From an uncultured Clostridia bacterium (lineage in GTDB: Bacteria; Bacillota; Clostridia; Christensenellales; Borkfalkiaceae), in NCBI GenBank assembly GCA_947631195.1, contig CANRKK010000007.1, positions 1-64,000 of the forward strand: 64,000 nucleotides of DNA, written 5' to 3'. The notes beneath the pieces are model-generated. The model was not told the DNA's origin and ran no database searches. It was given only the letters and a program-made list of their open reading frames with translations. Each line of letters starts with the position of its first letter. The first letter of the stretch is position 1. The position numbers and the translations under genes are program-made. Of this stretch, positions 1 through 64,000 are shown piece after piece.

Positions 1-125
1 AGGACAACGCCGTGTTCGGGCACCGTGCGCGCCTTGCGCTATGCGCGCACTCATCTCGCGCGGCAAAACAGCGCTACTAGGCTGTTTTGAGAACTCCGCG
101 CTCGTCCTACTAAGGGGCGCCAAGG
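1..125 (-). repeat. R2 repeat, truncated by the window edge
   Basis: This copy of the R2 family reads on the minus strand. R2 contains a chain of inverted repeats: AAAACAGC/GCTGTTTT (imperfect here), GTGCGCGC/GCGCGCAC and ACACGGCG/CGCCGTGT. Other copies lie near 25.6, 33.4, 40.5, 46.9, 60.9, 61.8 and 62.9 kb. Short ORFs across R2 copies resemble each other only because the DNA is repeated. The stretch 126-265 between this copy and the next repeat holds low-complexity repeat remnants (a CTCCCACCTGCCC-type module that is also found at 25.2 kb) and no gene. Confidence 0.75.
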
Positions 126-265
126 AGAGGGGAAACGGTGCCTCTCCCGCTTACTAAGGGGCGCCAAGGTTGGAAGGTGCGGCAGACGACTCCCACCTGC
201 CCTTTCAGGGCACCCTCCCCCGTTATCACGGAAGAGGGCACGTTTTAGGGTTGCAATTATTTCTA

Positions 266-453
266 AAATAATAAACGGCGCAAGCAAGCTGCGCTTGCGC
301 CAGCGCACTCAATTTGCGCATACCTGCGCTTTGGCAGTGGGAATTGCCGCGATTATATAATATGCGCGCCCTTATTAATCGCGGCAAGGGCGGCTGGCCG
401 CCCAAAATCACGAAAAATTTGAGTGCGCGCAACCGCACGAAAATTTTTGTGAA
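266..453 (+). repeat. R1 five-hairpin element, copy a
   Basis: Hairpins in order: H1 GGCGCAAGC/GCTTGCGCC (277-301), H2 GCGCA/TGCGC in the linker, H3 TTGCCGCGATTA/TAATCGCGGCAA (344-387), H4 GGGCGGC/GCCGCCC, and H5 (408-453) with inner stem GTGCG/CGCAC and A/T-rich outer arms. H5 sits 7 bp beyond the niaR stop codon and can act as its terminator. Confidence 0.85.
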
Positions 454-459
454 AAAGTA

Positions 460-969
460 TTATATCTCTATCAAAAACCCTGCGGCGCGGAGCTGCTGCT
501 CTATCCCGTCCAACGTCTTTTCGCTGTCGGCGGTGACCGTGTGGTAGTGGTAGCCGTCGGTGACGCTCATCAGCGGCTTGCTTGCGCCCGATTTTAAGGA
601 GCGGTACAGCTCCTCCACGTGGGTGCGGTTATACAGATCCAGCCGCGCGGTGATTTTGCCGTACAGGCGGTGGTTGACTGAAATATCCTCTATCCTGCCG
701 CCCGCCCCGATTATCAGGTTGCCCTCGTCCACAATCTGTTCAAAGGTGTGGCGGCACTTGAAAACCCTTTCGGCGCGGACCTCGGCTTTTAAAACGTAGC
801 CGCGGTTGGTGGCGGTGATATCGTACCCGTTGGCGCGCAAAATTGCTATGTCCTGCACTATCACCTGCCGCGAAACGTTGAATTTTTCGGCTATCACGGC
901 CGCGGGAAGGGGATTTTCCGCGTTGCCGATAAGGCTTAAAATCTCCTCCCGCCGCTTTTCGGCTTTCAT
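460..969 (-). CDS. niaR: Niacin-responsive transcriptional repressor NiaR
   Basis: The 169-residue protein has an N-terminal winged helix of the HTH_11 type (about residues 5-60) followed by a 3H domain. Histidines at 74, 100, 141 and 143 are candidates for the metal/nicotinate-binding residues that name the domain. NiaR (YrxA) proteins repress NAD synthesis and niacin uptake genes when nicotinic acid is available. The gene is last in nadB-nadC-niaR and its start overlaps the nadC stop by 4 bp, so it is translationally coupled and probably autoregulated through the operator ahead of nadB. Domain order, length and context agree. Confidence 0.9.
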   Translation of the reverse strand: MKAEKRREEILSLIGNAENPLPAAVIAEKFNVSRQVIVQDIAILRANGYDITATNRGYVLKAEVRAERVFKCRHTFEQIVDEGNLIIGAGGRIEDISVNHRLYGKITARLDLYNRTHVEELYRSLKSGASKPLMSVTDGYHYHTVTADSEKTLDGIEQQLRAAGFLIEI

Positions 970-1832
970 TCTTCCTCCATTACGGGGTGCAGGTTTTTGA
1001 GGGACAGATCGAGTATGGGCGCGGAGTGCGTCAGCGCCCCGCTGGAGACAAAGTCAACCCCCGTCTCTATTATTTTTGCTATATTTTCCCGCGTGACGTT
1101 GCCGCTGCACTCCGTTTGGGCGCGCCCCGCGATTATTTTTACCGCCTCTTTCATGTCCTCTACGGACATATTGTCGAGCATTATTATATCGGCGCCCGCC
1201 TCCGCGGCCTCCCGCGCCTGTTCGATATTTTCGACTTCAATCTCTATTTTACGCACGAACGGGGCGTACTGTTTTGCCATATACACGGCGTTTGTTACGC
1301 TGCCCGCCGCGCCTATGTGGTTGTCCTTTAAGAGTATGCCGTCCGAGAGGTTATAGCGGTGGTTGTTGCCCCCGCCCACCTTTACGGCGTACTTTTCGAA
1401 TATGCGCATGTTGGGGGTGGTTTTGCGGGTGTCGAGAAGTTTCGTCCCGCTGCCCTTTAAAAGCTCCACCATCTGCCGCGTGTAGGTGGCTATGCCGCTC
1501 ATGCGCTGCAAATAGTTGAGGGCGACCCTCTCCCCCGAGAGCAGCACGCGGATATCGCCCACGATATCGGCGAGGAGCCGGCCCTTTTTTACCTCGTCCC
1601 CGTCCTTGACGTACGCCTTTACCCACGTTCTGCCGTCCAAAATTTTAAAAGTGCGCTCAAAGACTTCCAGCCCGCATATAATGCCGTCCTGCTTGCATAT
1701 CAGCTGCACGCTGCCCTTTCTGTATTCGGGCATAACGGCGTTTGTGCTGACGTCCTCGTTGGAGATATCCTCCCTCAGCGCCATTTTTATGAGCTCGTCC
1801 GCGTTAAGTGCGACCGAAATGGGGTTTATCAT
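966..1832 (-). CDS. nadC: Nicotinate-nucleotide pyrophosphorylase (carboxylating)
   Basis: The 288-residue protein converts quinolinate and PRPP to nicotinate mononucleotide in de novo NAD synthesis. The family signatures are visible: DTRKTTP (about residue 134), GGGNNHRYNLSDGILLKDNH and, near the C-terminus, the phosphate-binding FVSSGALTHS. Length is typical. It overlaps nadB upstream by 29 bp and niaR downstream by 4 bp, so the three genes form one transcript. Confidence 0.95.
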   Translation of the reverse strand: MINPISVALNADELIKMALREDISNEDVSTNAVMPEYRKGSVQLICKQDGIICGLEVFERTFKILDGRTWVKAYVKDGDEVKKGRLLADIVGDIRVLLSGERVALNYLQRMSGIATYTRQMVELLKGSGTKLLDTRKTTPNMRIFEKYAVKVGGGNNHRYNLSDGILLKDNHIGAAGSVTNAVYMAKQYAPFVRKIEIEVENIEQAREAAEAGADIIMLDNMSVEDMKEAVKIIAGRAQTECSGNVTRENIAKIIETGVDFVSSGALTHSAPILDLSLKNLHPVMEEE

Positions 1833-3129
1833 GTTCCGCCTCCTTTATTGCTTTTATCACCGACTGTTTGTATTCTTCCAAGAGTTTTTCGGGGTCGGCG
1901 TAGTCCCCGTAGTCTATACTGCTCTCCGCCATTCTCGCCTTGGCCATGTTGAGGCCTTTGTGCAGCGAATTTATCGTCTGCGCGGCCCGCTGTGCAAACA
2001 GCAGACTCTCCAAAAGCGAATTGGAGGCCAGCCTGTTTGCCCCGTGCACGCCGTTGCAGCAGGTTTCGCCCACGGCGTACAGGCGGTCCATTGTGGTTCT
2101 TCCGCATAAATCGCTGCGTATGCCGCCCATAAAGTAGTGCTGGGCGGGAACGACGGGGATGCACTCGGAAAACACGTCGTAGCCCTCCTCGCGGCACTTT
2201 TCCACGATGGACGGGAAGTGCGCCCTTATCTCTTCGGGCGGAATGGGCCGCATGTCCAGCCAGACGAAGTCCGTCTTGTCCTTTTCCATCTGTTTGTATA
2301 TAGCCGCCGTCACCACGTCCCGCGGCTTCAGCTCGTCGGTGAAACGGTTAAAATTTTTGTCGCGCAGCACCGCGCCCTCGCCGCGCACCGATTCGGAGAT
2401 CAAAAAGCTCCTGCCCGCGCTGTTCTTTGTGTAGAGCGTGGTGGGGTGGATCTGGATATAATTTATGTTGTCCACGGCCACATCGTGCTTTAAGCACACC
2501 GCCAGCCCGTCGCCCGTCAAAAGGCGGAAGTTGGTGCTGTGGGTGAATACCCCCCCTATGCCGCCGCACGCAAGCACGGTGTACTCGGCGTAAACGGGGA
2601 AAACTCTGCGCGTTTCGTTGTCCATAACCACAAGCCCGAAACACTCGTTGCCCCGCTCTATCAAGTCCAGCATAGTCGTTTTGGGGATTATTGAAACGTT
2701 GTCCATCTGTTTTACGCGCGCAAGCAGCTTTTCGGTTATCTCCTTGCCCGTGCAGTCCTCGTGAAAGCAGATGCGGCTTTTTGAGTGCCCGCCCTCCCGC
2801 GTTACGGCCAAAGTGCCGTCGGGATTGCGCGCAAAGTCCACGCCGAGGGCAACGAGCTCGTCCACTATCATCTCCGAGGAGTTGACCATAATTTTAACGG
2901 CATCGGGATTGTTTTCGCAATGGCCCGCGCGCATGGTGTCGTTGAAATAGCTTTCAAAGTCCTCTTTCCCCTGCCGGCGGCATATCCCGCCCTGCGCCAG
3001 ATAGCTGTCCGAACGGTCGGGCGTGTCCTTGCACAGCACGGCCACCTTCATCCACGCGGGAAGATGCAGGGCGCAGTTGAGCCCCGCCACCCCCGTGCCG
3101 ACAATCAGTACGTTGTAAAAATTTTCCAT
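1804..3129 (-). CDS. nadB: L-aspartate oxidase
   Basis: The flavoprotein oxidises L-aspartate to iminoaspartate, the first step of quinolinate synthesis. The N-terminal FAD-binding GTGVAGLNCAL motif, the SDSYLAQGGI segment, HPTTLY, ESVRGEGA and the C-terminal GVHGANRLASNSLLE flavin motif are all visible. At 441 residues it is shorter than the roughly 530-residue proteobacterial enzyme, lacking much of the C-terminal helical tail, as in several Firmicutes. No nadA (quinolinate synthase) is adjacent, so the partner must be encoded elsewhere. The ribosome-binding site ahead of this ATG is weak. Confidence 0.93.
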   Translation of the reverse strand: MENFYNVLIVGTGVAGLNCALHLPAWMKVAVLCKDTPDRSDSYLAQGGICRRQGKEDFESYFNDTMRAGHCENNPDAVKIMVNSSEMIVDELVALGVDFARNPDGTLAVTREGGHSKSRICFHEDCTGKEITEKLLARVKQMDNVSIIPKTTMLDLIERGNECFGLVVMDNETRRVFPVYAEYTVLACGGIGGVFTHSTNFRLLTGDGLAVCLKHDVAVDNINYIQIHPTTLYTKNSAGRSFLISESVRGEGAVLRDKNFNRFTDELKPRDVVTAAIYKQMEKDKTDFVWLDMRPIPPEEIRAHFPSIVEKCREEGYDVFSECIPVVPAQHYFMGGIRSDLCGRTTMDRLYAVGETCCNGVHGANRLASNSLLESLLFAQRAAQTINSLHKGLNMAKARMAESSIDYGDYADPEKLLEEYKQSVIKAIKEAEHDKPHFGRT

Positions 3130-3164
3130 ATTGCCTGTTCTGTTCTATAAATAAATTACCTGAA

Positions 3165-3193
3165 ATTATACAGTAAAACTTTACACCTGTCAA
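3165..3193 (-). promoter_or_regulatory. nadB operon promoter
   Basis: On the minus strand TTGACA (3193-3188), a 17-bp spacer and TATAAT (3170-3165) make a consensus sigma-A promoter. The spacer itself contains the palindrome GTAAA-N2-TTTAC, a second possible repressor half-site pair. Confidence 0.8.
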
Positions 3194-3205
3194 GTCATAT
3201 GTAAA
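3180..3205. promoter_or_regulatory. NiaR operator
   Basis: The inverted repeat TTTACACCTG-N6-CATATGTAAA covers the -35 box of the nadB promoter. Its form (TTTACA arms, about 26 bp) resembles Firmicute NiaR boxes, and the regulator is encoded in the same operon. Binding would block RNA polymerase. Confidence 0.75.
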
Positions 3206-3225
3206 CCTTTACAAAAAATAGTTCA

Positions 3226-3259
3226 CAAAAAGCTCGGCGGGCGCAAATGCGCCCGCCGC
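3226..3259 (-). terminator. Terminator of the 278-aa lipoprotein gene
   Basis: A GC-rich hairpin CGGCGGGCGC/GCGCCCGCCG (3236-3259) is followed on the minus strand by AGCTTTTTG. It lies between the lipoprotein stop and the nad promoter. Confidence 0.65.
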
Positions 3260-3320
3260 TATCCTCAAGACCTTTAAAAGCTGTTTTTTCGCGTTATGTT
3301 GCCCGAAAATGATAAAAATG

Positions 3321-4157
3321 TTACGTGCCGTGGTCGGCGTCCAGCGCCTCACGGGGAACCTCTATGGAAACTTCGCCGTAGTCCAAGGTTAAGGTCGCCC
3401 CTCCCCACGATATTTTATAAACTTTTCCGTCCTTAAAGGAAATTTTATAAGTTTCGGTCTCCGCCCACTCCGTGCCGGGATTTTGAGTGAGCTTTGCGGA
3501 GTACGTCTCAGATAAGCTGTCGTAGACGAATGCCGCAAACAGATCCTCTATCTTCCCTTTTACTGTTGCAGCGCCCGCCGTTGCGGCGTATTCATAGCTT
3601 ACGGGCAGAATTTGTGACAGGGGGTACTGCGTGCCGATCTGCGCTATCGCCTCTTCGGCGGCGCCGTAATCCTGCGTATTTACGCTCCAATAGTACTCGC
3701 CCGTATAATAATATTCGGAATACGTATATTTTTTTACGCTGCCGCCTGCCGCAACGGTGTACACTTCTTCTCTTTTGGTCAGAGGTGAGCCGTCCGCGAC
3801 GCTTTCACTCTTTAAATATGCTTTGCCGCCGACATAATCTATAAGATATTCGGATCTGTACGTCGTCCCGCCCGACTTTAAAACGGATACTATGCCTATC
3901 GTTTTCGACGCGAGGGTGTCGGCAAACGCCTGCTTCCACTGCGCCGCGGTTGCGATGTCCCCCGCCGGCGCGGCGTCGCCGCCGCTGCCCGTATCTCCGT
4001 TGCCGCCCACGCCCGTATCTCCGTTGTCGTCATACGAACCGCCGGAGCCTTGGGTAGCGTTCCCGCCCGACTCCTTTGCACCTCCGCACGCCGCAAAACC
4101 GAACGCAAACGCGAGCGCCAGAACCGCTGCCGCAAAAGAAATAATTGCTTTTTTCAT
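3321..4157 (-). CDS. Predicted lipoprotein of unknown function
   Basis: The 278-residue protein has a signal peptide ending in the lipobox FAAC, so Cys24 would be lipidated and the protein anchored outside the membrane. A Gly/Ser/Asp-rich linker (about residues 28-70) follows, then a beta-rich domain with TYRSEYLIDYVGGKAYLKSE-type strands that loosely recalls outer-surface lipoproteins. I do not recognise a family. It has a strong RBS (AAGGAG), its own promoter and its own terminator, so it is monocistronic and divergent from the leucine-rich-repeat lipoprotein. Confidence 0.8.
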   Translation of the reverse strand: MKKAIISFAAAVLALAFAFGFAACGGAKESGGNATQGSGGSYDDNGDTGVGGNGDTGSGGDAAPAGDIATAAQWKQAFADTLASKTIGIVSVLKSGGTTYRSEYLIDYVGGKAYLKSESVADGSPLTKREEVYTVAAGGSVKKYTYSEYYYTGEYYWSVNTQDYGAAEEAIAQIGTQYPLSQILPVSYEYAATAGAATVKGKIEDLFAAFVYDSLSETYSAKLTQNPGTEWAETETYKISFKDGKVYKISWGGATLTLDYGEVSIEVPREALDADHGT

Positions 4158-4177
4158 AAGTACTCCTTTTTACAACG

Positions 4178-4205
4178 ATTATACAAAAAAAAGGCTTGCT
4201 GTCAA
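4178..4205 (-). promoter_or_regulatory. Promoter of the 278-aa lipoprotein
   Basis: TTGACA (4205-4200), 16-bp spacer, TATAAT (4183-4178) on the minus strand, 20 bp ahead of the start codon. Confidence 0.75.
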
Positions 4206-4261
4206 CTCTGATTATAATGCGCACGCGCGGACAAGTATAATATATTTGCACGTTTAATCGC

Positions 4262-4290
4262 TTGATAAAAGCAAAAAAGTGTGATATAAT
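4262..4290 (+). promoter_or_regulatory. Promoter of the LRR lipoprotein
   Basis: TTGATA (4262-4267), 17-bp spacer, TATAAT (4285-4290). Confidence 0.75.
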
Positions 4291-4346
4291 AAAATTATTC
4301 AAGCAATTCAAATAATTATGCAATTTTTGCCCTTTGAGAGGACCTT

Positions 4347-5795
4347 ATGAAAACTAAAATTTTAACCGCGTTTCTGGCGGTGACCGCCGCCGCGTGCTGC
4401 TCGTTCGGGCTTGCCGCCTGCAACAACGGCAACCTTTCCGATTCCGGCGTGAACGACGTTCCCGGGAACGTTGAGGACTTTGACGTGAGCGGCGACCCCG
4501 ACTATGTGGGCAACTCCGACCGCGGCAAGGGACTGCTGTTTGAACTCAACGCGGACAACACCTACACCGTCACGGGACAAAATCCCGAAACGGCTACCGC
4601 CGACATTACCGTTCCCGAAACGTACAACGACTTGCCCGTGACCGCCATCGCCGCACAGGCGTTTACCGGCGCGGAGATTGCAAGCGTTTACATTTCCGCA
4701 AGCATAAAATCGGTGGGCGCGAACGCGTTCAGCTCCTGCGGCAACCTGGTTAGCGTGTTGGTTTCGCCGAGCGTCGAACAGATAGGCGCGCGCGCGTTCA
4801 GCAACTGCAAGAGTCTGCGGGCGGTGATTTTTTCGGGCGAAAGCGCTCTCGGCTCTATCGACGAGTCGGTGTTTGAAAGCTGTGAGTCCCTCGTTAACTT
4901 TACCGTGCCCGACAGCGTAGTTTCGATAGGCAAGCAGGCCTTCCAGGGCTGCACAAGCCTCAAGTCCGTGAATATCGGCGACGGCGTGAAGGATATCGGC
5001 GAGAGGGCCTTTTACAGGTGCACCTCCCTCGGCGAAGTCAACTTCGGCTCCTCCTTAAAAACCATAGGCGATTCGTCCTTTGAGGAGTGCACGGCGATAA
5101 AGAGCATTGCCGTGCCCGACAGCGTGGATTCCTTCGGCGAAAAAGTGTTCTATCACTGCAAGTCGCTTGAAAAGCTGACCGTGCCCTTTATAGGGGCAGC
5201 GCGGGAGTTTGCAAATATTCCCAAACCCGAAGCGCAGGCCGACGACGGCGAAGAGGGCGAGGAAGGCGGCGAGAGCGGCGGCCAGGAAAGCGGCAGCGTG
5301 GAAAAAACGCACCTGGGATACCTGTTCGGCGCACCAACGCACTATGACAACGACCAGACGAACGGCGACTATGTTCCCCAAACGCTTGAATACGTAAACG
5401 TTACGGGCGGGGAGAGAATTGCGGAACTTGCCTTTTCGTACTGCCGCAATATAAAGACGATAATTTTGGGCGACAGCATCCAAAGAATAGAGTTCAACGC
5501 GTTCGGCGAGTGCGGCGTGGAAAACCTTGTGCTCGGCACGGGGCTCGAAAGGATTGCAACGGCGATTATGGGCAACCGCGCGGTTTATGATCCCTCCGCT
5601 TCCGATACCATACCTCTCTATATCTACTACAAGGGCACGGCCGCAGATTGGGGCAATATCGTGAAAGAGACGAACCCCGACAATCCCTACGAAAACAACC
5701 AAGCCTTTGACTCCGCGCCCAGATACTACTACAGCGAAACGGAGAAAGATTCTGAGCACTGGAGATTTGTGGACGGCATGCCCGTCGTTTACTGA
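4347..5795 (+). CDS. BspA-type leucine-rich-repeat lipoprotein
   Basis: The 482-residue protein has a signal peptide with a lipobox (LAAC, Cys25), so it is a surface lipoprotein. From about residue 75 it carries successive LRR_5 (BspA/TpLRR) repeats with recurring F-x-x-C-x-S/T-L, V/I-x-I-P-x-S-V and I-G-x-x-A-F patterns. An acidic Glu/Gly-rich insert at about 290-325 splits the repeat tract. Such proteins of gut Firmicutes are surface-exposed and often adhesive, but no ligand can be assigned. The start is fixed by GAGAGG seven bases upstream. Confidence 0.88.
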   Translation: MKTKILTAFLAVTAAACCSFGLAACNNGNLSDSGVNDVPGNVEDFDVSGDPDYVGNSDRGKGLLFELNADNTYTVTGQNPETATADITVPETYNDLPVTAIAAQAFTGAEIASVYISASIKSVGANAFSSCGNLVSVLVSPSVEQIGARAFSNCKSLRAVIFSGESALGSIDESVFESCESLVNFTVPDSVVSIGKQAFQGCTSLKSVNIGDGVKDIGERAFYRCTSLGEVNFGSSLKTIGDSSFEECTAIKSIAVPDSVDSFGEKVFYHCKSLEKLTVPFIGAAREFANIPKPEAQADDGEEGEEGGESGGQESGSVEKTHLGYLFGAPTHYDNDQTNGDYVPQTLEYVNVTGGERIAELAFSYCRNIKTIILGDSIQRIEFNAFGECGVENLVLGTGLERIATAIMGNRAVYDPSASDTIPLYIYYKGTAADWGNIVKETNPDNPYENNQAFDSAPRYYYSETEKDSEHWRFVDGMPVVY

Positions 5796-5814
5796 CGATC
5801 GGTTAAATAAATTA

Positions 5815-5853
5815 CCGCCCGACATGCTTTTACGCGCGTCGGGCGGTTTTTTT
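5815..5853 (+). terminator. Terminator of the LRR lipoprotein
   Basis: CCGCCCGAC/GTCGGGCGG hairpin followed by seven T residues, 20 bp beyond the stop codon. Confidence 0.9.
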
Positions 5854-5937
5854 ATGCCGTTTTATTCAACCTGCGGTTTTGGGGCGCCGTGTTATCCGGC
5901 CAAGAGCAGCCCGCTCTCGTCCTTACTAAAGGGGAGC

Positions 5938-6058
5938 CAAGGGTTTCCCCTGCATTTACAAAGTCTGCAAGCGGTCGGAAACGAGCAAGACAAGGGGAGC
6001 GTACATTGAAGTACGTAACTGAAAGTTGCCGCAGCGCAACACCGTTATGCGCAGTTTA
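5938..6058 (-). repeat. R3 repeat entering the 3' end of the FN3 lipoprotein gene
   Basis: R3 is recognised by CGTACGT-containing and CAAGACA/TTTCTGACC-type blocks, also near 25.9, 33.8, 46.6, 60.1 and 62.7 kb. Here its tip supplies the final codons and stop of the preceding minus-strand gene. The remainder of 5854-5937 holds repeat remnants only. Confidence 0.65.
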
Positions 6059-7525
6059 TGATCCGCTTTCGGTAGGAAAATCCTGATAGATGGGGCCGTT
6101 AAACACATACATGGCCACGTTCAGCCCGTCGGCGTTTTCGCCCTCCACCTTGATGGTTATTCTCGTAGTGCCCGCCTCGAGGGCTATATCCTGCTGGCCT
6201 TCGCCGCCGTTGAACACGTAGTCTTTTCCGTCAATCGTTAGGGTAACGGTGCGCTCGCCCAAAGTAGCCGTGGTGAAAAGGAAGGTGTATGTGTCCGCCT
6301 CCTCTACGGTTATCTCGCCCGTGCAGGAACCCGTAAGGATGTTGGCAACAACTTCGGGGTGTTCCTCCTGCTTGTTTACTACGTAGTAGGGGCTGAGCTT
6401 TATGGGATGGGGAACGTCCTCGTCGGCAAATCTGAAGGTGTGTTCGCCCGCGCCCGTTATGGTGAATACGAGCGGCTGGCCGTTTTCCGCCTCAAAGTTG
6501 CCTATCTCTATGCCGCTCGAGGGGGCCACTACCGTTCTGCCGTTTAAGGTTATGGTGTATGCGTCGCCCGCAGTCCCGACGATGGAGTGTATGCCCGTCT
6601 TTTTGGCTATATACACAAGCTGCATCGCCGCCTGTTCGTCCTCGCCCGCCGCTTCGGGCACGGTTACGGTGTTGTCCCCCACTATAAGCGTGTTTTCTTC
6701 CGTCAGCTTTATTATGTTTACCGTTGCGGAGGGGTTGGCCAAAGTCATATACTCCCACGCGGCCGCATAGCCCTCTTCGACCGTGGTCTTTACTACGTAG
6801 TCGCCCGCGTCCAGCTCGAATTCGGCCGTGCCGGCGCCCTCGGTGAGCGTAACTTCGCTGCTGCCCACCTTGTTTGCGCCGCTATATATTTCCACCGTGA
6901 CGCCGCCCGCGTAGTCTGCGGGAGCGTGTACCGTTACGGGCAGGGGAATACTGTACTTCTGGCCGTTGGAATGTCCGCTGGAAAGAACTTCGTTGTCGTC
7001 GCTCTCGGCAACTACCGTAAAGATATATGAACCGGGGTTGAGCGTTGCCGTATTTATGGTATATTCGTTTTCGGCTTTGGCGGCGTACCGCTTATCTGCC
7101 ATTTCTCCTATATATACCTGGTATGAAACCGCTCCTTCCACCGCGCCCCACGTTATTTTTGTGCCGGACAGCGAGATTTGGGGGGCAGGCAGAACGGTAA
7201 CTTTAATTTCGTTCGACGAAGCGCTTGCCGCGTATTCGCCGCCGTCGCAAAGCGCCTTTACCGTGTAGGTAAATTCCGTGCCGGACGCGGTTTGGGTTAT
7301 GGTATAGGAAGGTTCCTCAACCGTAGCTATCGAAACGCCGTTTTCGAACACTTCGTAGCCCGTGGCGTTCTCCACTTCCTCCCACGTCATTTCCCTGTCG
7401 TTGTGGGTAATTTCGGGCGCAGTGAGCGGCGTAGCCTTGCTTCCGCCGCAAGCCGCAAGCGGGAACGCCATCGCCGCGACGCAAACCGCGCTTACCGCCA
7501 TTAACGTTATCTTTTTTGCTTTCAT
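6056..7525 (-). CDS. Fibronectin type III-like lipoprotein
   Basis: The 489-residue protein has a signal peptide with lipobox LAAC (Cys26). Two FN3-like modules follow (about 30-115 and 116-205), each showing the W-x-x-V-x-x-A-x-x-Y-x-V core and a Y-x-F-T-V edge strand. The rest is beta-rich, with two sections that resemble carbohydrate-binding or pre-peptidase-type sandwiches (about 300-370 and 385-475); this is inference. It is the last gene of the eight-gene MoxR/VWA operon, 16 bp after the 503-aa lipoprotein. Its last residues (TESGS) come from R3 repeat DNA, so the C-terminus may be a recent replacement. Confidence 0.8.
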   Translation of the reverse strand: MKAKKITLMAVSAVCVAAMAFPLAACGGSKATPLTAPEITHNDREMTWEEVENATGYEVFENGVSIATVEEPSYTITQTASGTEFTYTVKALCDGGEYAASASSNEIKVTVLPAPQISLSGTKITWGAVEGAVSYQVYIGEMADKRYAAKAENEYTINTATLNPGSYIFTVVAESDDNEVLSSGHSNGQKYSIPLPVTVHAPADYAGGVTVEIYSGANKVGSSEVTLTEGAGTAEFELDAGDYVVKTTVEEGYAAAWEYMTLANPSATVNIIKLTEENTLIVGDNTVTVPEAAGEDEQAAMQLVYIAKKTGIHSIVGTAGDAYTITLNGRTVVAPSSGIEIGNFEAENGQPLVFTITGAGEHTFRFADEDVPHPIKLSPYYVVNKQEEHPEVVANILTGSCTGEITVEEADTYTFLFTTATLGERTVTLTIDGKDYVFNGGEGQQDIALEAGTTRITIKVEGENADGLNVAMYVFNGPIYQDFPTESGS

Positions 7526-7541
7526 CTATATCACCTCTTAA

Positions 7542-9053
7542 TTATGAGTAAATTCCGCAGGCAAACAGCCACATGAAATTTTCGGAAGAATTGATTCCTA
7601 TTCCCTCTCCATTGCCAAAGCCGTCGCGGAAAATCAAATAGTGCTTTGCGTATTCCTGCAAAAAGGTTTTGAGTTCGTCGTTTACGGGATGCGCCCCATC
7701 CTTGTTGCAGTGCGATTTGCTATCGTTATAAACAGGACCGTTTACATCTCCCGGCTCATAGCCCGTGTAGGCCTGCATAAATTCGTGATAATCTTTATAG
7801 TAGAATTCGTCGTAGTTATAGTCGCCTATTCCCAACCTCAGCGGGAACGTGTGCAGATGGCCGTCATCGAGTTGAGACCACTCTCTATGGAAATAATCAT
7901 TATGGAGGAAAGCATCGGTGCAGTCCTCGGCCACGTAATTTTTGAAGTAAGCGGTGTTTTTGGAAAGCATAACGTATATCTTCGACTCCTCGCCCGTGTC
8001 GCGGTCTGTAACGTAGTAGAACCCGTCGTCGTGGCGCTTTATCAGGTCGGTGACAGTGCCGTCCGCGTTTTTGATGTACGCTATATCGTCGAGATTTCCG
8101 TTGACTTCTTCCACGAACTCGTGGAACGACCCCTCCTCATCGAAATAACGGCCGCCGTATTCTCTTAAAAACGGGCCGTTGGCCTCGATGACCACCGTTT
8201 CGCCCTCGGGATCGGAGGCCTCGCCCTCGTAGGTTATCGTGAAGTCCACCGTAACGGGGTACAGGTCGGACGAAACGCAGTCAGCGTGTATGCCGAGGCA
8301 GAACACGTTCTGGTAGCCTTCGGGATTTTCCGCCACAAAGCGGAAATTTTTGGTGAAAGAGGAGGACGCGCCGCCGCCGTCGTATTCCTGATAGTTGGGA
8401 TTGTGCCATGCCGACGTCCCCACGTGGTAGTTGGCCTTGGGGTTTATCTCGTTGGCGGAAACGTCCACCCACGACTCGATAAAGTATTTGCCGTGGCGGG
8501 GGGGCGAGTATTCAAAATATACTATCTGATCCCTGTCGTTCAGTTGCACGCGGTAGGTGCCCGTCTGCTGCAAAACTATGCAGTCGGTGTCGTAGTTCGT
8601 GCCCTGCGAGGTCCCCGCGGGGGTTATTATGGGCAGAAGCTCCACCGTGACGTCCCTGTGGTTGTTGTTGGCGTAGATCCCGTTGGGGTTGTAGGTGTAG
8701 TTGTCGGGCAGGTTGGAGAGGGTGACCTTGAAGTCGCCGTCCATTCCGCTCTGCGTAGCCACGCCGAGCATGTTGAACGTCGCCTCGTAGTTGTGTCCGT
8801 CGTCCCCCGACCAGCGCGCGGTTATCTCCTGCCCCGGCTTGGGGGAATAGGGATTGCCGCCCTCCGTCAAGGTGACGGTAAAGGTGTAGCCGTCCTCGGG
8901 GGGGTCGGTCTGCTGGCCGCCCTGCCCCGTGCCCGAGCCCGAACCCTGGCTTCCGCCTCCCGATATTATGGGAGGGGTGTAAACTCCGCCGCAGCCCGCG
9001 AAGAACACGGCCGCAACGAGAACGGATATAATTAGCGTAATTAATTTTTTCAT
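7542..9053 (-). CDS. Predicted lipoprotein of unknown function
   Basis: The 503-residue protein has a signal peptide with lipobox FAGC (Cys21), then a Gly/Ser/Gln linker (about 28-50) and a long beta-rich, acidic and aromatic extracellular part. I see no catalytic motif and do not recognise the family. Its ATG overlaps the stop of the double-VWA gene (ATGA), so it is translationally coupled to it. That coupling suggests it works with the VWA proteins outside the cell. Confidence 0.8.
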   Translation of the reverse strand: MKKLITLIISVLVAAVFFAGCGGVYTPPIISGGGSQGSGSGTGQGGQQTDPPEDGYTFTVTLTEGGNPYSPKPGQEITARWSGDDGHNYEATFNMLGVATQSGMDGDFKVTLSNLPDNYTYNPNGIYANNNHRDVTVELLPIITPAGTSQGTNYDTDCIVLQQTGTYRVQLNDRDQIVYFEYSPPRHGKYFIESWVDVSANEINPKANYHVGTSAWHNPNYQEYDGGGASSSFTKNFRFVAENPEGYQNVFCLGIHADCVSSDLYPVTVDFTITYEGEASDPEGETVVIEANGPFLREYGGRYFDEEGSFHEFVEEVNGNLDDIAYIKNADGTVTDLIKRHDDGFYYVTDRDTGEESKIYVMLSKNTAYFKNYVAEDCTDAFLHNDYFHREWSQLDDGHLHTFPLRLGIGDYNYDEFYYKDYHEFMQAYTGYEPGDVNGPVYNDSKSHCNKDGAHPVNDELKTFLQEYAKHYLIFRDGFGNGEGIGINSSENFMWLFACGIYS

Positions 9054-11818
9054 TTATTTTCACCTCCCTTGCCGAAGGCGCCGAAGAAACTGACTATGTC
9101 GTCCCACTTCAGTTTGCGCACCACTATGTCCGCAATATACAGAACGACGCAGATTATCAACAGGGGAACGGTAAGGTTAACCGAATAGGTGCCCGTCAGG
9201 TTTTCGTCGTTTACGAGCTCGAGCTCGCCGTTGACGCTCACTTCTCCCCTGCCGTTGAGCGCCCTGTACAGCACCGAGGGATCGTAGGAGGCAAACTCGT
9301 CGTATTCGTCGGTATAGGGCACGGTTATGGCGGCGGTGGCGGTGTAGGTCTTTTCGTAGTAGTTGTAGGTTACGGTTACGTTGTACACGCCCTCCTCCGC
9401 GCTCTCGAAATCATAGTAATAATAGTATTGGTTAAAGGCGAGGTTAGCGCTCTCGGTCTGCCCGTCCGGCCGCGTTATTTCCACGGTGGCCTCGGCGTTG
9501 AAGCGCGAGGTTGCGGGCACTACCTGCACGGCCGTATAGCCGCCTCCCCGTTCCACGTTGAACACGAACGGGTAGTCCGTCTTTTCGTCGGGAAGTTCGG
9601 TGCGCACCACGTTGTTCAAAAATACGCCGAGCGTGGCGGAGCTTTCCCAGTTATCCACCCAATCCCCCGCGAATTTGCTGGTGAAGGTGGCAACTTTGCC
9701 GTTGCCGTAGTTCCAATAGCTGTAGAGGGGCACGTTCTTTACCGCGCTCGTCTCCGTCTTTTTGTATTCTGCCTGCAGCACGGTGACGGCGCCCGCCTTT
9801 TGCTTGCTGTTGACGAAGCCCGTTATCTGCGGAATGTTGCGCACGTCAAGATTTTCCAGCACGGCGTCCGCGGGACGGTTTACGCCGACGGGGGTGCTGT
9901 GGTTCTGCACGACGTGTTCAACCTGCTCGTCGGCAATTTCCAAAAATATATTCTCGTCCAGATCTTCCTGTTCGTTGGACAGGTAGTACGTGCCGCCGCC
10001 CGCCGAAGCAATGTCCCGCAAAAGTTGCTCGGGGTCACCGACGAATGCACTCGGTCTGCCCACGTCAAACACGGAGGTGACTATGCCGCTGTCCCTCATG
10101 TCGGAGGCAACCTCTACGGGATCGTGGTCATCGTCGCCGAAAGGGGAGCCGTCGGTTATGAGCATCACCTGCTTTTGGCTATAGCTCAGCCCGTCTATTA
10201 TCCGGTATGCGTTGTAGAGGCCGCTGCCTATCAGGGTGCCCTGTTGCACGCGCAAGTCGTCAATGGCCTGCGCGATTACCGCCTGGTTGGAGCCGTCGGT
10301 GGGCTGGAGCACCAGCCGCGCCTCGCCGAAAAAGGTCACTATGCAGACCTGGTCCCCCTCGCTGAGGAGGTTCGCAACCCTCGTCGCCAATTGCTTTGCC
10401 ACCCTGAAGTGGTTGTTCTGGTTCATGCTGTAGGAGGAGTCGATGACAAGCGCCAGCAGGCGGGGATCGCCGTTGTTGCCGAATTTTACGGGGAGCATCT
10501 CGCCGAGAGCCGTCACTTCCTCCGTCTCGCCCGTCTGCACCTTTAAGTCGCCGTACGTCGTCAGACTCTTGCCGAACATGGACACCACCGTGTCGAGGCT
10601 GCCCATAAACTCGGTGGCGTTGAGAATGTTGCCCACGTCCACGTCGGAGAGGATTATCTCGTCGAACACGCACAGCTCCTCCACCGTGCAGGGCACGTTT
10701 TTGAGGTTGAGGCCCTTTCCTTCCGCCGTCTCCGACCCGAAAGTATATATGTTTATATCGGGATTGTTTTCAAACTGTTTTATATAGTTGGCCTTGGTCT
10801 GCACGCGGTTGTTGAGGTCGTGTTCGTAAATTTCAAGGGAGCAGTTGTCCCCGTACTTTTCCACCGCGCCGCGCACCGACGCAAAGTCCTCGGTAATCAT
10901 AAGTATGTTTATGCTGTCCGAAACGGTCTGCGTGAAAGAGTACACGTTGTTTTTCGCGCTGCCGTCCGCGGGTGCGGAAACTTCCACCTCGTAGGAGTAC
11001 GTGCCCGCCTCTTCCGTGTACAGGCCGAAGGTAATTACGTTTGCGCCCTCGGTTAGCTCGGGAGCCGTGTGCGCGACTTCCTCGCCGTCCCTGCGCAGGG
11101 TAAAGGTGGCCTCGTCGGTGGCGTAGGTCGTCCTGACCGTCAGATTTACGCTCTCGTCGCCGCCCAGATAGGCCGTGCGCGTAAATTCCGCGTCGGAAAT
11201 CTGCACTTCCTGCACGTTCTCGTCTATGTTGTCGTCAAGGTAGATGGCGTCCACGCGGATATCCTTCGTTTCAAGCCCGTCCACCGCGCGGCGGATTGCG
11301 TAGCTGTCGCTCTCGTCCGTCTGCTTTGCGTCGGTTATGAGCACTATCCTCTTTATGACTCCGTTGCCGAAAAGATCCCCCGCGTATTCCAGCGCGCCCG
11401 CGATGTCCGTCTGGCTGTCGTCCACCTCGGCCGTCTTTACGCTGGGAAGCCGCGAAAGGGTGGTCGGCGCGCTCAAAAGCTCGCAGTCCTTGCCGAAGCA
11501 AACCAGCCCCACTTCGCTGTTTTGGGGAAGTTTGAGATTTTTTATGTATGTGTCCAAAAGATCGAGATTTTTGTTCGCCGAATAGGACACGTCCGCAACA
11601 ACGTACACTTCCGTCCTCGTGAGCACGGCGACGAAAGTCGTGCCCGCCGCGGCAAAGCCTATTATAACCGCCATTGCGACGTGCATTATTATGGAGGCTA
11701 CGTTGTGCCCGTTTCTGTTTTCCTTTCTCACCGCAATGAAGAACGGAACGAGGAATATCGCGGCGAGAGGAATGGCTATGATGAGCAGCCAGGGATTATC
11801 GAAGTTGATACTGTTCAT
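9050..11818 (-). CDS. Membrane protein with two von Willebrand factor A domains
   Basis: The 922-residue protein starts with two transmembrane segments (about 9-30 and 45-65). A first VWA-like domain follows with DVSYS at its MIDAS position. After a beta-rich segment comes a second VWA domain with an intact DSSYSMN MIDAS motif and a downstream TDGSP. One C-terminal transmembrane helix ends the protein. The ATG at 11818 is preferred over one 30 bases upstream because GGAG lies nine bases before it. It overlaps the BatA-like gene by 23 bp. The overall form resembles large membrane VWA proteins that accompany BatA; metal-dependent protein binding outside the membrane is inferred. Confidence 0.85.
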   Translation of the reverse strand: MNSINFDNPWLLIIAIPLAAIFLVPFFIAVRKENRNGHNVASIIMHVAMAVIIGFAAAGTTFVAVLTRTEVYVVADVSYSANKNLDLLDTYIKNLKLPQNSEVGLVCFGKDCELLSAPTTLSRLPSVKTAEVDDSQTDIAGALEYAGDLFGNGVIKRIVLITDAKQTDESDSYAIRRAVDGLETKDIRVDAIYLDDNIDENVQEVQISDAEFTRTAYLGGDESVNLTVRTTYATDEATFTLRRDGEEVAHTAPELTEGANVITFGLYTEEAGTYSYEVEVSAPADGSAKNNVYSFTQTVSDSINILMITEDFASVRGAVEKYGDNCSLEIYEHDLNNRVQTKANYIKQFENNPDINIYTFGSETAEGKGLNLKNVPCTVEELCVFDEIILSDVDVGNILNATEFMGSLDTVVSMFGKSLTTYGDLKVQTGETEEVTALGEMLPVKFGNNGDPRLLALVIDSSYSMNQNNHFRVAKQLATRVANLLSEGDQVCIVTFFGEARLVLQPTDGSNQAVIAQAIDDLRVQQGTLIGSGLYNAYRIIDGLSYSQKQVMLITDGSPFGDDDHDPVEVASDMRDSGIVTSVFDVGRPSAFVGDPEQLLRDIASAGGGTYYLSNEQEDLDENIFLEIADEQVEHVVQNHSTPVGVNRPADAVLENLDVRNIPQITGFVNSKQKAGAVTVLQAEYKKTETSAVKNVPLYSYWNYGNGKVATFTSKFAGDWVDNWESSATLGVFLNNVVRTELPDEKTDYPFVFNVERGGGYTAVQVVPATSRFNAEATVEITRPDGQTESANLAFNQYYYYYDFESAEEGVYNVTVTYNYYEKTYTATAAITVPYTDEYDEFASYDPSVLYRALNGRGEVSVNGELELVNDENLTGTYSVNLTVPLLIICVVLYIADIVVRKLKWDDIVSFFGAFGKGGENK

Positions 11819-13646
11819 AGCAATACACTCCAAAGTCCGCCGCAACAAGCACGGCTAAAATTATAAATACAGCCAAAAGGTCGTCGTAAAAACCTGCCAG
11901 CCCGCCCGCCTGGGGGGTTCCCGTTATTTTGAACGCCTCCTCCTCGCAAAGGGGCACGCTCTCCTCCTCGGGGAGGGTGGAATATACGTTTACTTCCCTC
12001 TCGATGCCGTCGGCCATGGTCAGATAAATTTTATACGCGCCCACTTCGGACACGAGATATTCGCTGACCGTGGTGCTGATGTCGGGGTAGCTCTCCTTGC
12101 CCGACGGCGCCACTATCCTTATGTTTTTGCAGCCCGGCAATACGTTTACGGGCAAAATGTCGCCGCAGACGTAGGCGGTGCTGTCCACCACTTCGGGGAA
12201 AGAATAGTTTATAAAGTTGGATATAAGCGTGGTGCAGTCCAAAGAGAGGGTGAAAGCCGCCGAATCGCGGAGAGAAAACGCCATCACAACTTCGCGGTTG
12301 CCGTATGCGTTCGCGCCCGAAAACATCAGCGGGCTGCCGTCGCAGGTGGCGTACACGGTGAAGTCGCCCCCGCCCGTGCCGAGCTTTACGAACCGCTTGA
12401 GCAAAAAGCTGTCCGCGGTCACTCCCTCGAGCATCTTGCGCACGGTGGTCTTTGTGGATGTGGAATACACCGCCGCCCCGTTCGCCTCCACTTCCGTCTG
12501 GAAGCTGAAGTTTGCGCCCTCGGGGCTCTTATCGGGATTTATATACCATACCGAGCCTTCGGCAGGGGTGATTTCGGGCACGAAGTTTTCAAATATATAG
12601 AGTCCGTAGCCCGTCTGCCCCTCGTATTCTTCGGCTTTTATCACGGTGAGGTTGGTCACGCCCACCGACCTTAAAGCCGCCTCCATGTATATGGAGCCGT
12701 CCGAAACGAGCAGCGTGTCGGAGGAATTTTCCCTCGACTTGTTGAAAACGGTCACCGAGCTGTCCAGTCCGAGGTCGTCGCCGTCGTTTATCCTAAGCTC
12801 GAACGATTCAAAATCGCTCAGCCCCGTGCCGAATTCAAAGGCCTTTTCCTCGCCCTCGGAAAGTTGCAGCGAAAGGACGGAATACTCCTCGTCCGAGCCG
12901 TTGAAGTACAGCCCTATCTCCACTTCGGCGTCCCCGCCGTAGGAGACGGCCTTGCCCGAAACTTTCAGTCCGCCGTCCGCGGTATATTCATACGCCGCGT
13001 CCCTCAGCGCGTAGTTGACCGCGCCGCCGCCGACGTTTATTATGTCCACGTTCTGGCTGTCGGCGTACACCTTGTCGGTTATGAGGTAGGTGTGCGCGCG
13101 CGGGTTGTCGTTGAAATATTTTTGCGCCTCTATGAGCGCGTCGCCGAGGCCCGCCGCGGTATATCCGCTCTCCAGTTCGTCCACGGCCTCCACCGCGCGC
13201 TCCTTGTCGGTATAGCCCTCGAACACCGTCTCGGTGGTTGCGCCCGCGCAGATGAGCGTGTAGGTGCTGCCCTTTACCGAGCCGTTAATCATGTCCTTTA
13301 TCTTTTGCCTGCCCTCTTCAAAGCGGGTGGAGCCTTCGTATTCGATATTCATGCTGCCCGAAGCGTCCAAAACGAAGCAATAGGCCTGCGCCGCGCCCGG
13401 CAGTGTGATTACGGGGTGGGCGACGATGACCGCAATCAAAATCACGGCCAATATCTGCAATATGAGGCTTAAAATGCCCGTCAAACGGTTTATGGGGATG
13501 CGCCGCCGCAAAAACTTTTCGCTGAGCGTCCAAAGATAGGTGGACGTTACGGTCTGTTCGGTGTATCTGTTTTTGATTATATAGATGAGTATCAGTACGG
13601 GTATGCCGAGGAGCGCCAAAAATCCCAAGGGAAATAAAAATGTCAT
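11796..13646 (-). CDS. BatA-like VWA domain membrane protein
   Basis: The 616-residue protein has the BatA N-terminal layout: a first transmembrane helix (about 3-24), a basic stretch, a second helix (about 58-80) and then a VWA domain with the MIDAS motif DASGSMN (94-100). Beta-rich extracellular regions follow and a final transmembrane helix lies near residues 590-612. BatA-type proteins work with MoxR ATPases and DUF58 proteins; all three are adjacent here. Its start overlaps the DUF58 stop by 4 bp. Confidence 0.88.
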   Translation of the reverse strand: MTFLFPLGFLALLGIPVLILIYIIKNRYTEQTVTSTYLWTLSEKFLRRRIPINRLTGILSLILQILAVILIAVIVAHPVITLPGAAQAYCFVLDASGSMNIEYEGSTRFEEGRQKIKDMINGSVKGSTYTLICAGATTETVFEGYTDKERAVEAVDELESGYTAAGLGDALIEAQKYFNDNPRAHTYLITDKVYADSQNVDIINVGGGAVNYALRDAAYEYTADGGLKVSGKAVSYGGDAEVEIGLYFNGSDEEYSVLSLQLSEGEEKAFEFGTGLSDFESFELRINDGDDLGLDSSVTVFNKSRENSSDTLLVSDGSIYMEAALRSVGVTNLTVIKAEEYEGQTGYGLYIFENFVPEITPAEGSVWYINPDKSPEGANFSFQTEVEANGAAVYSTSTKTTVRKMLEGVTADSFLLKRFVKLGTGGGDFTVYATCDGSPLMFSGANAYGNREVVMAFSLRDSAAFTLSLDCTTLISNFINYSFPEVVDSTAYVCGDILPVNVLPGCKNIRIVAPSGKESYPDISTTVSEYLVSEVGAYKIYLTMADGIEREVNVYSTLPEEESVPLCEEEAFKITGTPQAGGLAGFYDDLLAVFIILAVLVAADFGVYCYEQYQLR

Positions 13647-14527
13647 TTAATTACCCCCGTGCTTACAAGTTTATCCAAAAAGATGTCTCCGAGCGGCTCG
13701 TGCGAGGCCGCAAGAATATAGTATCCCCCGCGCGAGAGACACTGCTCGCGTATTCTGCCCGTGGCGTAGGCGAGCGCCTGTTTGTAAGCCCTTATAATTT
13801 CCCTGTTGATGTTTTTGCGGTAGAATTTGGCGGGGTCCTCGCTGTCGAAAAAGTGCATCTTGCCGCGCGACTTGGGGTTGAGTTCCTCCCGCGAGAGCAC
13901 CTGTATGCAGAGTATATCCCTCTTTTTTGTCGCCAGATGGTCTATCGCCGCGCTAAAATCGTTGTCCGTCAAAAAGTCGGAAATTATAACCGAAAGCCCG
14001 TCGCCGTAGCCCACGGTCGAGGGCAAAATGGCCTCGGAGATGCTGCTGTTGCCGTCGAAAACTATGTCGTTGAGCTTGCCTATGTTGTTGTAGAAGGCCT
14101 CCCTGCCGAGCATGTTGGAAATTACTTCCTCCGCGCGGTTTTCGCGGATGACGTACACCGAAACCCTGTCCATTTCGCACACGGAAATATAGGCCAGCGC
14201 GGCCGCTATCTTCACGGCCTGCACTTCCTTTTTTCCCTTGCCGTAGCTCATGGAACGGCTGGCGTCTATGTATATGCGGGTGTGCACCTGCCGCTCGTCG
14301 AGATACAGCTTTAAATACAGCTTCTCGAAGCGGGCGTAGGCGTTCCAGTCGAGTTTTGTGATATCGTCGCCCGGAATATAGTCGCGGTAGTCGGCAAATT
14401 CGGGAGAGGACCCGAAAGTCTTGCTCTGGTGGTTGCCGCCGAACCGCCCCGCCACGTTGTTTTTGAGGAGAGTCTGCAAAAGTTCTATTTCCGCCAGAAA
14501 CTCCTCGTTTACTACAAGTGGATTCAT
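13643..14527 (-). CDS. DUF58 domain protein
   Basis: The 294-residue protein carries the DUF58 signature (G-x-H-x-S-x-x-x-G-S-x-x-E-F-A-D-Y-R-x-Y-x-P-G-D-D, about 31-56) followed by a VWA-like fold with DASRSM at about 87-92. DUF58 proteins are regular partners of MoxR AAA ATPases. It directly follows the MoxR gene with no gap and overlaps the BatA gene, so stoichiometric coupled translation is likely. Confidence 0.92.
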   Translation of the reverse strand: MNPLVVNEEFLAEIELLQTLLKNNVAGRFGGNHQSKTFGSSPEFADYRDYIPGDDITKLDWNAYARFEKLYLKLYLDERQVHTRIYIDASRSMSYGKGKKEVQAVKIAAALAYISVCEMDRVSVYVIRENRAEEVISNMLGREAFYNNIGKLNDIVFDGNSSISEAILPSTVGYGDGLSVIISDFLTDNDFSAAIDHLATKKRDILCIQVLSREELNPKSRGKMHFFDSEDPAKFYRKNINREIIRAYKQALAYATGRIREQCLSRGGYYILAASHEPLGDIFLDKLVSTGVIK

Positions 14528-15643
<1,116 letters not shown>

Positions 15644-15669
15644 TTTCGGTGTCCTCACTCTTTTTTATG

Positions 15670-17208
15670 TCAATTGCCGGCGTTGATGCCGTATAAAATG
15701 TCGAAGTAAAGTTTTATCGCGTTTTTCTGCGCGTCGGTTATTTCACTGCCGCCCAGCATCTCCTGTACCATCGCGTAGTACTCCGAAAGAAGTTCGCCGT
15801 ACTTGCGGTAGGTGCCCGTGGCGGGGTCGTATATCTCGTCCGCCGAGCCGTAGGTCATGCTGCCCGAGCCCGCGCCGCCTCCGTCGCCGCCCGAGCCTTC
15901 GCCCTGTCCGCCCGGTCCGCCGGGGCCCACGCCCTGTCCGTCGGAGCGTCTCTCTTCGGCGAGTTCGGTTTTAAGACCCAATTCGGGGAAGATCTGCGCG
16001 AGCGCGTTGCGGGCGTACTTGGCCAAAAGCAATCCGTACGACTGCGCGGAAAGCTCTTCGGCAAGCCCGAACCCGAATCCTGCGAAAAGGCTGTCTAACT
16101 TTTCCTGTATCCCGCCCGTGCTCTCGGCTTCCTCCTGACGCACATTTGCAAGGTCGCCCGTAAGGTTCCAGAATTCGATGCACAGCGGGTCGGTGGCAAC
16201 GTCGAGGTTGGAGAGGGCAACTCCGAGCTGTATGTTGGTTATCATCGTATTGATGAGGGTGCGGGTAGCCTCAATTGCTTCGCTCTCCGCCTGCCCCTCC
16301 TGCGCGGTGTATATAAACTGTTGTCTGAACGTCGCGAACCCGGGGTCCATTCCCTCGCGCACGGCGTCGTAGCTCACCTCGTAAAAGGACTGGACGTCGC
16401 TGTATTTAAGCGGGCCGAAGTAGCGGTAGGCGTCGCCGCCCTCCTCCAGCGCGGAGGCAAGCCCCGGCATGACGGGAGCGAACGCGTCCGCAAGCGCCGC
16501 ATACGTGGCGGGGACCTTTGCCGCCGCCGTGACGCCCGCCGAAGCCTTTTCGACCGCCGACCTCAGTCCGCCCAAGGTGAGCGGTGCGTCCAACCCCGCC
16601 TCAAGCTCTTCGAGCGGAGCGGTAAACGACGGTATCAAATCTTCGGAAAGACGGCTGCTCTCTATGTCGCTTATCAGTTCCCTCAAACGTATCTTTTGCG
16701 CCCCGGTCACCGTCACGGGGGAGTCATCTCCGCCCACGGTTCCGCCCGCCGCAGCCGTTTTGCCGGGCACGAGCGCGCCCGTAACGGTCACGGCCGCAGA
16801 CACCGCGACCACGGCCAAAAATTTCCATATTTTTTTAAAGGTGACTGCGGGAACGGAGAGAGCGGAAAGTTTTTTGCCCGCGTCCTCCCTCTGCAGTTCC
16901 ACCACGCCGCCGCTCCTGCCGCCGTAAGCCAGCATCGTTTGGGCGCGCTCGTTCAAAGCGTACTCATCGTCCAGCTTTTTGGCGACCCGCTTGTCGGTGG
17001 GCCGCATCGCCAAAAACGCGACACCGCCCGCGACGACCGCCGCGCCCGCGCCCGCAATAAGGCTGTACGCGACGCTTGCCGCAGCCGAAAGTTTAAAGGC
17101 GAGAAGCGCTATGCCGAAAGCGGCGAGAAAGGCCGCAAGCGCGCACAGAAGGCTCTTTATAACCGCGCCCGCCAGATATTTTCTTTTTAGTTTGTTAAAA
17201 CTGTCCAT
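15670..17208 (-). CDS. Membrane protein with C-terminal Gly-rich segment (MoxR operon)
   Basis: The 512-residue protein has three hydrophobic segments near the N-terminus (about 15-40, 42-65 and 125-145), then an Ala-rich helical region. A Gly/Pro-rich stretch (about 420-450) precedes a conserved-looking tail (YDPATGTYRKYGELLSEYY, then a short helical end). That tail recalls large membrane partners of MoxR clusters (DUF4175-like), but this is a weak resemblance. The ATG at 17208 has GAGAGG upstream; the TTG 12 bases earlier overlaps that RBS and is unlikely. Confidence 0.75.
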   Translation of the reverse strand: MDSFNKLKRKYLAGAVIKSLLCALAAFLAAFGIALLAFKLSAAASVAYSLIAGAGAAVVAGGVAFLAMRPTDKRVAKKLDDEYALNERAQTMLAYGGRSGGVVELQREDAGKKLSALSVPAVTFKKIWKFLAVVAVSAAVTVTGALVPGKTAAAGGTVGGDDSPVTVTGAQKIRLRELISDIESSRLSEDLIPSFTAPLEELEAGLDAPLTLGGLRSAVEKASAGVTAAAKVPATYAALADAFAPVMPGLASALEEGGDAYRYFGPLKYSDVQSFYEVSYDAVREGMDPGFATFRQQFIYTAQEGQAESEAIEATRTLINTMITNIQLGVALSNLDVATDPLCIEFWNLTGDLANVRQEEAESTGGIQEKLDSLFAGFGFGLAEELSAQSYGLLLAKYARNALAQIFPELGLKTELAEERRSDGQGVGPGGPGGQGEGSGGDGGGAGSGSMTYGSADEIYDPATGTYRKYGELLSEYYAMVQEMLGGSEITDAQKNAIKLYFDILYGINAGN

Positions 17209-17232
17209 ATAACCTCTCAAAGACCGCCCGCG

Positions 17233-18459
17233 TTAAATATCCTCGCGCTTTTTGGGCAAGTAAGCGACGGCCGCGGGGGTTTGCTCCGTTTCGCCGTACC
17301 GCAAAATACTGATGTTGAGCGTTCTCTCGGCGCGGAGCTGCTTTTTGCCGCCCACTATGGTGTAGTACCTCAAAACGAGGTCCTGTTCGTTGTTTTTAGC
17401 GTTGAACGTATCGTAATTATATACGCCGAACGTAAAGTACGTGCCCGTGGCGCTGTCGACCTTGGCCCACACGTATCCCGAAGCCAGCGCGGTGCCGGAA
17501 AGGGGGGTCTCCTTGCCCGTCCCGGGGTCGGAGATGAACGCCTCCACCGAATACATGCCGTCGTAGTAGACGGGGGCGGCAGTGCCGCTTGCCGTTCTGC
17601 CGTTTATTATCGTCAGCCGGTAACGCCTGCTGAGGCCGTCGGCGGATTCCGAAGGGAAGCTCCCCTCCGCCCAGACGTAGGTGTGCAGTATCTTGTTGCC
17701 GTACACGTCCGTCTCGTCGCCGAGGTCGGTGATGGGCATCGTCTTGCCGTCGAAGTTCCGCACGAGCTGTATTTCAAACGTCGAGGCGATGTAGGGGTTG
17801 GGTATAACTTCCCTCTCCACCTCGTAGCCGCAGTCGCACTTGTAGGAAGTGTAGCCGTCGGCGGGGTTGGAGCTGTTGGGCTGCACCGTTGTCACGTTCT
17901 TGCCCCCCTTTGCGGCTATCTCCTCCTTTGTGAGGTGGGGAACCGTCTGATCCTTTTGCCCGCACTCGCTGCAGACGTGGTAGTGACCCGTTTCGTCATA
18001 TTCCCACTTTTCGGTGTCGTACGAGTGTTTGCCCGTTGCGGGAATGGCGCGGCTTTCAACGTTGCCGCAGGTCTTGCACAGCCAAAGCTCCTGCCCGTCG
18101 TCCACGCAGGTCGCCTCGACGGCGGTTATCAGCCGCTCGTAGTCGTGCTCGCCCGTGGGGGGAACGTCGTCGTCCTTGGTCGCCCCGCACCATATGCACA
18201 CGTATCTGCCCCAGCCCGCGTTGCCGCAGGTGGGCTGCTCCTCTACCATGCTCTCCACAAGCCGCCAGTCGTGCTCGCCCACGCTCGTTCTGCCGTTGCA
18301 GCCCGCGTCGGTGCAGACGTGCCAGTGCTCGGTGAAAGAATGGCTCCATTCATGGGACCAGTTGTGGGCGTTCAGCCCCGCCGGAACGCAGGCCGCTATC
18401 CCCAGAGCTCCGCATATTACGCACGCCGCGGAGAGCAACAGGATTATAATTTTTTTCAT
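17233..18459 (-). CDS. Lipoprotein with repeated CxxC modules
   Basis: The 408-residue protein is first in the MoxR/VWA operon. A signal peptide with lipobox IAAC (Cys24) is followed by five short modules with paired cysteines (CTDAGC, CIWC, CKTC, CSEC, CDCG), each near a G-x-H-D/S-Y/W motif, over about residues 45-220. This repeat style is common in surface proteins of gut Firmicutes and could bind zinc. The second half is beta-rich. RBS GAGAGG is clear. Confidence 0.82.
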   Translation of the reverse strand: MKKIIILLLSAACVICGALGIAACVPAGLNAHNWSHEWSHSFTEHWHVCTDAGCNGRTSVGEHDWRLVESMVEEQPTCGNAGWGRYVCIWCGATKDDDVPPTGEHDYERLITAVEATCVDDGQELWLCKTCGNVESRAIPATGKHSYDTEKWEYDETGHYHVCSECGQKDQTVPHLTKEEIAAKGGKNVTTVQPNSSNPADGYTSYKCDCGYEVEREVIPNPYIASTFEIQLVRNFDGKTMPITDLGDETDVYGNKILHTYVWAEGSFPSESADGLSRRYRLTIINGRTASGTAAPVYYDGMYSVEAFISDPGTGKETPLSGTALASGYVWAKVDSATGTYFTFGVYNYDTFNAKNNEQDLVLRYYTIVGGKKQLRAERTLNISILRYGETEQTPAAVAYLPKKREDI

Positions 18460-18560
18460 TTTTACCTCTCACCGATATTTTTTAACATACTGCGCATAAA
18501 TTTGCAATTAATGCATAATTTTTTGCCGCGTATGGCCGTTTAAGCCGTATAATTATACAA

Positions 18561-18589
18561 ATTATATCACAAAAAGCCGCCTTATGCAA
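18561..18589 (-). promoter_or_regulatory. Promoter of the MoxR/VWA lipoprotein operon
   Basis: TTGCAT (18589-18584), 17-bp spacer, TATAAT (18566-18561) on the minus strand, about 100 bp ahead of the first gene. No other promoter was seen within the following 12 kb, which supports a single transcript. Confidence 0.8.
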
Positions 18590-18714
18590 GTTATTTGGCG
18601 GCCGTTTGTAATTTTATTATAATGAAAATACTGTGAAATCGGTGATTTTTTGCGCGATTTTGTTCAAAACGGTAAAAATTAACTTTTTTTGTTAATTTAT
18701 GCAATTCCGCAACG

Positions 18715-18800
18715 CCGCCGTTTGGAACGGGAAAGCAGCGCAAAGCGGAATGTATGGCGCGCGCAATTTGAGGAGTTGCGCCCGTTACGCCCAAAAAAAA
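18715..18800 (+). repeat. Degenerate R4 repeat at the comF 3' end
   Basis: AGCGGAATGTATGG, TTTGAGGA and a terminal CGCCCAAAA match the R4 family found at seven other sites, with about a third of positions changed. It ends where comF ends, within a few bases. The rest of 18460-18714 contains only the operon promoter and A/T-rich sequence. Confidence 0.6.
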
Positions 18801-19538
18801 TTATTTTATATTTTTATTTTTATAGTGGGGCACGGAGGCGGCCGTGACGCAATACACGGCGGCGGCTCCCGCGGCTTTTAAGCACTCGGTGACGGCGTTT
18901 AAGGTGGCGCCCGTGGTGCAGACGTCGTCCACGACGAGCAGAACTTTGCCCTTCACCGCCGCCCTGTCCGCCTTGAAACAGGTTTTGAGGTTGTTCTCCC
19001 TTTCGGCGCGGGACAGCTGTTTTTGCACGGACGTCTCCCCCGTTTTCCGCACCGCGCCGTCCAGCACGGGGACGCCCGTCAGGCGGGACATCTCGCGGGC
19101 GATGAGACGGGCTTGGTTGTAGCCCCGCCTCCTCAGAGATTTGCGGGTCATCGGCACGTAAACGAGCCCGTCCGCGGGAGGGAGCAGGGCGGCCTTTTTT
19201 GCCATTTCGCGGGCGAGAAAGTAGGCTATGTACGGTTTGCCGTTTTTGAACGCGCCGATTAGCGCGAGGGTGCCGCCCTCGTAGCTGAGCGGGGACACGC
19301 CCCGCTTATAGGAGGGCAGGCGGGCCTTGCACTCTATGCAGATCTCCTCCGCCGCCGTCTTTCTGCCGCAGACGGGGCAGGTTGCGCCCGCGTTGAAAAC
19401 TATGCTCTTTAAACAGTCGGCGCAGAGATCCCCCTCGAAAATCTCATAGCCGCACATCATGCAGCAAAAGCGCGGGGGATAGAATTGTTGTTTTATTTCC
19501 CTTACGGGCAGGCGGCCGAAAAACGAGAGCAATTTCAT
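18801..19538 (-). CDS. comF: ComF family protein
   Basis: The 245-residue protein has two N-terminal zinc-ribbon CxxC pairs (CCMMCGYE, CADC, CPVCGRK, CIEC), then a type I phosphoribosyltransferase domain with the PRPP-binding motif VLLVVDDVCTTGATL. ComF proteins assist DNA uptake during natural transformation, probably at the cytoplasmic side. The ATG at 19538 is preferred; it lies six bases after a -10 box and has no RBS, suggesting a leaderless transcript. A longer reading would add 26 residues that are unlike the family. Confidence 0.88.
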   Translation of the reverse strand: MKLLSFFGRLPVREIKQQFYPPRFCCMMCGYEIFEGDLCADCLKSIVFNAGATCPVCGRKTAAEEICIECKARLPSYKRGVSPLSYEGGTLALIGAFKNGKPYIAYFLAREMAKKAALLPPADGLVYVPMTRKSLRRRGYNQARLIAREMSRLTGVPVLDGAVRKTGETSVQKQLSRAERENNLKTCFKADRAAVKGKVLLVVDDVCTTGATLNAVTECLKAAGAAAVYCVTAASVPHYKNKNIK

Positions 19539-19544
19539 ACGTGT

Positions 19545-19573
19545 ATTGTATATCGGGGGCGCGCGTTTGTCAA
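19545..19573 (-). promoter_or_regulatory. comF promoter, predicted to give a leaderless mRNA
   Basis: TTGACA (19573-19568), 17-bp spacer, TACAAT (19550-19545) on the minus strand. The ATG follows after six bases, so the expected transcription start is the A of the start codon. Confidence 0.8.
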
Positions 19574-19660
19574 CGAAAGGAAAAAAGTTGGAGGGCGGAG
19601 CGAAAAAAAAGGACAAAAAATTATGGTATAAATTTATTCACGGCGGGCAATAACCGCGGT

Positions 19661-20194
19661 ATGAAAAATTTTTGTATAGTTTTTGCGGTATTAATCATAA
19701 TAATTGCAACGGTAGCTTGCGCGGCGGCTATGGAGGCTCCCCGAACAGAGACGGAGTATCTCCGCATCCACGTGCGCGCCAATTCCAACAGCCAAACCGA
19801 CCAGTCGGTGAAGTACGAGGTGAAAGACGAAGTAGTCAAGTTTTTTACCCCGTACGCGGCGGAGTGCACCTCCAAGCAAAAAGCGGAGGAAATTTTATCC
19901 TCCCTTTTGCCTCAGATAGAGGAAGTGTGCGACGGCGTGCTTGCCAAAAACGGGTTCGGCTACGGCTCCCGCGCTTCGCTTAAGCGGGAAAAATTCCCGA
20001 CGAGGGTGTACGGCGATCTTACCCTCGAAGAGGGGATTTACGACGCGCTTATAATAGAGCTCGGCTCGGGCAAAGGCGACAATTGGTGGTGCGTCGTTTA
20101 TCCGCCGCTGTGCTTTACTTCGGGCAACGGGAACGTGCGCTACCGTTCGGCTATCTACGACATAGTGCGGAAGTTTTTTAACACGTCCGCTTAA
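19661..20194 (+). CDS. spoIIR: Stage II sporulation protein R
   Basis: The 177-residue protein has an N-terminal signal/transmembrane segment (about 3-24) and the family core YLRIHVRANSNS...DQ.VKYEVKDEVV. SpoIIR is secreted from the forespore and triggers SpoIIGA, which processes pro-sigma-E in the mother cell. The ATG at 19661 gives the usual length, although its RBS is weak. It precedes sleB and ypeB on the same strand with a 38-bp gap. Confidence 0.92.
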   Translation: MKNFCIVFAVLIIIIATVACAAAMEAPRTETEYLRIHVRANSNSQTDQSVKYEVKDEVVKFFTPYAAECTSKQKAEEILSSLLPQIEEVCDGVLAKNGFGYGSRASLKREKFPTRVYGDLTLEEGIYDALIIELGSGKGDNWWCVVYPPLCFTSGNGNVRYRSAIYDIVRKFFNTSA

Positions 20195-20232
20195 CATATT
20201 TTACGCTCGCCGTTTGCGGGCAAGGAGGAAAA

Positions 20233-20973
20233 ATGAAAAAAGCACTTAAAATGGGTGTGGCGTGCGTTGCGGTTGCCGCAGTGGGCTGCGCCACCGCCCT
20301 GTTCCAGATGGGACACACAAGCGATGAACTCGCCGCGCCCCCTTACGTTCAGACTGCTGTTTTGAAGCAGGGTGCAAGCGGCGGCGAAGTTAAGGAATTG
20401 CAGAGACGTTTAAAACAGTGGGGGTATTACTCGGGCGCGGTGGACGGAATTTACGGCAAGGCCACCGCGGAAGCCGTAAAGTACTTCCAGCGCAAAAACG
20501 GGCTTACGGCCGACGGCATTGCGGGCAAGGCCACCTTTGAGGCTTTGGGCATGAACGAATCGGCCAAGGCCCTTGAAAACGGCGGCGGGTCGTCCGGCGC
20601 GGGGGCAAACTCCAACTACACCAGCTCGGACACCTACCTTTTGGCAAAATGTATCTATGCCGAGGCGCGCGGGGAGAGCTATGCGGGACAGGTTGCCGTG
20701 GGCGCGGTCATTTTAAACCGCGTGCGCTCCTCTAAGTTCCCCAACACCATTTCGGGAGTAATATATCAGACGAACGCCTTTACCGCCGTATCGGACGGAC
20801 AGATAAACCTTGCGCCCGACAAAACGGCCATGAACGCCGCGCAGGACGCAATCAACGGCTGGGATCCCACCTACGGGTGCCTCTACTACTACAACCCCGC
20901 GGTCGCCACGAGCAGCTGGATATTCGGCAGGGAAACAGTCACCACGATAGGTAAACACGTATTTGCAATTTAG
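20233..20973 (+). CDS. sleB: Spore cortex-lytic enzyme SleB
   Basis: The 246-residue protein has an N-terminal signal segment, a PG_binding_1 domain (about 45-115, LKQGASGGEVKELQRRL) and a C-terminal Hydrolase_2 (SleB) domain from about residue 136 with AKCIYAEARGE and the catalytic Glu in that motif. SleB is a lytic transglycosylase that degrades cortex peptidoglycan during germination. It is followed after 10 bp by ypeB, its standard partner. The RBS AAGGAGG is strong. Confidence 0.93.
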   Translation: MKKALKMGVACVAVAAVGCATALFQMGHTSDELAAPPYVQTAVLKQGASGGEVKELQRRLKQWGYYSGAVDGIYGKATAEAVKYFQRKNGLTADGIAGKATFEALGMNESAKALENGGGSSGAGANSNYTSSDTYLLAKCIYAEARGESYAGQVAVGAVILNRVRSSKFPNTISGVIYQTNAFTAVSDGQINLAPDKTAMNAAQDAINGWDPTYGCLYYYNPAVATSSWIFGRETVTTIGKHVFAI

Positions 20974-20983
20974 GGGGTAAATT

Positions 20984-22852
20984 ATGGAGAAAAAACAAGT
21001 ATCGAGCGGCGCCGAAAAGGCGGAAAATCTCACCCGCAAAAAATCATCGAAACAAACTTCCGCAAAGCCCAAAACCAAGGCCGCGGTAAAGGATAAAACC
21101 GTAAAATCAACGGAGAAAACTCAACACGTTCCCGCAAAACAGCCCAAAAAGACGGCCAAGGAAAAGGTTGTGAACCAAAAGAAAGAGGCGCGGGAAAACA
21201 AAAAGATTTTAAAGGCGCAGATAAGGGCCGAAAAAAAGCAGAAGCGGCTTGAAAAAAAGCTGGACGCCAAGCAGAAAAAACTTGACAGGATTGCTATGTT
21301 AAAGGAGAGGCGCGCCGAAAGGAGAGAACAGAGAAAGGAGCGCAAGGCCCTTTTGAAGCAGGAGACCAAGGAGGCCAAAATAGAGCGCATACGCGCCGAA
21401 AAAGAGGCCAGAATACAGGCCAGGGTAGCCAAGCGCGAGGCGGCCGCGGCAGAGCGGCAGGCAAGGCGCGAACACCGCCTTAAAGTGCGCGCCGAAAAGC
21501 GCGCCGCCAAAAACGAAAAGAGGCACGCCCCCGGCTTCGGCGGCTGGCTTGCGGCCGTTATAAGTTTGGGCGTCGTCACCCTCGCGCTCGGCACGATGCT
21601 CGCGTTCGGCTGGATGTACACGGGCGGCATGCAGGCCGACATGGCCTCCATTCACACCGAGAGCCTGTACGAGCTGAACTCGGTTATAGACAACCTCGAC
21701 GCCAACCTCTCGAAGGCGCGCGTAGCCAACACGAGAAACGAGCAGGTTAAACTCCTCTCGGACATCGCCGTAGAGAGCGAGATGGCCGAAACCATTTTGG
21801 AGCGCTTCCCCATGGATATGCAGCTCACGCAGAACATGACGTCCTTCGTTAACAAAATGGGCGACAGCGCGCAGAGCATGCTGTATGCCGTGGCAAACGG
21901 CAAAAAACTCACCGACAGCCAGATAGCCACGCTCAACTATATGTACGAGACCAACAAGCAGCTGAAAGAGACGGTGAACGGCATTGCCTCCGCGGCGGGA
22001 GAGGGGGATATCCTCGACATGATGCGCGGCAACGCGGGCGGGATAATATACGTCGCCTTTGACGATATAGAGAACACCCCCGTGGAAGTTCCCACCGAGA
22101 TAAACGACGGACCCTTTGCCGAAAATACCGACAAGGTAAGCGCAAAAAATCTTTCGGGGCTGGACGAGATAAGCGCGGCCAAGGCCGAGGAGTTAGCGCA
22201 AAAATACTTTGCGGGCTACGGCGTCACGGGCGTCAACTGCACGGGCGAAGTGAATGCAAAGCAGATCGCCTGCTACAACGTGACCGTCTCCACCGACGAC
22301 GGCGACATGTGGGCGCAGATCTCCAAAAACGGCGGCAAGGTGGTTGAATTCAACAGCTACAAGGATTGCCCCGACAAAAACTTCTCCGTGGAGAGGTGCA
22401 CGGCCATTGCCGAGGACTTCCTCGAGGGCCTGGGCTATACGGGCATGAAGGCCGTGTGGACCAGCGAAAACGGCTCCACCTGCAACCTCAACTTTGCCTA
22501 CGTCGACGACGGCGTGATTGTCTACAGCGACATGGTAAAGGTGAAAGTGTGCGAGGAGCGCGGCGTCGTCACGGGCCTGGAGGCAATAAGCTACGTTCTG
22601 AACCACACGCAAAGGGATATCCCTTCCGCGGCGCTTTCCAAGGCGGAGGCAAGGGAAAAACTCAACACGAACCTTGAAATCAAGACTTCGCGCCTGACGC
22701 TGATTCCCGTCGAGGATGGCGAAAGACTCGCGTGGGAATTCTACGGAGTCTACGGCGACAACGACTACTACGTCTATGTGGACGCAAAGACCGGACAGGA
22801 AATCCGGCTGTTCACGGTCGTAGGCACCGCGCAGGGTCGCGCCCTCATCTAA
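20984..22852 (+). CDS. ypeB: Germination protein YpeB with long basic N-terminal extension
   Basis: Residues from about 185 onward match YpeB: one transmembrane helix (about 187-212), a helical PepSY-like region and a C-terminal pair of PepSY-type domains ending in YYVYVDAKTG. YpeB is needed to localise and stabilise SleB in the spore. The first 180 residues are almost wholly Lys/Arg/Glu/Ala, predicted as a long charged helix or coiled coil on the cytoplasmic side, and make the protein 622 residues against about 450 for typical YpeB. The RBS and start are clear (GGGGG six bases upstream), so the extension is probably real. Confidence 0.88.
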   Translation: MEKKQVSSGAEKAENLTRKKSSKQTSAKPKTKAAVKDKTVKSTEKTQHVPAKQPKKTAKEKVVNQKKEARENKKILKAQIRAEKKQKRLEKKLDAKQKKLDRIAMLKERRAERREQRKERKALLKQETKEAKIERIRAEKEARIQARVAKREAAAAERQARREHRLKVRAEKRAAKNEKRHAPGFGGWLAAVISLGVVTLALGTMLAFGWMYTGGMQADMASIHTESLYELNSVIDNLDANLSKARVANTRNEQVKLLSDIAVESEMAETILERFPMDMQLTQNMTSFVNKMGDSAQSMLYAVANGKKLTDSQIATLNYMYETNKQLKETVNGIASAAGEGDILDMMRGNAGGIIYVAFDDIENTPVEVPTEINDGPFAENTDKVSAKNLSGLDEISAAKAEELAQKYFAGYGVTGVNCTGEVNAKQIACYNVTVSTDDGDMWAQISKNGGKVVEFNSYKDCPDKNFSVERCTAIAEDFLEGLGYTGMKAVWTSENGSTCNLNFAYVDDGVIVYSDMVKVKVCEERGVVTGLEAISYVLNHTQRDIPSAALSKAEAREKLNTNLEIKTSRLTLIPVEDGERLAWEFYGVYGDNDYYVYVDAKTGQEIRLFTVVGTAQGRALI

Positions 22853-22888
22853 GCGTTCCGCTTAAGCACGGTTTCTTAATTGCTTAAC

Positions 22889-22918
22889 CGCTTGACCGGC
22901 CTTATCGCAGGTCAAGCG
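22889..22918 (+). terminator. Hairpin after ypeB
   Basis: CGCTTGACC/GGTCAAGCG perfect nine-bp stem. The following bases are not T-rich; the next copies of this hairpin in the R8 array are followed by TTTTGATTTT and are better terminators. Confidence 0.5.
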
Positions 22919-22970
22919 TAAGCGTTCCGCTTAAGCGAAGTGACTCCGCTGTCAGGTATCTTAATAACTT

Positions 22971-23165
22971 AACCGTTTGACTTGCCTTTGCGCTCGTCAA
23001 GCGGTTTTGATTTTAAGATATTCGGCCGCAGCGACACGCTGCCGTTTGACCGGCTTTATCGCTCGTCAAGCGGTTTTGATTTTAAGATATTCGGCCACAG
23101 CGACACGCTGCCGTTTGACAGGCTTTATCGCTCGTCAAGCGCTTTTATTTTTAAGATATTTTTTG
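22971..23165 (+). repeat. R8 tandem array of 69-bp hairpin units
   Basis: Units begin at 22973, 23042 and 23111, exactly 69 bp apart. Each has an inverted repeat CCG(C/T)TTGAC/GTCAAGCGG with a GGCTTTATCGCTC-like loop, followed by TTTTGATTTTAAGATATT. A related array with 84- and 67-bp spacing lies at 32.64-32.87 kb. Confidence 0.85.
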
Positions 23166-23432
23166 GGCGAAACGGGCGTTACGGCCTCAACAAGCGTTAG
23201 CCATTCATTCCGCTGAGCGCTACAGACCGTTTCAACAGGGTTCACAAAAATTTTCGTGCGGTTGCGCGCCCTCAAATTTTTCGTGAGTTTGGGCGGCGCT
23301 GCCGCCCTTGCCGCCATTCTAAGGGCGCGCATATTATATAATGGCGGCAATTCCCACCGCTCAGGCGCAGGTATGCGCAAATTGTGTGCGCTGGCGCAAG
23401 CGTAGCTTGCTTGCGCCGTTTATTATTTTAAA
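23162..23432 (-). repeat. R4 plus R1 five-hairpin element, copy b
   Basis: R4 (23162-23236) joins R1 (23241-23432), both reading on the minus strand. Stems: H5 23241-23286, H4 GGGCGGC/GCCGCCC (23291-23307), H3 TTGCCGCCATT/AATGGCGGCAA (23308-23350), H1 GGCGCAAGC/GCTTGCGCC (23393-23417). The H3 arms differ from copy a at three paired positions and remain complementary. Confidence 0.87.
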
Positions 23433-23451
23433 ATATTTAAAGCGTAAATTA

Positions 23452-23640
23452 AGCCGTGTCATTTCGAGTCGAAGGGAGACCCGCTGTAAGCGGGCAACCG
23501 AGCGAGATAATCCCCCTGTGGCTGCTCTTGGCCGGATAGGACGGCAACCCAAAAAACCGTGCCATCTTCTGTCGCCGACGGGGGGTGTCACAAAGTGACG
23601 GGTGGGAGAGGCGGTCGCCTTTCGCACTGTGCTGTTTCGC
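23452..23640 (+). repeat. R5 repeat (GTCATTTCGAG family)
   Basis: Begins GTCATTTCGAGTCGAAGGG and continues with GAGATAATCCCCC and GTCGCCGACGGGGG blocks that recur at 33.2, 46.8, 60.6 and 63.4 kb. No gene in this stretch. Confidence 0.7.
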
Positions 23641-23651
23641 GCCCTTATGTA

Positions 23652-23697
23652 AGCAAATAAAAACTGCGGAGGTTTTTCTCCGCAGTTTTTATTTGCT
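23652..23697. terminator. Bidirectional terminator overlapping the XRE stop codon
   Basis: A perfect 20-bp stem with a six-base loop and A/T-rich outer arms. It contains the stop codon (23691-23689) of the XRE gene. The core ACTGCGGAG/CTCCGCAGT is almost the same as the terminator at 25109. Confidence 0.85.
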
Positions 23698-24021
23698 CCT
23701 GTTTTCAAGCAGCAACCTGATAAACGACCTCACAAGTTTTTTCTCATTCTCGTTGAGTAATTTAAACTCTTCTCCTATTTCTTTTACATAATATTGTTCC
23801 GTCCGTATTGACGCCCCGCTTAAAAAATCGCTCAAATCGCAATTCAAAACGGAAGCAATTTCGGCTAACAAATCCAGACTTATTTTTGTTGCCCCACGCT
23901 CCACCTGACTGACATATCCTATGGTAACATCCAATAGTTCGGCAAGTTTCTCCTGCGTATATCCCATACGTTTGCGTGCGAGCCGTATTCTCTCCCCAAT
24001 CATTTTGAAATCTACGTTCAT
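23689..24021 (-). CDS. XRE family transcriptional regulator
   Basis: The 110-residue protein has an HTH_3 domain (about 8-65; RIRLARKRMGYTQEKLAELLDVTIGYVSQVERG). A short helical C-terminal tail may serve for dimerisation. It is divergent from two small membrane protein genes and two TAGCTA palindromes lie in the shared region, so it probably controls itself and them. Coding sequence here is more A/T-rich than in neighbouring genes. Confidence 0.85.
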   Translation of the reverse strand: MNVDFKMIGERIRLARKRMGYTQEKLAELLDVTIGYVSQVERGATKISLDLLAEIASVLNCDLSDFLSGASIRTEQYYVKEIGEEFKLLNENEKKLVRSFIRLLLENRSK

Positions 24022-24032
24022 ATGCCCTCTCC

Positions 24033-24059
24033 ATAGCTATCATATAACAGTAATAGCTA
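24033..24059. promoter_or_regulatory. Candidate operator of the XRE regulator
   Basis: Two ATAGCTA blocks (24033-24039 and 24053-24059), each centred on palindromic TAGCTA, are spaced 20 bp, about two helical turns, just upstream of the XRE start. Confidence 0.5.
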
Positions 24060-24099
24060 AAAAAGAAGATATTTATAAGTATAATTATAGTTATAAGTG

Positions 24100-24128
24100 T
24101 TGACTTTTGTAAATTGTTGTAGTATAAT
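24100..24128 (+). promoter_or_regulatory. Promoter of the small membrane protein pair
   Basis: TTGACT (24100-24105), 17-bp spacer, TATAAT (24123-24128). Confidence 0.78.
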
Positions 24129-24159
24129 TGGCTCACAATCAAGCACAAAGGAGAAAATC

Positions 24160-24519
24160 ATGTATCAAATTCAAAGTGAACAGGAAGTTGCTCTGCGGCA
24201 ACTTTTGAAGAGAAGAAACCTTTACACTGTTTTGTTTGTTATCGCCCTTTTGGGCGGCGGCACGTTGGGAATTATACCGGCAATAGGGTGGTATGTTTCG
24301 GCAGCGCTTTTGGCTGTCGCAGGCATTTTTGCCGGACTTGGGCTTTACTGCATAAATTGTTACCGCTATACCAAATCTAACGGAGCAAAAAAAGGCGGCG
24401 GACTTTGGTGGTGGATACTGTTCCTGTTTGGCTTAATATTCATACCCGCTATAACCGTTTTCATAGTTGGCAGAATTCGCCCGCTTGCGGAAAAGCTGCT
24501 GGGAGTTGAATTGAAATGA
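24160..24519 (+). CDS. Small membrane protein, unknown
   Basis: The 119-residue protein has three predicted transmembrane segments (about 19-39, 41-62 and 78-100) and charged ends. The start is fixed by AAAGGAG nine bases upstream. Its stop overlaps the next ATG (ATGA). I do not recognise the family; the first two helices resemble a DUF-type small-integral-membrane fold only in layout. Confidence 0.75.
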   Translation: MYQIQSEQEVALRQLLKRRNLYTVLFVIALLGGGTLGIIPAIGWYVSAALLAVAGIFAGLGLYCINCYRYTKSNGAKKGGGLWWWILFLFGLIFIPAITVFIVGRIRPLAEKLLGVELK

Positions 24520-25103
24520 TTGAATATTCATCGCACAGAATTGATCCGTCCATAGAGAACGAATTTTTGCAGCTAAAGGAATGTTTCGGCTGGCACCTTG
24601 TGGATTCAAATGAAGTTTATAACGAAAATACTTACGTTTCCAACATAAAAACCACAAGCTACGATGGCGTTTTTGGCAGCTTTATGCGCGGATTTACCGG
24701 CAACGACGGAAAAATCGAAGTCACCACTCAAACCAACGTAACGAATTATATTCACATGCGTTTTGCGCGTGATACCGATATTTCACATTACGATCAAATC
24801 CGCTCCAACGAAGAAAAGTTTTGGAACTATGCTGAGACGCTTCCTCCCAACAAACCCGTAAAAGCCACGGCGATAGGAGCCGTAGCCGCTGCCCTTATAT
24901 TCATTTCGCTTTTTATGTCTATTATTACCGGAACCGGCGCAGCCGTTTGGGAAATTGCGGTATGCGTGGCAGTACCCACGATTGCCGCATTGGTCATAAT
25001 TTTTATGTGGCGACACTACAAAAAAAGAAATAATTTTTATCATTATGCCATGGAACAGGCGCAAAAACTCCTTTCCGAATCAAAAGATTTGCTTTACACA
25101 TAA
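24516..25103 (+). CDS. Membrane protein with N-terminal cytoplasmic domain, unknown
   Basis: The 195-residue protein has a soluble N-terminal region (about 1-110) with a Y-x-H-M-R-F-x-R-D motif, then two transmembrane helices (about 115-140 and 145-165) and a charged tail. It is translationally coupled to the preceding small membrane protein. The pair plus the XRE gene look like a self-contained regulated cassette. No function is assigned. Confidence 0.75.
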   Translation: MIEYSSHRIDPSIENEFLQLKECFGWHLVDSNEVYNENTYVSNIKTTSYDGVFGSFMRGFTGNDGKIEVTTQTNVTNYIHMRFARDTDISHYDQIRSNEEKFWNYAETLPPNKPVKATAIGAVAAALIFISLFMSIITGTGAAVWEIAVCVAVPTIAALVIIFMWRHYKKRNNFYHYAMEQAQKLLSESKDLLYT

Positions 25104-25108
25104 CATGC

Positions 25109-25138
25109 AAAAAACTGCGGAATTTTCCGCAGTTTTTT
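25109..25138 (+). terminator. Terminator of the membrane protein pair
   Basis: AAAAAACTGCGGAA/TTCCGCAGTTTTTT, four bp after the stop codon. Bidirectional in form. Confidence 0.9.
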
Positions 25139-25261
25139 CACTTTTTGCACCGCAACGTTATTTACTCACCGCGCAGCATGACAGAGAAAGATGGTTGCTC
25201 CCACCTGCCCTTTCAGGGCACCCTCCCCCGTTACACGGAAGAGGGCATGGTTTGGGTTGCA

Positions 25262-25456
25262 ATTATTTTAAAATAATAATGTTGCAAGCAGGGTTTCCCT
25301 GCGCAGCAAGACCCGATTTGCGCACACTTGCGCCTCAGCGGGGTGAATTGCCGCGATTATATAATATGCGCGCCCTTATTAATCGCGGCAAGTGGGGCTG
25401 GCCCCTCAAACTCACGAAAAATCGCAGCGCCCGCAACGGCGCGAGATTTTTGTGAA
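25262..25456 (+). repeat. R1 five-hairpin element, copy c
   Basis: H1 has inner stem GCAGGG/CCCTGC; H2 GCGCA/TGCGC; H3 25348-25391 (as copy a); H4 GGGGC/GCCCC; H5 25412-25456 with inner stem GCGCC/GGCGC in place of GTGCG/CGCAC. A CTCCCACCTGCCC module precedes it (25200-25255), as before copy a. Confidence 0.87.
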
Positions 25457-25460
25457 TTTT

Positions 25461-25500
25461 GTTAACATTATTGGGGGGGTGGGTGGGACAAAATAAAAAA
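25461..25500 (+). repeat. R7 repeat with G-quadruplex-type G run
   Basis: GTTAACATTATT followed by GGGGGGGTGGGTGGG (25473-25487), then A-rich sequence. Four G runs of three or more with one-base loops fit the G-quadruplex rule. The same module lies at 55.5, 60.5 and 63.1 kb, and a decayed one at 60.8 kb. Confidence 0.8.
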
Positions 25501-25589
25501 AGAAAAGCAACGTGACGTTACATCCGAGTTTCTTTATTGCGATAATGATGGACTTGCTTTTTCGCACGTCAACCTTTAATGACAATCCC

Positions 25590-26015
25590 CTCAGTCACCT
25601 ATCGGTGACAGCTTTCTCACACGGCGTAAGGACAACGCCGTGTTCGGGCACCGTTCGCGCGGGACGTATGCGCTCACTCATCTCGCGCGGCAAAACAGCG
25701 CACTGTGCTGTTTTGAGAACTCCGCGCTCGTCCTACTAAAGGGAGCCAAGGGGAGATGCGTTTCATCCAACCTCGACCAGCCCACCATGGGATTCTCTCG
25801 CGCTCCGCGACTCGAAATGACACGGAGTAATGGGCGCAGTACATATTTTAAAATTGCGGGAGCTGCATTTACGAAGTATGCAACGGGTCAGAAACAAGCA
25901 AGACAAGGCGCGCGCGAATTGGCAAGGGGAGCGTACACAGACGTACGTGACCCGCAGACAAGCGGAGCGCAACACAGTATTGCGAAGTTTATCACCCGTT
26001 GGCGGGAGCCAAGGG
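25590..26015. repeat. Repeat island: R2 then R3
   Basis: R2 at 25590-25750 (minus orientation) is followed by a R5-like remnant and by R3 at about 25864-26015. The remaining 26016-26096 carries a R2 fragment. No gene is supported in 25104-26096. Confidence 0.7.
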
Positions 26016-26096
26016 GGAAGGAGCGGGTGACAGCTTTCTCACACGGCGCAAGGAATAACGTGGGGAGCGCAAGTGAAAAGGGTGCCTCGGTTGCTC

Positions 26097-26918
26097 CTAC
26101 GGGCGCTTGCAGCAATAGGCTATGCCCGCGGCGGCGGGGCCGATGTGCGCGCCGATGACGGGGCATATGTTGCATTTTTCGGTGTAGTTTATGCCGAGCT
26201 TTGAAAAGAGCGCGACGGCGTTTTTGTCGGTCATGGAATACATAAGATACACCGGCCGCCCGAAGTCTATTTCGTCCCTCTGCACCGCGCTGCGGATATA
26301 TTCGAAGCTCCGCGCCATGGTTATCTGCTTTGACAGCAGCGCAACTTCCCCTCTTTCGTTTACGGTTACCACGGGCTTTATCCTAAGCGCCATGCCCAGC
26401 GTTGCCGCCGCCTTGGATATCCTGCCGCCCTTTGCCAAATAATTTAAGGTGTCCGGCACGGCGTAGAGCTTTATTTTGGGGCGGTATGCTCCAAGTATTT
26501 CAATTATCTCCGCCGCGCTCTTTTGCCTGTTTGCCGCCGCCTCCAAAACGAGCATTTTCAGCATGACGGTGGTGCACTTTCCGTCATACACGTACACGTT
26601 TTTGTACTTTTCCGCCGCCTCCCTGCACCGCTCGTACGAGCCCGAAAGCGCCGAGGATATCGGCAAAATCAAGACCTCGTCGGCCATTGACAGCGCGCCC
26701 TCCACCGCCCGCTCTATCTGCTCCGAATTTAGCTGCGCCGTGTGCGGAAAATCGCGGGACGTGTTGAGTTTTTTATAAAATTCTTCGGTTTTTATGTCCA
26801 CTCCGTCGCGGTATTCCTCCGCTCCGAAAATCACAGTGAGGGGCATTACGGTGACGCCGAGCGCCTCGGCCTCCTCACGGGAAATATTGCTTGACGAATC
26901 GGTTATTATAGCAACCAT
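26097..26918 (-). CDS. DegV family fatty-acid-binding protein
   Basis: The 273-residue protein has the DegV N-terminal strand VAIITDSSSNIS, the SGSYERC segment that lines the lipid pocket, and TLNYLAKGGRISKAAA. DegV/FakB proteins bind a fatty acid for phosphorylation by FakA; the fakA partner is not in the window. Length is normal. The last codons border repeat DNA. Confidence 0.9.
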   Translation of the reverse strand: MVAIITDSSSNISREEAEALGVTVMPLTVIFGAEEYRDGVDIKTEEFYKKLNTSRDFPHTAQLNSEQIERAVEGALSMADEVLILPISSALSGSYERCREAAEKYKNVYVYDGKCTTVMLKMLVLEAAANRQKSAAEIIEILGAYRPKIKLYAVPDTLNYLAKGGRISKAAATLGMALRIKPVVTVNERGEVALLSKQITMARSFEYIRSAVQRDEIDFGRPVYLMYSMTDKNAVALFSKLGINYTEKCNICPVIGAHIGPAAAGIAYCCKRP

Positions 26919-26987
26919 CTTACTACCTGCCGCAAAAAATTTTTTATCTCCTTATTTTCCCCCGCGCGTCTGTTTTAGTGTAACATC

Positions 26988-27019
26988 AAAAAACCCCGCA
27001 GTCAAGCAAATGCAGGGTT
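26988..27019 (-). terminator. Terminator of the G3E GTPase operon
   Basis: AACCCTGCA/TGCGGGGTT stem followed on the minus strand by TTTTTT. Confidence 0.8.
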
Positions 27020-27055
27020 TTATTAAACACTTTTATTAAATTTGTCTAAAAACTT

Positions 27056-28000
27056 TTAGTAGTAGGTCGCTACGACCTGTTCGGGCTGCTGCGCCCTTTC
27101 AACCTTTTCTGCAATCAGAACAGGGCCTTTGGAGCGGTACACGGCGTTGTATTCATAGGCAATCTTTGCCGTCACCGTAAGCCAATCCCTCGTCTGCGCG
27201 GAAAAGCCCGCGGGCAGTTTTACGGCAAACCCGTCGTAGGCAATGTCGGCCTCGCAGCAGGTCATTATGTGGCGGCCGAGCACGACGTAGCCCTTCGGCA
27301 CCTTGGGGGAAATCGCTGCCATGCCCTTGAATTTTACGCGCTTGCCCACGTAGTCCATGGTGTTTTCGGCAATGTCGCGGTAGAACCACGCAAAATCCCT
27401 GTCCTCTATCTGTATCAGCGGGGCGTTTTTGTCGAAGGGCAAGGGGTCCTCGATGTCGTCGAATTCGGGGTCTGCGCCGGGGATATCGTAGACTATGTCG
27501 GGGCGGCGCGAAACGGCGCGCACCACTTTGTGGAACTCCGATTTGTCCATTTCGCGCTTAAAGCGGTTGAACACCACCATCTGCGTCATCTGAATCTTGT
27601 CAAAGACGAGCTGGCGCATGTTCTGGTTGTAGTTCAAAAACGTGGCGGAATCGAAGAAGGTCATCATCTGGTTTATGACCCAGCTTTCGGGCATCGCGTC
27701 AAAAAATTGCTGCAACAGCCACGTGCCGTTGTACTCCACGATCACCCGCTGCGGCCTGTGCTTTTTGGTGAGCATTTCAAGGTTTTCAAGCGTGAGTTCC
27801 GCGGCGCTCTCGAGCGTAACCACCGTCACGCGCTTTACCTTGAACATGTGCGGGTCGTACTCCTCCTCGCCCTCTTCGCACACCAAAAGCAGGGTGCGCT
27901 CTCCGTTCTCCATGCGGGGATCTTCAAGCGTCTCCTGTATAAATTTTGTCTTGCCCGACTCCAAAAAGCCTAAAAAGAGGTAGACGGAAATTTCGTCCAT
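27056..28000 (-). CDS. G3E-type GTPase with DUF1980-like C-terminus
   Basis: The 314-residue protein begins with a P-loop GFLESGKT (about 10-17) of the CobW/UreG (G3E) class, but lacks the CxCC metal motif of its neighbour. The C-terminal third contains RHIMTCCEADIAYDGFAVK, which resembles the conserved end of the YcgQ (DUF1980/TIGR03943) family that normally partners a membrane permease. It follows the other GTPase by 34 bp. A role in metal handling or delivery is inferred. Confidence 0.72.
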   Translation of the reverse strand: MDEISVYLFLGFLESGKTKFIQETLEDPRMENGERTLLLVCEEGEEEYDPHMFKVKRVTVVTLESAAELTLENLEMLTKKHRPQRVIVEYNGTWLLQQFFDAMPESWVINQMMTFFDSATFLNYNQNMRQLVFDKIQMTQMVVFNRFKREMDKSEFHKVVRAVSRRPDIVYDIPGADPEFDDIEDPLPFDKNAPLIQIEDRDFAWFYRDIAENTMDYVGKRVKFKGMAAISPKVPKGYVVLGRHIMTCCEADIAYDGFAVKLPAGFSAQTRDWLTVTAKIAYEYNAVYRSKGPVLIAEKVERAQQPEQVVATYY

Positions 28001-28034
28001 AATTTTTCCTTATTGCAGATATGTGTTGAGTTTT

Positions 28035-29159
28035 TTAAACGCCGAACAGCTCTTTGAGCTCTTCTTCGTCTATTTTTGAGCCTATCACGCACAGCCTGCC
28101 CGTGTATGCGGCAGCGCCCTCGCGGATATCTATTTCACCGGGCACGTAGTCGAAGTGCAGCCACTTGCCGCCCTCGCCCGCAACTATGCCCTTTGCGCGG
28201 AGAATCGTGCCGAAGCGCACCGCCTCGGACAGCTGCGCCAGCATGCCGCCGAGTTCGTCGCGGCCGTAAGCCCTGCCCGTCTCCGCGCCCCAGCTTGTAA
28301 ATACTTCGTCGGCATGGTGGTGATGGTGGTGTTCGTGTTCGTCGTCATCATCGTCATGATGGTGGTGGCAGCAGTGGTCATGGTCGTGCTCGTCTTCGTC
28401 ATCGTCATCGTGATGGTGGTGGCAGCAGTGGCCATGTTCGTGCTCGTCTTCGTCATCGTCGTCGTGGTGGTGGCAGCAGTGGTCATGGTCGTGCTCGTCC
28501 CCGTCATCGTCGTCGTGGTGGTGGTGAACGTCCTCCATAAGTTCGTTAAGTTCGCTTTCAAGGGTGTCGGCGTGCTCCATTGCGGAGAGGATATCCTTGC
28601 CGTCCAGCTCCTGCCAGGGGGTGGTGACGATGGTTGCCGAGGGGTTGTGCGCGCGGACGAGCTCCACCGCCTTTGCAAGTTTTTCGGGGGAGGCGACGTC
28701 GGCGTGCGAAAAGATTATGCAGGCGGCGGTCTCTATCTGGTCGTTAAAGAATTCACCGAAGTTTTTCATATACATCTTGCACTTTCCCGCGTCCACTACG
28801 GTGGAGAAAGTGTTGATTTTTGCGTCGGTCAGCCCCGCTTCGGCAACGGCGCGGATAATGTCGGACAGCTTGCCCACGCCCGACGGCTCTATCAGAATCC
28901 TGTCGGGGTTATATTCCTGCTGCACTTTTTTAAGCGCCTTGGCAAAGTCGCCAACGAGCGAACAGCAGATGCAGCCCGAGTTGAGTTCGTTTATTTTTAT
29001 GCCCGCCTCGGCCAAAAAGCCGCCGTCTATGCCTATCTCGCCGAATTCGTTTTCAATCAGCACCAACTTTTCGCCCGCGTATGCTTCGCCGATAAGTTTT
29101 TTGATGAGCGTGGTCTTGCCTGCGCCCAAAAAACCCGAAAAAATATCAATCTTAGTCAT
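28035..29159 (-). CDS. CobW-type G3E GTPase with His/Asp-rich metal loop
   Basis: The 374-residue protein has P-loop GFLGAGKT (about 9-16), the GCICC metal-binding motif (about 62-66) and, in the middle (about 212-288), four imperfect repeats of the form HHHHDDDD...DEHDHDHCC. A CobW C-terminal domain follows. Such proteins are GTP-driven metallochaperones, with zinc or cobalt as the usual cargo; the histidine loop would store or sense the metal. The array is encoded by near-perfect DNA repeats (28313-28530), so it may vary in length between strains. Confidence 0.88.
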   Translation of the reverse strand: MTKIDIFSGFLGAGKTTLIKKLIGEAYAGEKLVLIENEFGEIGIDGGFLAEAGIKINELNSGCICCSLVGDFAKALKKVQQEYNPDRILIEPSGVGKLSDIIRAVAEAGLTDAKINTFSTVVDAGKCKMYMKNFGEFFNDQIETAACIIFSHADVASPEKLAKAVELVRAHNPSATIVTTPWQELDGKDILSAMEHADTLESELNELMEDVHHHHDDDDGDEHDHDHCCHHHDDDDEDEHEHGHCCHHHHDDDDEDEHDHDHCCHHHHDDDDDEHEHHHHHHADEVFTSWGAETGRAYGRDELGGMLAQLSEAVRFGTILRAKGIVAGEGGKWLHFDYVPGEIDIREGAAAYTGRLCVIGSKIDEEELKELFGV

Positions 29160-29232
29160 TGTTTACCTCTATGGTTACAAAATTTTTTCAACAGTTATTT
29201 TATACCCTTTTTTTTGCATAGTCAACCAAAGA

Positions 29233-29255
29233 GTCCCGCGAAATTTCCGCGGGAC
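29233..29255. terminator. Weak hairpin between CobW gene start and DUF2188 gene stop
   Basis: GTCCCGCG/CGCGGGAC with a CTCTTTGG tail on the minus strand. The U tract is poor, so this is a tentative call. Confidence 0.4.
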
Positions 29256-29282
29256 CGTGATTTTGATATAGGGTTTTAAAAC

Positions 29283-29999
29283 TCAATAGGTGAGCTTTCT
29301 GAAAGATCCGTCCTTTTTGTGGATCATTATGTTTGCATCCTGGTTTTCGGCGAGGGGTTTGCAGTACTCTATCGCCTCGGCCTGCGTGTTGAACAGCTTT
29401 ATCGCCTTTTCCGCGCCGGCGGCCTTTACCTGCCACATTCCGTCCGATTTTCTCAAGGATATATGATAGGTCTTGGTTGCGGGTTTAGCCGCAGTTTGCT
29501 CCTGCTTTGCGGGAGCGGGCTGTGCCGCGGGTTGTTCCTTCTTTGCGGGTGCGGGCTGTGCCGCGGGCTGCTCCTTCTTCGCGGGAGCGGGTTTAGCCGC
29601 GGGCTGCTCCTTCTTCGCGGGGGCAGGTTTTGCCGCGGGCTGCTCCTTCTTCGCGGGTTCCTTGGTATCTTTCACGTTTTCCTCCTTTTGGGCGCCGTCT
29701 TGCGCGGCGTCCGCCTGTTTTTCGTCTGCGGTTACGGGTTCCGTCTCAACCGTTCCGTCGGTTGCGCCCTCTTCCGCGGGGGATTCGGCGGGTTGTTCGG
29801 GCAACGCGTCCTCGGTCACGGGAGCCGTATCGGGTTGATCGACTTTTGCGGTTTCGTCCTCCGCGGGAGCGCTCTTTTTGCTTCCCTTTTTGCGGACCGC
29901 GCAAATTATGATAATCGTAACGATAATGACGGCAACCGCAATGATTGCCACCCATATCCAGTTGTATAGTCCTGCTGTTTGGTTTGTAAACCAGCCCAT
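29283..29999 (-). CDS. Membrane-anchored DUF2188-like protein with PAKKEQPAA repeats
   Basis: The 238-residue protein has one N-terminal transmembrane helix (about 14-36), an acidic Ala/Glu/Pro linker, then five 12-residue repeats (KPAPAKKEQPAA type, about 118-175), and a C-terminal domain (about 177-238) with VKAAGAEKAIKLFNTQAEAIEYCK and IMIHKKDGSFRKLTY, which fits DUF2188. The repeats look like a spacer that holds the domain away from the membrane. RBS GGAGG. Function unknown. Confidence 0.8.
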   Translation of the reverse strand: MGWFTNQTAGLYNWIWVAIIAVAVIIVTIIIICAVRKKGSKKSAPAEDETAKVDQPDTAPVTEDALPEQPAESPAEEGATDGTVETEPVTADEKQADAAQDGAQKEENVKDTKEPAKKEQPAAKPAPAKKEQPAAKPAPAKKEQPAAQPAPAKKEQPAAQPAPAKQEQTAAKPATKTYHISLRKSDGMWQVKAAGAEKAIKLFNTQAEAIEYCKPLAENQDANIMIHKKDGSFRKLTY

Positions 30000-30032
30000 C
30001 TACGTTTCCTCCAACCTTAGTTATTTTAGATT

Positions 30033-30061
30033 ATTATACAATCTTTTTTATATAAAATCAA
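30033..30061 (-). promoter_or_regulatory. Promoter of the DUF2188-like gene
   Basis: TTGATT (30061-30056), 17-bp spacer, TATAAT (30038-30033) on the minus strand. Confidence 0.72.
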
Positions 30062-30090
30062 TAGCCTGCGGCCTTTTTTTAAAAAACTTT

Positions 30091-30288
30091 TTATTTGCAG
30101 CCGCCGCAGCCCTCGCAGTGCCCCGAACACTTTTTCGCGGGCTTCCCCGTAGCGGTGTACACGGCGCCGCACCACACCCTTCCGGCGGGTCTGCCGCAGT
30201 CGGGACAGCGCACTTCGTCCTTAAAACTTTTTACAAGCTCGTCAAAAACTTTGTTGCAAAACTCGCAACGGTACTGCAAAACGGGCAT
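30091..30288 (-). CDS. FmdB-type zinc ribbon protein
   Basis: The 65-residue protein begins MPVLQYRCEFCNKVFDELV and has a second CxxC pair (CPDC), the FmdB zinc-ribbon pattern, followed by a Cys-rich tail (CSGHCEGCGGC). The start at 30288 is fixed by GGAGGAG upstream; the longer reading frame adds an unrelated segment. Members of this family are small putative regulatory or metal-binding proteins. Confidence 0.82.
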   Translation of the reverse strand: MPVLQYRCEFCNKVFDELVKSFKDEVRCPDCGRPAGRVWCGAVYTATGKPAKKCSGHCEGCGGCK

Positions 30289-30427
30289 AACTCTCCTCCC
30301 GCCGCCAAAAATGGGGGCGCATAAAAATTTGCACAGTCGCGCGCCGTGCAAATCAAAAACTTTTCTTCTGTACGGATCGGTATAAATTATATAATACCAC
30401 GCCCCGTTTTGCAAGTTTTTTATATGT

Positions 30428-31879
30428 TTATATCAGAATTTTGCCCTCGATAAAGGAGGAGAACAGCCCCTCCAAATCCTTGCCGCAGGAGGTAAAGGCG
30501 GCTATCAGCCCCTCGTACGGCGCAATCTTGCCCGAATATTTGTCGAAATAATTTTTAAGGCAGCCCGTAAACTCCTCGTCGCTTAAAGATTTCCTCAAAA
30601 AGTCAAACATTATAAGCGCCTTGTTGTAGGCTATGTTGGCGTATTCGAATTCCCCCGAATACTCCCCCAAACTGCGGTTCATGGTGGTGTTTACGCTGCC
30701 GTTGAGCTGGCTGTACACCGAAAAGAACGCCCTGTACGCCCGCGTCGCCCCGTCCACTATCGCCGCGCGGGTGTAGCCGTAGTCGGGGTTGTTTTCAAAA
30801 AACATCAGAGTGGAATACTCCGCAAGCCCCTCGTCCTGCCAGCCGCAGTCAAGCTGGTTGCTGCCCACCATGCCCCACCACCATTGGTGCGCCGTCTCGT
30901 GCGCCACGGTGTAGACGGTGTCCTGCGCCTGCTGCCCCGACGCTATCATGGACAGCGCGGGATATTCCATTCCGCCGTAGCAAAAGCCCGTCTCCACCAC
31001 GGAATATGTGGGATATATGTATTTTCCGAAGGTCTCGCCGAAGTATTCAAGGCTCTCCGCCGCCGCCTTCAGCCCCGACCCGTCGCTCTCGCCCAAGCTG
31101 TAGTACTTAATCTCCACGCCGTTTTCCACCCTGCTGTCCACGGTGAAATCTTCCGAAAGGACTATGGCGAAATCGCGGGCGTTTGTAAGGGAGTACTGCG
31201 CCTTGCGCCTGCCGTCCGCCGCGCTTGCGCTCTCCTCCCTGCCGCTCGCCGCGACGACGAAACTTTCGGGCGCGTCAAAGGTCACCTTGTAGTCGGCGCA
31301 CTCCGAAACGAATGGGTCGCCGCAGGGATAATAGGGGCACTCCAAAAACCCGCCCGAAGTATAGGCGCAGAGTTGCGGATAAAAGTTCCCGAGGTTTACC
31401 GCGCCCTGCGCTACGCCCGTGCGGTGGTTGATTTTTGCCAGCGCCAACGTGTAGTCTATGGCTATCTGCACGCTCTGCCCGGGATACACCGTCTCCAAAA
31501 GTACGACCGTCAGAATGTTTTCGTCCTCGCCGTCCACACTCCAGCCCGAACAGTTTTCAACGGCCGAAACGGTCAAAGAGCCGTAGCTCTCCCCCGCATA
31601 ATAGGCCCTCTGCTTTATGCTGTCCGACACGGGCTTTATCTTTGCGCCCTCGCGGAAAGCGTTGCCGTACAGATTGAATTTCAGCTGAGTAAACTCGTTG
31701 TCGTAGCAATTATAAAAGGTAAACAGCTCCCTGCCCGTAAGCTCGCGCGTTTCGGCGTCGTATGCGGCGGTTATGTCGTATTCCGAACGCTGCGCCGTCT
31801 CCTTTTTGGCGCAAGAACACACAAAAACCGCGGCAAAGGCAGTAATTATCACGGTAGCCAAACAGATTAATTTTTTCAC
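30428..31879 (-). CDS. M1-family metallopeptidase lipoprotein
   Basis: The 483-residue protein has a signal peptide with a lipobox-like VCSC (Cys23) and a gluzincin zinc site HETAHQWW (HExxH) with the third ligand in the downstream DEGLAEYS. An M1-type N-terminal beta domain precedes it (LKFNLYGNAF, GRTGVAQ-like segments), but the usual GxMEN exopeptidase motif is changed to GGMEYPAL. It probably trims peptides outside the membrane. The GTG at 31879 is chosen because GAGAGG lies six bases upstream and the signal peptide then starts correctly. Confidence 0.85.
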   Translation of the reverse strand: MKKLICLATVIITAFAAVFVCSCAKKETAQRSEYDITAAYDAETRELTGRELFTFYNCYDNEFTQLKFNLYGNAFREGAKIKPVSDSIKQRAYYAGESYGSLTVSAVENCSGWSVDGEDENILTVVLLETVYPGQSVQIAIDYTLALAKINHRTGVAQGAVNLGNFYPQLCAYTSGGFLECPYYPCGDPFVSECADYKVTFDAPESFVVAASGREESASAADGRRKAQYSLTNARDFAIVLSEDFTVDSRVENGVEIKYYSLGESDGSGLKAAAESLEYFGETFGKYIYPTYSVVETGFCYGGMEYPALSMIASGQQAQDTVYTVAHETAHQWWWGMVGSNQLDCGWQDEGLAEYSTLMFFENNPDYGYTRAAIVDGATRAYRAFFSVYSQLNGSVNTTMNRSLGEYSGEFEYANIAYNKALIMFDFLRKSLSDEEFTGCLKNYFDKYSGKIAPYEGLIAAFTSCGKDLEGLFSSFIEGKILI

Positions 31880-31934
31880 CCTACACCTCTCAACTGTGAT
31901 ATTGTATGCCGCAAAAACCGCCGCTAAAACTTTT

Positions 31935-31964
31935 TTAACATATTTTGCGCGCAAAAAATACAAT
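31935..31964 (+). promoter_or_regulatory. Promoter of the nitrilase-like gene, possibly leaderless
   Basis: TTAACA (31935-31940), 18-bp spacer, TACAAT (31959-31964). The ATG is at 31972, seven bases after the -10 box. Confidence 0.6.
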
Positions 31965-31971
31965 GTAAGGT

Positions 31972-32631
31972 ATGGTGTTCGGTGTGGTTTGCAACGGGGA
32001 ATTGGATAACTTCAGTCTGCCCGATTGCGATTTGGCGGTGTTCGGGTTCGGCGGGCTGGGCGAGGTGGACTTCGAAAGGGAACTTTCGGGCGAGAGCGAA
32101 AAGTTCGAAAACGCGGCGCGCCTTTCGCAAAAATACAACTGCGGCATCGTGTGCGGCTGCAAAACCGTGAGCCGCGGGCTTGTGAGAAAGTCCGTGGCCG
32201 TGGCCGACCGCGGCAAACTCCTCGGCATATCGGACATGAACCACGTTTTGGACGGCGAACAATTCAAAAGCGGCGTAGGGCTGGGCTTCTATAAGGTGAA
32301 CGGCTGCAAGATAGGCCTGTGCATAGAAAACGACCTGCTGTTCCCCGGCACGTTCGAGGCGCTGTCCCTCTGCGGCTGCAACGCCGTCGTGGCGATTTTG
32401 GAGGACATCCGCGACAATATCCCCCCGCTCTTGATCCGCGCCTATTCCTATCTGTACGGGGTGCCCGTGGTCATGTGCGCCGGCAAAACCGCTTACTTTG
32501 CCGACGTCTCGGGCGCGGTCGCCTCCTCCGTGCAGGACGTCAGCCTGTTTGAAATTACCGGACGGAACCGCTACCACATAGTCACCACCCGCACCCGCGG
32601 CATCTCCACCGAAGAAAAACCCGACTATTAA
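31972..32631 (+). CDS. Nitrilase-superfamily-like protein
   Basis: The 219-residue protein contains IGLCIENDLLFPGTFEALSL, which aligns by pattern with the GxxICYDxRFPE catalytic-cysteine segment of carbon-nitrogen hydrolases, and an E-x-x-F-E element near residue 30 that may match the catalytic glutamate. The catalytic lysine segment is not clear (GKLLGISDMNHVL is the nearest). It is shorter than the usual 260-300 residues, so it is a divergent or degenerate member. Substrate unknown. Confidence 0.6.
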   Translation: MVFGVVCNGELDNFSLPDCDLAVFGFGGLGEVDFERELSGESEKFENAARLSQKYNCGIVCGCKTVSRGLVRKSVAVADRGKLLGISDMNHVLDGEQFKSGVGLGFYKVNGCKIGLCIENDLLFPGTFEALSLCGCNAVVAILEDIRDNIPPLLIRAYSYLYGVPVVMCAGKTAYFADVSGAVASSVQDVSLFEITGRNRYHIVTTRTRGISTEEKPDY

Positions 32632-32639
32632 CAAGCGGC

Positions 32640-32870
32640 GGCGTGTCGCCGCAGCCGGGTTTCTTTATTGCGTTATTGCTTGATTGAGGCTTGCCGCAGT
32701 TCAAACGGCGGCGTATCGCCGCAAGCGTTCCGCTTGACCTTAGTATCTTTATTGCGTTATTGCTTGATTGGGGGTTGCCGCAGTTCAAACGGAGTGCCTC
32801 CGCTGTCTGGTATCTTTATTGCATAACCGCTTGATTGGGGTTTGCCGCAAGTCAAACAATTTTTTTAAGA
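32640..32870 (+). repeat. R8-type array, second site
   Basis: Three units marked by CTTTATTGC at 32663, 32747 and 32814 (spacing 84 and 67 bp), with GCTTGATTG and TTGCCGCA(A/G)TTCAAAC pieces. It is homologous to the 69-bp array after ypeB and follows a gene end in the same way. Confidence 0.7.
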
Positions 32871-32878
32871 TTTTAATG

Positions 32879-33140
32879 GGCGAACCGAGCGTTGCGGCCT
32901 CAACTTTCGGTATCCATTCATTCCGCTGAGCGCTACAATGCCGTTTCATCAGGGTTCACAAAAAAGCAGACATTCGACGATGTCTGCTTTTTTCGTGAGT
33001 TCTGGCGGCCAGCCGCCTTTGCGCCATAATTAAGGGCGCACCATAATATAATGGCGCAAATTCCCACCGCTCAGGCGCAAGTATGCGCAAATTGGGTCTT
33101 GCTGCGCAGGGAAACCCTGCTTGCAACATACATATTTAAA
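32879..33140 (-). repeat. R4 plus R1 five-hairpin element, copy d
   Basis: R4 (32879-32951) and R1 (32954-33140) read on the minus strand. H5 has inner stem AGCAGACAT/ATGTCTGCT, H4 GGCGG/CCGCC, H3 TTTGCGCCAT/ATGGCGCAAA (33018-33060), H1 inner stem CAGGG/CCCTG. Confidence 0.87.
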
Positions 33141-33164
33141 ATAATTGCAAAGCACATTACTTCG

Positions 33165-34012
33165 TGTCATTTCGAGGGCGGAGCCCGAGATAATCCCCCC
33201 GTGGGCGGGTCGTGGTAGGATAGAAGGGCAACACAAACAACCGTGCCCTCTTCCGTCGCCGACGGGGGAGGGTGTTACGAAGTGACGGGTGGGAGCATCG
33301 GTTGCCTTTTTACGTCACTCCCATCACCCGCTGCGCAGCCAGCTTTCTCACACGGCGCAAGGAATAACGCCGTGTTCGGGCACCGTGCGCGCCTTGCACT
33401 ATGCGCTCACTCATCTCGCTCGGCACGCACAGCGCACTGTGCTGTGCTATGAAATGCCGCGCTCATCCTTACTAAAGGGAGCCAAGGGGGAAAGCGGTGT
33501 TATCCTGCCCCGAGCAACCCACGGGGGGATTCTCTCACTCAATCGCCCACTGCGTGGGTCTCATATCGTTCGAAATGACACGGAGTAAGTTGCATTGACA
33601 TTATTTTAAAGGTCGCTGCGCGACAGATTCTTCGTCGGGCTGCGCCCTCCTCAGAATGACAGGAGGAGGGTGTTGCAAGTTCGCACAAAATGACAAGCCT
33701 TCTTGCGTTGCAATTATTTAAAATGCGGGCGCGCCGTTCGGCGCGCCCGCTAATTATTAAATTATAAAACTGCCTTTACGAAGTCCTGCGGCGGTAGAAG
33801 CGAGTTATGCACGCCGCCCGGGGATTTCAAGCGGTTAGAAGCAAGCAGCGCATACGAAATCCTGCGGCGGGTAGAAGCGAGCAGAGCAAGGAAAGCGAGC
33901 ACCGACGACAGGAGTGTACATAGACGTACACGTCGTACCGAAGGCGTTAGCCTTACTTAGGCGGCGCGGAGCTTGACACCGCTATGCGACGCTTATACAC
34001 GCCGCCCGGGAG
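33165..34012. repeat. Repeat island: R5, R2, R6, hairpin, R3
   Basis: R5 at 33165-33300, R2 at 33340-33487 (variant stem), R6 (ATTCTTCGTCGG...CAGAATGACA) at 33607-33665, a perfect GCGGGCGCGCC/GGCGCGCCCGC hairpin at 33725-33750, and a long R3 with internal duplication at 33771-34012 that ends at the parB stop. No gene is supported here. Confidence 0.7.
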
Positions 34013-34927
34013 CTACTGCTTTTCGATAATGTCAAGTATCTCCGATATCCTATCCAAATCGTCCCGCGAATAGTAGTCTATGTAGATGCGCCCCTTTGCG
34101 TCGGTGCCTATCAGGCTGACCTTGGTGCGGAACGCAAATCTCATGCGCTCTACCAGCCGCTTGAGTTCGACCGAGGCGAGCGCACGCTTTTTCTTTTTGC
34201 GCTCCTCCAAAACTTCGGGCGGGATATTGTAGGCGCGCACCCGCTTTTCGAGCTCGCGCACGGAGTACTGGTTTTTGATTGTGTCCTGCGCAAACTCTAT
34301 CTGGTCGTCGGCGGGCAGCGGTACTATTGTCCTTGCGTGGCCTGCCGAAAGCCGCCCCTCCGCCACCATCATCATGACTTCGGGCGTGAGGTTTAGTAGC
34401 CTGAGCGTGTTGGCGACCGCGGGGCGGGACTTGCCTATCCTTTCGGCCAGCTCGTCCTGCGTCAGCTTGTAGTCCACCATCAGCTGCTTCATCGCCGTCG
34501 CCGCCTCTATGGGGTTCAAGTCCTCGCGCTGCAGGTTTTCAATCAGGGAAATTTCCTTTATCTCCCTGTCGGAATACTTCCTTATTACTACGGGAATGGT
34601 GGTTTTGTTTGCGAGTTTGCAGGCACGGAACCTGCGCTCGCCCGCAATCACCATGTAGGTGCCGTCGCCGTTGTCGTTCACGACGATGGGCATGATGACG
34701 CCGTGCTTTTTTATAGAGTCGGCAAGTTCTTTCAGCGATTGCTCGTCAAAGTTTTTGCGCGGCTGGTTGGGGTTTGCAAAGATCTTTGTAAGCTCCATCT
34801 CCTCCGCGTTTTTTCTCTCCTCCTCGGTAAAATCAAAGGCGCTCTTGTGGTTTTTAAACGCCTCCTCGTAGGCCGCCCCCGTCTCCTGCATCAAATCGTC
34901 CAAACTTTTTCCCAATCCTCTTGCCAT
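34013..34927 (-). CDS. parB: Chromosome-partitioning protein ParB (Spo0J)
   Basis: The 304-residue protein has the ParB N-terminal CTP-binding fold with GERRFRA (about 92-98) and IENLQREDLNP, a central HTH (LTQDELAERIGKSRPAVANTLRLL) and a C-terminal dimerisation domain. It binds parS sites near the origin and acts with ParA in origin segregation. The RBS AGAGGTG is good. It is separated from parA by an unknown gene, which is not the usual direct parA-parB arrangement. Confidence 0.96.
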   Translation of the reverse strand: MARGLGKSLDDLMQETGAAYEEAFKNHKSAFDFTEEERKNAEEMELTKIFANPNQPRKNFDEQSLKELADSIKKHGVIMPIVVNDNGDGTYMVIAGERRFRACKLANKTTIPVVIRKYSDREIKEISLIENLQREDLNPIEAATAMKQLMVDYKLTQDELAERIGKSRPAVANTLRLLNLTPEVMMMVAEGRLSAGHARTIVPLPADDQIEFAQDTIKNQYSVRELEKRVRAYNIPPEVLEERKKKKRALASVELKRLVERMRFAFRTKVSLIGTDAKGRIYIDYYSRDDLDRISEILDIIEKQ

Positions 34928-34999
34928 ATGTCACCTCTGTCGTAATTTCTTGTGCGCGGCCTTAAAAACTGCCCGCGCTTTTATATTTTTTATTGTTTT

Positions 35000-36013
35000 T
35001 TAGCTGAGATCCGTGTGATATCTCTCGTGCGTGCACGAAGAAAAGATACATTTGCCCTCTTTGTAAAAGGCCAAATCCTCCAAAATTCCCATGTCGTAGT
35101 CGTCTTTCAGAGCTTTCAGCCAGCCTATGCTGCCGCCATTCAGACTGAAATACATCGTCTTTGCAAGCCGCCCCGAAGCGGTGCAGTGCCACACAAAGCC
35201 CACTTCCGTCCGCCTGTGCGCGCCCTTGAGCGGGGCGTAGCACTCAAGCCCGAGTTCGTAGTCGTCGGGACGGATTTTGATGTTTTGCCTCATTTTGCCG
35301 AGGCAGAAAAGGCACGTTCCCTCAAAATCCACGGCCTCATACATGTGCCACAGCTCTTTAAATTTTGAATATTTGGCGTTGCCCTTCGCGAATTCGTCTC
35401 CGAAAAAGACGCTTCCGCCGTTTGCCTCCATAAACTCCGCGCGGCCGGCGGCGTACTTTGAATACTCCTCCTTTACCTCCGCGTACAGTCTTTCAAAGGG
35501 CGGCAATTGCCTCTTTTGTCCCTCCGTAAGCCTGCCGTAGGCGGCAAGGGCCGTCTTTTTAGTATATTCGGAAAGTTTAGCCGCGGCAGCGGCTGCCTCC
35601 CGCTCCCCCACCCTGTAAATTCCGTAGGGGTGCTCCCCGTCGTACTCGTTAAAGGGAGCCGTGAGGGAAAATTCGTCGGCCGACGGCAGATATTTTTCAA
35701 GCAGCTCCGCCATGCCTATCGTTTTAAACTTCTTGTCGGCGAGGTATTCTTCAAGGCTCGCAAAGCCGCCCGCCGAAACTATTTTAACATCTCCGTTCTT
35801 GCGGACAAGTTTCAAAAGCTCCTTAAAGTCCGCGCAACCGTATTCCTTGCCGCAGGAGACGGCCCTGTAGCCCGAAATCTTTTCTTCGAACACGCTGCCG
35901 TCAAAATCCACGGTTATCTGCGGCTCGATTTTGTAAACCTTGCCGTCCGCCTCAACGACCGTATCCGCGCGGTCCTCCTCCAAAAGGGTGAAAAGCAAAC
36001 TTTCGTCCGTCAT
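35000..36013 (-). CDS. Protein of unknown function between parA and parB
   Basis: The 337-residue protein is soluble and mixed alpha/beta with no signal peptide or membrane segment. It has scattered cysteines (SCGKEYGC near residue 53; GTCLFCLGKM and later ECYAPL, WHCTASG) and ends in CTHERYHTDLS. I do not recognise a family. Its ATG overlaps the parA stop (ATGA), so it is translated with ParA and precedes parB by 72 bp. Position suggests a link to chromosome partitioning, without sequence proof. Confidence 0.75.
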   Translation of the reverse strand: MTDESLLFTLLEEDRADTVVEADGKVYKIEPQITVDFDGSVFEEKISGYRAVSCGKEYGCADFKELLKLVRKNGDVKIVSAGGFASLEEYLADKKFKTIGMAELLEKYLPSADEFSLTAPFNEYDGEHPYGIYRVGEREAAAAAAKLSEYTKKTALAAYGRLTEGQKRQLPPFERLYAEVKEEYSKYAAGRAEFMEANGGSVFFGDEFAKGNAKYSKFKELWHMYEAVDFEGTCLFCLGKMRQNIKIRPDDYELGLECYAPLKGAHRRTEVGFVWHCTASGRLAKTMYFSLNGGSIGWLKALKDDYDMGILEDLAFYKEGKCIFSSCTHERYHTDLS

Positions 36014-36774
36014 TTCTGCTTTGCCAAAAACTCCTCGGTGAGGGCCTTATATGCGCGTGCCCCGACGCATTTGGGGTCGTGCAACATAATGGGCACGCCG
36101 TGCGAGGGAGCTTCTGCAAGCCTTATGTTGCGCGGGATTATTATCTCGTACAGCTTGCTTTTGAAAAACTTCTTTATCTCCACCGCTATCTGTTTGGCGA
36201 TGAGCGCCCTGCCGTCGTAGAGGGTTATCACCACCCCCTCTATCTGCAACGCGGGGTTGAGGTGCTGCTTAACCATGCTTATGGTGTTCATCAGCTGGCT
36301 CACGCCCTCTAAGGCGTAGTACTCCGCCTGCAGCGGGATTATCACCGAATCGCTCGCCACCCACGCGTTGACGGTCAAAAGCCCCAGCGAGGGCGGGCAG
36401 TCTATAAATATGTAGTCGTAGTCGTCCCTTACCTTTGAAAGAGCCTCTTTCAGCAGCTTTTCCCGCGGGCGTTTGTACACGAGGTCCACTTCGGCCCCCG
36501 TCAGGTCGACGTTTGCGGGCAAAATGTCCAGCCCCTGCACCTGCGTGGACAAAATGTTTTGTGCCGCGGGCTCGTCCTCAACCAAAACGTTGTACACCGA
36601 TTTTTTCAACGACGATTTGGAAAAGCCGAGGCCGGTCGTGGCGTTGCCCTGCGAGTCAATGTCCACGAGCAGCACTTTTTTGCCCATGTACGCCAAGTAC
36701 GCAGCCATGTTTACGGCCGTAGTGGTTTTGCCCACTCCGCCTTTCTTGTTTGAAAAAGATACAATCTTACCCAT
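36010..36774 (-). CDS. parA: Chromosome-partitioning ATPase ParA (Soj)
   Basis: The 254-residue protein has the deviant Walker A KKGGVGKTTT (about 10-19), VDIDSQGNAT and IDCPPSLG motifs of ParA/Soj. It dimerises on ATP, binds nucleoid DNA and moves origins together with ParB. The RBS AAGGTGGG precedes the ATG and overlaps a parS-like site. Confidence 0.96.
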   Translation of the reverse strand: MGKIVSFSNKKGGVGKTTTAVNMAAYLAYMGKKVLLVDIDSQGNATTGLGFSKSSLKKSVYNVLVEDEPAAQNILSTQVQGLDILPANVDLTGAEVDLVYKRPREKLLKEALSKVRDDYDYIFIDCPPSLGLLTVNAWVASDSVIIPLQAEYYALEGVSQLMNTISMVKQHLNPALQIEGVVITLYDGRALIAKQIAVEIKKFFKSKLYEIIIPRNIRLAEAPSHGVPIMLHDPKCVGARAYKALTEEFLAKQK

Positions 36775-36783
36775 ATCCCACCT

Positions 36784-36799
36784 TGTTTCACGAGAAACA
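36784..36799. promoter_or_regulatory. parS site at the parA ribosome-binding region
   Basis: TGTTTCACGAGAAACA matches the parS consensus TGTTTCACGTGAAACA at 15 of 16 positions. It lies 9 bp ahead of the parA start codon and overlaps the RBS, so ParB binding could affect parA expression. Confidence 0.85.
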
Positions 36800-36821
36800 T
36801 TTTTTCTTCGCGGGGATTTTT

Positions 36822-36852
36822 CGGGGCGGAACGGGCCGTAAAAGCCGCCCCG
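36822..36852. other. Inverted repeat between ftsH and parA
   Basis: CGGGGCGG/CCGCCCCG with a 15-base loop, 16 bp beyond the ftsH stop. No U tract follows in the ftsH direction, so termination is uncertain. Confidence 0.45.
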
Positions 36853-36867
36853 CCCGAAGTTTGCCCT

Positions 36868-38922
36868 TTAGTTGTTTTCGTCGGGATTTTCCTTATCCTC
36901 GTAGCGTTTAAAGGGATTATCCTTGTCCGCGCTGTCGTTTTCGTCCATAAACTTTATCACTTCGGCGTAGCTCTTGCCTTCCATCAGAAGGTCTACTTCC
37001 TCGGTGTAGATGGTCTCGCGCTCTATCAAAACGCGGGCCATATTGTCCAAAATGCTCTTGTGGTCGGAAAGGAGCTGCGTTGCGCGGGCGTGCGCACCCT
37101 CGATAAGCGCGCGCATCTCGGAGTCGATGGCCTTTGCCGTCTCCTCGGAGTAGGCGTTGTGCGTTTCCATATCCTTGCCGAGGAACACCGTCTGCGAGTT
37201 GGAGCCGTAGGTAACGAGGCCCATCTTCTCGCTCATGCCCCATTCGGTGACCATGCGTTTTGCCGTTTCGGTGACGCGTTCCAAATCGTTCGAGGCCCCG
37301 GTGGTGATGTCCTTTATCACAAGTTCTTCGGCAACCCTGCCGCCGAGCATCATGCAGATCATGTCGGTGAGTTTTGCCTTGGACATGTGCATGTCGTCGT
37401 TGTCGGGACGGGTCATGGTGTAGCCCGCCGCGTTGCCGCGGGGAATTATCGTAACTTCCTGCACGGGGTCGCAATTTTCGCAAAGTCTCGCAATTATCGC
37501 GTGTCCCGATTCATGGTAGGCGGTGATCCGCTTGTCGCTCTCGGTAACCACCCAGCTCTTTTTCTGGGGACCCATGAGCACCTTGTTGATGCCCTCGTAC
37601 AATTCGGTGTTGGTTATAAATTTTTTGCCCGCGCGCGCGGCGAGTATCGCCGCCTCGTTTAATAGGTTGGCAAGGTCCGCACCCGAAAAGCCCGCCGTCA
37701 TTCTGGCAACCGTCTTGAAGTTTACGTCGGGCGCAAGCGGCTTGTTGCGGGAATGGACCTTCAAAATCTGCTCCCTGCCCTTTACGTCGGGGAGGTTGAC
37801 GTAGATCTGCCTGTCAAACCTGCCGGGCCTCATCAGCGCGGGGTCGAGAATATCCGCGCGGTTCGTGGCCGCCATTATAATCACGCCCTCGTTGCTCTCG
37901 AAGCCGTCCATGCCGACAAGTATCTGGTTCAGGGTCTGTTCGCGTTCGTCGTTGCCGCCGCCGAGACCCGCGCCGCGGTGACGGCCGACAGCGTCGATTT
38001 CGTCTATAAAGATGATGCAGGGCTGGTTCTTCTTGGCCATATCAAATAGGTCGCGCACGCGCGACGCGCCCACGCCCACGTACATTTCTACGAAGTCCGA
38101 GCCGGAAACGGAGAAGAAGGGAACGCCCGCTTCGCCCGCCACGGCCTTTGCAAACAGCGTTTTGCCCGTTCCGGGAGGGCCGACCAAAAGCACGCCCTTG
38201 GGCACGCGCGCCCCCAAATCAGAAAACTTTTTGGGCTGGCGCAAAAACTCTACAATCTCGGCAAGTTCAACCTTTTCCTCTTCTGCGCCCGCAACGTCGG
38301 TGAAGCGCACGCGGATATTCGTTGTCACGCTGGCCTTGCTCTTCGCAAAGCTGGCTATGCCGCCCCTGCCGCCCATGGTGGAACGGATCAAAAAGAAGAA
38401 GATCAAAACCACTATCACGAGGGACCCTATCGTCAGTGCCGAGGACCACCAGTTGCCCGCGTTGGGATTTTCAAAGCTGAGCGCAACGCCGTTGTCCATC
38501 CAGGTCTTTAAAACCGAGTCGTTTTTTAAACTCTCCGACGAGAACGCCGAGGGGCCGAAACAGGTGTATTGCTGCCCCCAGCTGCCGTCCGCGTTCTTGC
38601 GCGTGCCGGTGTATTTGTAGGCGTCAAACTGTATGCGCTTGATTGCCACGAGCTCCTCGTTAACGGGCTGGCCGTTGGCGTTCGTGGAGTGTTTTACCCA
38701 CTTGTCGTTTTCAAGCACGTAGCCTTCGGGGGCCGAACCGCCTTCGGGTATTACGGCCTTGCCGTCGTCGTCAAAATACTTGGCGTTGTCAACGTATTCC
38801 ATGAACACGTTGTAGTCAACTTCCGCGGCGCGGGGCATCATGTTCAAAACAAGAGTGACCACCACAGCGATGACGAGCGCAAGGATAATCACCCACATCA
38901 CTATTTTGCCTTTTTTGCTCAA
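36868..38922 (-). CDS. ftsH: ATP-dependent zinc metalloprotease FtsH
   Basis: The 684-residue protein has two transmembrane helices (about 7-27 and 160-180), an AAA domain with [20 protein letters not shown] and the second region of homology, and the zinc motif HESGH. The extracytoplasmic part between the two helices is about 130 residues, a little longer than usual. FtsH degrades membrane and some soluble proteins. The start is TTG with AAAGGAG seven bases upstream. Confidence 0.96.
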
Positions 38923-39140
38923 ATTATTGCTCCTTTATTATGATTTATCGTTTTTATATAAGATACTACTAATTTTATCATACATTCTTTTGTATTTCAA
39001 GTATTTGGAGGGGCAAAAAACAGTTTATCACACAATTTTTATTTAACTTACACCGTTCCCCGACCGCAGCCAACTGTTCGTAAAACACATATTTCAGCCA
39101 AAAAATTTCTTTGCGCCTATCCAATTTTTACCAAAAATAA

Positions 39141-39156
39141 TGTTTAACGTGGAACA
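39141..39156. promoter_or_regulatory. Degenerate parS-like site
   Basis: TGTTTAACGTGGAACA matches parS at 14 of 16 positions, in the origin region. Confidence 0.6.
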
Positions 39157-39183
39157 TACAGCCAAATAAATTGTACGTATTTT

Positions 39184-39199
39184 TGTTTCACGTGGAACG
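39184..39199. promoter_or_regulatory. parS-like site next to DnaA boxes
   Basis: TGTTTCACGTGGAACG matches parS at 14 of 16 positions and lies 32 bp from a perfect DnaA box. Confidence 0.7.
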
Positions 39200-39230
39200 C
39201 GGAGCGCGAAAATTTGCCCTTTGTGGACAC

Positions 39231-39454
39231 TGTGGATAACTTTTTTGAACCCCGACACGGTTTTCAGGCGTTTTTTTGTGGAATTGTTGACACATTTCCC
39301 GCCTTTTGTGGACAATTTTTTTGCGGGGCGCATATAATCCGCCTTGCCGTTGCCCCATTCAGATATATTTTGTGTATTTTTGTGGATAAAATTCCGCCAT
39401 ATCGCCCCTCTACGGGGTTTTGGAGGTGTGCAATTGTTGTTAATATGTGGATAA
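39231..39454. other. oriC part 1: DnaA-box cluster
   Basis: Perfect TTATCCACA boxes occur on the minus strand at 39231-39239, 39381-39389 and 39446-39454. A one-mismatch box lies at 39307-39315, with further TGTGGA fragments at 39221 and 39277. The whole gap 38923-39642 has no gene; it is A/T-rich and holds these boxes plus two parS-like sites. Confidence 0.8.
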
Positions 39455-39642
39455 AATGTTGATAATTTTTTTGAACTTGCGCCTAACGGAAATGCGCCGC
39501 GCAAAAGTTACAGGGCGCATAAATTTTTTGGGGGCGCAAAATTATCCCGCGCGGGGTCGTTCCACATAATATATATGGCGGGATTTCAACTTGAGGGCAT
39601 AAACCTTGCCGTCTTTGGCAATAAACCTTGGGAGGTTTAATT

Positions 39643-40167
39643 ATGGACTACTCCTTTAATCTGTATAATTCATTGGCGGCGGACGGCATCTGCCTCGCCC
39701 TCAAAAAAAATCTCCCGCAAGGGGAGCTTGCCCCCGTGGTGCTCTGTATAGGGAGCGACCTTTCTGTGGGGGACAGTCTCGGCCCTGTCACGGGGACCAA
39801 ATTAAAAGAAAAATTGGGTTTTTCGGGCTGCTTTATATACGGCACGCTCGCAAAGCCCATCACCGCCAACGAAGTTAAGTATATGAACGACTTTTTAAAA
39901 TTCACCCACCCCGGCTGCCCCGTGATTGCCATCGACGCGGCCGTGGGTTCGGCGGGCGACATCGGCCTTATCAAAATAGCGAAGAGGGCGATAAAGCCCG
40001 GCAGCGGAGCCAACAAAAAACTTGCCAAGGTGGGGGATATTTCAATAATGGGAATAGTTGCCGAACGCTCGGTTTTTAACTATTCGCTGTTTTCGGCAAC
40101 CCGCCTGAACATCATATATAAAATGTCGGAGATTATCTCCGAAGGCATTGCAAATTACCTCTTTTAG
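39643..40167 (+). CDS. yyaC: YyaC family sporulation protein
   Basis: The 174-residue protein has the YyaC core: LCIGSDLSVGDSLGP, YGTLAKPITANE and AIDAAVG, which is related to the germination protease (GPR) fold. In Bacillus subtilis yyaC also lies in the origin region near the par genes. Its role in sporulation is not well defined. The ATG at 39643 has GGGAGG upstream; an in-frame TTG 15 bases earlier overlaps that RBS. Confidence 0.9.
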   Translation: MDYSFNLYNSLAADGICLALKKNLPQGELAPVVLCIGSDLSVGDSLGPVTGTKLKEKLGFSGCFIYGTLAKPITANEVKYMNDFLKFTHPGCPVIAIDAAVGSAGDIGLIKIAKRAIKPGSGANKKLAKVGDISIMGIVAERSVFNYSLFSATRLNIIYKMSEIISEGIANYLF

Positions 40168-40202
40168 GCGGAGTTGGATAGGCGAGATTGGAAGGACGGC
40201 AA

Positions 40203-40312
40203 TCTAAAGTCGCTGCGCGACAGATTCTTCGTCGGGCTTCGCCCTCATCTGCCGTTTCCCAAAGGGAACCCTCGGCAGGGCGTCGCTTCGCTCGCACAAA
40301 ATGACACGGTTT
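40203..40312 (+). repeat. R6 repeat with internal hairpin
   Basis: CGCTGCGCGACAGATTCTTC, CTGCCGTTTCC...GGGAACCCTCGGCAGGG and ACAAAATGACA blocks. The same order is found at 63475-63650. Confidence 0.65.
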
Positions 40313-40328
40313 AATGTTTGTTGTTATT

Positions 40329-40693
40329 ATTTTAAATAATAAACGGCGCAAGCAAGCTACGCTTGCGCCAGCGCACCCAATTTGCGCATACTTGCGCCTG
40401 AGCGGGGTGAATTGCCGCGATTATATAATACGTGCGCCCTTATTAATCGCGGCAAGTGGGACGAGCGAGGCATTTCATAGCACAGCACAGTGCGCTGTGT
40501 GTGCCGCGTGAGGCCGCTTGCGGCCGCTACTCTGCCGAAGGTTCCCCAAAGGGGAAACGGCAGAGCGAGATGAGTGAGCGCATACGTCCCGCGCGAACGG
40601 TGCCCGAACACGTTGTTGTCCTTACGCCGTGTGAGAAAAAGCCCTTAAAATCACAAAAATACCAAGCACGGCCTGCTTGGTATTTTTGTGAAC
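40329..40693 (+). repeat. R1 five-hairpin element, copy e, with R2 inside
   Basis: H1 40345-40369, H2 GCGCA/TGCGC, H3 40412-40455, then a R2 element (about 40456-40638) at the H4 position, then H5 40651-40693 with a perfect 18-bp stem (inner ACCAAGCA/TGCTTGGT). A R4 copy follows at 40693-40780. Confidence 0.87.
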
Positions 40694-40780
40694 TTTTTTG
40701 AAACGGTTTGTAGCGCTCAGCGGAATGAATGGCTAACGCTTTTTGAGGCCGCAACGCACGTAATGTCCAAAAGAAATATT
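40693..40780 (+). repeat. R4 repeat
   Basis: GAAACGG, GTAGCGCTCAGCGGAATG and GGCTAACG blocks, directly after R1 H5. The remaining 40781-40880 is A/T-rich and holds no recognised feature. Confidence 0.75.
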
Positions 40781-40880
40781 CTTTCTTTTTTGCCTTTTGC
40801 CGACAACGTATGAGGTCACGAAAAACTCAACTTTTTTGGGAAAAACTCAACACGTATTGACAATTCAGGGCAAAACGGAG

Positions 40881-41327
40881 CTATAATTCAATCACTTTCA
40901 GGCCGCACTTTTGCGCATAGTTTACGGTGTAGTAGGTGCCCCCGTTTTTGTGTCTTAAATAGCACAGAACTATGTCGGAATTGTCCACCATGAAGCGGTC
41001 CCTCACGTGCATGCAGCCGCTGTAATAATTTTCGGACAAAACTATCTTTTCGGAGCAGCGGGAGAGAATGTTGAGGTATCTATTTTTGTCAGACTTCGAA
41101 AGGTAATCGAGCTGGTTTGCGCAGGGAATACAGGCGACGAGCTCCACCCCGCCGTACTTATCCAAAAGGGGTATGAGGCTCTCCGCGGCGGCGACGTCGA
41201 ACCCCCTCGCCATGCCGCACAAAAATCTGTTGCAGCCCGCCTTTATCAAATCGAGCACCACCTTGTCCAGCAGGTTGAAATCCAGATCTTTCAAAACACG
41301 GTGGCCCGTAAAACAACATACGCTCAT
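40881..41327 (-). CDS. SLOG/DUF1273 family protein
   Basis: The 148-residue protein starts SVCCFTGHR and has GCNRFLCGMARGFDVAAAE, the nucleotide-binding pattern of the YpsA/SLOG family, with NSDIVLCYL...GGTYYTV near the C-terminus. SLOG proteins bind nucleotide-derived ligands; the biological role of this one is unknown. Its ATG overlaps the rsmG stop by 4 bp, so it is expressed from the rsmG transcript. Confidence 0.85.
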   Translation of the reverse strand: MSVCCFTGHRVLKDLDFNLLDKVVLDLIKAGCNRFLCGMARGFDVAAAESLIPLLDKYGGVELVACIPCANQLDYLSKSDKNRYLNILSRCSEKIVLSENYYSGCMHVRDRFMVDNSDIVLCYLRHKNGGTYYTVNYAQKCGLKVIEL

Positions 41328-42004
41328 AGCGGGTTTTTCCTCTCCCTGCCCCTGCCCCTCGGATATCCCGCGGGCGTGGGGGCGACTTTTTTTACGATGA
41401 CGAGCGTGCGGCCGCCGCAGTTTTCCAGCTCGTACTTAACTACCTGCTCCACCTTTCCGCCCAAAATTTTTATTGCCCTTGCGGCGTTATCCAGCTCTTC
41501 GCCGCACTCACCCTTGTAGGCGATAAACCTGCCGCCGACCTTGACGTAGGGCAGGCAATATTCCGACAGAGTGTTCAACGGCGCAACCGCCCGCGCGCAG
41601 CAAACGTCAAACTTTTCCCTCAAAGAAGGGTCCCGCGCCCCGTCCTCGGCGCGCATGTTTTTGACTTGTACACATTTTAAGCGGAGCTTTTCCACAACCT
41701 CCTCAAGGTGACCGCACTTTTTGCCCGTGCTCTCGATAAGCGTAAAGGACAAATCGTCCCTTATAATCTTCAGGGGAACGGAGGGGAAGCCGCCGCCAGA
41801 GCCTATCTCGGCCACGTTCGCGCCCTCAAAAAAGTATTCCTCGCCCGCTATACTGTCCAAAAAATGCCTGTAAAAAATGCCCTCGTCGTCCAAAACGGAG
41901 GTTATATTGTACATCTTCGCGTGTTCTTTGATGAGCGAGGCGAACAGCGCAAAGCTGTCGGCGTGCTCTACTTGTATCAGGTGTTTAAGGCGGGCTATAT
42001 CCAT
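41324..42004 (-). CDS. rsmG: 16S rRNA (guanine527-N7)-methyltransferase RsmG
   Basis: The 226-residue protein has the SAM-binding motif VAEIGSGGGFPSVPL, the ARAVAPLNTLSEYCLPYVK segment and the family tail KVAPTPAGYPRGRGRERKNPL. It methylates G527 of 16S rRNA. There is no RBS: the ATG lies six bases after a TATAAT box, so a leaderless transcript is predicted. Confidence 0.95.
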   Translation of the reverse strand: MDIARLKHLIQVEHADSFALFASLIKEHAKMYNITSVLDDEGIFYRHFLDSIAGEEYFFEGANVAEIGSGGGFPSVPLKIIRDDLSFTLIESTGKKCGHLEEVVEKLRLKCVQVKNMRAEDGARDPSLREKFDVCCARAVAPLNTLSEYCLPYVKVGGRFIAYKGECGEELDNAARAIKILGGKVEQVVKYELENCGGRTLVIVKKVAPTPAGYPRGRGRERKNPL

Positions 42005-42389
42005 ACCCCGATTATACCAAAACTTTTAAACAATATCAACATTTATTTTATCCACAATCCACAAAAAAAGGTGTACAACCCCCTTTGCGGCCCTTTTTTT
42101 GCTCTCCTTTCCCCTGCGGCGCGCCGAAATTTTTTTCCGGGCCCGCAAAGTTGTAAACCTGTCCACAAACAATCAACCGCTCAATCCACAAAAAATTACC
42201 CTAATTTGTTGACAGTTTGCTCGCCTAATCGTTTGCTTTTTGCCCTTCTTTTTGATATTATATATTTAGGTTTGGCGGCTTGGAAAAGTTATCGACAATT
42301 CCACAGCGGCTATTAATAAATCTATCATATTAATTTTTTAATAAATAAAATAAAAATAACCAAGGGGAATTTCCCGGAGAGGACTGTAT
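42005..42389. other. oriC part 2: DnaA boxes and A/T-rich region upstream of dnaN
   Basis: A perfect DnaA box TTATCCACA is at 42048-42056, with one- or two-mismatch sites at 42054-42062, 42158-42166, 42181-42190 and TTATCGACA at 42289-42297. A strongly A/T-rich stretch (42245-42365) could be the unwinding element. dnaA itself is not here: the region passes straight from rsmG to dnaN. A possible dnaN promoter is TTGCTT (42233) with TATTAT (42256). Confidence 0.75.
42011..42039 (-). promoter_or_regulatory. rsmG promoter, predicted to give a leaderless mRNA
   Basis: TTGATA (42039-42034), 17-bp spacer, TATAAT (42016-42011) on the minus strand; ATG begins at 42004, so +1 should be the A of the start codon. 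It lies at the edge of a DnaA box (42048-42056). Confidence 0.8.
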
Positions 42390-43496
42390 ATGAAATGTGT
42401 ATGTGAAGGTATAAACCTGTCAGAAGCGGTGTTGAAGGTGGTAAAGGCCTGCGCCGCGAGGACGACCGTCCCCATTCTCGAATGTATAAAACTTTCGGTT
42501 AAAAACGACAGGCTCACTCTGTCCGCAACGGACGGGGAAATAGCCATACTTAAGACAATTCCCGCCGACGTGTACGAGGAAGGGGACGTATGCGTGCCCG
42601 GCAAGTATTTTGCGGACTTTATCAAAAAGCTGGAAAACGTGCAGATAATGCTCTCCACCGCCGACAAGATGATGGAGATAGTGTACGCGGACAGCCAGAC
42701 GAGCATGCAGGTGCTGCCCGCCGACGACTTCCCCCGCATCGACACGGAGATAAAGGAAAACAGCTTTAAATTAAAGACCGCCGACCTCAAAAAACTGATA
42801 AACGCCACCTCGTTCTGCTGCGCGGCGGACGATTCCCGCCCCATTTTAAAGGGCTGCCAGTTTATCATAAACGGGGACGACATAAGCGTGACTTCTTTGG
42901 ACGGGTTCCGCCTTGCCACGATTTCGGGCAAAGTCATTTCCTCTACGGGCAACATGGAGATAGTTTGCCCCGCGAGGACCCTCAACGAGATAGAGAAGAT
43001 GATCCCCGACACCGCCGAGGAGACGGAGATATTTATACAGCGCGGCATGATTTTGGTGTCCTCGGACAGCACCGTTCTGACATCGAGGCTGTACGGCGGG
43101 GACTTTATCAAAAAGGAAAACATAATTCCCCGCACCTTTATAACCGAAGTTACGGTGGAAAAGGAAAAACTGAAGGATTCCATCGAGCGCGCCGCCATAC
43201 TCGTCAGGGGGGACAAGAACAGCCTCATAACCTTCGACATCACGGGGGATAAGATAGAGATATCCTCCGCTTCGGAAATAGGCAACGTGCAGGAGCCCGT
43301 AAAGGCGCATACCGAGGGCAAGGACGTAAAGATTGCCATGAATTCCAAGTTTATAATAGAGGCGGTAAACGCTTTGGAGGAGGACCAGATTGTGCTGTCC
43401 TTCAACAACCAGGTGCAGCCTTTCATCTGCACCAACCTCGGGGATAAAAGCGCGTTATACCTCATTTTGCCCGTGCGGACGGCCAATAACGCTTGA
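42390..43496 (+). CDS. dnaN: DNA polymerase III beta sliding clamp
   Basis: The 368-residue protein shows the three-domain clamp pattern: an N-terminal AVLKVVKACAARTTVPILECIKL, the LPADDFPR segment, and the C-terminal MNSKFIIEAVNAL and LPVRT end. It is the processivity clamp of the replicase. It is the first gene of the right replichore, without dnaA ahead of it, and recF does not follow; rpmH does. Confidence 0.96.
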   Translation: MKCVCEGINLSEAVLKVVKACAARTTVPILECIKLSVKNDRLTLSATDGEIAILKTIPADVYEEGDVCVPGKYFADFIKKLENVQIMLSTADKMMEIVYADSQTSMQVLPADDFPRIDTEIKENSFKLKTADLKKLINATSFCCAADDSRPILKGCQFIINGDDISVTSLDGFRLATISGKVISSTGNMEIVCPARTLNEIEKMIPDTAEETEIFIQRGMILVSSDSTVLTSRLYGGDFIKKENIIPRTFITEVTVEKEKLKDSIERAAILVRGDKNSLITFDITGDKIEISSASEIGNVQEPVKAHTEGKDVKIAMNSKFIIEAVNALEEDQIVLSFNNQVQPFICTNLGDKSALYLILPVRTANNA

Positions 43497-43586
43497 CTTT
43501 AAAGGGTTTTGCGGGTATAATTCGGAAGATAGGGTCCGCCCGCAACTAAAAAAAATAATCAATCACACATAAAAAAGGAGCTAACA

Positions 43587-43721
43587 ATGAAAAGGACTTA
43601 CCAGCCCAAAAAGAGACAGAGAAGCAAGGTACACGGCTTCAGAAAGAGAATGGCCACCACTGCAGGCAGAAAGGTTTTGAAGAGAAGAAGAAACAAGGGC
43701 AGAAAGAAGCTCACGGCGTAA
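43587..43721 (+). CDS. rpmH: 50S ribosomal protein L34
   Basis: A 44-residue, very basic protein: begins [18 protein letters not shown] and ends [12 protein letters not shown], the L34 pattern. RBS AAAAGGAG is strong. It lies 90 bp after dnaN and almost touches rnpA, its universal neighbour. Confidence 0.97.
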
Positions 43722-43722
43722 G

Positions 43723-44049
43723 TTGAACTATCTGAGAATTAAAAAAAACCGGGAGTTTTTAAAGATATTTAAGAGGGGAATAAGAGTACATTCCCCCGCT
43801 CTTTCGTTGATTTTATTTCCTTCCGGTACGATGCGCATGGGGATAGCCCTTTCGAAAAAGCACGGCAAGGCGGTGGAAAGGAACCGCATAAAGCGGCTTA
43901 TAAGGGAGTCTTTCAACAAAAATTTGCACATGCTGCAAAAAAATTGGGCGGTGGTTGTGCTGCCCCGCGTGGCGGACGGCTACAGCTTCAAGACCTTTGA
44001 AAAGAGCTTTATTATATGCTTTAAAAAGGTAAACGGATGGGGAAAATAA
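43723..44049 (+). CDS. rnpA: Ribonuclease P protein component
   Basis: The 108-residue basic protein has the RnpA motif AVERNRIKRLIRESF. It helps the RNase P RNA process tRNA 5' ends. The start is TTG, one base after the rpmH stop; no ATG fits the N-terminus. Confidence 0.94.
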   Translation: MNYLRIKKNREFLKIFKRGIRVHSPALSLILFPSGTMRMGIALSKKHGKAVERNRIKRLIRESFNKNLHMLQKNWAVVVLPRVADGYSFKTFEKSFIICFKKVNGWGK

Positions 44050-44324
44050 AAAAAACTTTCCGCTTTTTGAGAAAACGGGTATTCAAGCCCTTTTTAAGGG
44101 CGGGGGCCATGCGGGCGATAGTGTTTTACCAAAGGCACTTTTCGCGGCACACCTGCCTGTACACCCCCACCTGTTCGGAATACGCAAAACAGAGCATAAA
44201 CAACCGCGGGCTTATTTTGGGGATACTTTTGGGAATTTGGCGGATACTGCGCTGCAACCCCCTGTCCAAGGGCGGCTTCGATCCCCCGCCGGAGAGAGCT
44301 TTTAAATACAAGTGGGTACTTTAA
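44037..44324 (+). CDS. yidD: Membrane protein insertion efficiency factor YidD
   Basis: The 95-residue protein has YQRHFSRHTCLYTPTCSEYAKQ and GGFDPPP, the YidD signature with the three conserved cysteine region. It overlaps rnpA by 13 bp and precedes yidC by 3 bp. YidD supports YidC-dependent membrane insertion. Confidence 0.94.
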   Translation: MGKIKKTFRFLRKRVFKPFLRAGAMRAIVFYQRHFSRHTCLYTPTCSEYAKQSINNRGLILGILLGIWRILRCNPLSKGGFDPPPERAFKYKWVL

Positions 44325-44327
44325 AAC

Positions 44328-45671
44328 ATGGGTTTAACAAATTTACTTACAAGTTCGCAGCTCATTGAAGTTGCGGTGGACGGCATAGGCACCGTCGACC
44401 TCAACTGGATAGGCTACGTGATAAGCTGGATATTCAATCTGGTATCCGACTTTCCCGGCGCGATTGCGGTGGGCGTTATAATCTTTACTTTGATGCTCAA
44501 AACGATAGTGCTGCCCCTCGATATCTATTCGAGGGTAAAGATGAAAAAGCAGTCCCTTTTGATGGAGAGCATGCGCCCCGAAATGGAAAAACTGCAAAAA
44601 CAGTACGCCAACGACAAAAATATGTACAGCCAAAAGGTTATGGAACTGCAAAAGGCGCACGGATACAACCCGCTCGGCGCCTGCCTGCCCTCCATAATCT
44701 CGCTCGTAATATTCATGGTAGTGTTCTCCGCGTTTTCGCAGTACTCGCAGTTTGCAAACCTCACGGCCTACAACGAGATGGCGAAGAGCTATTCGAACGC
44801 CGTCTACGAGTACGTTCAGGCGGAGGACGAACAGGGAGATAAGTACTTTTTGATTGCCGCCGTGGAGGACGGCCTCAACAACCCCAAGCCCGTGCAGCCC
44901 AAAAAGGACGAGAGCGGCAGACCCGTGGACGACGAGGGCAACGAGCTGAATATCTACGGATACTACGTGGACTACGACAAGTTTGCGGCCTTTTATCCCG
45001 CCTACGTTGCGGCTTCGGAAGAGGAGGATTTGCCCGCCCTTCCCCAGGAATGGGCTACATTGGACGAGAATCAAAAGAACGCGTTCGTTTCGGACTTCGT
45101 GCGGCTGGGCGCAAGAGTTGCGGCGGCGGACTACTATATTTCCCGCAGGCCCCAGACTTCCCTTTTGTGGATAGGAAATCTGTGGTATCCCGACTCCATG
45201 CTCAATAAAGAGGTGCCCACCTTCGCCAATTTCCGCTCCACCATACAGAGGGCGGCGGGTTCGATTGACGCCGACTACGAGCAGAGTTACAACGAAGTTA
45301 CTTTCAATTTAACTAAGCAAAAAAATACCTATAACGGATATTTTGTGTTAATAGTGCTGGCGATAGGCTTTATGTTCCTGCAGCAGTTCATCACCATGCG
45401 TTCGCAAAAGGCCGCCAACGAGCTGAGTTCGGTGGACGGTCAGGCGGCGACGACCAACAAGATGATGATGATAATGATGCCGATCATCTTCGGTATTTTC
45501 TCATTTTTCTACAGCGCTGCATTCTCAATCTACATGATAGTAAACACCGTGTACAGCCTTATTTCCACGCTTATTATAAATAAAATAGTTTCGGTGCGCT
45601 TTGAAAAGGACAGCGACAAGAAGGAAAGGGAAAGGCTTCAGGGCCGCGCCGGCAGAAAGAGGTTAAAGTAA
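44328..45671 (+). CDS. yidC: Membrane protein insertase YidC
   Basis: The 447-residue protein has the YidC/Oxa1 core: a first helix ending TLMLKTIVLPLDI (about 45-65), the charged hairpin MRPEMEKLQKQYANDKN, a helix at about 125-145, and C-terminal helices (about 335-355, 375-395 and 400-420). Two unusual points: the position that normally holds the groove arginine appears as Lys58, and a large acidic hydrophilic insert (about 150-330) separates the second and third core helices. Confidence 0.92.
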   Translation: MGLTNLLTSSQLIEVAVDGIGTVDLNWIGYVISWIFNLVSDFPGAIAVGVIIFTLMLKTIVLPLDIYSRVKMKKQSLLMESMRPEMEKLQKQYANDKNMYSQKVMELQKAHGYNPLGACLPSIISLVIFMVVFSAFSQYSQFANLTAYNEMAKSYSNAVYEYVQAEDEQGDKYFLIAAVEDGLNNPKPVQPKKDESGRPVDDEGNELNIYGYYVDYDKFAAFYPAYVAASEEEDLPALPQEWATLDENQKNAFVSDFVRLGARVAAADYYISRRPQTSLLWIGNLWYPDSMLNKEVPTFANFRSTIQRAAGSIDADYEQSYNEVTFNLTKQKNTYNGYFVLIVLAIGFMFLQQFITMRSQKAANELSSVDGQAATTNKMMMIMMPIIFGIFSFFYSAAFSIYMIVNTVYSLISTLIINKIVSVRFEKDSDKKERERLQGRAGRKRLK

Positions 45672-45672
45672 A

Positions 45673-46518
45673 ATGGAAGAAGAAGAAAAAAACGTATTTA
45701 CAGGCAAAACTTATGAGGAGGCGCTGAACAACGCCCGCATGGAGCTTGCCCTGCCCCTCGAGGAAATCGAAGTGGAAGTTCTCGAGGAGGGAAAAAAGAA
45801 ACTGTTCGGCTCCACCAAGTGGAAGATAAGGGCGGTTGAAAAAAAGACAGAAAAGACGTCTGACGGCGAGCGCGCGGCGCAGTTTATCGACGGGCTGCTC
45901 AAAATCCTCGGCATAGAGGGCGAAAGCCAAGTTACCGGGGAGGGTGAGAGCATCAGAATAGAGATAAAGAGCGAGTCGAGCGCGCGCGTTATAGGCAAGC
46001 GCGGCGACGTGCTGGACGCCATCCAGTGCATGGCGGGCGCGGTTGCGAATATCGGCAGGGAAGAGTATATAAAGGTAGTGGTTGACTGCGAAAACTACCG
46101 CAGCCAGCGCGAGGAAACGCTGACCGCCCTTGCCCACAAAGTTGAACAAAAGGCCGTAGAGACGGGCAGAAAAGTTATTTTGGAGCCCATGAATCCCTAT
46201 GAGAGAAGAATAATCCACTCCGCCCTCGTCAACAGCGAGCACGTAAAAACTTCGTCCGAGGGCAAGGAACCCGCAAGATACGTTGTGGTTATCCCCGACA
46301 CGGCCAAGCCCGGCGACAGGGGAATACGCTACGGCGAGAGAAGGCGCGCCCCCGGCGACAGAAGGACGGGCGGCAGACCCCGCGGCGGACGCGGTTTCGG
46401 CGACAGGCGCGGCAAGCCCCGCGGAGACAGACGGGACGGCGGCAAACCCTCCGGCGAAAAGAGGGGGAAGAAGGAGATTATTTTTGGGACGTTTTTGGGG
46501 AATAGCAACGACAAGTAA
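45673..46518 (+). CDS. jag: RNA-binding protein Jag (KhpB)
   Basis: The 281-residue protein has a Jag_N domain (about 1-55), a KH domain with the GKRGDVLDAIQ motif (about 110-125) and an R3H domain with NPYERRIIHSAL (about 170-185). KhpB binds RNA with KhpA and affects cell division and elongation. The last 70 residues are an Arg/Gly-rich tail with many RGG and GDRR units, longer than the usual family end. It follows yidC by one base. Confidence 0.92.
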   Translation: MEEEEKNVFTGKTYEEALNNARMELALPLEEIEVEVLEEGKKKLFGSTKWKIRAVEKKTEKTSDGERAAQFIDGLLKILGIEGESQVTGEGESIRIEIKSESSARVIGKRGDVLDAIQCMAGAVANIGREEYIKVVVDCENYRSQREETLTALAHKVEQKAVETGRKVILEPMNPYERRIIHSALVNSEHVKTSSEGKEPARYVVVIPDTAKPGDRGIRYGERRRAPGDRRTGGRPRGGRGFGDRRGKPRGDRRDGGKPSGEKRGKKEIIFGTFLGNSNDK

Positions 46519-47032
46519 TTAGCTGCCGTTGCGGCGTGTATAAGCGTCGTTCTGCTGTGTTGCGCTGCGGCAACTTTCAGTAAGGCTAACGCCTTCGGTG
46601 CGACACGTACGTCTATGTACACTCCTGTCGCAAAATCCGCAGGCGCCTCGTTCTGCTTGCTTCTAACCGCTTGCTAACTTCGTAAAAACAACGTCTTGCT
46701 CGTTTCTGACCCGTTGCATACTTCGTAAATGCAGCTCCCGCAATTTTAAAAATATGTACCGCGCCCGTTAAGCCGTGTCATTTTGAGCGTGAGCGAAGCG
46801 GTAAGCGAAATAATCCCCCCGTGGGCTGGTCGAGGTCGGATGAAACGCATCTCCCCTTGGCTCCCTTTAGTAGGACGAGCGCGGAGCTCTCAAAACAGCA
46901 TAGTGCGCTGTTTTGCCGCGCGAGATGAGTGCGCGCATAGTGCAAGGCGCGCACGGTGCCCGAACACGGCGTTGTCCTTACGCCGTGTGAGAAAGCTGTC
47001 ACCGATAGGTGACTGAGGGGATTGTCATTCAA
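46519..47032 (-). repeat. Repeat island: R3, R5, R2
   Basis: R3 (46519-46745, minus orientation) starts at the jag stop. R5 follows at 46775-46860 and R2 at 46856-47032 (plus orientation). The stretch 47033-47210 holds a R8-like fragment and a GTCGCCGAC block. No gene is supported. Confidence 0.68.
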
Positions 47033-47210
47033 GTTTGACGTGCGGCAATATAAATGAAGCGAAAACGCAATAAAGATACTATGCTCAAGCGTTACGCTTG
47101 CCCCCCTCAGTCCGCTGCGCGTCCAGCTCCCCCCACAACGTGGGGGCAGCCAAGACGGGATGGTAGTCGGCGACGGAAGAGGGCAAGGGGTAGCGGTAAC
47201 CATCGCCTGT

Positions 47211-47444
47211 ATGTTGAAACGGTATTGTAGCGCTCAGCGGAATGTATGGCTAACGCGTTTTAAGGAACTAACGCCCGTTTCGCCCAAAAGATTATTAAAA
47301 AACAATAAACGGCGCAAGCAAGCTATGCTTGCGCCCGCGCACTCAATTTGCAAACACCTTTGCCTTAGCGAGGTGAATGCCTGCGATTATATAATCGTGG
47401 GCCCTTAATAAATCGCAGGCACGGCCTGCCGAGCTTTTCGTGAA
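47211..47444 (+). repeat. R4 plus R1 element, copy f, with internal deletion
   Basis: R4 (47211-47290) leads into R1 (47293-47444). H1 GGCGCAAGC/GCTTGCGCC (47311-47335); H2 here is GCAAA/TTTGC, both arms changed from GCGCA/TGCGC; H3 GCCTGCGATT/AATCGCAGGC (47379-47420). H4 and the left half of H5 are missing. The junction falls in CGCAGGC, which occurs twice in copy i, so a deletion between direct repeats explains it. Confidence 0.82.
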
Positions 47445-47482
47445 CATATTTCAGATGGTTTTCGGATAAAACACATCATTAA

Positions 47483-47537
47483 AAAAACCGAGGAGTAGCG
47501 TTGGCGAAACGGACGGTTTTTACCGCCCGTTTTAATT
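47483..47537 (+). promoter_or_regulatory. Candidate attenuator or riboswitch upstream of queT
   Basis: A terminator hairpin AAACGGaCGGT/ACCGcCCGTTT (47507-47532) is followed by TTTTAATTTT. An alternative pairing AAAAACCG (47483-47490) with CGGTTTTT (47514-47521) would use the same bases and disrupt it. queT genes are often controlled by preQ1 riboswitches, but I do not recognise a known preQ1 aptamer here. Confidence 0.5.
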
Positions 47538-47560
47538 TTAAGCGGCGCAAAAAAAAGAAT

Positions 47561-48097
47561 ATGAAAAACATTTTTACAACCAAAAGACTGTGCAGGGCGG
47601 GGATTATCGCCGCGCTGTACGTGGCCATGACCTACGCGTTCGGCGCGATTGCCTACAACGGCATAGTGCAGATACGTCCCGCGGAAGCGCTCACGATTCT
47701 CCCGCTGTTTTACGTCGAGGCAGTGCCCGCGCTGTGGATAGGCTGCATGCTGGCAAACCTGATGTCTCCCTTTATCATGTACGACGTGCCCATAGGCGGC
47801 GCGGCCACTCTCGTTGCTGCCGTGTTGACCTGTATAGTAGGATATCTGATAAAAAACCACGCGGCAAGGATGGCGCTCGGCGGCATTTTCCCCGTGCTCG
47901 TAAACGCCTTTCTGATACCCGTCATAATAGTATTTCTGTGCGGAGACACTATGGGCTATGCCGCAAACGTCGCCTATTGGATAAACTTCGGCTCGCTGGC
48001 CGCAACCGAGGCGGTTTGGGTGTACGGTCTGGGCATACCTATGTACATAGCCATAGCAAACCTGCAAAAGCGCGGCGTGCGGGTGTTTGCAACGTAG
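47561..48097 (+). CDS. queT: QueT family transporter
   Basis: The 178-residue protein has five to six hydrophobic segments and the QueT pattern AALYVAMTYAFGAIAYNGIVQIRPAEALTILPLFY, then ANLMSPF near residue 75. QueT is thought to be a substrate-binding (S) component of an ECF-type importer for queuosine precursors. The ATG at 47561 is preferred; the longer frame reads through the leader hairpin. Confidence 0.88.
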   Translation: MKNIFTTKRLCRAGIIAALYVAMTYAFGAIAYNGIVQIRPAEALTILPLFYVEAVPALWIGCMLANLMSPFIMYDVPIGGAATLVAAVLTCIVGYLIKNHAARMALGGIFPVLVNAFLIPVIIVFLCGDTMGYAANVAYWINFGSLAATEAVWVYGLGIPMYIAIANLQKRGVRVFAT

Positions 48098-48112
48098 TTA
48101 TTTTAAATTTTT

Positions 48113-48224
48113 TGGGCGGAACAAGCCCCGCGGCCTCAACTTTCGTTAGCCATACATTCCGCTGAACGCTACAATACCGTTTGCAACAAACAAGCGGCGG
48201 GCGCGAAATTTCGCGCCCGCCGCA
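48113..48224 (-). repeat. R4 repeat and terminator-like hairpin after queT
   Basis: R4 (48113-48184, minus orientation) is followed by a perfect inverted repeat GCGGCGGGCGCGAAA/TTTCGCGCCCGCCGC at 48195-48224 and CAATTTTAAAA. The hairpin may terminate queT. Confidence 0.7.
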
Positions 48225-48301
48225 ATTTTAAAATATGTATATGGTTTGATGAAGTCCTTAAAAACACGCGCTTCGCTCGCGCGGAATGACAAGTTAAAAC
48301 A

Positions 48302-48517
48302 TTATTTGTTTTCGGCGTCGATACCGTCAATTAATTCTTCAAAAGTTATATTAAAAACATGTAAAATTTTAATAATATTAAAAAGGGAAGGTTCAATTTT
48401 GTCGCACTCCCATTCGCTGACACGCTGCTGCGTTGTCTGCATCTGCAAGGCAAAGTTTTTTTGGCTGAGTCCGTTAATCTTGCGCAACTCTTTTAAGTTT
48501 TTCCCCAATCCGTTCAT
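48302..48517 (-). CDS. XRE family transcriptional regulator
   Basis: The 71-residue protein is almost all an HTH_3 domain (LKELRKINGLSQKNFALQMQTTQQRVSEWE). It is divergent from the CFI-box gene, and two palindromic operators lie between them, so it probably represses both. A/T-rich codon use differs from the surrounding housekeeping genes. Confidence 0.85.
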   Translation of the reverse strand: MNGLGKNLKELRKINGLSQKNFALQMQTTQQRVSEWECDKIEPSLFNIIKILHVFNITFEELIDGIDAENK

Positions 48518-48529
48518 ATTAAAAATATT

Positions 48530-48574
48530 ACACTAAAGGTGGTGTAAACATTTGACATACACTAAATTTAGTGT
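48530..48574. promoter_or_regulatory. Two operators of the small XRE repressor
   Basis: A perfect palindrome ACACTAAATTTAGTGT (48559-48574) and a related ACACTAAAGGTGGTGT (48530-48545), 29 bp apart. Confidence 0.72.
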
Positions 48575-48580
48575 TATTAT
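48552..48580 (+). promoter_or_regulatory. Promoter of the CFI-box gene
   Basis: TTGACA (48552-48557), 17-bp spacer, TATTAT (48575-48580). The perfect palindromic operator fills the spacer almost exactly. Confidence 0.8.
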
Positions 48581-48615
48581 AAATTTACAAAATATGTTAT
48601 GAAAGAGGTAAAAAT

Positions 48616-49101
48616 ATGGGTTGTTGTGGAGAATGTAGTAGTTTTATAGAAGGTGGTTTTTTACATGATGGATATTGCGCTACTTTAACAGATTGGAAGG
48701 GCGATCCTAAGAAAGTAAATTATAGTAATAGCTGCGATCATTTTACTGCAAGAATAACTGCGAAAAAAAGCGGCTTTAAGGGAGGCTGCTTTTTAACTTC
48801 TGCTTGCACAGAATATATGGGCAAGCCCGACGACTGCGAAGAGTTGACAAAACTGAGAGCATTCAGAGATAGCTATATGAAACAAAGCGAAAGCGGCAAA
48901 AAATTGGTTGAGGAATATTACAGAATAGCCCCCTTGATAGTAGAAAAGATAAATATAAGTGAAGATAAAAATAAAATATATGAGGATATCTATCAAACCA
49001 TACTCAAATGTATTGTAGCTATCGACGGCGGGAACAACAGCAAGGCACAGGAGATGTATATCCAAATGGTAAACAAATACAGAGAAAGGTTTTCTGTATA
49101 A
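48616..49101 (+). CDS. CFI-box-CTERM-like cysteine-rich protein
   Basis: The 161-residue protein has an N-terminal Cys-rich segment (MGCCGECSSF, later GYCATL and SCDHF) and a central GGCFLTSACTEYMGKPDDCEELTKLRAFRD, which fits the CFI-box pattern (CFIATA...LRxFRD). The C-terminal part is helical. A regulatory or phage/stress role has been suggested for such proteins, but no function can be given. RBS AAAGAGG. Confidence 0.75.
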   Translation: MGCCGECSSFIEGGFLHDGYCATLTDWKGDPKKVNYSNSCDHFTARITAKKSGFKGGCFLTSACTEYMGKPDDCEELTKLRAFRDSYMKQSESGKKLVEEYYRIAPLIVEKINISEDKNKIYEDIYQTILKCIVAIDGGNNSKAQEMYIQMVNKYRERFSV

Positions 49102-49161
49102 AAAAATATAGCGGCAATTTGTGCATGCTTAAAAGCGGAGAAGATTTGAAGCTCCTCAAAC

Positions 49162-49203
49162 TCACGAAAAATCCCAAGCACGGCCTGCTTGGGATTTTTG
49201 TGA
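49162..49203. terminator. Solo R1 H5 hairpin after the CFI-box gene
   Basis: TCACGAAAAATCCCAAGCA with its complement across a CGGCC loop; both ends A/T-rich, so it can stop transcription in both directions. H1-H4 are absent at this site. Confidence 0.82.
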
Positions 49204-49208
49204 ACCTT

Positions 49209-49415
49209 TTTTGAAACGGTATTGTAGCGTTCAGCGGAATGTATGGCTAACGTGTTTTGAGGAACTGACGTACGTTTCGCCCAAAAGATTATTTTAAAAA
49301 TAATAAATGGCGCAAGCAGGCTACGCTCGCTCGGAATGACACGTTTCATCGTACCGCGTACATATTTAAAACGTCGCTGCGCGACAGAATGACAGAGGAG
49401 CGGAGCTCCTCCGCT
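49209..49415 (+). repeat. R4, truncated R1 H1 and R6 remnants
   Basis: R4 at 49209-49290, then AAAATAATAAATGGCGCAAGC (start of R1 H1, breaking off at about 49330), then R5/R6 fragments. Nothing else is seen in 49102-49463 apart from the flanking hairpins. Confidence 0.65.
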
Positions 49416-49418
49416 TTA

Positions 49419-49456
49419 CAAAAAATCCCAAGCACGAGTTGCTTGGGATTTTTGTG
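49419..49456 (-). terminator. pckG terminator (H5-type hairpin)
   Basis: AAAAATCCCAAGCA/TGCTTGGGATTTTT with a five-base loop, 8 bp beyond the pckG stop. The stem sequence is the same as that of the solo H5 at 49162. Confidence 0.9.
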
Positions 49457-49463
49457 AACTGAC

Positions 49464-51272
49464 TTATTTTGTATTTTTCTTCAAAGTTTCAAGGCAATCC
49501 CAAAGCTCTTGGGGGATTCTGTCCTTGATGGTGCCCTTGTAGTAGCCCTCGATTTCTTCGGCTTCCTTGGCCCACTTTTGTTTGTCGACGGAAAGTATCG
49601 ATTCAAGGTCGGCGACGGTGAATTTCTTGCCCGCGGAAATCTCGTAGTCCATGCCCGAGATATCTATGTCCTTTGCGTAGGGAACGTAGCCGATGGCCGT
49701 CTCTTTTGCGTCCACGGTGCCGTCGCAGCGCTTCAAAATCCACTCCAAAACGCGCATGTTGTCGCCGAAGCCGGGCCACATAAAGTTGCCGTTTTCGTCC
49801 TGGCGGAACCAGTTTACGTTGAAGATCTTGGGCGGGTTTTTAACCTTTTTGCCTATCTCAATCCAGTGCGCGAAGTAGTCGCCCATGTGGTAGCCGGCAA
49901 AGGGTTTCATCGCCATGGGGTCGTGGCGGAGTACGCCCGTTGCGCCCGTTGCGGCCGCGGTGGTTTCGGAGGACATCGCCGACCCGACGAACACGCCGTG
50001 GTTCCAGTCGCGGGACTGATATACGAGAGGGGTGGTGGAGGCCCTTCTGCCGCCGAAGATTATCGCCGAGAGGGGCACGCCCGTCTTGGAGTTGAACTCG
50101 GGGGAAACGCAGGGGCAGTTGACCGCGGGCGCGGTGAAGCGGCTGTTGGGGTGCGCCGCGCAGGTGGATTTGTCCTTTTTGTCAAACTTGGCGGGATCCC
50201 ACGGCTTGCCCGTCCAGTCTATGATATGTTCGGGCAGCTCCTTCGTGAGGCCCTCCCACCAGACGGTCTTGTCGTCGGTGTTTAAGGCGACGTTGGTGAA
50301 GATGGTGCCGCGCTTAGTGGATTCGAGCGCGTTGTAGTTGGAGTGTTCGTTCGTGCCGGGCGCAACGCCGAAGAAGCCGTTTTCGGGGTTGACCGCCCAC
50401 AGTCTGCCGTCCGCGCCCACGCGGATCCACGCGATGTCGTCGCCCACGCACTCAATTTTATAGCCCTTGTCGAGGTAGTGTTTGGGGGGAATGAGCATTG
50501 CGAGGTTGGTTTTGCCGCATGCCGAGGGGAATGCCGCCGCAACGTACTTCTTTTCGCCGTTGGGGAAGGTGACGCCCAAAATCAGCATGTGTTCCGCCAT
50601 CCAGCCCTCGTTTTTGCCCAGCCACGACGCTATGCGCAGCGCGAAGCACTTTTTGCCCAAAAGCACGTTGCCGCCGTAAGCCGAGTTGACGGATATTATG
50701 GTGTCGTCCTCGGGGAAGTGCAAAATATATCTCTTGTCGGCGTCTATGTCGCAGCTTGCGTGGAAGCCCTTTATAAAGTCGCCGTCCTTGCCGAGGGCCG
50801 CAAGACATTCCTTGCCCACCCTCGTCATAATATTCATATTCAAAACTACGTAAATGGAGTCGGTCACCTCTATGCCGATTTTTGCAAAGTCGGAGCCGAC
50901 GACGCCCATGGAATAGGGGATGACGTACATCGTTTTTCCCTTCATTCTGCCGCGGGCAATTTCTCCTGCGAGCTCATAGGCCTGACGGGGGTCCATCCAA
51001 TAATTTATGGGGCCTGCGTCCTCCCTGTTTTTGGTGCAGATAAAGGTCCTGTCCTCAACGCGGGCGACGTCGTTCACCTTTGTGCGGTGGAGGTAGCAGT
51101 CGGGCAAAAGGTTTTGGTTGAGCTTTATAAGTTCGCCGCTTTTAACCGCCTTTTCCTTCAAGGCGGAGATCTGTTCCTCGCTGCCGTCTATCCATACAAT
51201 TTCATCGGGCTGCGCAAGCGCGGCGCTTTTTTCCACGAATTCTAAAACTTTTTTGTTTTTGGTAAGTGCCAT
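49464..51272 (-). CDS. pckG: Phosphoenolpyruvate carboxykinase (GTP)
   Basis: The 602-residue protein is of the GTP-dependent class, shown by length and by the P-loop FPSACGKTNLAML (about 270-285). It interconverts oxaloacetate and phosphoenolpyruvate. It is monocistronic, with its own promoter and terminator, and runs against the local replication direction. Confidence 0.96.
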   Translation of the reverse strand: MALTKNKKVLEFVEKSAALAQPDEIVWIDGSEEQISALKEKAVKSGELIKLNQNLLPDCYLHRTKVNDVARVEDRTFICTKNREDAGPINYWMDPRQAYELAGEIARGRMKGKTMYVIPYSMGVVGSDFAKIGIEVTDSIYVVLNMNIMTRVGKECLAALGKDGDFIKGFHASCDIDADKRYILHFPEDDTIISVNSAYGGNVLLGKKCFALRIASWLGKNEGWMAEHMLILGVTFPNGEKKYVAAAFPSACGKTNLAMLIPPKHYLDKGYKIECVGDDIAWIRVGADGRLWAVNPENGFFGVAPGTNEHSNYNALESTKRGTIFTNVALNTDDKTVWWEGLTKELPEHIIDWTGKPWDPAKFDKKDKSTCAAHPNSRFTAPAVNCPCVSPEFNSKTGVPLSAIIFGGRRASTTPLVYQSRDWNHGVFVGSAMSSETTAAATGATGVLRHDPMAMKPFAGYHMGDYFAHWIEIGKKVKNPPKIFNVNWFRQDENGNFMWPGFGDNMRVLEWILKRCDGTVDAKETAIGYVPYAKDIDISGMDYEISAGKKFTVADLESILSVDKQKWAKEAEEIEGYYKGTIKDRIPQELWDCLETLKKNTK

Positions 51273-51310
51273 TCTATTGCTCCTTAAAATCAGAATTTTT
51301 ACCGCATACC

Positions 51311-51339
51311 ATTATAATCAAAACTTCAAAAAAATGCAA
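51311..51339 (-). promoter_or_regulatory. pckG promoter
   Basis: TTGCAT (51339-51334), 17-bp spacer, TATAAT (51316-51311) on the minus strand. Confidence 0.75.
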
Positions 51340-51488
51340 ATTCATTCGATAAAGTAAAGCGGTGAAATTTATGTGAACAAAAAGTCCAAAAAATTTTGTA
51401 ATTTTACATTATTTTTCAAAATATTAGTATAAGTATATTGTTATTATATTTTCGGGCGGGATAAATTGCCCGCCTAAAAGGTAAGATT

Positions 51489-52364
51489 ATGGGATACACC
51501 AAAAATATTGCCGTTATAAAGGGCGCGGCCGGCGGTTTTTCGGCGGACGGGGGCGAGCTTTCGGGGCTGGTAAAGGCCGAAAGATATTCGGGCGAACTCA
51601 AAGTGGAAGTAAGCCTCATCAACTTCGCCCCCCTTTCGGGCGGAAAATACGTTGCGGGCATATCCGACGGAAAGACGGTGGAGATAGTGGAAAACGGCCT
51701 TTTCGAGGGTCCGTCCGAGGCCGACACTTCGGCGGGGTTCGCGGCGGCCGTCTGCTACGTGAATGGCGGGGTCAAGCTGATTGCAACCGCCGTGTGCGGC
51801 AACTTTTCAATGGCGGTGCCGAAGATATTGGAGTACATAGCGCGGACGGAGGAACCCGCGCCCCCCAAAAAAGAGGCAAAGGCGGCCCCCGCCGAAAGTT
51901 ATGACGACGAGGCGGTAGCCACGGAGAACTATTATGAACTCGGCAAAACTGATGAGGGCGGTGAGCCTGTACGCGAGGGTGAAAAAGAAGAAAAAGACGG
52001 GCCTTGCGCTTGTGAAGATGAAGAGGACCCTGACTCTCGCGAAGAGAACTTCTATAAAAAAATGAAGGGGGAGATAGAGCGCGTGCTCTCCTCCTATCCC
52101 CCCGCGGCCGAACTGAACGCCGCGACAGAAAATTCCCGCTGGGTGGAAATAAGCTACGAGGGGGGCGCCTTTTACGTGTTCGGCGTTATCTGCGAAGAGG
52201 GCGCGCCCAAATATCTCTGCTACGGGATCCCCGCGCAGTCGCGGGAGGGCCCGCCCGCGAGCATGGAGGGCATGGCGGACTATCTCGAAGTCAAAACGTC
52301 GCGCGGCAACGGCTTTTGGGTGATGTACCAGAGCGCCGAAACGGGCAAAACGATATTGCCTTAA
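51489..52364 (+). CDS. Conserved protein of unknown function
   Basis: The 291-residue protein has an N-terminal beta-rich domain (about 1-120; AVIKGAAGGFSADGGELSGLVKAE and VSLINFAPLSGG), a long acidic linker (about 120-200, rich in Glu, Asp and Lys) and a C-terminal domain (about 200-291) ending YLEVKTSRGNGFWVMYQ. No signal peptide or membrane segment. The family looks like a clostridial conserved hypothetical; function not known. Confidence 0.75.
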   Translation: MGYTKNIAVIKGAAGGFSADGGELSGLVKAERYSGELKVEVSLINFAPLSGGKYVAGISDGKTVEIVENGLFEGPSEADTSAGFAAAVCYVNGGVKLIATAVCGNFSMAVPKILEYIARTEEPAPPKKEAKAAPAESYDDEAVATENYYELGKTDEGGEPVREGEKEEKDGPCACEDEEDPDSREENFYKKMKGEIERVLSSYPPAAELNAATENSRWVEISYEGGAFYVFGVICEEGAPKYLCYGIPAQSREGPPASMEGMADYLEVKTSRGNGFWVMYQSAETGKTILP

Positions 52365-52365
52365 A

Positions 52366-52575
52366 CTATTTGAGGCCGCGGAACGGGCGGAAAACGAGCA
52401 GGGCGTAGAGAGTGAACAGCCCCGCCACCAACCCCTCGGCGAGGACGCTGCGGTAGATTATGTTGTTGTAAAAGCACAAAAAAAGCAGCAGGTTAAAGCC
52501 AGAAAAGGCGTAAACCCCGCCGCACACGGCAATAAAACAGAGTATCAGAACACACAGATTACAGGAAAGCCTCAT
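52366..52575 (-). CDS. Possible small membrane protein
   Basis: A 69-residue reading frame with two hydrophobic segments (about 5-33 and 42-62) and a basic end. It starts close to the next gene's end and abuts the stop of the 291-residue gene. The RBS is weak, so it may not be expressed. Confidence 0.4.
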   Translation of the reverse strand: MRLSCNLCVLILCFIAVCGGVYAFSGFNLLLFLCFYNNIIYRSVLAEGLVAGLFTLYALLVFRPFRGLK

Positions 52576-52608
52576 ACAAGACAGTATGGGGCTTTCGGAA
52601 ATATATAT

Positions 52609-52869
52609 TCAGATTACGAGGTTGTCCAAGACCAGCTTGTCGAAGGAGGGCGGCTCGGTGAAGTCGCGGGGCAAAAAGCGCACGGTGTTGAACTTGGCGT
52701 AGTTGAAAATGTGCGTCTTTAAAAGTATGGGCGTGGCGATGTCCAGCCCCTCGCAGATGTCCGAAAGGTAGGTAAAAAACTGCGAATAGGTGAACTTGTC
52801 TACCCTTTCGTAGGTGAGCTGCTTTATTATTTTGCCGTCCTTTATTACCTTGGCCCAGATCCTGAACAT
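52609..52869 (-). CDS. Small conserved protein, unknown function
   Basis: The 86-residue protein starts MFRIWAKVIKDGKIIKQLTY and ends LDKLVLDNLVI-like (FDKLVLDNLVI). The pattern is that of a short soluble clostridial conserved hypothetical. The ATG at 52869 is preferred over one 99 bases upstream because the extra residues look non-coding. Confidence 0.7.
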   Translation of the reverse strand: MFRIWAKVIKDGKIIKQLTYERVDKFTYSQFFTYLSDICEGLDIATPILLKTHIFNYAKFNTVRFLPRDFTEPPSFDKLVLDNLVI

Positions 52870-53028
52870 ACTGAAATTATATAAAAAACCGCGCCCGCAG
52901 GCAAACGATTTTCGAACGTATAAAAAAGTTATTTGAAAAAAGTTTGTTTTTGGGGCGGAAAAGGGCACGGCGGGCGGAAAAGTGCGGGATTTGCGGAGTA
53001 AAAAATTTTTCGCGCCGCGCTCTTATTG

Positions 53029-53057
53029 TTGACAAACGGCGAGCTAAACTATATAAT
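53029..53057 (+). promoter_or_regulatory. greA-lysS promoter
   Basis: TTGACA (53029-53034), 17-bp spacer, TATAAT (53052-53057): consensus. Confidence 0.88.
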
Positions 53058-53075
53058 AAGGTAGCGACAAAAGGC

Positions 53076-53110
53076 GTGATTCCGGCAGGTGCGGAATCAC
53101 TTTTGTTATT
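53076..53110 (+). promoter_or_regulatory. Terminator-like hairpin in the greA leader
   Basis: GTGATTCCG/CGGAATCAC (53076-53100) followed by TTTTGTTATT, between the promoter and the greA RBS. It could act as an attenuator or give a short leader RNA. Confidence 0.65.
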
Positions 53111-53132
53111 CATTTCGTTCAGAGGTATAAAA

Positions 53133-53603
53133 ATGGCAGAACTTATTGTAATGACTCAAAAAAATTACGAGGATCTTAAAAAGGAGCTTGACTATCTTGT
53201 AAAGGTAAAGCGGCCCGAGATAATAGAGCGCATAGCCGAGGCGAGGAGCCACGGCGACCTTTCGGAAAACGCCGAATACGACGCCGCGCGCGAGGAACAG
53301 CGTTCCAACGAGGGCAAAATAGCCGAACTCGAATACAAGATAAAAAATGCGGACATCCGCGAGGAAGTTACCGACACGAGCTACGTGCATTTGGGCAGCG
53401 TGGTTACGGTGTATGACGAAGATCTGGACGAGGAGGCCGTGTACACAATAACTTCGGTGACCGAAGTGGACGTTATGAACAACAAAATATCGGTGGAGTC
53501 CCCCGTGGGCGCCGCGCTCCTCAGAAAGAAAGAGGGGGACAGCGTCGAAGTAAAGTGCCCCGACGGCAGCTCCTACACACTCAAAATAAGGGCGATAAAG
53601 TAA
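53133..53603 (+). CDS. greA: Transcription elongation factor GreA
   Basis: The 156-residue protein has the N-terminal coiled coil (LKKELDYLVKVKRPEIIERIAEARSHGDLSENAEYDAAREEQ) with the acidic tip and a C-terminal FKBP-like domain (SPVGAALLRKKEGD). It rescues backtracked RNA polymerase. RBS AGAGG. lysS follows after 4 bp. Confidence 0.96.
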   Translation: MAELIVMTQKNYEDLKKELDYLVKVKRPEIIERIAEARSHGDLSENAEYDAAREEQRSNEGKIAELEYKIKNADIREEVTDTSYVHLGSVVTVYDEDLDEEAVYTITSVTEVDVMNNKISVESPVGAALLRKKEGDSVEVKCPDGSSYTLKIRAIK

Positions 53604-53607
53604 GACT

Positions 53608-55125
53608 ATGGCAGAGATAAACAACGCGCCGCTCACCGAAGCGGAGGAGGCGGAACGCCTCGCCGAGCAGGCTGTCATCCGCCGCGAAAAACTCGGCAAA
53701 ATGACGGGCGAGGGGAAAAACCCCTTTGCAAAAGTTAAGTACGGCGTCACCCACAGCTCCAAGGAGATTGTGGAAAATTTCGGCGCGCTCGAGGGAAAGG
53801 AAGTTTCCGTTGCGGGCAGGCTGATGTCGAGGAGGATAATGGGCAAGGCCTCCTTTTCGCACATACAGGACGGCGGCGGACAGATACAGATTTACGTCAA
53901 GCGGGACGACGTCGGCGAGGAGGACTACGCCTCCTTTAAAAAGGACTACGACATAGGCGACATAGTGGGCGTAAAAGGCTACGTGTTCAAGACCCAGACG
54001 GGGGAAATTTCGGTGCACTGCAGCCATATAGAGATGCTCACAAAGTGCCTTTTGCCCCTGCCCGAAAAGCAGCACGGCTTAAAGGACGCCGACATGCGCT
54101 ACCGCCAGCGCGATCTGGACCTGATAGTAAACCCCGAAGTAAAAAATACCTTTATCAAGCGTTCGCAGATAATAAAGGAGCTCCGCGCCTTTTTGGACGG
54201 CAGGGGCTTTTTGGAGGTGGACACCCCCGTTTTGACCACGCTGGAGATAGGCGCGGCGGCGCGGCCCTTTAAAACCCGCCACAACGCCCTCGACATAGAC
54301 ATGTATTTAAGGATAGAGACCGAACTCTATTTAAAACGCTGCATTGTAGGCGGCCTCGAGCGCGTGTACGAGGTGGGCAGGATTTTCCGCAACGAGGGCA
54401 TGGACGCCTTCCACAACCCCGAGTTCACCACGATAGAGGTCTATCAGGCTTACGCCGACTACTTCGACATGATGCGGCTCGTGGAGGATATGTACAGGAC
54501 GGTTGCCCGCAACGTGTGCGGGACGGATAAAATAACATATCAGGGCACGGAAATAGATTTCGGCTCCCCCTTTGCAAGGCTGACCATGAAGGAGGCCGTA
54601 AAAAAATACTGCGGCGCCGACTACGATTCGTGGCAGACGGACGAGGAAGCGCGCGCCTGCGCTAAGGCGCTCAACGCCGAAGTAAAGGAGGGGGAGGCGG
54701 CCACAAAAGGGCACGTGCTTATAGCCCTCTTCGACGCGTTCGTCGAGGAAAATTTGGTGCAGCCCACATTTATCTACGACTACCCCGTGGAAAATTCCCC
54801 GCTTGCTAAGCGCAAGGAGGACGACCCCGCGTTTACGCAACGCTTCGAATACTTTATCTGCGGGCACGAGTTCGGCAATGCGTTTTCGGAGCTGAACGAC
54901 CCCATAGACCAAAAACAACGGTTCGTGAAGCAGGTCGAGGAAAAGAAAAAGCAGGAGCCGGGCTGCAACGCGCAGGTGGACGAGGAGTTTATAACCGCCC
55001 TCGAGTACGGTCTGCCCCCCACGGGAGGCCTTGGCTTCGGCGTGGACAGGCTGGTAATGCTGCTTACGGACAGCGCGACTATTAGGGATGTGTTGTTGTT
55101 CCCCACGATGAAGCCCAAGAAATAA
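53608..55125 (+). CDS. lysS: Lysyl-tRNA synthetase (class II)
   Basis: The 505-residue protein has an N-terminal OB-fold anticodon-binding domain and the class II motifs: motif 2 (RNEGMDAFHNPEFTTIE) and motif 3 (GLGFGVDRLVMLL). It charges tRNA-Lys. It forms an operon with greA and ends directly before a R1 element whose H5 hairpin starts 2 bp after the stop. Confidence 0.97.
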   Translation: MAEINNAPLTEAEEAERLAEQAVIRREKLGKMTGEGKNPFAKVKYGVTHSSKEIVENFGALEGKEVSVAGRLMSRRIMGKASFSHIQDGGGQIQIYVKRDDVGEEDYASFKKDYDIGDIVGVKGYVFKTQTGEISVHCSHIEMLTKCLLPLPEKQHGLKDADMRYRQRDLDLIVNPEVKNTFIKRSQIIKELRAFLDGRGFLEVDTPVLTTLEIGAAARPFKTRHNALDIDMYLRIETELYLKRCIVGGLERVYEVGRIFRNEGMDAFHNPEFTTIEVYQAYADYFDMMRLVEDMYRTVARNVCGTDKITYQGTEIDFGSPFARLTMKEAVKKYCGADYDSWQTDEEARACAKALNAEVKEGEAATKGHVLIALFDAFVEENLVQPTFIYDYPVENSPLAKRKEDDPAFTQRFEYFICGHEFGNAFSELNDPIDQKQRFVKQVEEKKKQEPGCNAQVDEEFITALEYGLPPTGGLGFGVDRLVMLLTDSATIRDVLLFPTMKPKK

Positions 55126-55126
55126 A

Positions 55127-55316
55127 TTCACAAAAATCTCGCGCCGTTGCGGGCGCTGCGATTTTTCGTGAGTTTGTGGGGCCAGCCCCACTTGCCGCGA
55201 TTAATAAGGGCGCACATATTATATAATCGCGGCAATTCACCCCGCTCAGGCGCAAGTGTGCGCAAATTGGGTCTTGCTGCGCAAAAGCGTGGTTTTGCTT
55301 GCAACATAATTATTTT
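55127..55316 (-). repeat. R1 five-hairpin element, copy g (lysS terminator)
   Basis: Minus orientation. H5 55127-55171, H4 GTGGGGC/GCCCCAC (55176-55191), H3 TTGCCGCGATTA/TAATCGCGGCAA (55192-55235), H1 with inner GCAAAA/TTTTGC. H5 begins 2 bp after the lysS stop and is the only visible terminator. Confidence 0.87.
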
Positions 55317-55804
55317 TTAAATAATTTTTGTCTTGCTCGTTTCTAACCGCTTGCTAACTTCGTAAAGGCAGACTTCGTAAGGGCAACCGCACCACCCCCC
55401 TTGGCTCCCCTTAGTAAGCGGGAGCTGTCACCGATAGGTGACTGAGGGGATTGTCACCTTAAATTTACACAAATATAATTATTTCTTTTTTATATTTTGT
55501 CCCACCCACCCCCCCAATAATGTTAAAAAATAGAGGGAACGGCACCCACCGTGGCTGCTCTTGGCTGTTTGAAACGGCACCTTAAATTACCTCGACCATC
55601 CCACCAGGGGATTACCTCGCTTACCGCTACGCTCACGCTCGGAATGACACGTTTCAACAAACCGCGTACATATTTTAATACGTCGTTGCGTGACAGATTC
55701 TTCGTCGGGCTACGCACTCTCGCCAAAGGCGAGGGCAGCGCTCCGCCCTCCTCAGAATGACAGAGAGGTGGGAGGGCGCGCAACCGCACGAAAATTTTTG
55801 TGAA
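55317..55804. repeat. Repeat island: R2/R3 fragments, R7, R5, R6, half H5
   Basis: Contains R3 and R2 tail fragments (55330-55460), R7 with the C-run CCCACCCACCCCCCC (55501-55515, G run on the minus strand), R5 (55593-55640), R6 (55676-55770) and a right half of H5 (55773-55804). No gene is supported. Confidence 0.68.
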
Positions 55805-55810
55805 CCGTTT

Positions 55811-56004
55811 TAAAATAATAAACGTTGCAAGCAAAACCACGCTTTTGCGCAGCAAGACCCAATTTGCGCATACCTGCGCCTGAGCTGAGGTGAATTTGCG
55901 CCATTATATTATGGCGCGCCCCTAAAAATGGCGCAAAGAGGAGCAGAGCTCCTCAAACTCACGAAAAATTTGAGGGCGCGCAACCGCACGAAAATTTTTG
56001 TGAA
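55811..56004 (+). repeat. R1 five-hairpin element, copy h, next to a start codon
   Basis: H1 GCAAAA/TTTTGC, H2 GCGCA/TGCGC, H3 TTTGCGCCATT/AATGGCGCAAA (55895-55937), H4 GAGGAGC/GCTCCTC, H5 55960-56004. The ATG of the decarboxylase gene is 14 bp further on. Confidence 0.87.
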
Positions 56005-56017
56005 CTCAAAAAAGACC

Positions 56018-57355
56018 ATGTATGATTATTTAATTTACAACCAACTGAAAAAATACGGCGGGGTCCAAAAGACCTTTCACATGCCCGGTCACAAGGGGAG
56101 GGGCGAATTCAAAAAACTGTTCCCCGTGGCGGACATTGACGTAACCGAGCTTAGCTATTCGGACAATCTTGCCGACCCGTCGGGCGTGATAGCCGACGCG
56201 CAGTGCGAGATCGCCTCGATATTGGGCGCGGCGCGCTCCTACATACTCACGGAGGGCTCCTCTTTGGGCATTTTTGCCATGCTGTATGCGGCGGCGGAGC
56301 GGGGCAACAAGGTGATAGTTCCCCGCAACTCCCACCAGAGCGTCTGGAACGCCTGCCGCGTGCTCGGCCTCGAGCCCGTCGTGGTACAGGGCGAAACCAA
56401 AGACGGCGTCATCTTGCCGCCCTCGCCCGCCGAGGTGGAGCACATAGCCAAAAACGACCTTACCGTTGCGGGACTTATTGTTGTCAGTCCCGACTACTAC
56501 GGCAACGTTGCGCCCCTTGCGGAATACTCCGAAATACTCAAAAAATACAATAAGATACTGATGGTGGACGGCGCGCACGGCGCGCACCTCGCGTTCATGC
56601 CCGAAAGGGAGGGCTACGCGGGCAAGTTCGCCGATATCTGGGTGGACGGCGCGCACAAAAATTTATGCACGCTGACGCAGGGCGCGATACTCAACATAAA
56701 CGACTCCGACCTGTTCGGGGGCGCGCTCGGCGGGCTATCGCTTTTTGGCACGACGTCGCCCTCCTATCCCATAATGGCTTCGGTGGAATACGGCGTAAAG
56801 CAGCTTGCAAACAATCCCGCGCACGCGCAAAAGGTCGCGGCGGAGATTATTTCCTTAAGGGATAGCAAGGGGATATCCGTATATCCCTCGGCCGACCCGT
56901 TCAAGTTTGCGGTGGACTGTGGGGCGGGCGGCGTTTCTGCCGACCTTGCCGCCGCCGCGCTGGAAAAAAAGGATATATACTGCGAGTTTTCGGACGGCAG
57001 ATACCTGCTTTTCTACCTGTCCCCCGCGGCGGACATAAAGGACGTAAAAAAGGCGATAAAAGTTTTGCGCGGGATACTCTCGGGCAAAAAGCTGGCGGGC
57101 ACCTACCGCCCGCGCGGGGAGATAAGGGCGCAGGCCCGCTCCTACAGCTTCCAGTACGCCCTTAAAAAGCCCGCCGAATGGGTTGCCCCCGCAGAGGCGG
57201 CGGGCAGGATGTGCGCGCAGAATTTCGGCGTCGCTCCCCCCTGTATTCCCGTGTGCGTGGCGGGAGAAATGATAACCGAGGAGGCCCTCCGCGCGATAAG
57301 CGGCTGTAAGACGTTCGGGCTTTCGGGCGGAAAAATAAAGGTGGTGGCAAAGTGA
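56018..57355 (+). CDS. Orn/Lys/Arg decarboxylase family PLP enzyme (YaaO type)
   Basis: The 445-residue protein has the group III decarboxylase pattern: TFHMPGHKG, LTEGSSLGIFAML, VDGAHGAHLAF and the PLP lysine in DGAHKNLCTLTQGA. It is shorter than biosynthetic lysine/arginine decarboxylases, like Bacillus YaaO. It precedes tmk as in Bacillus. The ATG follows R1 H5 by 14 bp and has no clear RBS, so its expression signals must lie in or beyond the repeat. Confidence 0.9.
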   Translation: MYDYLIYNQLKKYGGVQKTFHMPGHKGRGEFKKLFPVADIDVTELSYSDNLADPSGVIADAQCEIASILGAARSYILTEGSSLGIFAMLYAAAERGNKVIVPRNSHQSVWNACRVLGLEPVVVQGETKDGVILPPSPAEVEHIAKNDLTVAGLIVVSPDYYGNVAPLAEYSEILKKYNKILMVDGAHGAHLAFMPEREGYAGKFADIWVDGAHKNLCTLTQGAILNINDSDLFGGALGGLSLFGTTSPSYPIMASVEYGVKQLANNPAHAQKVAAEIISLRDSKGISVYPSADPFKFAVDCGAGGVSADLAAAALEKKDIYCEFSDGRYLLFYLSPAADIKDVKKAIKVLRGILSGKKLAGTYRPRGEIRAQARSYSFQYALKKPAEWVAPAEAAGRMCAQNFGVAPPCIPVCVAGEMITEEALRAISGCKTFGLSGGKIKVVAK

Positions 57356-57972
57356 GGGGCAAGTTTGTAACGTTCGAGGGCTGCGAGGGCTCGGGCAAGA
57401 GCACGCAGTTAAGATATATAGGCGAATACTTAAAGGGCGCGGGCATAGACTTTATCATGTCGCGCGAGCCGGGCGGAAGCGAGATTTCCGAGGACATAAG
57501 AAAGATCATTCTCAACGGCAAATACACCGCCATGTGCGACGAGTGCGAGGCCCTTTTATACGCCGCCTCGCGGGTGCAGCACATAAAAGAAGTTATAGAG
57601 CCCGCCCTTGCGGCAGGCAAACTCGTGGTGTGCGACAGGTACGTGGATTCCTCGTTTGCCTACCAGGGCTATGCGCGGGGGCTGGGTGAGGAGTTCATCG
57701 AGAGCATAAACGCCTTTGCGCTCAAAAATTACACCCCCGACCTCACGATATTTCTGGATATTTCCCCCAATGAGGCCTTTGCGCGCAAGCACGGCGCGGA
57801 CCGTACGGACAGAATGGAGAGCCAGGGCCCCGAATTCCACCAAAAGGTGTACGAGGGATATATGCAGCTGAAAAAATATCCCCGCTTTAAGTGCGTGGAC
57901 TGCCGCGGCACCAAGGAAGAGACGGCAAAAAAAATACTCGAACTTTTAAAAGCCGAAAATATTATAGGGTAA
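57352..57972 (+). CDS. tmk: Thymidylate kinase
   Basis: The 206-residue protein has P-loop EGCEGSGKST (about 6-15), the DRYVDSSFAYQG motif and the SREPGGSEI segment. It phosphorylates dTMP. The GTG start overlaps the decarboxylase stop (GTGA). Confidence 0.96.
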   Translation: MRGKFVTFEGCEGSGKSTQLRYIGEYLKGAGIDFIMSREPGGSEISEDIRKIILNGKYTAMCDECEALLYAASRVQHIKEVIEPALAAGKLVVCDRYVDSSFAYQGYARGLGEEFIESINAFALKNYTPDLTIFLDISPNEAFARKHGADRTDRMESQGPEFHQKVYEGYMQLKKYPRFKCVDCRGTKEETAKKILELLKAENIIG

Positions 57973-57974
57973 AA

Positions 57975-58877
57975 GTGGAAAAACTTATAGAGAGCACAAC
58001 GGCATATAAAATAATTTGTGCGGACAGGCAGAGGGGCAAATTGTCCCACTCGTACATGCTGCACTTTGCCGACCCCAAAAACCTGCGCGCCGCGCTCAAA
58101 ATTTTCGCCTGCGGGTTCTTCGGCGCGACGGGCAGCCTGCTTTCAAGGATTTCTTCGGAGAGCTATTCCGATTTCAGGATATATCCCGCGGAGGGAGGCA
58201 AGATAACGGCGGACGGTGTGGCGGAAATTATAGAGGACAGCGCGTTAAGACCGCTCGAGGGCGACAAAAAGCTGTACGTCATAACGGACTTCGATTCCGC
58301 TAGCGCGCTCGTGCAGAACAAACTGTTAAAGACGTTGGAGGAGCCGCTCGCGGGCATACACTTTTTGCTGGGCGTGACTTCGCTCGCGCCCGTGCTGGAC
58401 ACCGTTAAGTCCCGCGTAAAACTTCTGGAAATTCCGCCCTTTTCGCAAAGCGAGATAGAACAGGCTCTGGAGCGGGCGGGCAAAAACGAGCAGAACGCGG
58501 CGGCAGCGGCAAGCTGCAACGGCATACTCGGCGCCGCGCAGAACATGGTTTCGGGCGGATGGTTCAAGGAGATACGCGCGGCCGCGCGGGAGATATGCTT
58601 CAACACCGACGTGGCGCAGATAAACGCGCTCGCCGAAAAATACGGCGAAACAAAGTACAAAAAAGAACTTTTGAGCGAGATGCAGAACGTGTACTTTTCC
58701 GCGCTGACAAAAAAGACGGAGTGCGGACTGCACCCGCACACGGTTATATACGCCCTCGGGGAACTCGACAAGGCAAACAGGGACATAAAGTTCAACGCCT
58801 TTTTCCGCGGGCTGCTATACGACTTTATGCTTAAAGTTATAAGGGAGAACGACAGATGGCTAAAATTACAGGCGTAA
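57975..58877 (+). CDS. holB: DNA polymerase III delta-prime subunit
   Basis: The 300-residue protein has the HolB layout (LSHSYMLHF, FDSASALVQNKLLKTLEEPLAGIHFLLGVTSLAPVLDTVKSRV) and lacks a Walker A loop, as delta-prime subunits often do. It is part of the clamp loader. Start is GTG with AGGG upstream. It lies between tmk and ricT as in Bacillus. Confidence 0.92.
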   Translation: MEKLIESTTAYKIICADRQRGKLSHSYMLHFADPKNLRAALKIFACGFFGATGSLLSRISSESYSDFRIYPAEGGKITADGVAEIIEDSALRPLEGDKKLYVITDFDSASALVQNKLLKTLEEPLAGIHFLLGVTSLAPVLDTVKSRVKLLEIPPFSQSEIEQALERAGKNEQNAAAAASCNGILGAAQNMVSGGWFKEIRAAAREICFNTDVAQINALAEKYGETKYKKELLSEMQNVYFSALTKKTECGLHPHTVIYALGELDKANRDIKFNAFFRGLLYDFMLKVIRENDRWLKLQA

Positions 58878-59728
58878 CTTTTAAAGAGGGCGGCAAGGTA
58901 TATTATTTTTCGCCCGGCAAGGAGAGATACAAGGAGGGCATGGGAGTTATAGTGGAGACCACGCGGGGCGTTGAGTACGCAACGGTGGTTATCCCCTTCG
59001 GCGAAGTGCCCGACGAAAAACTTGTGTCCCCTTTAAAACCCATAACGCGCATAGCCACGCCCAAGGACAAGGAGACGCACCGCAAAAACCTTGAAAGAAA
59101 GGACGACGCGCTAAAAACCGTGGCCGAAAAAATAAAAAAACACAACCTCGACATGAAACTTATCGACTGCGAGTTCACGTTCGACGGCGCCAAGGCCATA
59201 TTCTACTACTCCGCGCCCCAGAGGGTGGACTTCCGCGAGCTGGTAAAGGATTTGTCGCAGGTGTTTAAAATGCGCATAGAGCTGAGGCAGGTGGGGATTC
59301 GCGACGAGATAAAGATGATAGGCGGCCTCGCACCCTGCGGCAGGGAATGTTGCTGCGCGAGCTGCATGCCCGAATTTAAAAAAGTGTCCATAAAAATGGC
59401 GAAAAACCAGGGGCTGTCCCTCAACCCCAGCAAAATATCTGGGCTGTGCGGCAGGCTGATGTGCTGCCTTTCCTACGAAAACGAATACTACGCCGACGCC
59501 TGCAAAAAGATGCCCAAGATAGGCGCGGAAGTGACCACGCCCGACGGCAAGGGCACCGTAGTCAGCGCAAACATGATAAAGATGCAGGTCCGCGTGAGGA
59601 TAGACGACAAGGAAAAGGATATATTCACCTATCACGACTATCCCGTGGAGCAAATAAAATTCAAAGCCCCCGCCCAACGCGAAAAGGAAGAGGAAGTGCC
59701 CGACGACTTAAAGGATATAATCGACTGA
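58856..59728 (+). CDS. ricT: PSP1-domain protein RicT (YaaT)
   Basis: The 290-residue protein has the PSP1 domain (about 1-130), and conserved cysteines CGRECCCASC and CGRLMCC (about 160-205) that in RicT bind an iron-sulfur cluster with RicA and RicF, a complex that stimulates mRNA maturation by RNase Y. It overlaps holB by 22 bp. Confidence 0.93.
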   Translation: MAKITGVTFKEGGKVYYFSPGKERYKEGMGVIVETTRGVEYATVVIPFGEVPDEKLVSPLKPITRIATPKDKETHRKNLERKDDALKTVAEKIKKHNLDMKLIDCEFTFDGAKAIFYYSAPQRVDFRELVKDLSQVFKMRIELRQVGIRDEIKMIGGLAPCGRECCCASCMPEFKKVSIKMAKNQGLSLNPSKISGLCGRLMCCLSYENEYYADACKKMPKIGAEVTTPDGKGTVVSANMIKMQVRVRIDDKEKDIFTYHDYPVEQIKFKAPAQREKEEEVPDDLKDIID

Positions 59729-59757
59729 ATTTAATAATAAAAATTCACTTTTTTCTC

Positions 59758-59786
59758 TTTACAGCCGCAAATTAGTGTGATATAAT
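59758..59786 (+). promoter_or_regulatory. Ferredoxin promoter
   Basis: TTTACA (59758-59763), 17-bp spacer, TATAAT (59781-59786). Confidence 0.82.
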
Positions 59787-59821
59787 ACCGCTATAAAACG
59801 TATTAAACATGGAGGGAAATT

Positions 59822-59992
59822 ATGGCTCACGTTATATCCGACGAATGTGTAAGCTGCGGCGCATGCGCGGCTACCTGTCCCGTAGAAGCGATTTCGGAGG
59901 GCGCTGACAAGTATGTTGTCAACCCCGACGTTTGCATCGACTGCGGCGCTTGCGAAGACGGTTGCCCCACGGGCGCCATCAAAGGCGAATAA
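59822..59992 (+). CDS. 2[4Fe-4S] ferredoxin
   Basis: The 56-residue protein has two clusters of the form CxxCxxCxxxCP (CVSCGACAATCP and CIDCGACEDGCP), typical of clostridial ferredoxins. It transfers electrons in anaerobic metabolism. RBS GGAGGG. It is monocistronic, with promoter and terminator, inside the otherwise conserved ricT-trmN6-rsmI block. Confidence 0.94.
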   Translation: MAHVISDECVSCGACAATCPVEAISEGADKYVVNPDVCIDCGACEDGCPTGAIKGE

Positions 59993-60003
59993 GAAGAAAA
60001 AAA

Positions 60004-60038
60004 GGGGATGGGCGGGCTCTGCCCGCCCCCTTTTTTTC
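60004..60038 (+). terminator. Ferredoxin terminator
   Basis: GGGCGGGC/GCCCGCCC hairpin followed by a run of T residues (60031-60037). Confidence 0.92.
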
Positions 60039-60041
60039 TCC

Positions 60042-61187
60042 CGCCAACGGGTGATAAACTTCGCAATACTGTGTTGCGCTCCGCTTGCCTGCGGGTCACG
60101 TACGTCTGTGTACGCTTCCCTTGTCAATGCTCGCGCTCCTTGTCTTGCTCGTTTCTGACCCGTTGCCAACTTCGTAAATACAGGGGTGCGGCGTGCATAA
60201 CTCGCTTCTACCCACCGCCGAATTGCAAGGCTGTGACTTCGTAAGGGCAATGTTCTGTTTGCTTCTAACCGCTTGAACTCCCGCCAACTGCGTGCATAAC
60301 TCGCTTCTACCCACCGCCGAGTTAAAAAGCCGTGACTTCGTAAATACAACCGCACGAACCCCCTTGGCTCCCCTTAGTAAGAGGGAGAGGCTCCGTTTCC
60401 CCCCCCGTGGCTTCTTCCCCTTGGGGGGGGGAAGCTCCCGCATAGCGGGTGATGGGAGGGGGATTATCACCTTAAATTAATTTATCAAATAATTTTCTTT
60501 TTTATTTTGTCCCACCCACCCCCCCAATATTGTTAAAATATATGGGAACGCATACTGCAATTTTAAAATAATTGCCCCGCCAATTAAGCCGTGTCATTTC
60601 GAGTCGAAGGGAGACCCGCTGTAAGCGGGCGACCGAGCGAGAGAATCCCCCCGTGGTTGCTCGGGGCTGTTTGGAACGGCAACCCAACCTTGGCTCCCTT
60701 TCGCAAGGGGAGCTGGCTGCGAAGCAGACTGAGGGGATTGTCACCTTAAAAATAACCATATTAATAATTTTCTTTTTATATTTTGTCCCACTCACCCCCC
60801 AATATTGTTAAAAAAACAAGTGGACGGCACCGCCTACACCCTTGGCTCCCTTTAGTAGGACGAGCGCGGATTTCTCAAAACAGCACAGTGCGCTGTTTTG
60901 CCGCGCGAGATGAGTGAGCGCATACGTCCCGCGCGAACGGTGCCCGAACACGGCGTTGTCCTTACGCCGTGTGAGAAAGCTGTCACCGATAGGTGACTGA
61001 GGGGATTGTCATTCAAGTTTTAAGTGCGGCAATTTCAATCAGGCGGTAACGCAATAAAGACACTATGCTCAAGCGTTATGCTTGCCCCCCTCAGTCCGCT
61101 GCGCGTTCAGCTCCCCCCACAACGTGGGGGCAGCCAAGACGGGATGGTGGTCGGCGACGGAAGAGGGCAAGGGAAAGCGGAATTCAC
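60042..61187. repeat. Largest repeat island, left part
   Basis: R3 with tandem duplication of its outer half (60042-60360), R7 (60511-60525), R5 (60589-60740), decayed R7 (60787-60800), R2 (60840-61013) and an R8/GTCGCCGAC remnant (61014-61180). Reading frames here are short and differ between copies; no gene is supported. Confidence 0.7.
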
Positions 61188-61461
61188 ATTTTAAAATAAT
61201 TAACGGCGCAAGCAGGGTTCCCCTGCGCCCGCGCACCCAATTTGCGCATACCTGCGCCTGAGCGAGGTGAATGCCTGCGATTATATAATCGTGGGCCCTT
61301 AATAAATCGCAGGCAGAGGAGCGGAGCTCCTAAAAATCACGAAAAAGCGCAGGCACGGCCTGCCGAGCTTTTTGTGAAATATTTTTGAAACGGCATTGTA
61401 GCGCTCAGCGGAATGTATGGCTAACGAGTTTTGAGGTTGTACCGCTCGTTTCGCCCAAAAA
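61188..61461 (+). repeat. R1 five-hairpin element, copy i, plus R4
   Basis: H1 GGCGCA...TGCGCC with inner CAGGG/CCCTG, H2 GCGCA/TGCGC, H3 GCCTGCGATT/AATCGCAGGC (61273-61314), H4 AGGAGC/GCTCCT, H5 61337-61378, followed by R4 (61379-61461). Confidence 0.86.
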
Positions 61462-61650
61462 GCAACGTGACGTTGCATCCATGTATTTATACTGCAATTA
61501 CGAAGTTGCAACCGCACGAAAATTTTTGTGAACATTTTTAAAATAATAAAAGTCGCTGCGCGACAGATTCTTCGTCGGGTTGCACCCTCCTCAGAATGAC
61601 AGGAGGGGGGAGTCGCGCAACCGCATGAAAACTTTTGTGAACAAGGAACA
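61462..61650 (+). repeat. R6 and two half H5 hairpins
   Basis: A right half of H5 (61507-61533), R6 (61550-61612) and another half H5 (61612-61642) lie in series. These look like nested insertion or recombination scars. Confidence 0.6.
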
Positions 61651-61960
61651 TTTTTAAAATAATTCACGGCGCAAGCAAGCTACGCTTGCGCCAGCGCACC
61701 ACATTTGCGCACACCTGCGCCTGAGCGGTGGGAATTTGCGCCATTATATAAAATGTGCGCCCCTAAAAATGGCGCAAAGGGACGAGCGCGGACTTCTCAA
61801 AACAGCACAGTGCGCTGTTTTGCCGCGCGAGATGAGTGCGCGCATAGTGCAAGGCGCGCACGGTGACCGAACACGGCGTTGTCCTTACGCCGTGTGAGAA
61901 GCAGAGCCGCCCAAACTCACGAAAAAAGCAGACATCGTCGAACGTCTGGTTTTTTGTGAA
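61651..61960 (+). repeat. R1 five-hairpin element, copy j, with R2 inside
   Basis: H1 61668-61692, H2 GCGCA/TGCGC, H3 TTTGCGCCATT/AATGGCGCAAA (61735-61778), a R2 element (61779-61902) at the H4 position, H5 61917-61960 with inner AGCAGAC/GTCTGGT. The trmN6 ATG is 24 bp downstream. Confidence 0.86.
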
Positions 61961-61983
61961 CATTTTTTAAACAGGAGTGCCCC

Positions 61984-62664
61984 ATGCTTAAACAGGGCGA
62001 AGTGACCGAAGAATTTTTCGGCGATAAAAAGATAATACAAAACGTTTCGCTGTACAGGTTTACCTCGGACAGCATCCTTTTGTCGCGGTTTGCGCGGGCA
62101 AAGGCGGGGGACGTGGTTGCCGATTTTTGTTCGGGCAGCGGGGTTGTGGGCTTTCACTTCATGTGCCTCAACCCAAACATAAAATCTCTGTCCCTGTTTG
62201 AAATGCAGCCCGAACTTGCCGATATGTCTTGGCGGACGGCGCAGCTCAACGGCTGGCAGTGCGAGGTGGTCTGCACAAAACTGCAGGATATCCCCCGCGC
62301 GTACGACGACAAGTTTTCCCTCGTGTTGTGCAACCCGCCCTACGAGCGGGGCGGCTTTGAAAAAGAGGACTTCAAAAAGGCCGTCTGCCGCAAGGAGATA
62401 ACCATCACCCTGCCCGAAATTGTGGACGCGGCGTTCCGGAAACTGAAATTCGGCGGCAGACTGGCCATTCTGAACCGCGCCGACCGCACCGCCGAACTTA
62501 TTTACCTTTTAAAGAGCAAAAATTTAGAGCCCAAAAGACTGCAATTCGTTGCGGGCACGGCGGGCGCAAAACCCTACCTTGTGATGGCTGAGGCGGTTAA
62601 GGGGGGGAAGGAGGGGGTGGAGGTGTTGCCCCCCCTCGTCAATACTACCGAAAGCGGATTATAA
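61984..62664 (+). CDS. trmN6: tRNA1(Val) (adenine37-N6)-methyltransferase family protein
   Basis: The 226-residue protein has the SAM-binding VVADFCSGSGVVGF (about 38-52) and catalytic NPPY (CNPPYERGG, about 116). It is the YabB/TrmN6 family and lies next to rsmI as in Bacillus. The family normally ends some 15-20 residues later; here KGGKEGVEVLPPLV is followed by NTTESGL and a stop that come from R3 DNA, so the C-terminus is replaced. RBS AGGAG. Confidence 0.9.
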   Translation: MLKQGEVTEEFFGDKKIIQNVSLYRFTSDSILLSRFARAKAGDVVADFCSGSGVVGFHFMCLNPNIKSLSLFEMQPELADMSWRTAQLNGWQCEVVCTKLQDIPRAYDDKFSLVLCNPPYERGGFEKEDFKKAVCRKEITITLPEIVDAAFRKLKFGGRLAILNRADRTAELIYLLKSKNLEPKRLQFVAGTAGAKPYLVMAEAVKGGKEGVEVLPPLVNTTESGL

Positions 62665-63142
62665 GCGGCGCATAACTTTGTTGCCTTTACGTTTTTGCTA
62701 AGTCACGTACGTCTATGTACGCTCCTGTCGCAAAATCCGCAGGCGCCTCGTTCTGCTTGCTTCTAACCGCTTCTAACTTCGTAAAGGCAAGGGGCTTGCA
62801 CGTTTCTGACCCGTTGCCAACTACGTAAATGCAGGGCGCGCCTTGCATAACTCGCTTCTACCCACCGCAGGACTTCGTAAAGGCAAGGGGAACCCTTGGC
62901 TCCCTTTAGTAGGATGAGCGCGGATTTCTCAAAACAGCACAGTGCGCTGTTTTGCCGCGCGAGATGAGTGCGCGCATAGTGCAAGGCGCGCACGGTGCCC
63001 GAACACGGCGTTGTCCTTACGCCGTGTGAGAAAGCTGTCACCGATAGGTGACTGAGGGGATTGTCACTTTAAAATTTACATACATATTAATAATTTTCTT
63101 TTTTATTTTGTCCCACCCACCCCCCCAATATTGTTAACACAG
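62660..63142. repeat. Repeat island: R3, R2, R7
   Basis: R3 (62660-62890) begins within the last codons of trmN6, R2 lies at 62894-63066, and R7 with the C run at 63112-63126. R7 joins directly to the R1 copy that follows. Confidence 0.7.
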
Positions 63143-63323
63143 TTCACAAAAATTTTCGTGTGGTTGCGCACACTCAAATTTTTCGTGAGTTTGAGGGCTG
63201 CTCGCCCTCTTTGCGCCATTTTTAAGGGCGCGCCAAAATATAATGGTGCAAATTCACCCCGCTGAGGCGCAGGTATGCGCAAATTGTGTCTTGCTGTGCA
63301 AAAGCGTGGTTTTGCTTGCAACA
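63143..63323 (-). repeat. R1 five-hairpin element, copy k
   Basis: Minus orientation. H5 63143-63188 with inner GTGTG/CACAC, H4 GAGGGC/GCCCTC, H3 TTTGCGCCATT/AATGGTGCAAA (63210-63252, one G:U pair), H1 inner GCAAAA/TTTTGC. Confidence 0.86.
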
Positions 63324-63351
63324 TAATTATTTTAATATGTGAAAAGCAAGT

Positions 63352-63675
63352 TAAGCCTTGTCATTTCGAGTCGCGGAGCGCGAGATAATCCCCCCCGTGG
63401 GCTGGTTTTGGTGCGTTAAAACGCACACAAAGCCGTCGCTACGCTCGGGCGAGGTTGGATAGGACGACAAACCAAAAGTCGCTGCGCGACAGATTCTTCG
63501 TCGGACTGCGCCGTTCTCTGCCGTTTCCCGCAAAGCGGGAACCCTCGGCAGGGCGTAACGCTTACGCGTTCGGTACGACGCTAACGCTCGCGCAGAATGA
63601 CAGGGGGGACAGGAGGTGTCCATCGCGCAGAATGACAGGGGAGGGCGCGCAATGGCGCGAGCTTTTTTGTGAACA
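63352..63675 (+). repeat. R5, R6 and half H5 ahead of rsmI
   Basis: R5 (63352-63470), R6 with its CTGCCGTTTCCC/GGGAACCCTCGGCAG part (63475-63650), and a right half of H5 (63643-63675) that ends 10 bp before the rsmI start codon. Confidence 0.66.
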
Positions 63676-63685
63676 AGGACTTTTT

Positions 63686-64000
63686 ATGGAAAACGTATAT
63701 TTTGTTTCAACACCGATAGGCAATTTAAAGGACATAACGCTGCGCGCGCTCGAGACGCTGCGGGCGGCGGACGTGATTTTTTGCGAGGACACCCGTCACT
63801 CGCTTAAACTGCTCAACGCCTACGACATAAAAAAGCCGCTGTTTGCCTGTCACAAATTCAACGAGCGGGAGGCGGCCCAAAAGATAGCGGCGGCCGCAAA
63901 GGATGGCAAGCGGGTGGCGGTGATATCGGACGCGGGCATGCCCGTGATTTCCGACCCCGGCAACGTCGTGTGCGCCGTGTTGAGGGAGGAGGGCATAGGC
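63686..64000 (+). CDS. rsmI: 16S rRNA (cytidine1402-2'-O)-methyltransferase RsmI, partial
   Basis: The first 105 residues are present; the window ends inside the gene. They show the family motifs VSTPIGNLKDITLRALETL, CEDTRHS and ISDAGMPVISDPG. RsmI methylates C1402 of 16S rRNA. The start has AAGGAC upstream. Confidence 0.95.
   Translation, partial: MENVYFVSTPIGNLKDITLRALETLRAADVIFCEDTRHSLKLLNAYDIKKPLFACHKFNEREAAQKIAAAAKDGKRVAVISDAGMPVISDPGNVVCAVLREEGIG

What the first reader, a model, noticed from the sequence alone, without database searches (positions are those of the whole stretch)
266..63323. R1: a dispersed five-hairpin element whose stems covary between copies
Eleven R1 copies (266, 23241, 25262, 32954, 40329, 47293, 55127, 55811, 61188, 61651, 63143) share five hairpins in fixed order. 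Stem sequences change on both arms together. H3: CCGCGATTA/TAATCGCGG, CCGCCATT/AATGGCGG, GCGCCATT/AATGGCGC, CCTGCGATT/AATCGCAGG. H2: GCGCA/TGCGC against GCAAA/TTTGC. H5 inner: GTGCG/CGCAC, GTGTG/CACAC, GCGCC/GGCGC, ACCAAGCA/TGCTTGGT, AGCAGACAT/ATGTCTGCT. H1 and H4 behave the same way. H3 loop and linker sequence stays conserved, and the loop is not self-complementary, which fixes an orientation. Compensatory change in all five stems points to selection on a folded RNA or single-stranded DNA, not simple copying. I know of no named family with this layout.
Basis: seen in the sequence. Interest (0 to 1): 0.92.

Follow-up and report, generated by a model that had tools for sequence, protein, structure and literature searches.

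The report
Mobile five-hairpin repeat in gut Clostridia
A roughly 185-base non-coding repeat, scattered in dozens of copies between the genes of one family of uncultured gut bacteria, keeps the same chain of five hairpins while the hairpin sequences change on both arms together, so it is probably a mobile piece of DNA whose folded shape matters more than its exact sequence.

Summary
R1 is real. The source genome has at least 59 strong copies. Against a tree-based null, 10 of 13 significant column pairs in a structure-free alignment are stem pairs (H1, H3, H5), and 11 of 12 in a model-fitted one, which adds H2. H4 did not reach significance. Rfam has no match in the window. R1 occurs in 55 of 61 sampled genomes of its genus, in two related genera of the family, and in none of 385 sampled class-mates outside the family.
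Comparing matching sites points to a mobile element: between G000 and a close relative, G006, R1 is shared at 4 of 17 compared intervals; empty and opposite-orientation sites exist.
Stems are almost purely Watson-Crick (G·T 0.64%, against 7.5% in 21 tRNAs from the fetched loci), which points to folded DNA rather than RNA. Hairpins are replaced as blocks at orthologous sites, so part of the covariation is exchange between copies.
Best reading: a non-autonomous mobile repeat without terminal inverted repeats, acting as folded single-stranded DNA. Its enzyme is unknown. Closest kinds: bcr1, BOX, MITEs.

The parts
267..452 (+). R1 copy, five hairpins intact
   Evidence: 167.5 bits
23242..23427 (-). 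R1 copy, intact
   Evidence: 170.1 bits; no R1 between the matching flanks in G006, L061
25271..25455 (+). R1 copy, intact (highest score)
   Evidence: 197 bits; no R1 between the matching flanks in G006, L061
32956..33137 (-). R1 copy, intact, H5 of type AGCAGACAT/ATGTCTGCT
   Evidence: (170.9 bits)
40335..40504 (+). R1 copy, H1-H3; another repeat nested in H4
   Evidence: 135 bits
40506..40691 (+). tail of the same copy (nested repeat, then H5 at 40638-40693, ACCAAGCA/TGCTTGGT type)
   Evidence: (24.6 bits)
47301..47468 (+). R1 copy with H4 and the left half of H5 deleted; the only GCAAA/TTTGC H2 in the window
   Evidence: 108 bits
49086..49203 (+). damaged R1 copy, mainly the H4 end and H5
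   Evidence: (37.7 bits)
49299..49457 (+). damaged R1 copy, half of H1 joined to H4-H5 with other repeat sequence between
   Evidence: (43 bits)
55128..55315 (-). R1 copy, intact, directly after a class II aminoacyl-tRNA synthetase gene (D/K/N type)
   Evidence: 184.5 bits
55754..55804 (+). half H5 hairpin just upstream of the next copy, matching that copy's own H5
55814..56003 (+). R1 copy, intact, at the start of a decarboxylase-like gene (overlaps the first start codon of the ORF 55928-57355)
   Evidence: (171.4 bits)
61195..61377 (+). R1 copy, intact
   Evidence: 177.1 bits
61658..61822 (+). R1 copy, H1-H3, with the D6 repeat nested in H4; its H5 ends near 61961
   Evidence: (122.7 bits)
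63144..63332 (-). R1 copy, intact, H5 of type GTGTG/CACAC
   Evidence: (165.3 bits)

Best explanation
R1 is a non-autonomous mobile DNA element of about 185 bp that spreads through intergenic DNA and is recognised in folded single-stranded form. Anatomy, 5' to 3': an AT-rich lead (TTTTAAAATAATNNACG); H1 (4-bp outer stem, conserved AA, 6-bp inner stem); linker ending AATTT; H2 (5 bp, 4-nt loop); linker CTNAGCGGNGTGAAT; H3 (10 bp, large partly conserved loop); H4; then H5, which ends the element with TCAC-G-[stem]-GTGA and keeps one unpaired G. Shown: dispersal, site turnover, conserved order of hairpins, covariation, nearly strict Watson-Crick pairing, replacement of hairpin blocks at orthologous sites. 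Inferred: that the folded strand is DNA, that folding is needed for movement, and that a trans-acting protein reads hairpin shape plus conserved unpaired bases. The protein is unknown. Stems change because mainly pairing is selected, and new stem versions then spread through copies by gene conversion or recombination.
For: Dispersal: at least 59 copies of 90 bits or more in G000; 55 of 61 sampled genus genomes. Turnover between G000 and the close relative G006, over fetched intervals with alignable flanks and R1 on at least one side: in both at 4 of 17, only in G000 at 9, only in G006 at 4 (absence means no nhmmer hit at E<=0.001; some hits are fragments; one interval, L050/L065, rests on short repeat-like matches). 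Empty sites: L140, L133; L074, L226, L178, L168. One orthologous gap holds R1 in opposite orientation in two species (L058, L112). Covariation. Pairing: G·T 30 of 4,699 against 33 of 439 in 21 tRNAs. No significant linkage of hairpin types within G000: 0 of 10 pairwise tests p<0.05, 33 copies, lowest p 0.06. Block replacement: H1 outer stem and H5 in L046/L215, H2 and H5 in L059/L071. Layout kept in G331 and G409 of other genera with new stems, including the unpaired G of H5; TCACG itself in 65 of 72 copies.
Against: No mobilising enzyme found: Y1_Tnp 0 in G000 and 18 of 61; IS91-type Y2 2 of 61; IS110 4 of 61, one above cut-off; reverse transcriptase 25 of 61 (two matches in G000, none in several other R1-rich genomes); integron integrase 0 of 61 above cut-off. 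No clear target-site duplication. G·T exceeds A·C slightly (30:13 over all copies, p=0.014; 30:18 over distinct stems, p=0.11), which a + strand RNA would also give. The tRNA control is small. Over 120 genus copies five of ten hairpin pairs do show linkage at uncorrected p<0.05. At 4 of 17 intervals R1 is shared, one at a similar distance from the same gene, so some copies persist or sites recur. No transcript or protein data here.
Confidence: 0.5

Rival explanations
1. R1 is an ordinary MITE-like dispersed repeat moved as double-stranded DNA in the past. The palindromes stay perfect because hairpin arms correct each other (template switching or gene conversion), with no selection for a folded strand.
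For: Block exchange and concerted change are seen: H2 or H5 replaced whole at orthologous sites; two neighbouring H5 hairpins identical within a species but different between species (L046, L172). Near-absence of G·T fits arm correction. The H3 loop (entropy 0.85) and the H4-H5 linker (1.12) are on average no more conserved than stems.
Against: Some unpaired letters are far more conserved than stem letters (AA in H1 entropy 0.0, the AATTT linker end mostly 0-0.1, most of the GTGAAT letters about 0.1-0.2, the unpaired G of H5 0.18; inner stems of H1, H3 and H5 0.75-0.82), and the G persists in G331 and G409; correction alone does not explain this. The linker before H3 co-varies with the H4 arm across H3. 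No terminal inverted repeats.
Confidence: 0.25
2. R1 is a dispersed RNA element (regulatory leader, 3' UTR stabiliser or small RNA) selected at RNA level, spread by copying.
For: Covariation; slight excess of G·T over A·C; in 14 of 38 cases in relatives where the downstream gene is on the same strand, the 3' end lies within 30 nt of it.
Against: G·T only 0.64%. Orientation to genes is mixed and differs at one orthologous locus. Most compared sites differ between G000 and G006. The H5 T-run is not conserved. No Rfam hit in the window, none above threshold in four further loci.
Confidence: 0.15
3. R1 is an integron-like or other site-specific recombination unit in which H5 is the attachment hairpin: copies are flanked by the same H5 on both sides and exchange it.
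For: In 12 of 27 copies with an H5-like end just upstream, that hairpin matches the copy's own H5 (5.8% of all pairs). Solo and half H5 hairpins exist. Tandem arrays occur.
Against: No integron integrase above cut-off in 61 genomes; 0 of 72 copies carry the attC-type boxes; at least two upstream H5s are remains of internally deleted R1 copies (L221; L047); 6 of 8 full tandem neighbours have unlike H5.
Confidence: 0.1

Closest known systems
bcr1 and the bcr1-bcr18 repeats of the Bacillus cereus group
   Same: Group-restricted, intergenic, 100-400 bp, bcr1 in tens of copies, mobile features, described as MITE-like; a conserved structure is listed for Bcr1 in PMC2267715 (passages of PMC3446304, PMC6542083 and PMC2267715 seen).
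   Different: Different bacteria. PMC6542083 links bcr mobility to a TTTAT motif; in R1, TTTAT or its complement lies within 12 nt of the 5' start in 30 of 72 copies against 21.6 for shuffled letters, so it is no hallmark. The original bcr1 paper was not held, so no hairpin-by-hairpin comparison was made.
Pneumococcal BOX, RUP and SPRITE repeats
   Same: Small dispersed intergenic repeats with predicted folds; BOX is modular (passages of PMC3049150 seen).
   Different: BOX and RUP have terminal inverted repeats likened to those of named IS elements; R1 has none and no IS partner was found. BOX modules are sequence blocks; R1 keeps hairpin order with changing stems.
Integron attC sites
   Same: Folded single-stranded DNA recognised by shape and unpaired bases, little sequence conservation, tandem arrays (search listing with starts of abstracts only; details recalled).
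   Different: R1 has five hairpins in series, no attC boxes in 72 copies, no integron integrase above cut-off.
REP/RAYT and IS200/IS605 (Y1 HUH) elements
   Same: Hairpin ends acting as single-stranded DNA, no terminal inverted repeats (recalled).
   Different: No Y1 transposase found in the R1-rich source genome; 18 of 61 genus genomes have one.

Membership tests
MITE (as defined in the passage of PMC3049150) | terminal inverted repeats | tested here: not met
   5' end TTTTAAAATAATNNACG and 3' end TTTTTGTGAAC are not inverted copies (read)
MITE (as defined in the passage of PMC3049150) | target-site duplication | tested here: inconclusive
   144 copies: longest shared flank 5.77 nt on average against 5.28 shuffled; 9 nt or more in 9.7% against 2.5%, the longest from other repeats on both sides or tandem copies
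MITE (as defined in the passage of PMC3049150) | AT-rich | tested here: not met
   G+C 0.41-0.60 over 157 hits; window 0.53
MITE (as defined in the passage of PMC3049150) | highly base-paired; also small, intergenic, non-coding and mobile | tested here: met
   mobility is inferred from site comparison, not observed; 8 copies overlap called genes, probably at doubtful starts
Any Rfam family | score at or above the family threshold | tested here: not met
   0 hits in the window; two sub-threshold hits in four loci holding R1-type copies, one of them overlapping a copy at E 0.42
Integron attC | RYYYAAC ... GTTRRRY boxes (recalled) | tested here: not met
   0 of 72 copies on either strand, shuffled mean 1.1; the tested sequences stop at the GTGA end
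Integron attC | integron integrase in the genome | tested here: not met
   0 of 61 genomes above the TIGR02249 cut-off; 59 of 61 have sub-cut-off matches (tyrosine recombinases by the family searched); no control genome was above it either
REP/RAYT, IS200/IS605 | Y1 transposase | tested here: not met
   0 in G000, 18 of 61 in the genus; none in R1-rich G000, G002, G006, G015, G029, G229, G429, but present in R1-rich G446 and G027
IS91/Helitron-like (Y2 HUH) | Y2 transposase | tested here: not met
   2 of 61 weak hits, one above cut-off, none in G000; the control set had no positive
IS110 (bridge RNA) | DEDD transposase | tested here: not met
   4 of 61, one over cut-off (G031), none in G000
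Group II intron or other retroelement | reverse transcriptase in carriers | tested here: inconclusive
   25 of 61 genomes, two matches in G000 and one each in R1-rich G429 and G446; none in R1-rich G002, G006, G015, G029, G229
bcr1 repeat | sequence or model match to bcr1 | not tested
   no bcr1 sequence was fetched; the original paper was not held

The most novel reading that the evidence does not exclude
R1 is a new class of mobile element that moves as a long folded single DNA strand read through a string of five hairpins plus an alternative helix (the linker before H3 with the H4 arm), moved by an unknown enzyme unrelated to the Y1, Y2, IS110 and integron systems tested, and its hairpins behave as exchangeable cassettes between copies.
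Probability: 0.22. Interest if true: 0.85.

Novelty: new variant of a known kind. Interest (0 to 1): 0.6.

Why it matters
R1 gives hundreds of natural copies in which shape is kept while sequence drifts (246 distinct hits in the window and the first 180 loci alone), together with filled, empty and altered sites in close relatives. That makes two open questions testable: what moves small structured repeats that have no terminal inverted repeats, and whether covariation in repeats reports RNA function, DNA folding or exchange between copies. It is also a warning for RNA discovery pipelines: strong covariation with almost no G·T pairs may mean DNA.

Tried and rejected
Known RNA family: Rfam gathering scan of the window, 0 hits; permissive scan of four loci gave an L20 leader candidate outside R1 and a weak miRNA-like hit overlapping an R1-like copy (E 0.42, taken as chance).

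Transcription terminator: the T-run after H5 suits this in G000, but in relatives the 3' arm is AATTTC, AATTTGT or GAAAAAGT; rejected as the conserved function.

Cis-regulatory leader: orientation to neighbouring genes is mixed (33 own-genome copies, 94 others) and differs at one orthologous locus; rejected as the general role. Gene calls come from a home-made codon-usage caller and misplace some starts.

Mobilisers: Y1, Y2, IS110, reverse transcriptase, integron integrase searched; none is present in all R1-rich genomes. TnpB, DDE families and other tyrosine recombinases were not tested as partners. The genomes are incomplete assemblies, so single absences are weak.

Horizontal carriers: no match in phage or plasmid records (one copy as query) nor an exact pattern in viral contigs.

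A hit outside the family (G286) lies on a tRNA-Arg gene; rejected.

Alternative pairing: L12 with L23, with H4 arms or with the H3 loop, and the H3 5' arm with its own loop, were at most about 1.6 sd above shuffles; L23 with the H4 3' arm was well above (11.03 against 10.18, sd 0.12, above all 300 shuffles). The shuffles ignore relatedness of copies.

H5 as attachment site: tempting, but full tandem neighbours mostly differ in H5 and at least two upstream H5s are remains of deleted copies; kept as a rival only.

RNAalifold's own consensus on A2 leaves out H4, the outer H1 stem and part of H2, and adds three pairs (14-16 with 200-202) that I take as spurious.

Rows dropped before counts: searches use 72 of 107 distinct full-length copies (75 after removing close duplicates, 74 after a length limit, two with nested repeats left out). 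One search used 100 sources (the window and 99 of the loci then held) and aligned the best 150 of 157 hits. One search counts those 150, three of them from other genera. One search uses 147 of them; its module tests use 33 own and 120 genus copies in which all five hairpins could be parsed. The 4,699 pairs leave out the H1 outer stem and H4, where registration is poor; with them G·T is 99, A·C 43 and other mismatches 191 of 5,867. Of the 21 control tRNAs, 19 come from genomes of the genus, one from a sister genus and one from outside the family (loci).

Literature: searches (9 of 9 listed; 20 of 56; 6 of 6; 8 of 8; 4 of 5; 6 of 12). No listed title describes this repeat; this is not proof that it is unpublished.
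Full report
WHAT WAS CHECKED. The 11 copies were extracted and aligned. They align from an AT-rich lead to H3, and the 8 intact ones on to the GTGA that closes H5. A covariance model from 72 diverse copies, five of them from the window, finds these same 11 as the best window hits and adds two damaged copies and one displaced tail. Two copies (40329, 61651) have another repeat nested in H4 and one (47293) has lost H4 and half of H5. The window has no tRNA and no Rfam match.

WHERE IT LIVES. The source genome G000 is 2.34 Mb in 81 contigs; the model finds 78 matches at E<=0.001, 59 of them at 90 bits or more, with 150 of 1,002 candidates scored, so this is a lower bound. By BLAST, 31 of 37 genomes of the genus (own included) and 0 of 24 from other families of the order have it. 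By model, 55 of 61 genus genomes (own included) have it. In an order-wide draw of 396 genomes it is in 11 of 12 of the genus and in 13 of 22 of six other genera of the family (two genera, g27 and g29, many g27 hits being weak); the one further hit lies on a tRNA-Arg gene. In a class-wide draw it is in 0 of 385 genomes outside the family. These large draws use stricter filters that lose weak matches. No match in phage or plasmid records or, by exact pattern, in viral contigs.

STRUCTURE AND COVARIATION. In a structure-free alignment, RNAalifold predicts 29 pairs, 25 of which change on both sides in at least one copy, though it leaves out H4. An R-scape-like test written here finds 13 significant column pairs of 16,110; 10 are exact stem pairs in H3, H1 and H5. 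With the model-fitted alignment, 11 of 12 significant pairs are model pairs and H2 is added; that alignment leans towards the model. H4 is not significant in either. In relatives of other genera (G331, G409) and a diverged genus member (G312) the same order of hairpins recurs with new stems; in G331 and G409 the unpaired G in H5 between TCAC and the inner stem is kept. Elements from six other g27 loci (L196, L197, L198, L202, L204, L210) share H1, the AATTTGC-type linker, H2 and a 3' hairpin but appear to have a different middle (read by eye).

WHAT IS CONSERVED. Over 72 copies, column entropy is 0.0 for the AA in H1, 0.18 for the unpaired G of H5, 0.13 for the outer H5 stem, 0.43 for the H2 stem, 0.48 and 0.53 for the linkers before and after H2, and 0.75-0.82 for the inner stems of H1, H3 and H5; but the H3 loop (0.85) and the H4-H5 linker (1.12) are not more conserved than stems.

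DNA OR RNA. In the five well-registered helices, G·T makes up 30 of 4,699 pairs (0.64%), A·C 13 and other mismatches 80; in 21 tRNAs from the fetched loci G·T makes up 33 of 439 (7.5%), p about 1e-19. Cells are not independent, so the p-value is only a guide. RNA stems tolerate G·U; here it is nearly absent. This favours folded DNA, or arm-to-arm correction of DNA palindromes. The slight excess of G·T over A·C (30:13; 30:18 for distinct stems) is too weak to assign a strand.

MOBILITY. Orthologous intergenic sites show R1 present, absent or different. L140, L133, L074, L226, L178 and L168 lack it where G000 has it. L112 has a different copy in opposite orientation where L058 has one. L097 has two other R1-like copies at the site of L059. 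Of 17 compared G000-G006 intervals with R1 on either side, 4 have it in both, 9 only in G000 and 4 only in G006; some hits are fragments and one interval (L050/L065) rests on short repeat-like matches. Ends are not inverted repeats and no clear target-site duplication is seen. The 3' end sits within 30 nt of the next called gene in 10 of 33 own copies and 43 of 94 others, against 0 of 33 and 7 of 94 for the 5' end, with genes in both orientations.

HAIRPINS AS EXCHANGEABLE BLOCKS. Among 33 parsed copies of G000, no pair of hairpins shows significant linkage of types (10 tests, lowest p 0.06, limited power); over 120 genus copies five pairs do at uncorrected p<0.05 (H1-H3, H1-H5, H2-H4, H3-H4, H4-H5). 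Two orthologous pairs show block change directly: in L046/L215 H2, H3 and most linkers are almost unchanged while the H1 outer stem changed on both arms, H4 has a compensated base pair and the inside of H5 is entirely different; in L059/L071 H2 and H5 differ (in L059 H5 also carries an extra insert) and the rest is nearly identical. In 12 of 27 copies with an H5-like end directly upstream, that hairpin matches the copy's own H5, against 5.8% of all pairs; in L046 and its relative L172 both H5s are the same within a species and differ between species. So part of the covariation is spread by exchange; but each new stem version must still have arisen as a matched pair of arms.

AN EXTRA CONTACT. 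The strongest non-stem signal joins the linker before H3 with the H4 arm. Within a copy this linker pairs with its own H4 3' arm better than with other copies' arms (11.03 against 10.18, sd 0.12); eight control pairings with arms of other hairpins are within about 1 sd of shuffles or below. This suggests a second, alternative helix enclosing H3, but it could also reflect joint inheritance of neighbouring segments (H3-H4 linkage).

MECHANISM. Best reading: R1 moves, or moved until recently, as a folded single DNA strand read by a trans-acting protein; pairing is selected, letters in stems are fairly free, letters at key unpaired sites are not. The order of hairpins, turnover and pairing statistics are shown; DNA as the folded strand, the link between folding and movement, and the protein are inferred. 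Y1, Y2, IS110, reverse-transcriptase and integron-integrase partners were looked for; none is present in all R1-rich genomes, though G000 has two reverse-transcriptase matches.

COMPARISON WITH THE KNOWN. The nearest described kinds are bcr1 repeats and pneumococcal BOX elements (passages seen). Both are small dispersed intergenic structured repeats with mobile features. R1 fails the MITE tests of terminal inverted repeats and AT-richness and the attC tests. It is therefore filed as a new variant of a known kind. The listings of the searches show no title on this repeat; that is not proof of absence from print. Motifs found by RNA pipelines that may instead be structured single-stranded DNA are discussed in PMC8632094 and PMC2864571 (passages seen).

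The reverse-transcriptase membership test was moved to inconclusive, the conservation of the H3 loop was stated more weakly, and 'closest species' was replaced by 'a close relative', because closeness was not tested.

Noticed in passing
window 46853-46939, 60838-60924, 61760-61846, 62892-62978: A second dispersed repeat (D6) with its own hairpins, found alone and nested inside H4 of an R1 copy (61651); L053 and L221 share such a nested insertion.
   Followed up: partly
window 40697-40785, 47214-47302, 49211-49299, 61385-61473, 23148-23224, 32861-32937: A third repeat family (D4/D20, TTGAAACGGTNTGTAGCGCTCAGCGGAATG...) that often starts a few bases after the 3' end of R1 or H5.
   Followed up: no
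window 33607-33676, 40204-40273, 55677-55746, 61547-61616, 63473-63542 and 23426-23468, 60561-60603: Further intergenic repeats (CAGATTCTTCGTCGGGCTGCGCCC..., GTGTCATTTCGAG...) near R1; intergenic regions look like mosaics of several families.
   Followed up: no
window 61482-61650: A stretch with an R1-like lead and R1-like half H5 ends but a different repeat between them, as if other repeats share or capture the R1 ends.
   Followed up: partly
L196, L197, L198, L202, L204, L210 (genus g27): Elements that share H1, linker and H2 with R1 and end in a hairpin but appear to have a different middle: probably a sister subfamily, in tandem in L196 and L197.
   Followed up: partly
window 28330-28526 and 29479-29658: Tandem repeats inside two predicted genes (28035-29159 and 29283-29999, minus strand).
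   Followed up: no
window 4347-5795: Predicted protein with BspA-type leucine-rich repeats (Pfam LRR_5).
   Followed up: no
G000 contigs C11, C27, C33, C41: R1 copies lie at the ends of several contigs, so the repeat probably breaks assemblies and copy numbers are underestimates.
   Followed up: no
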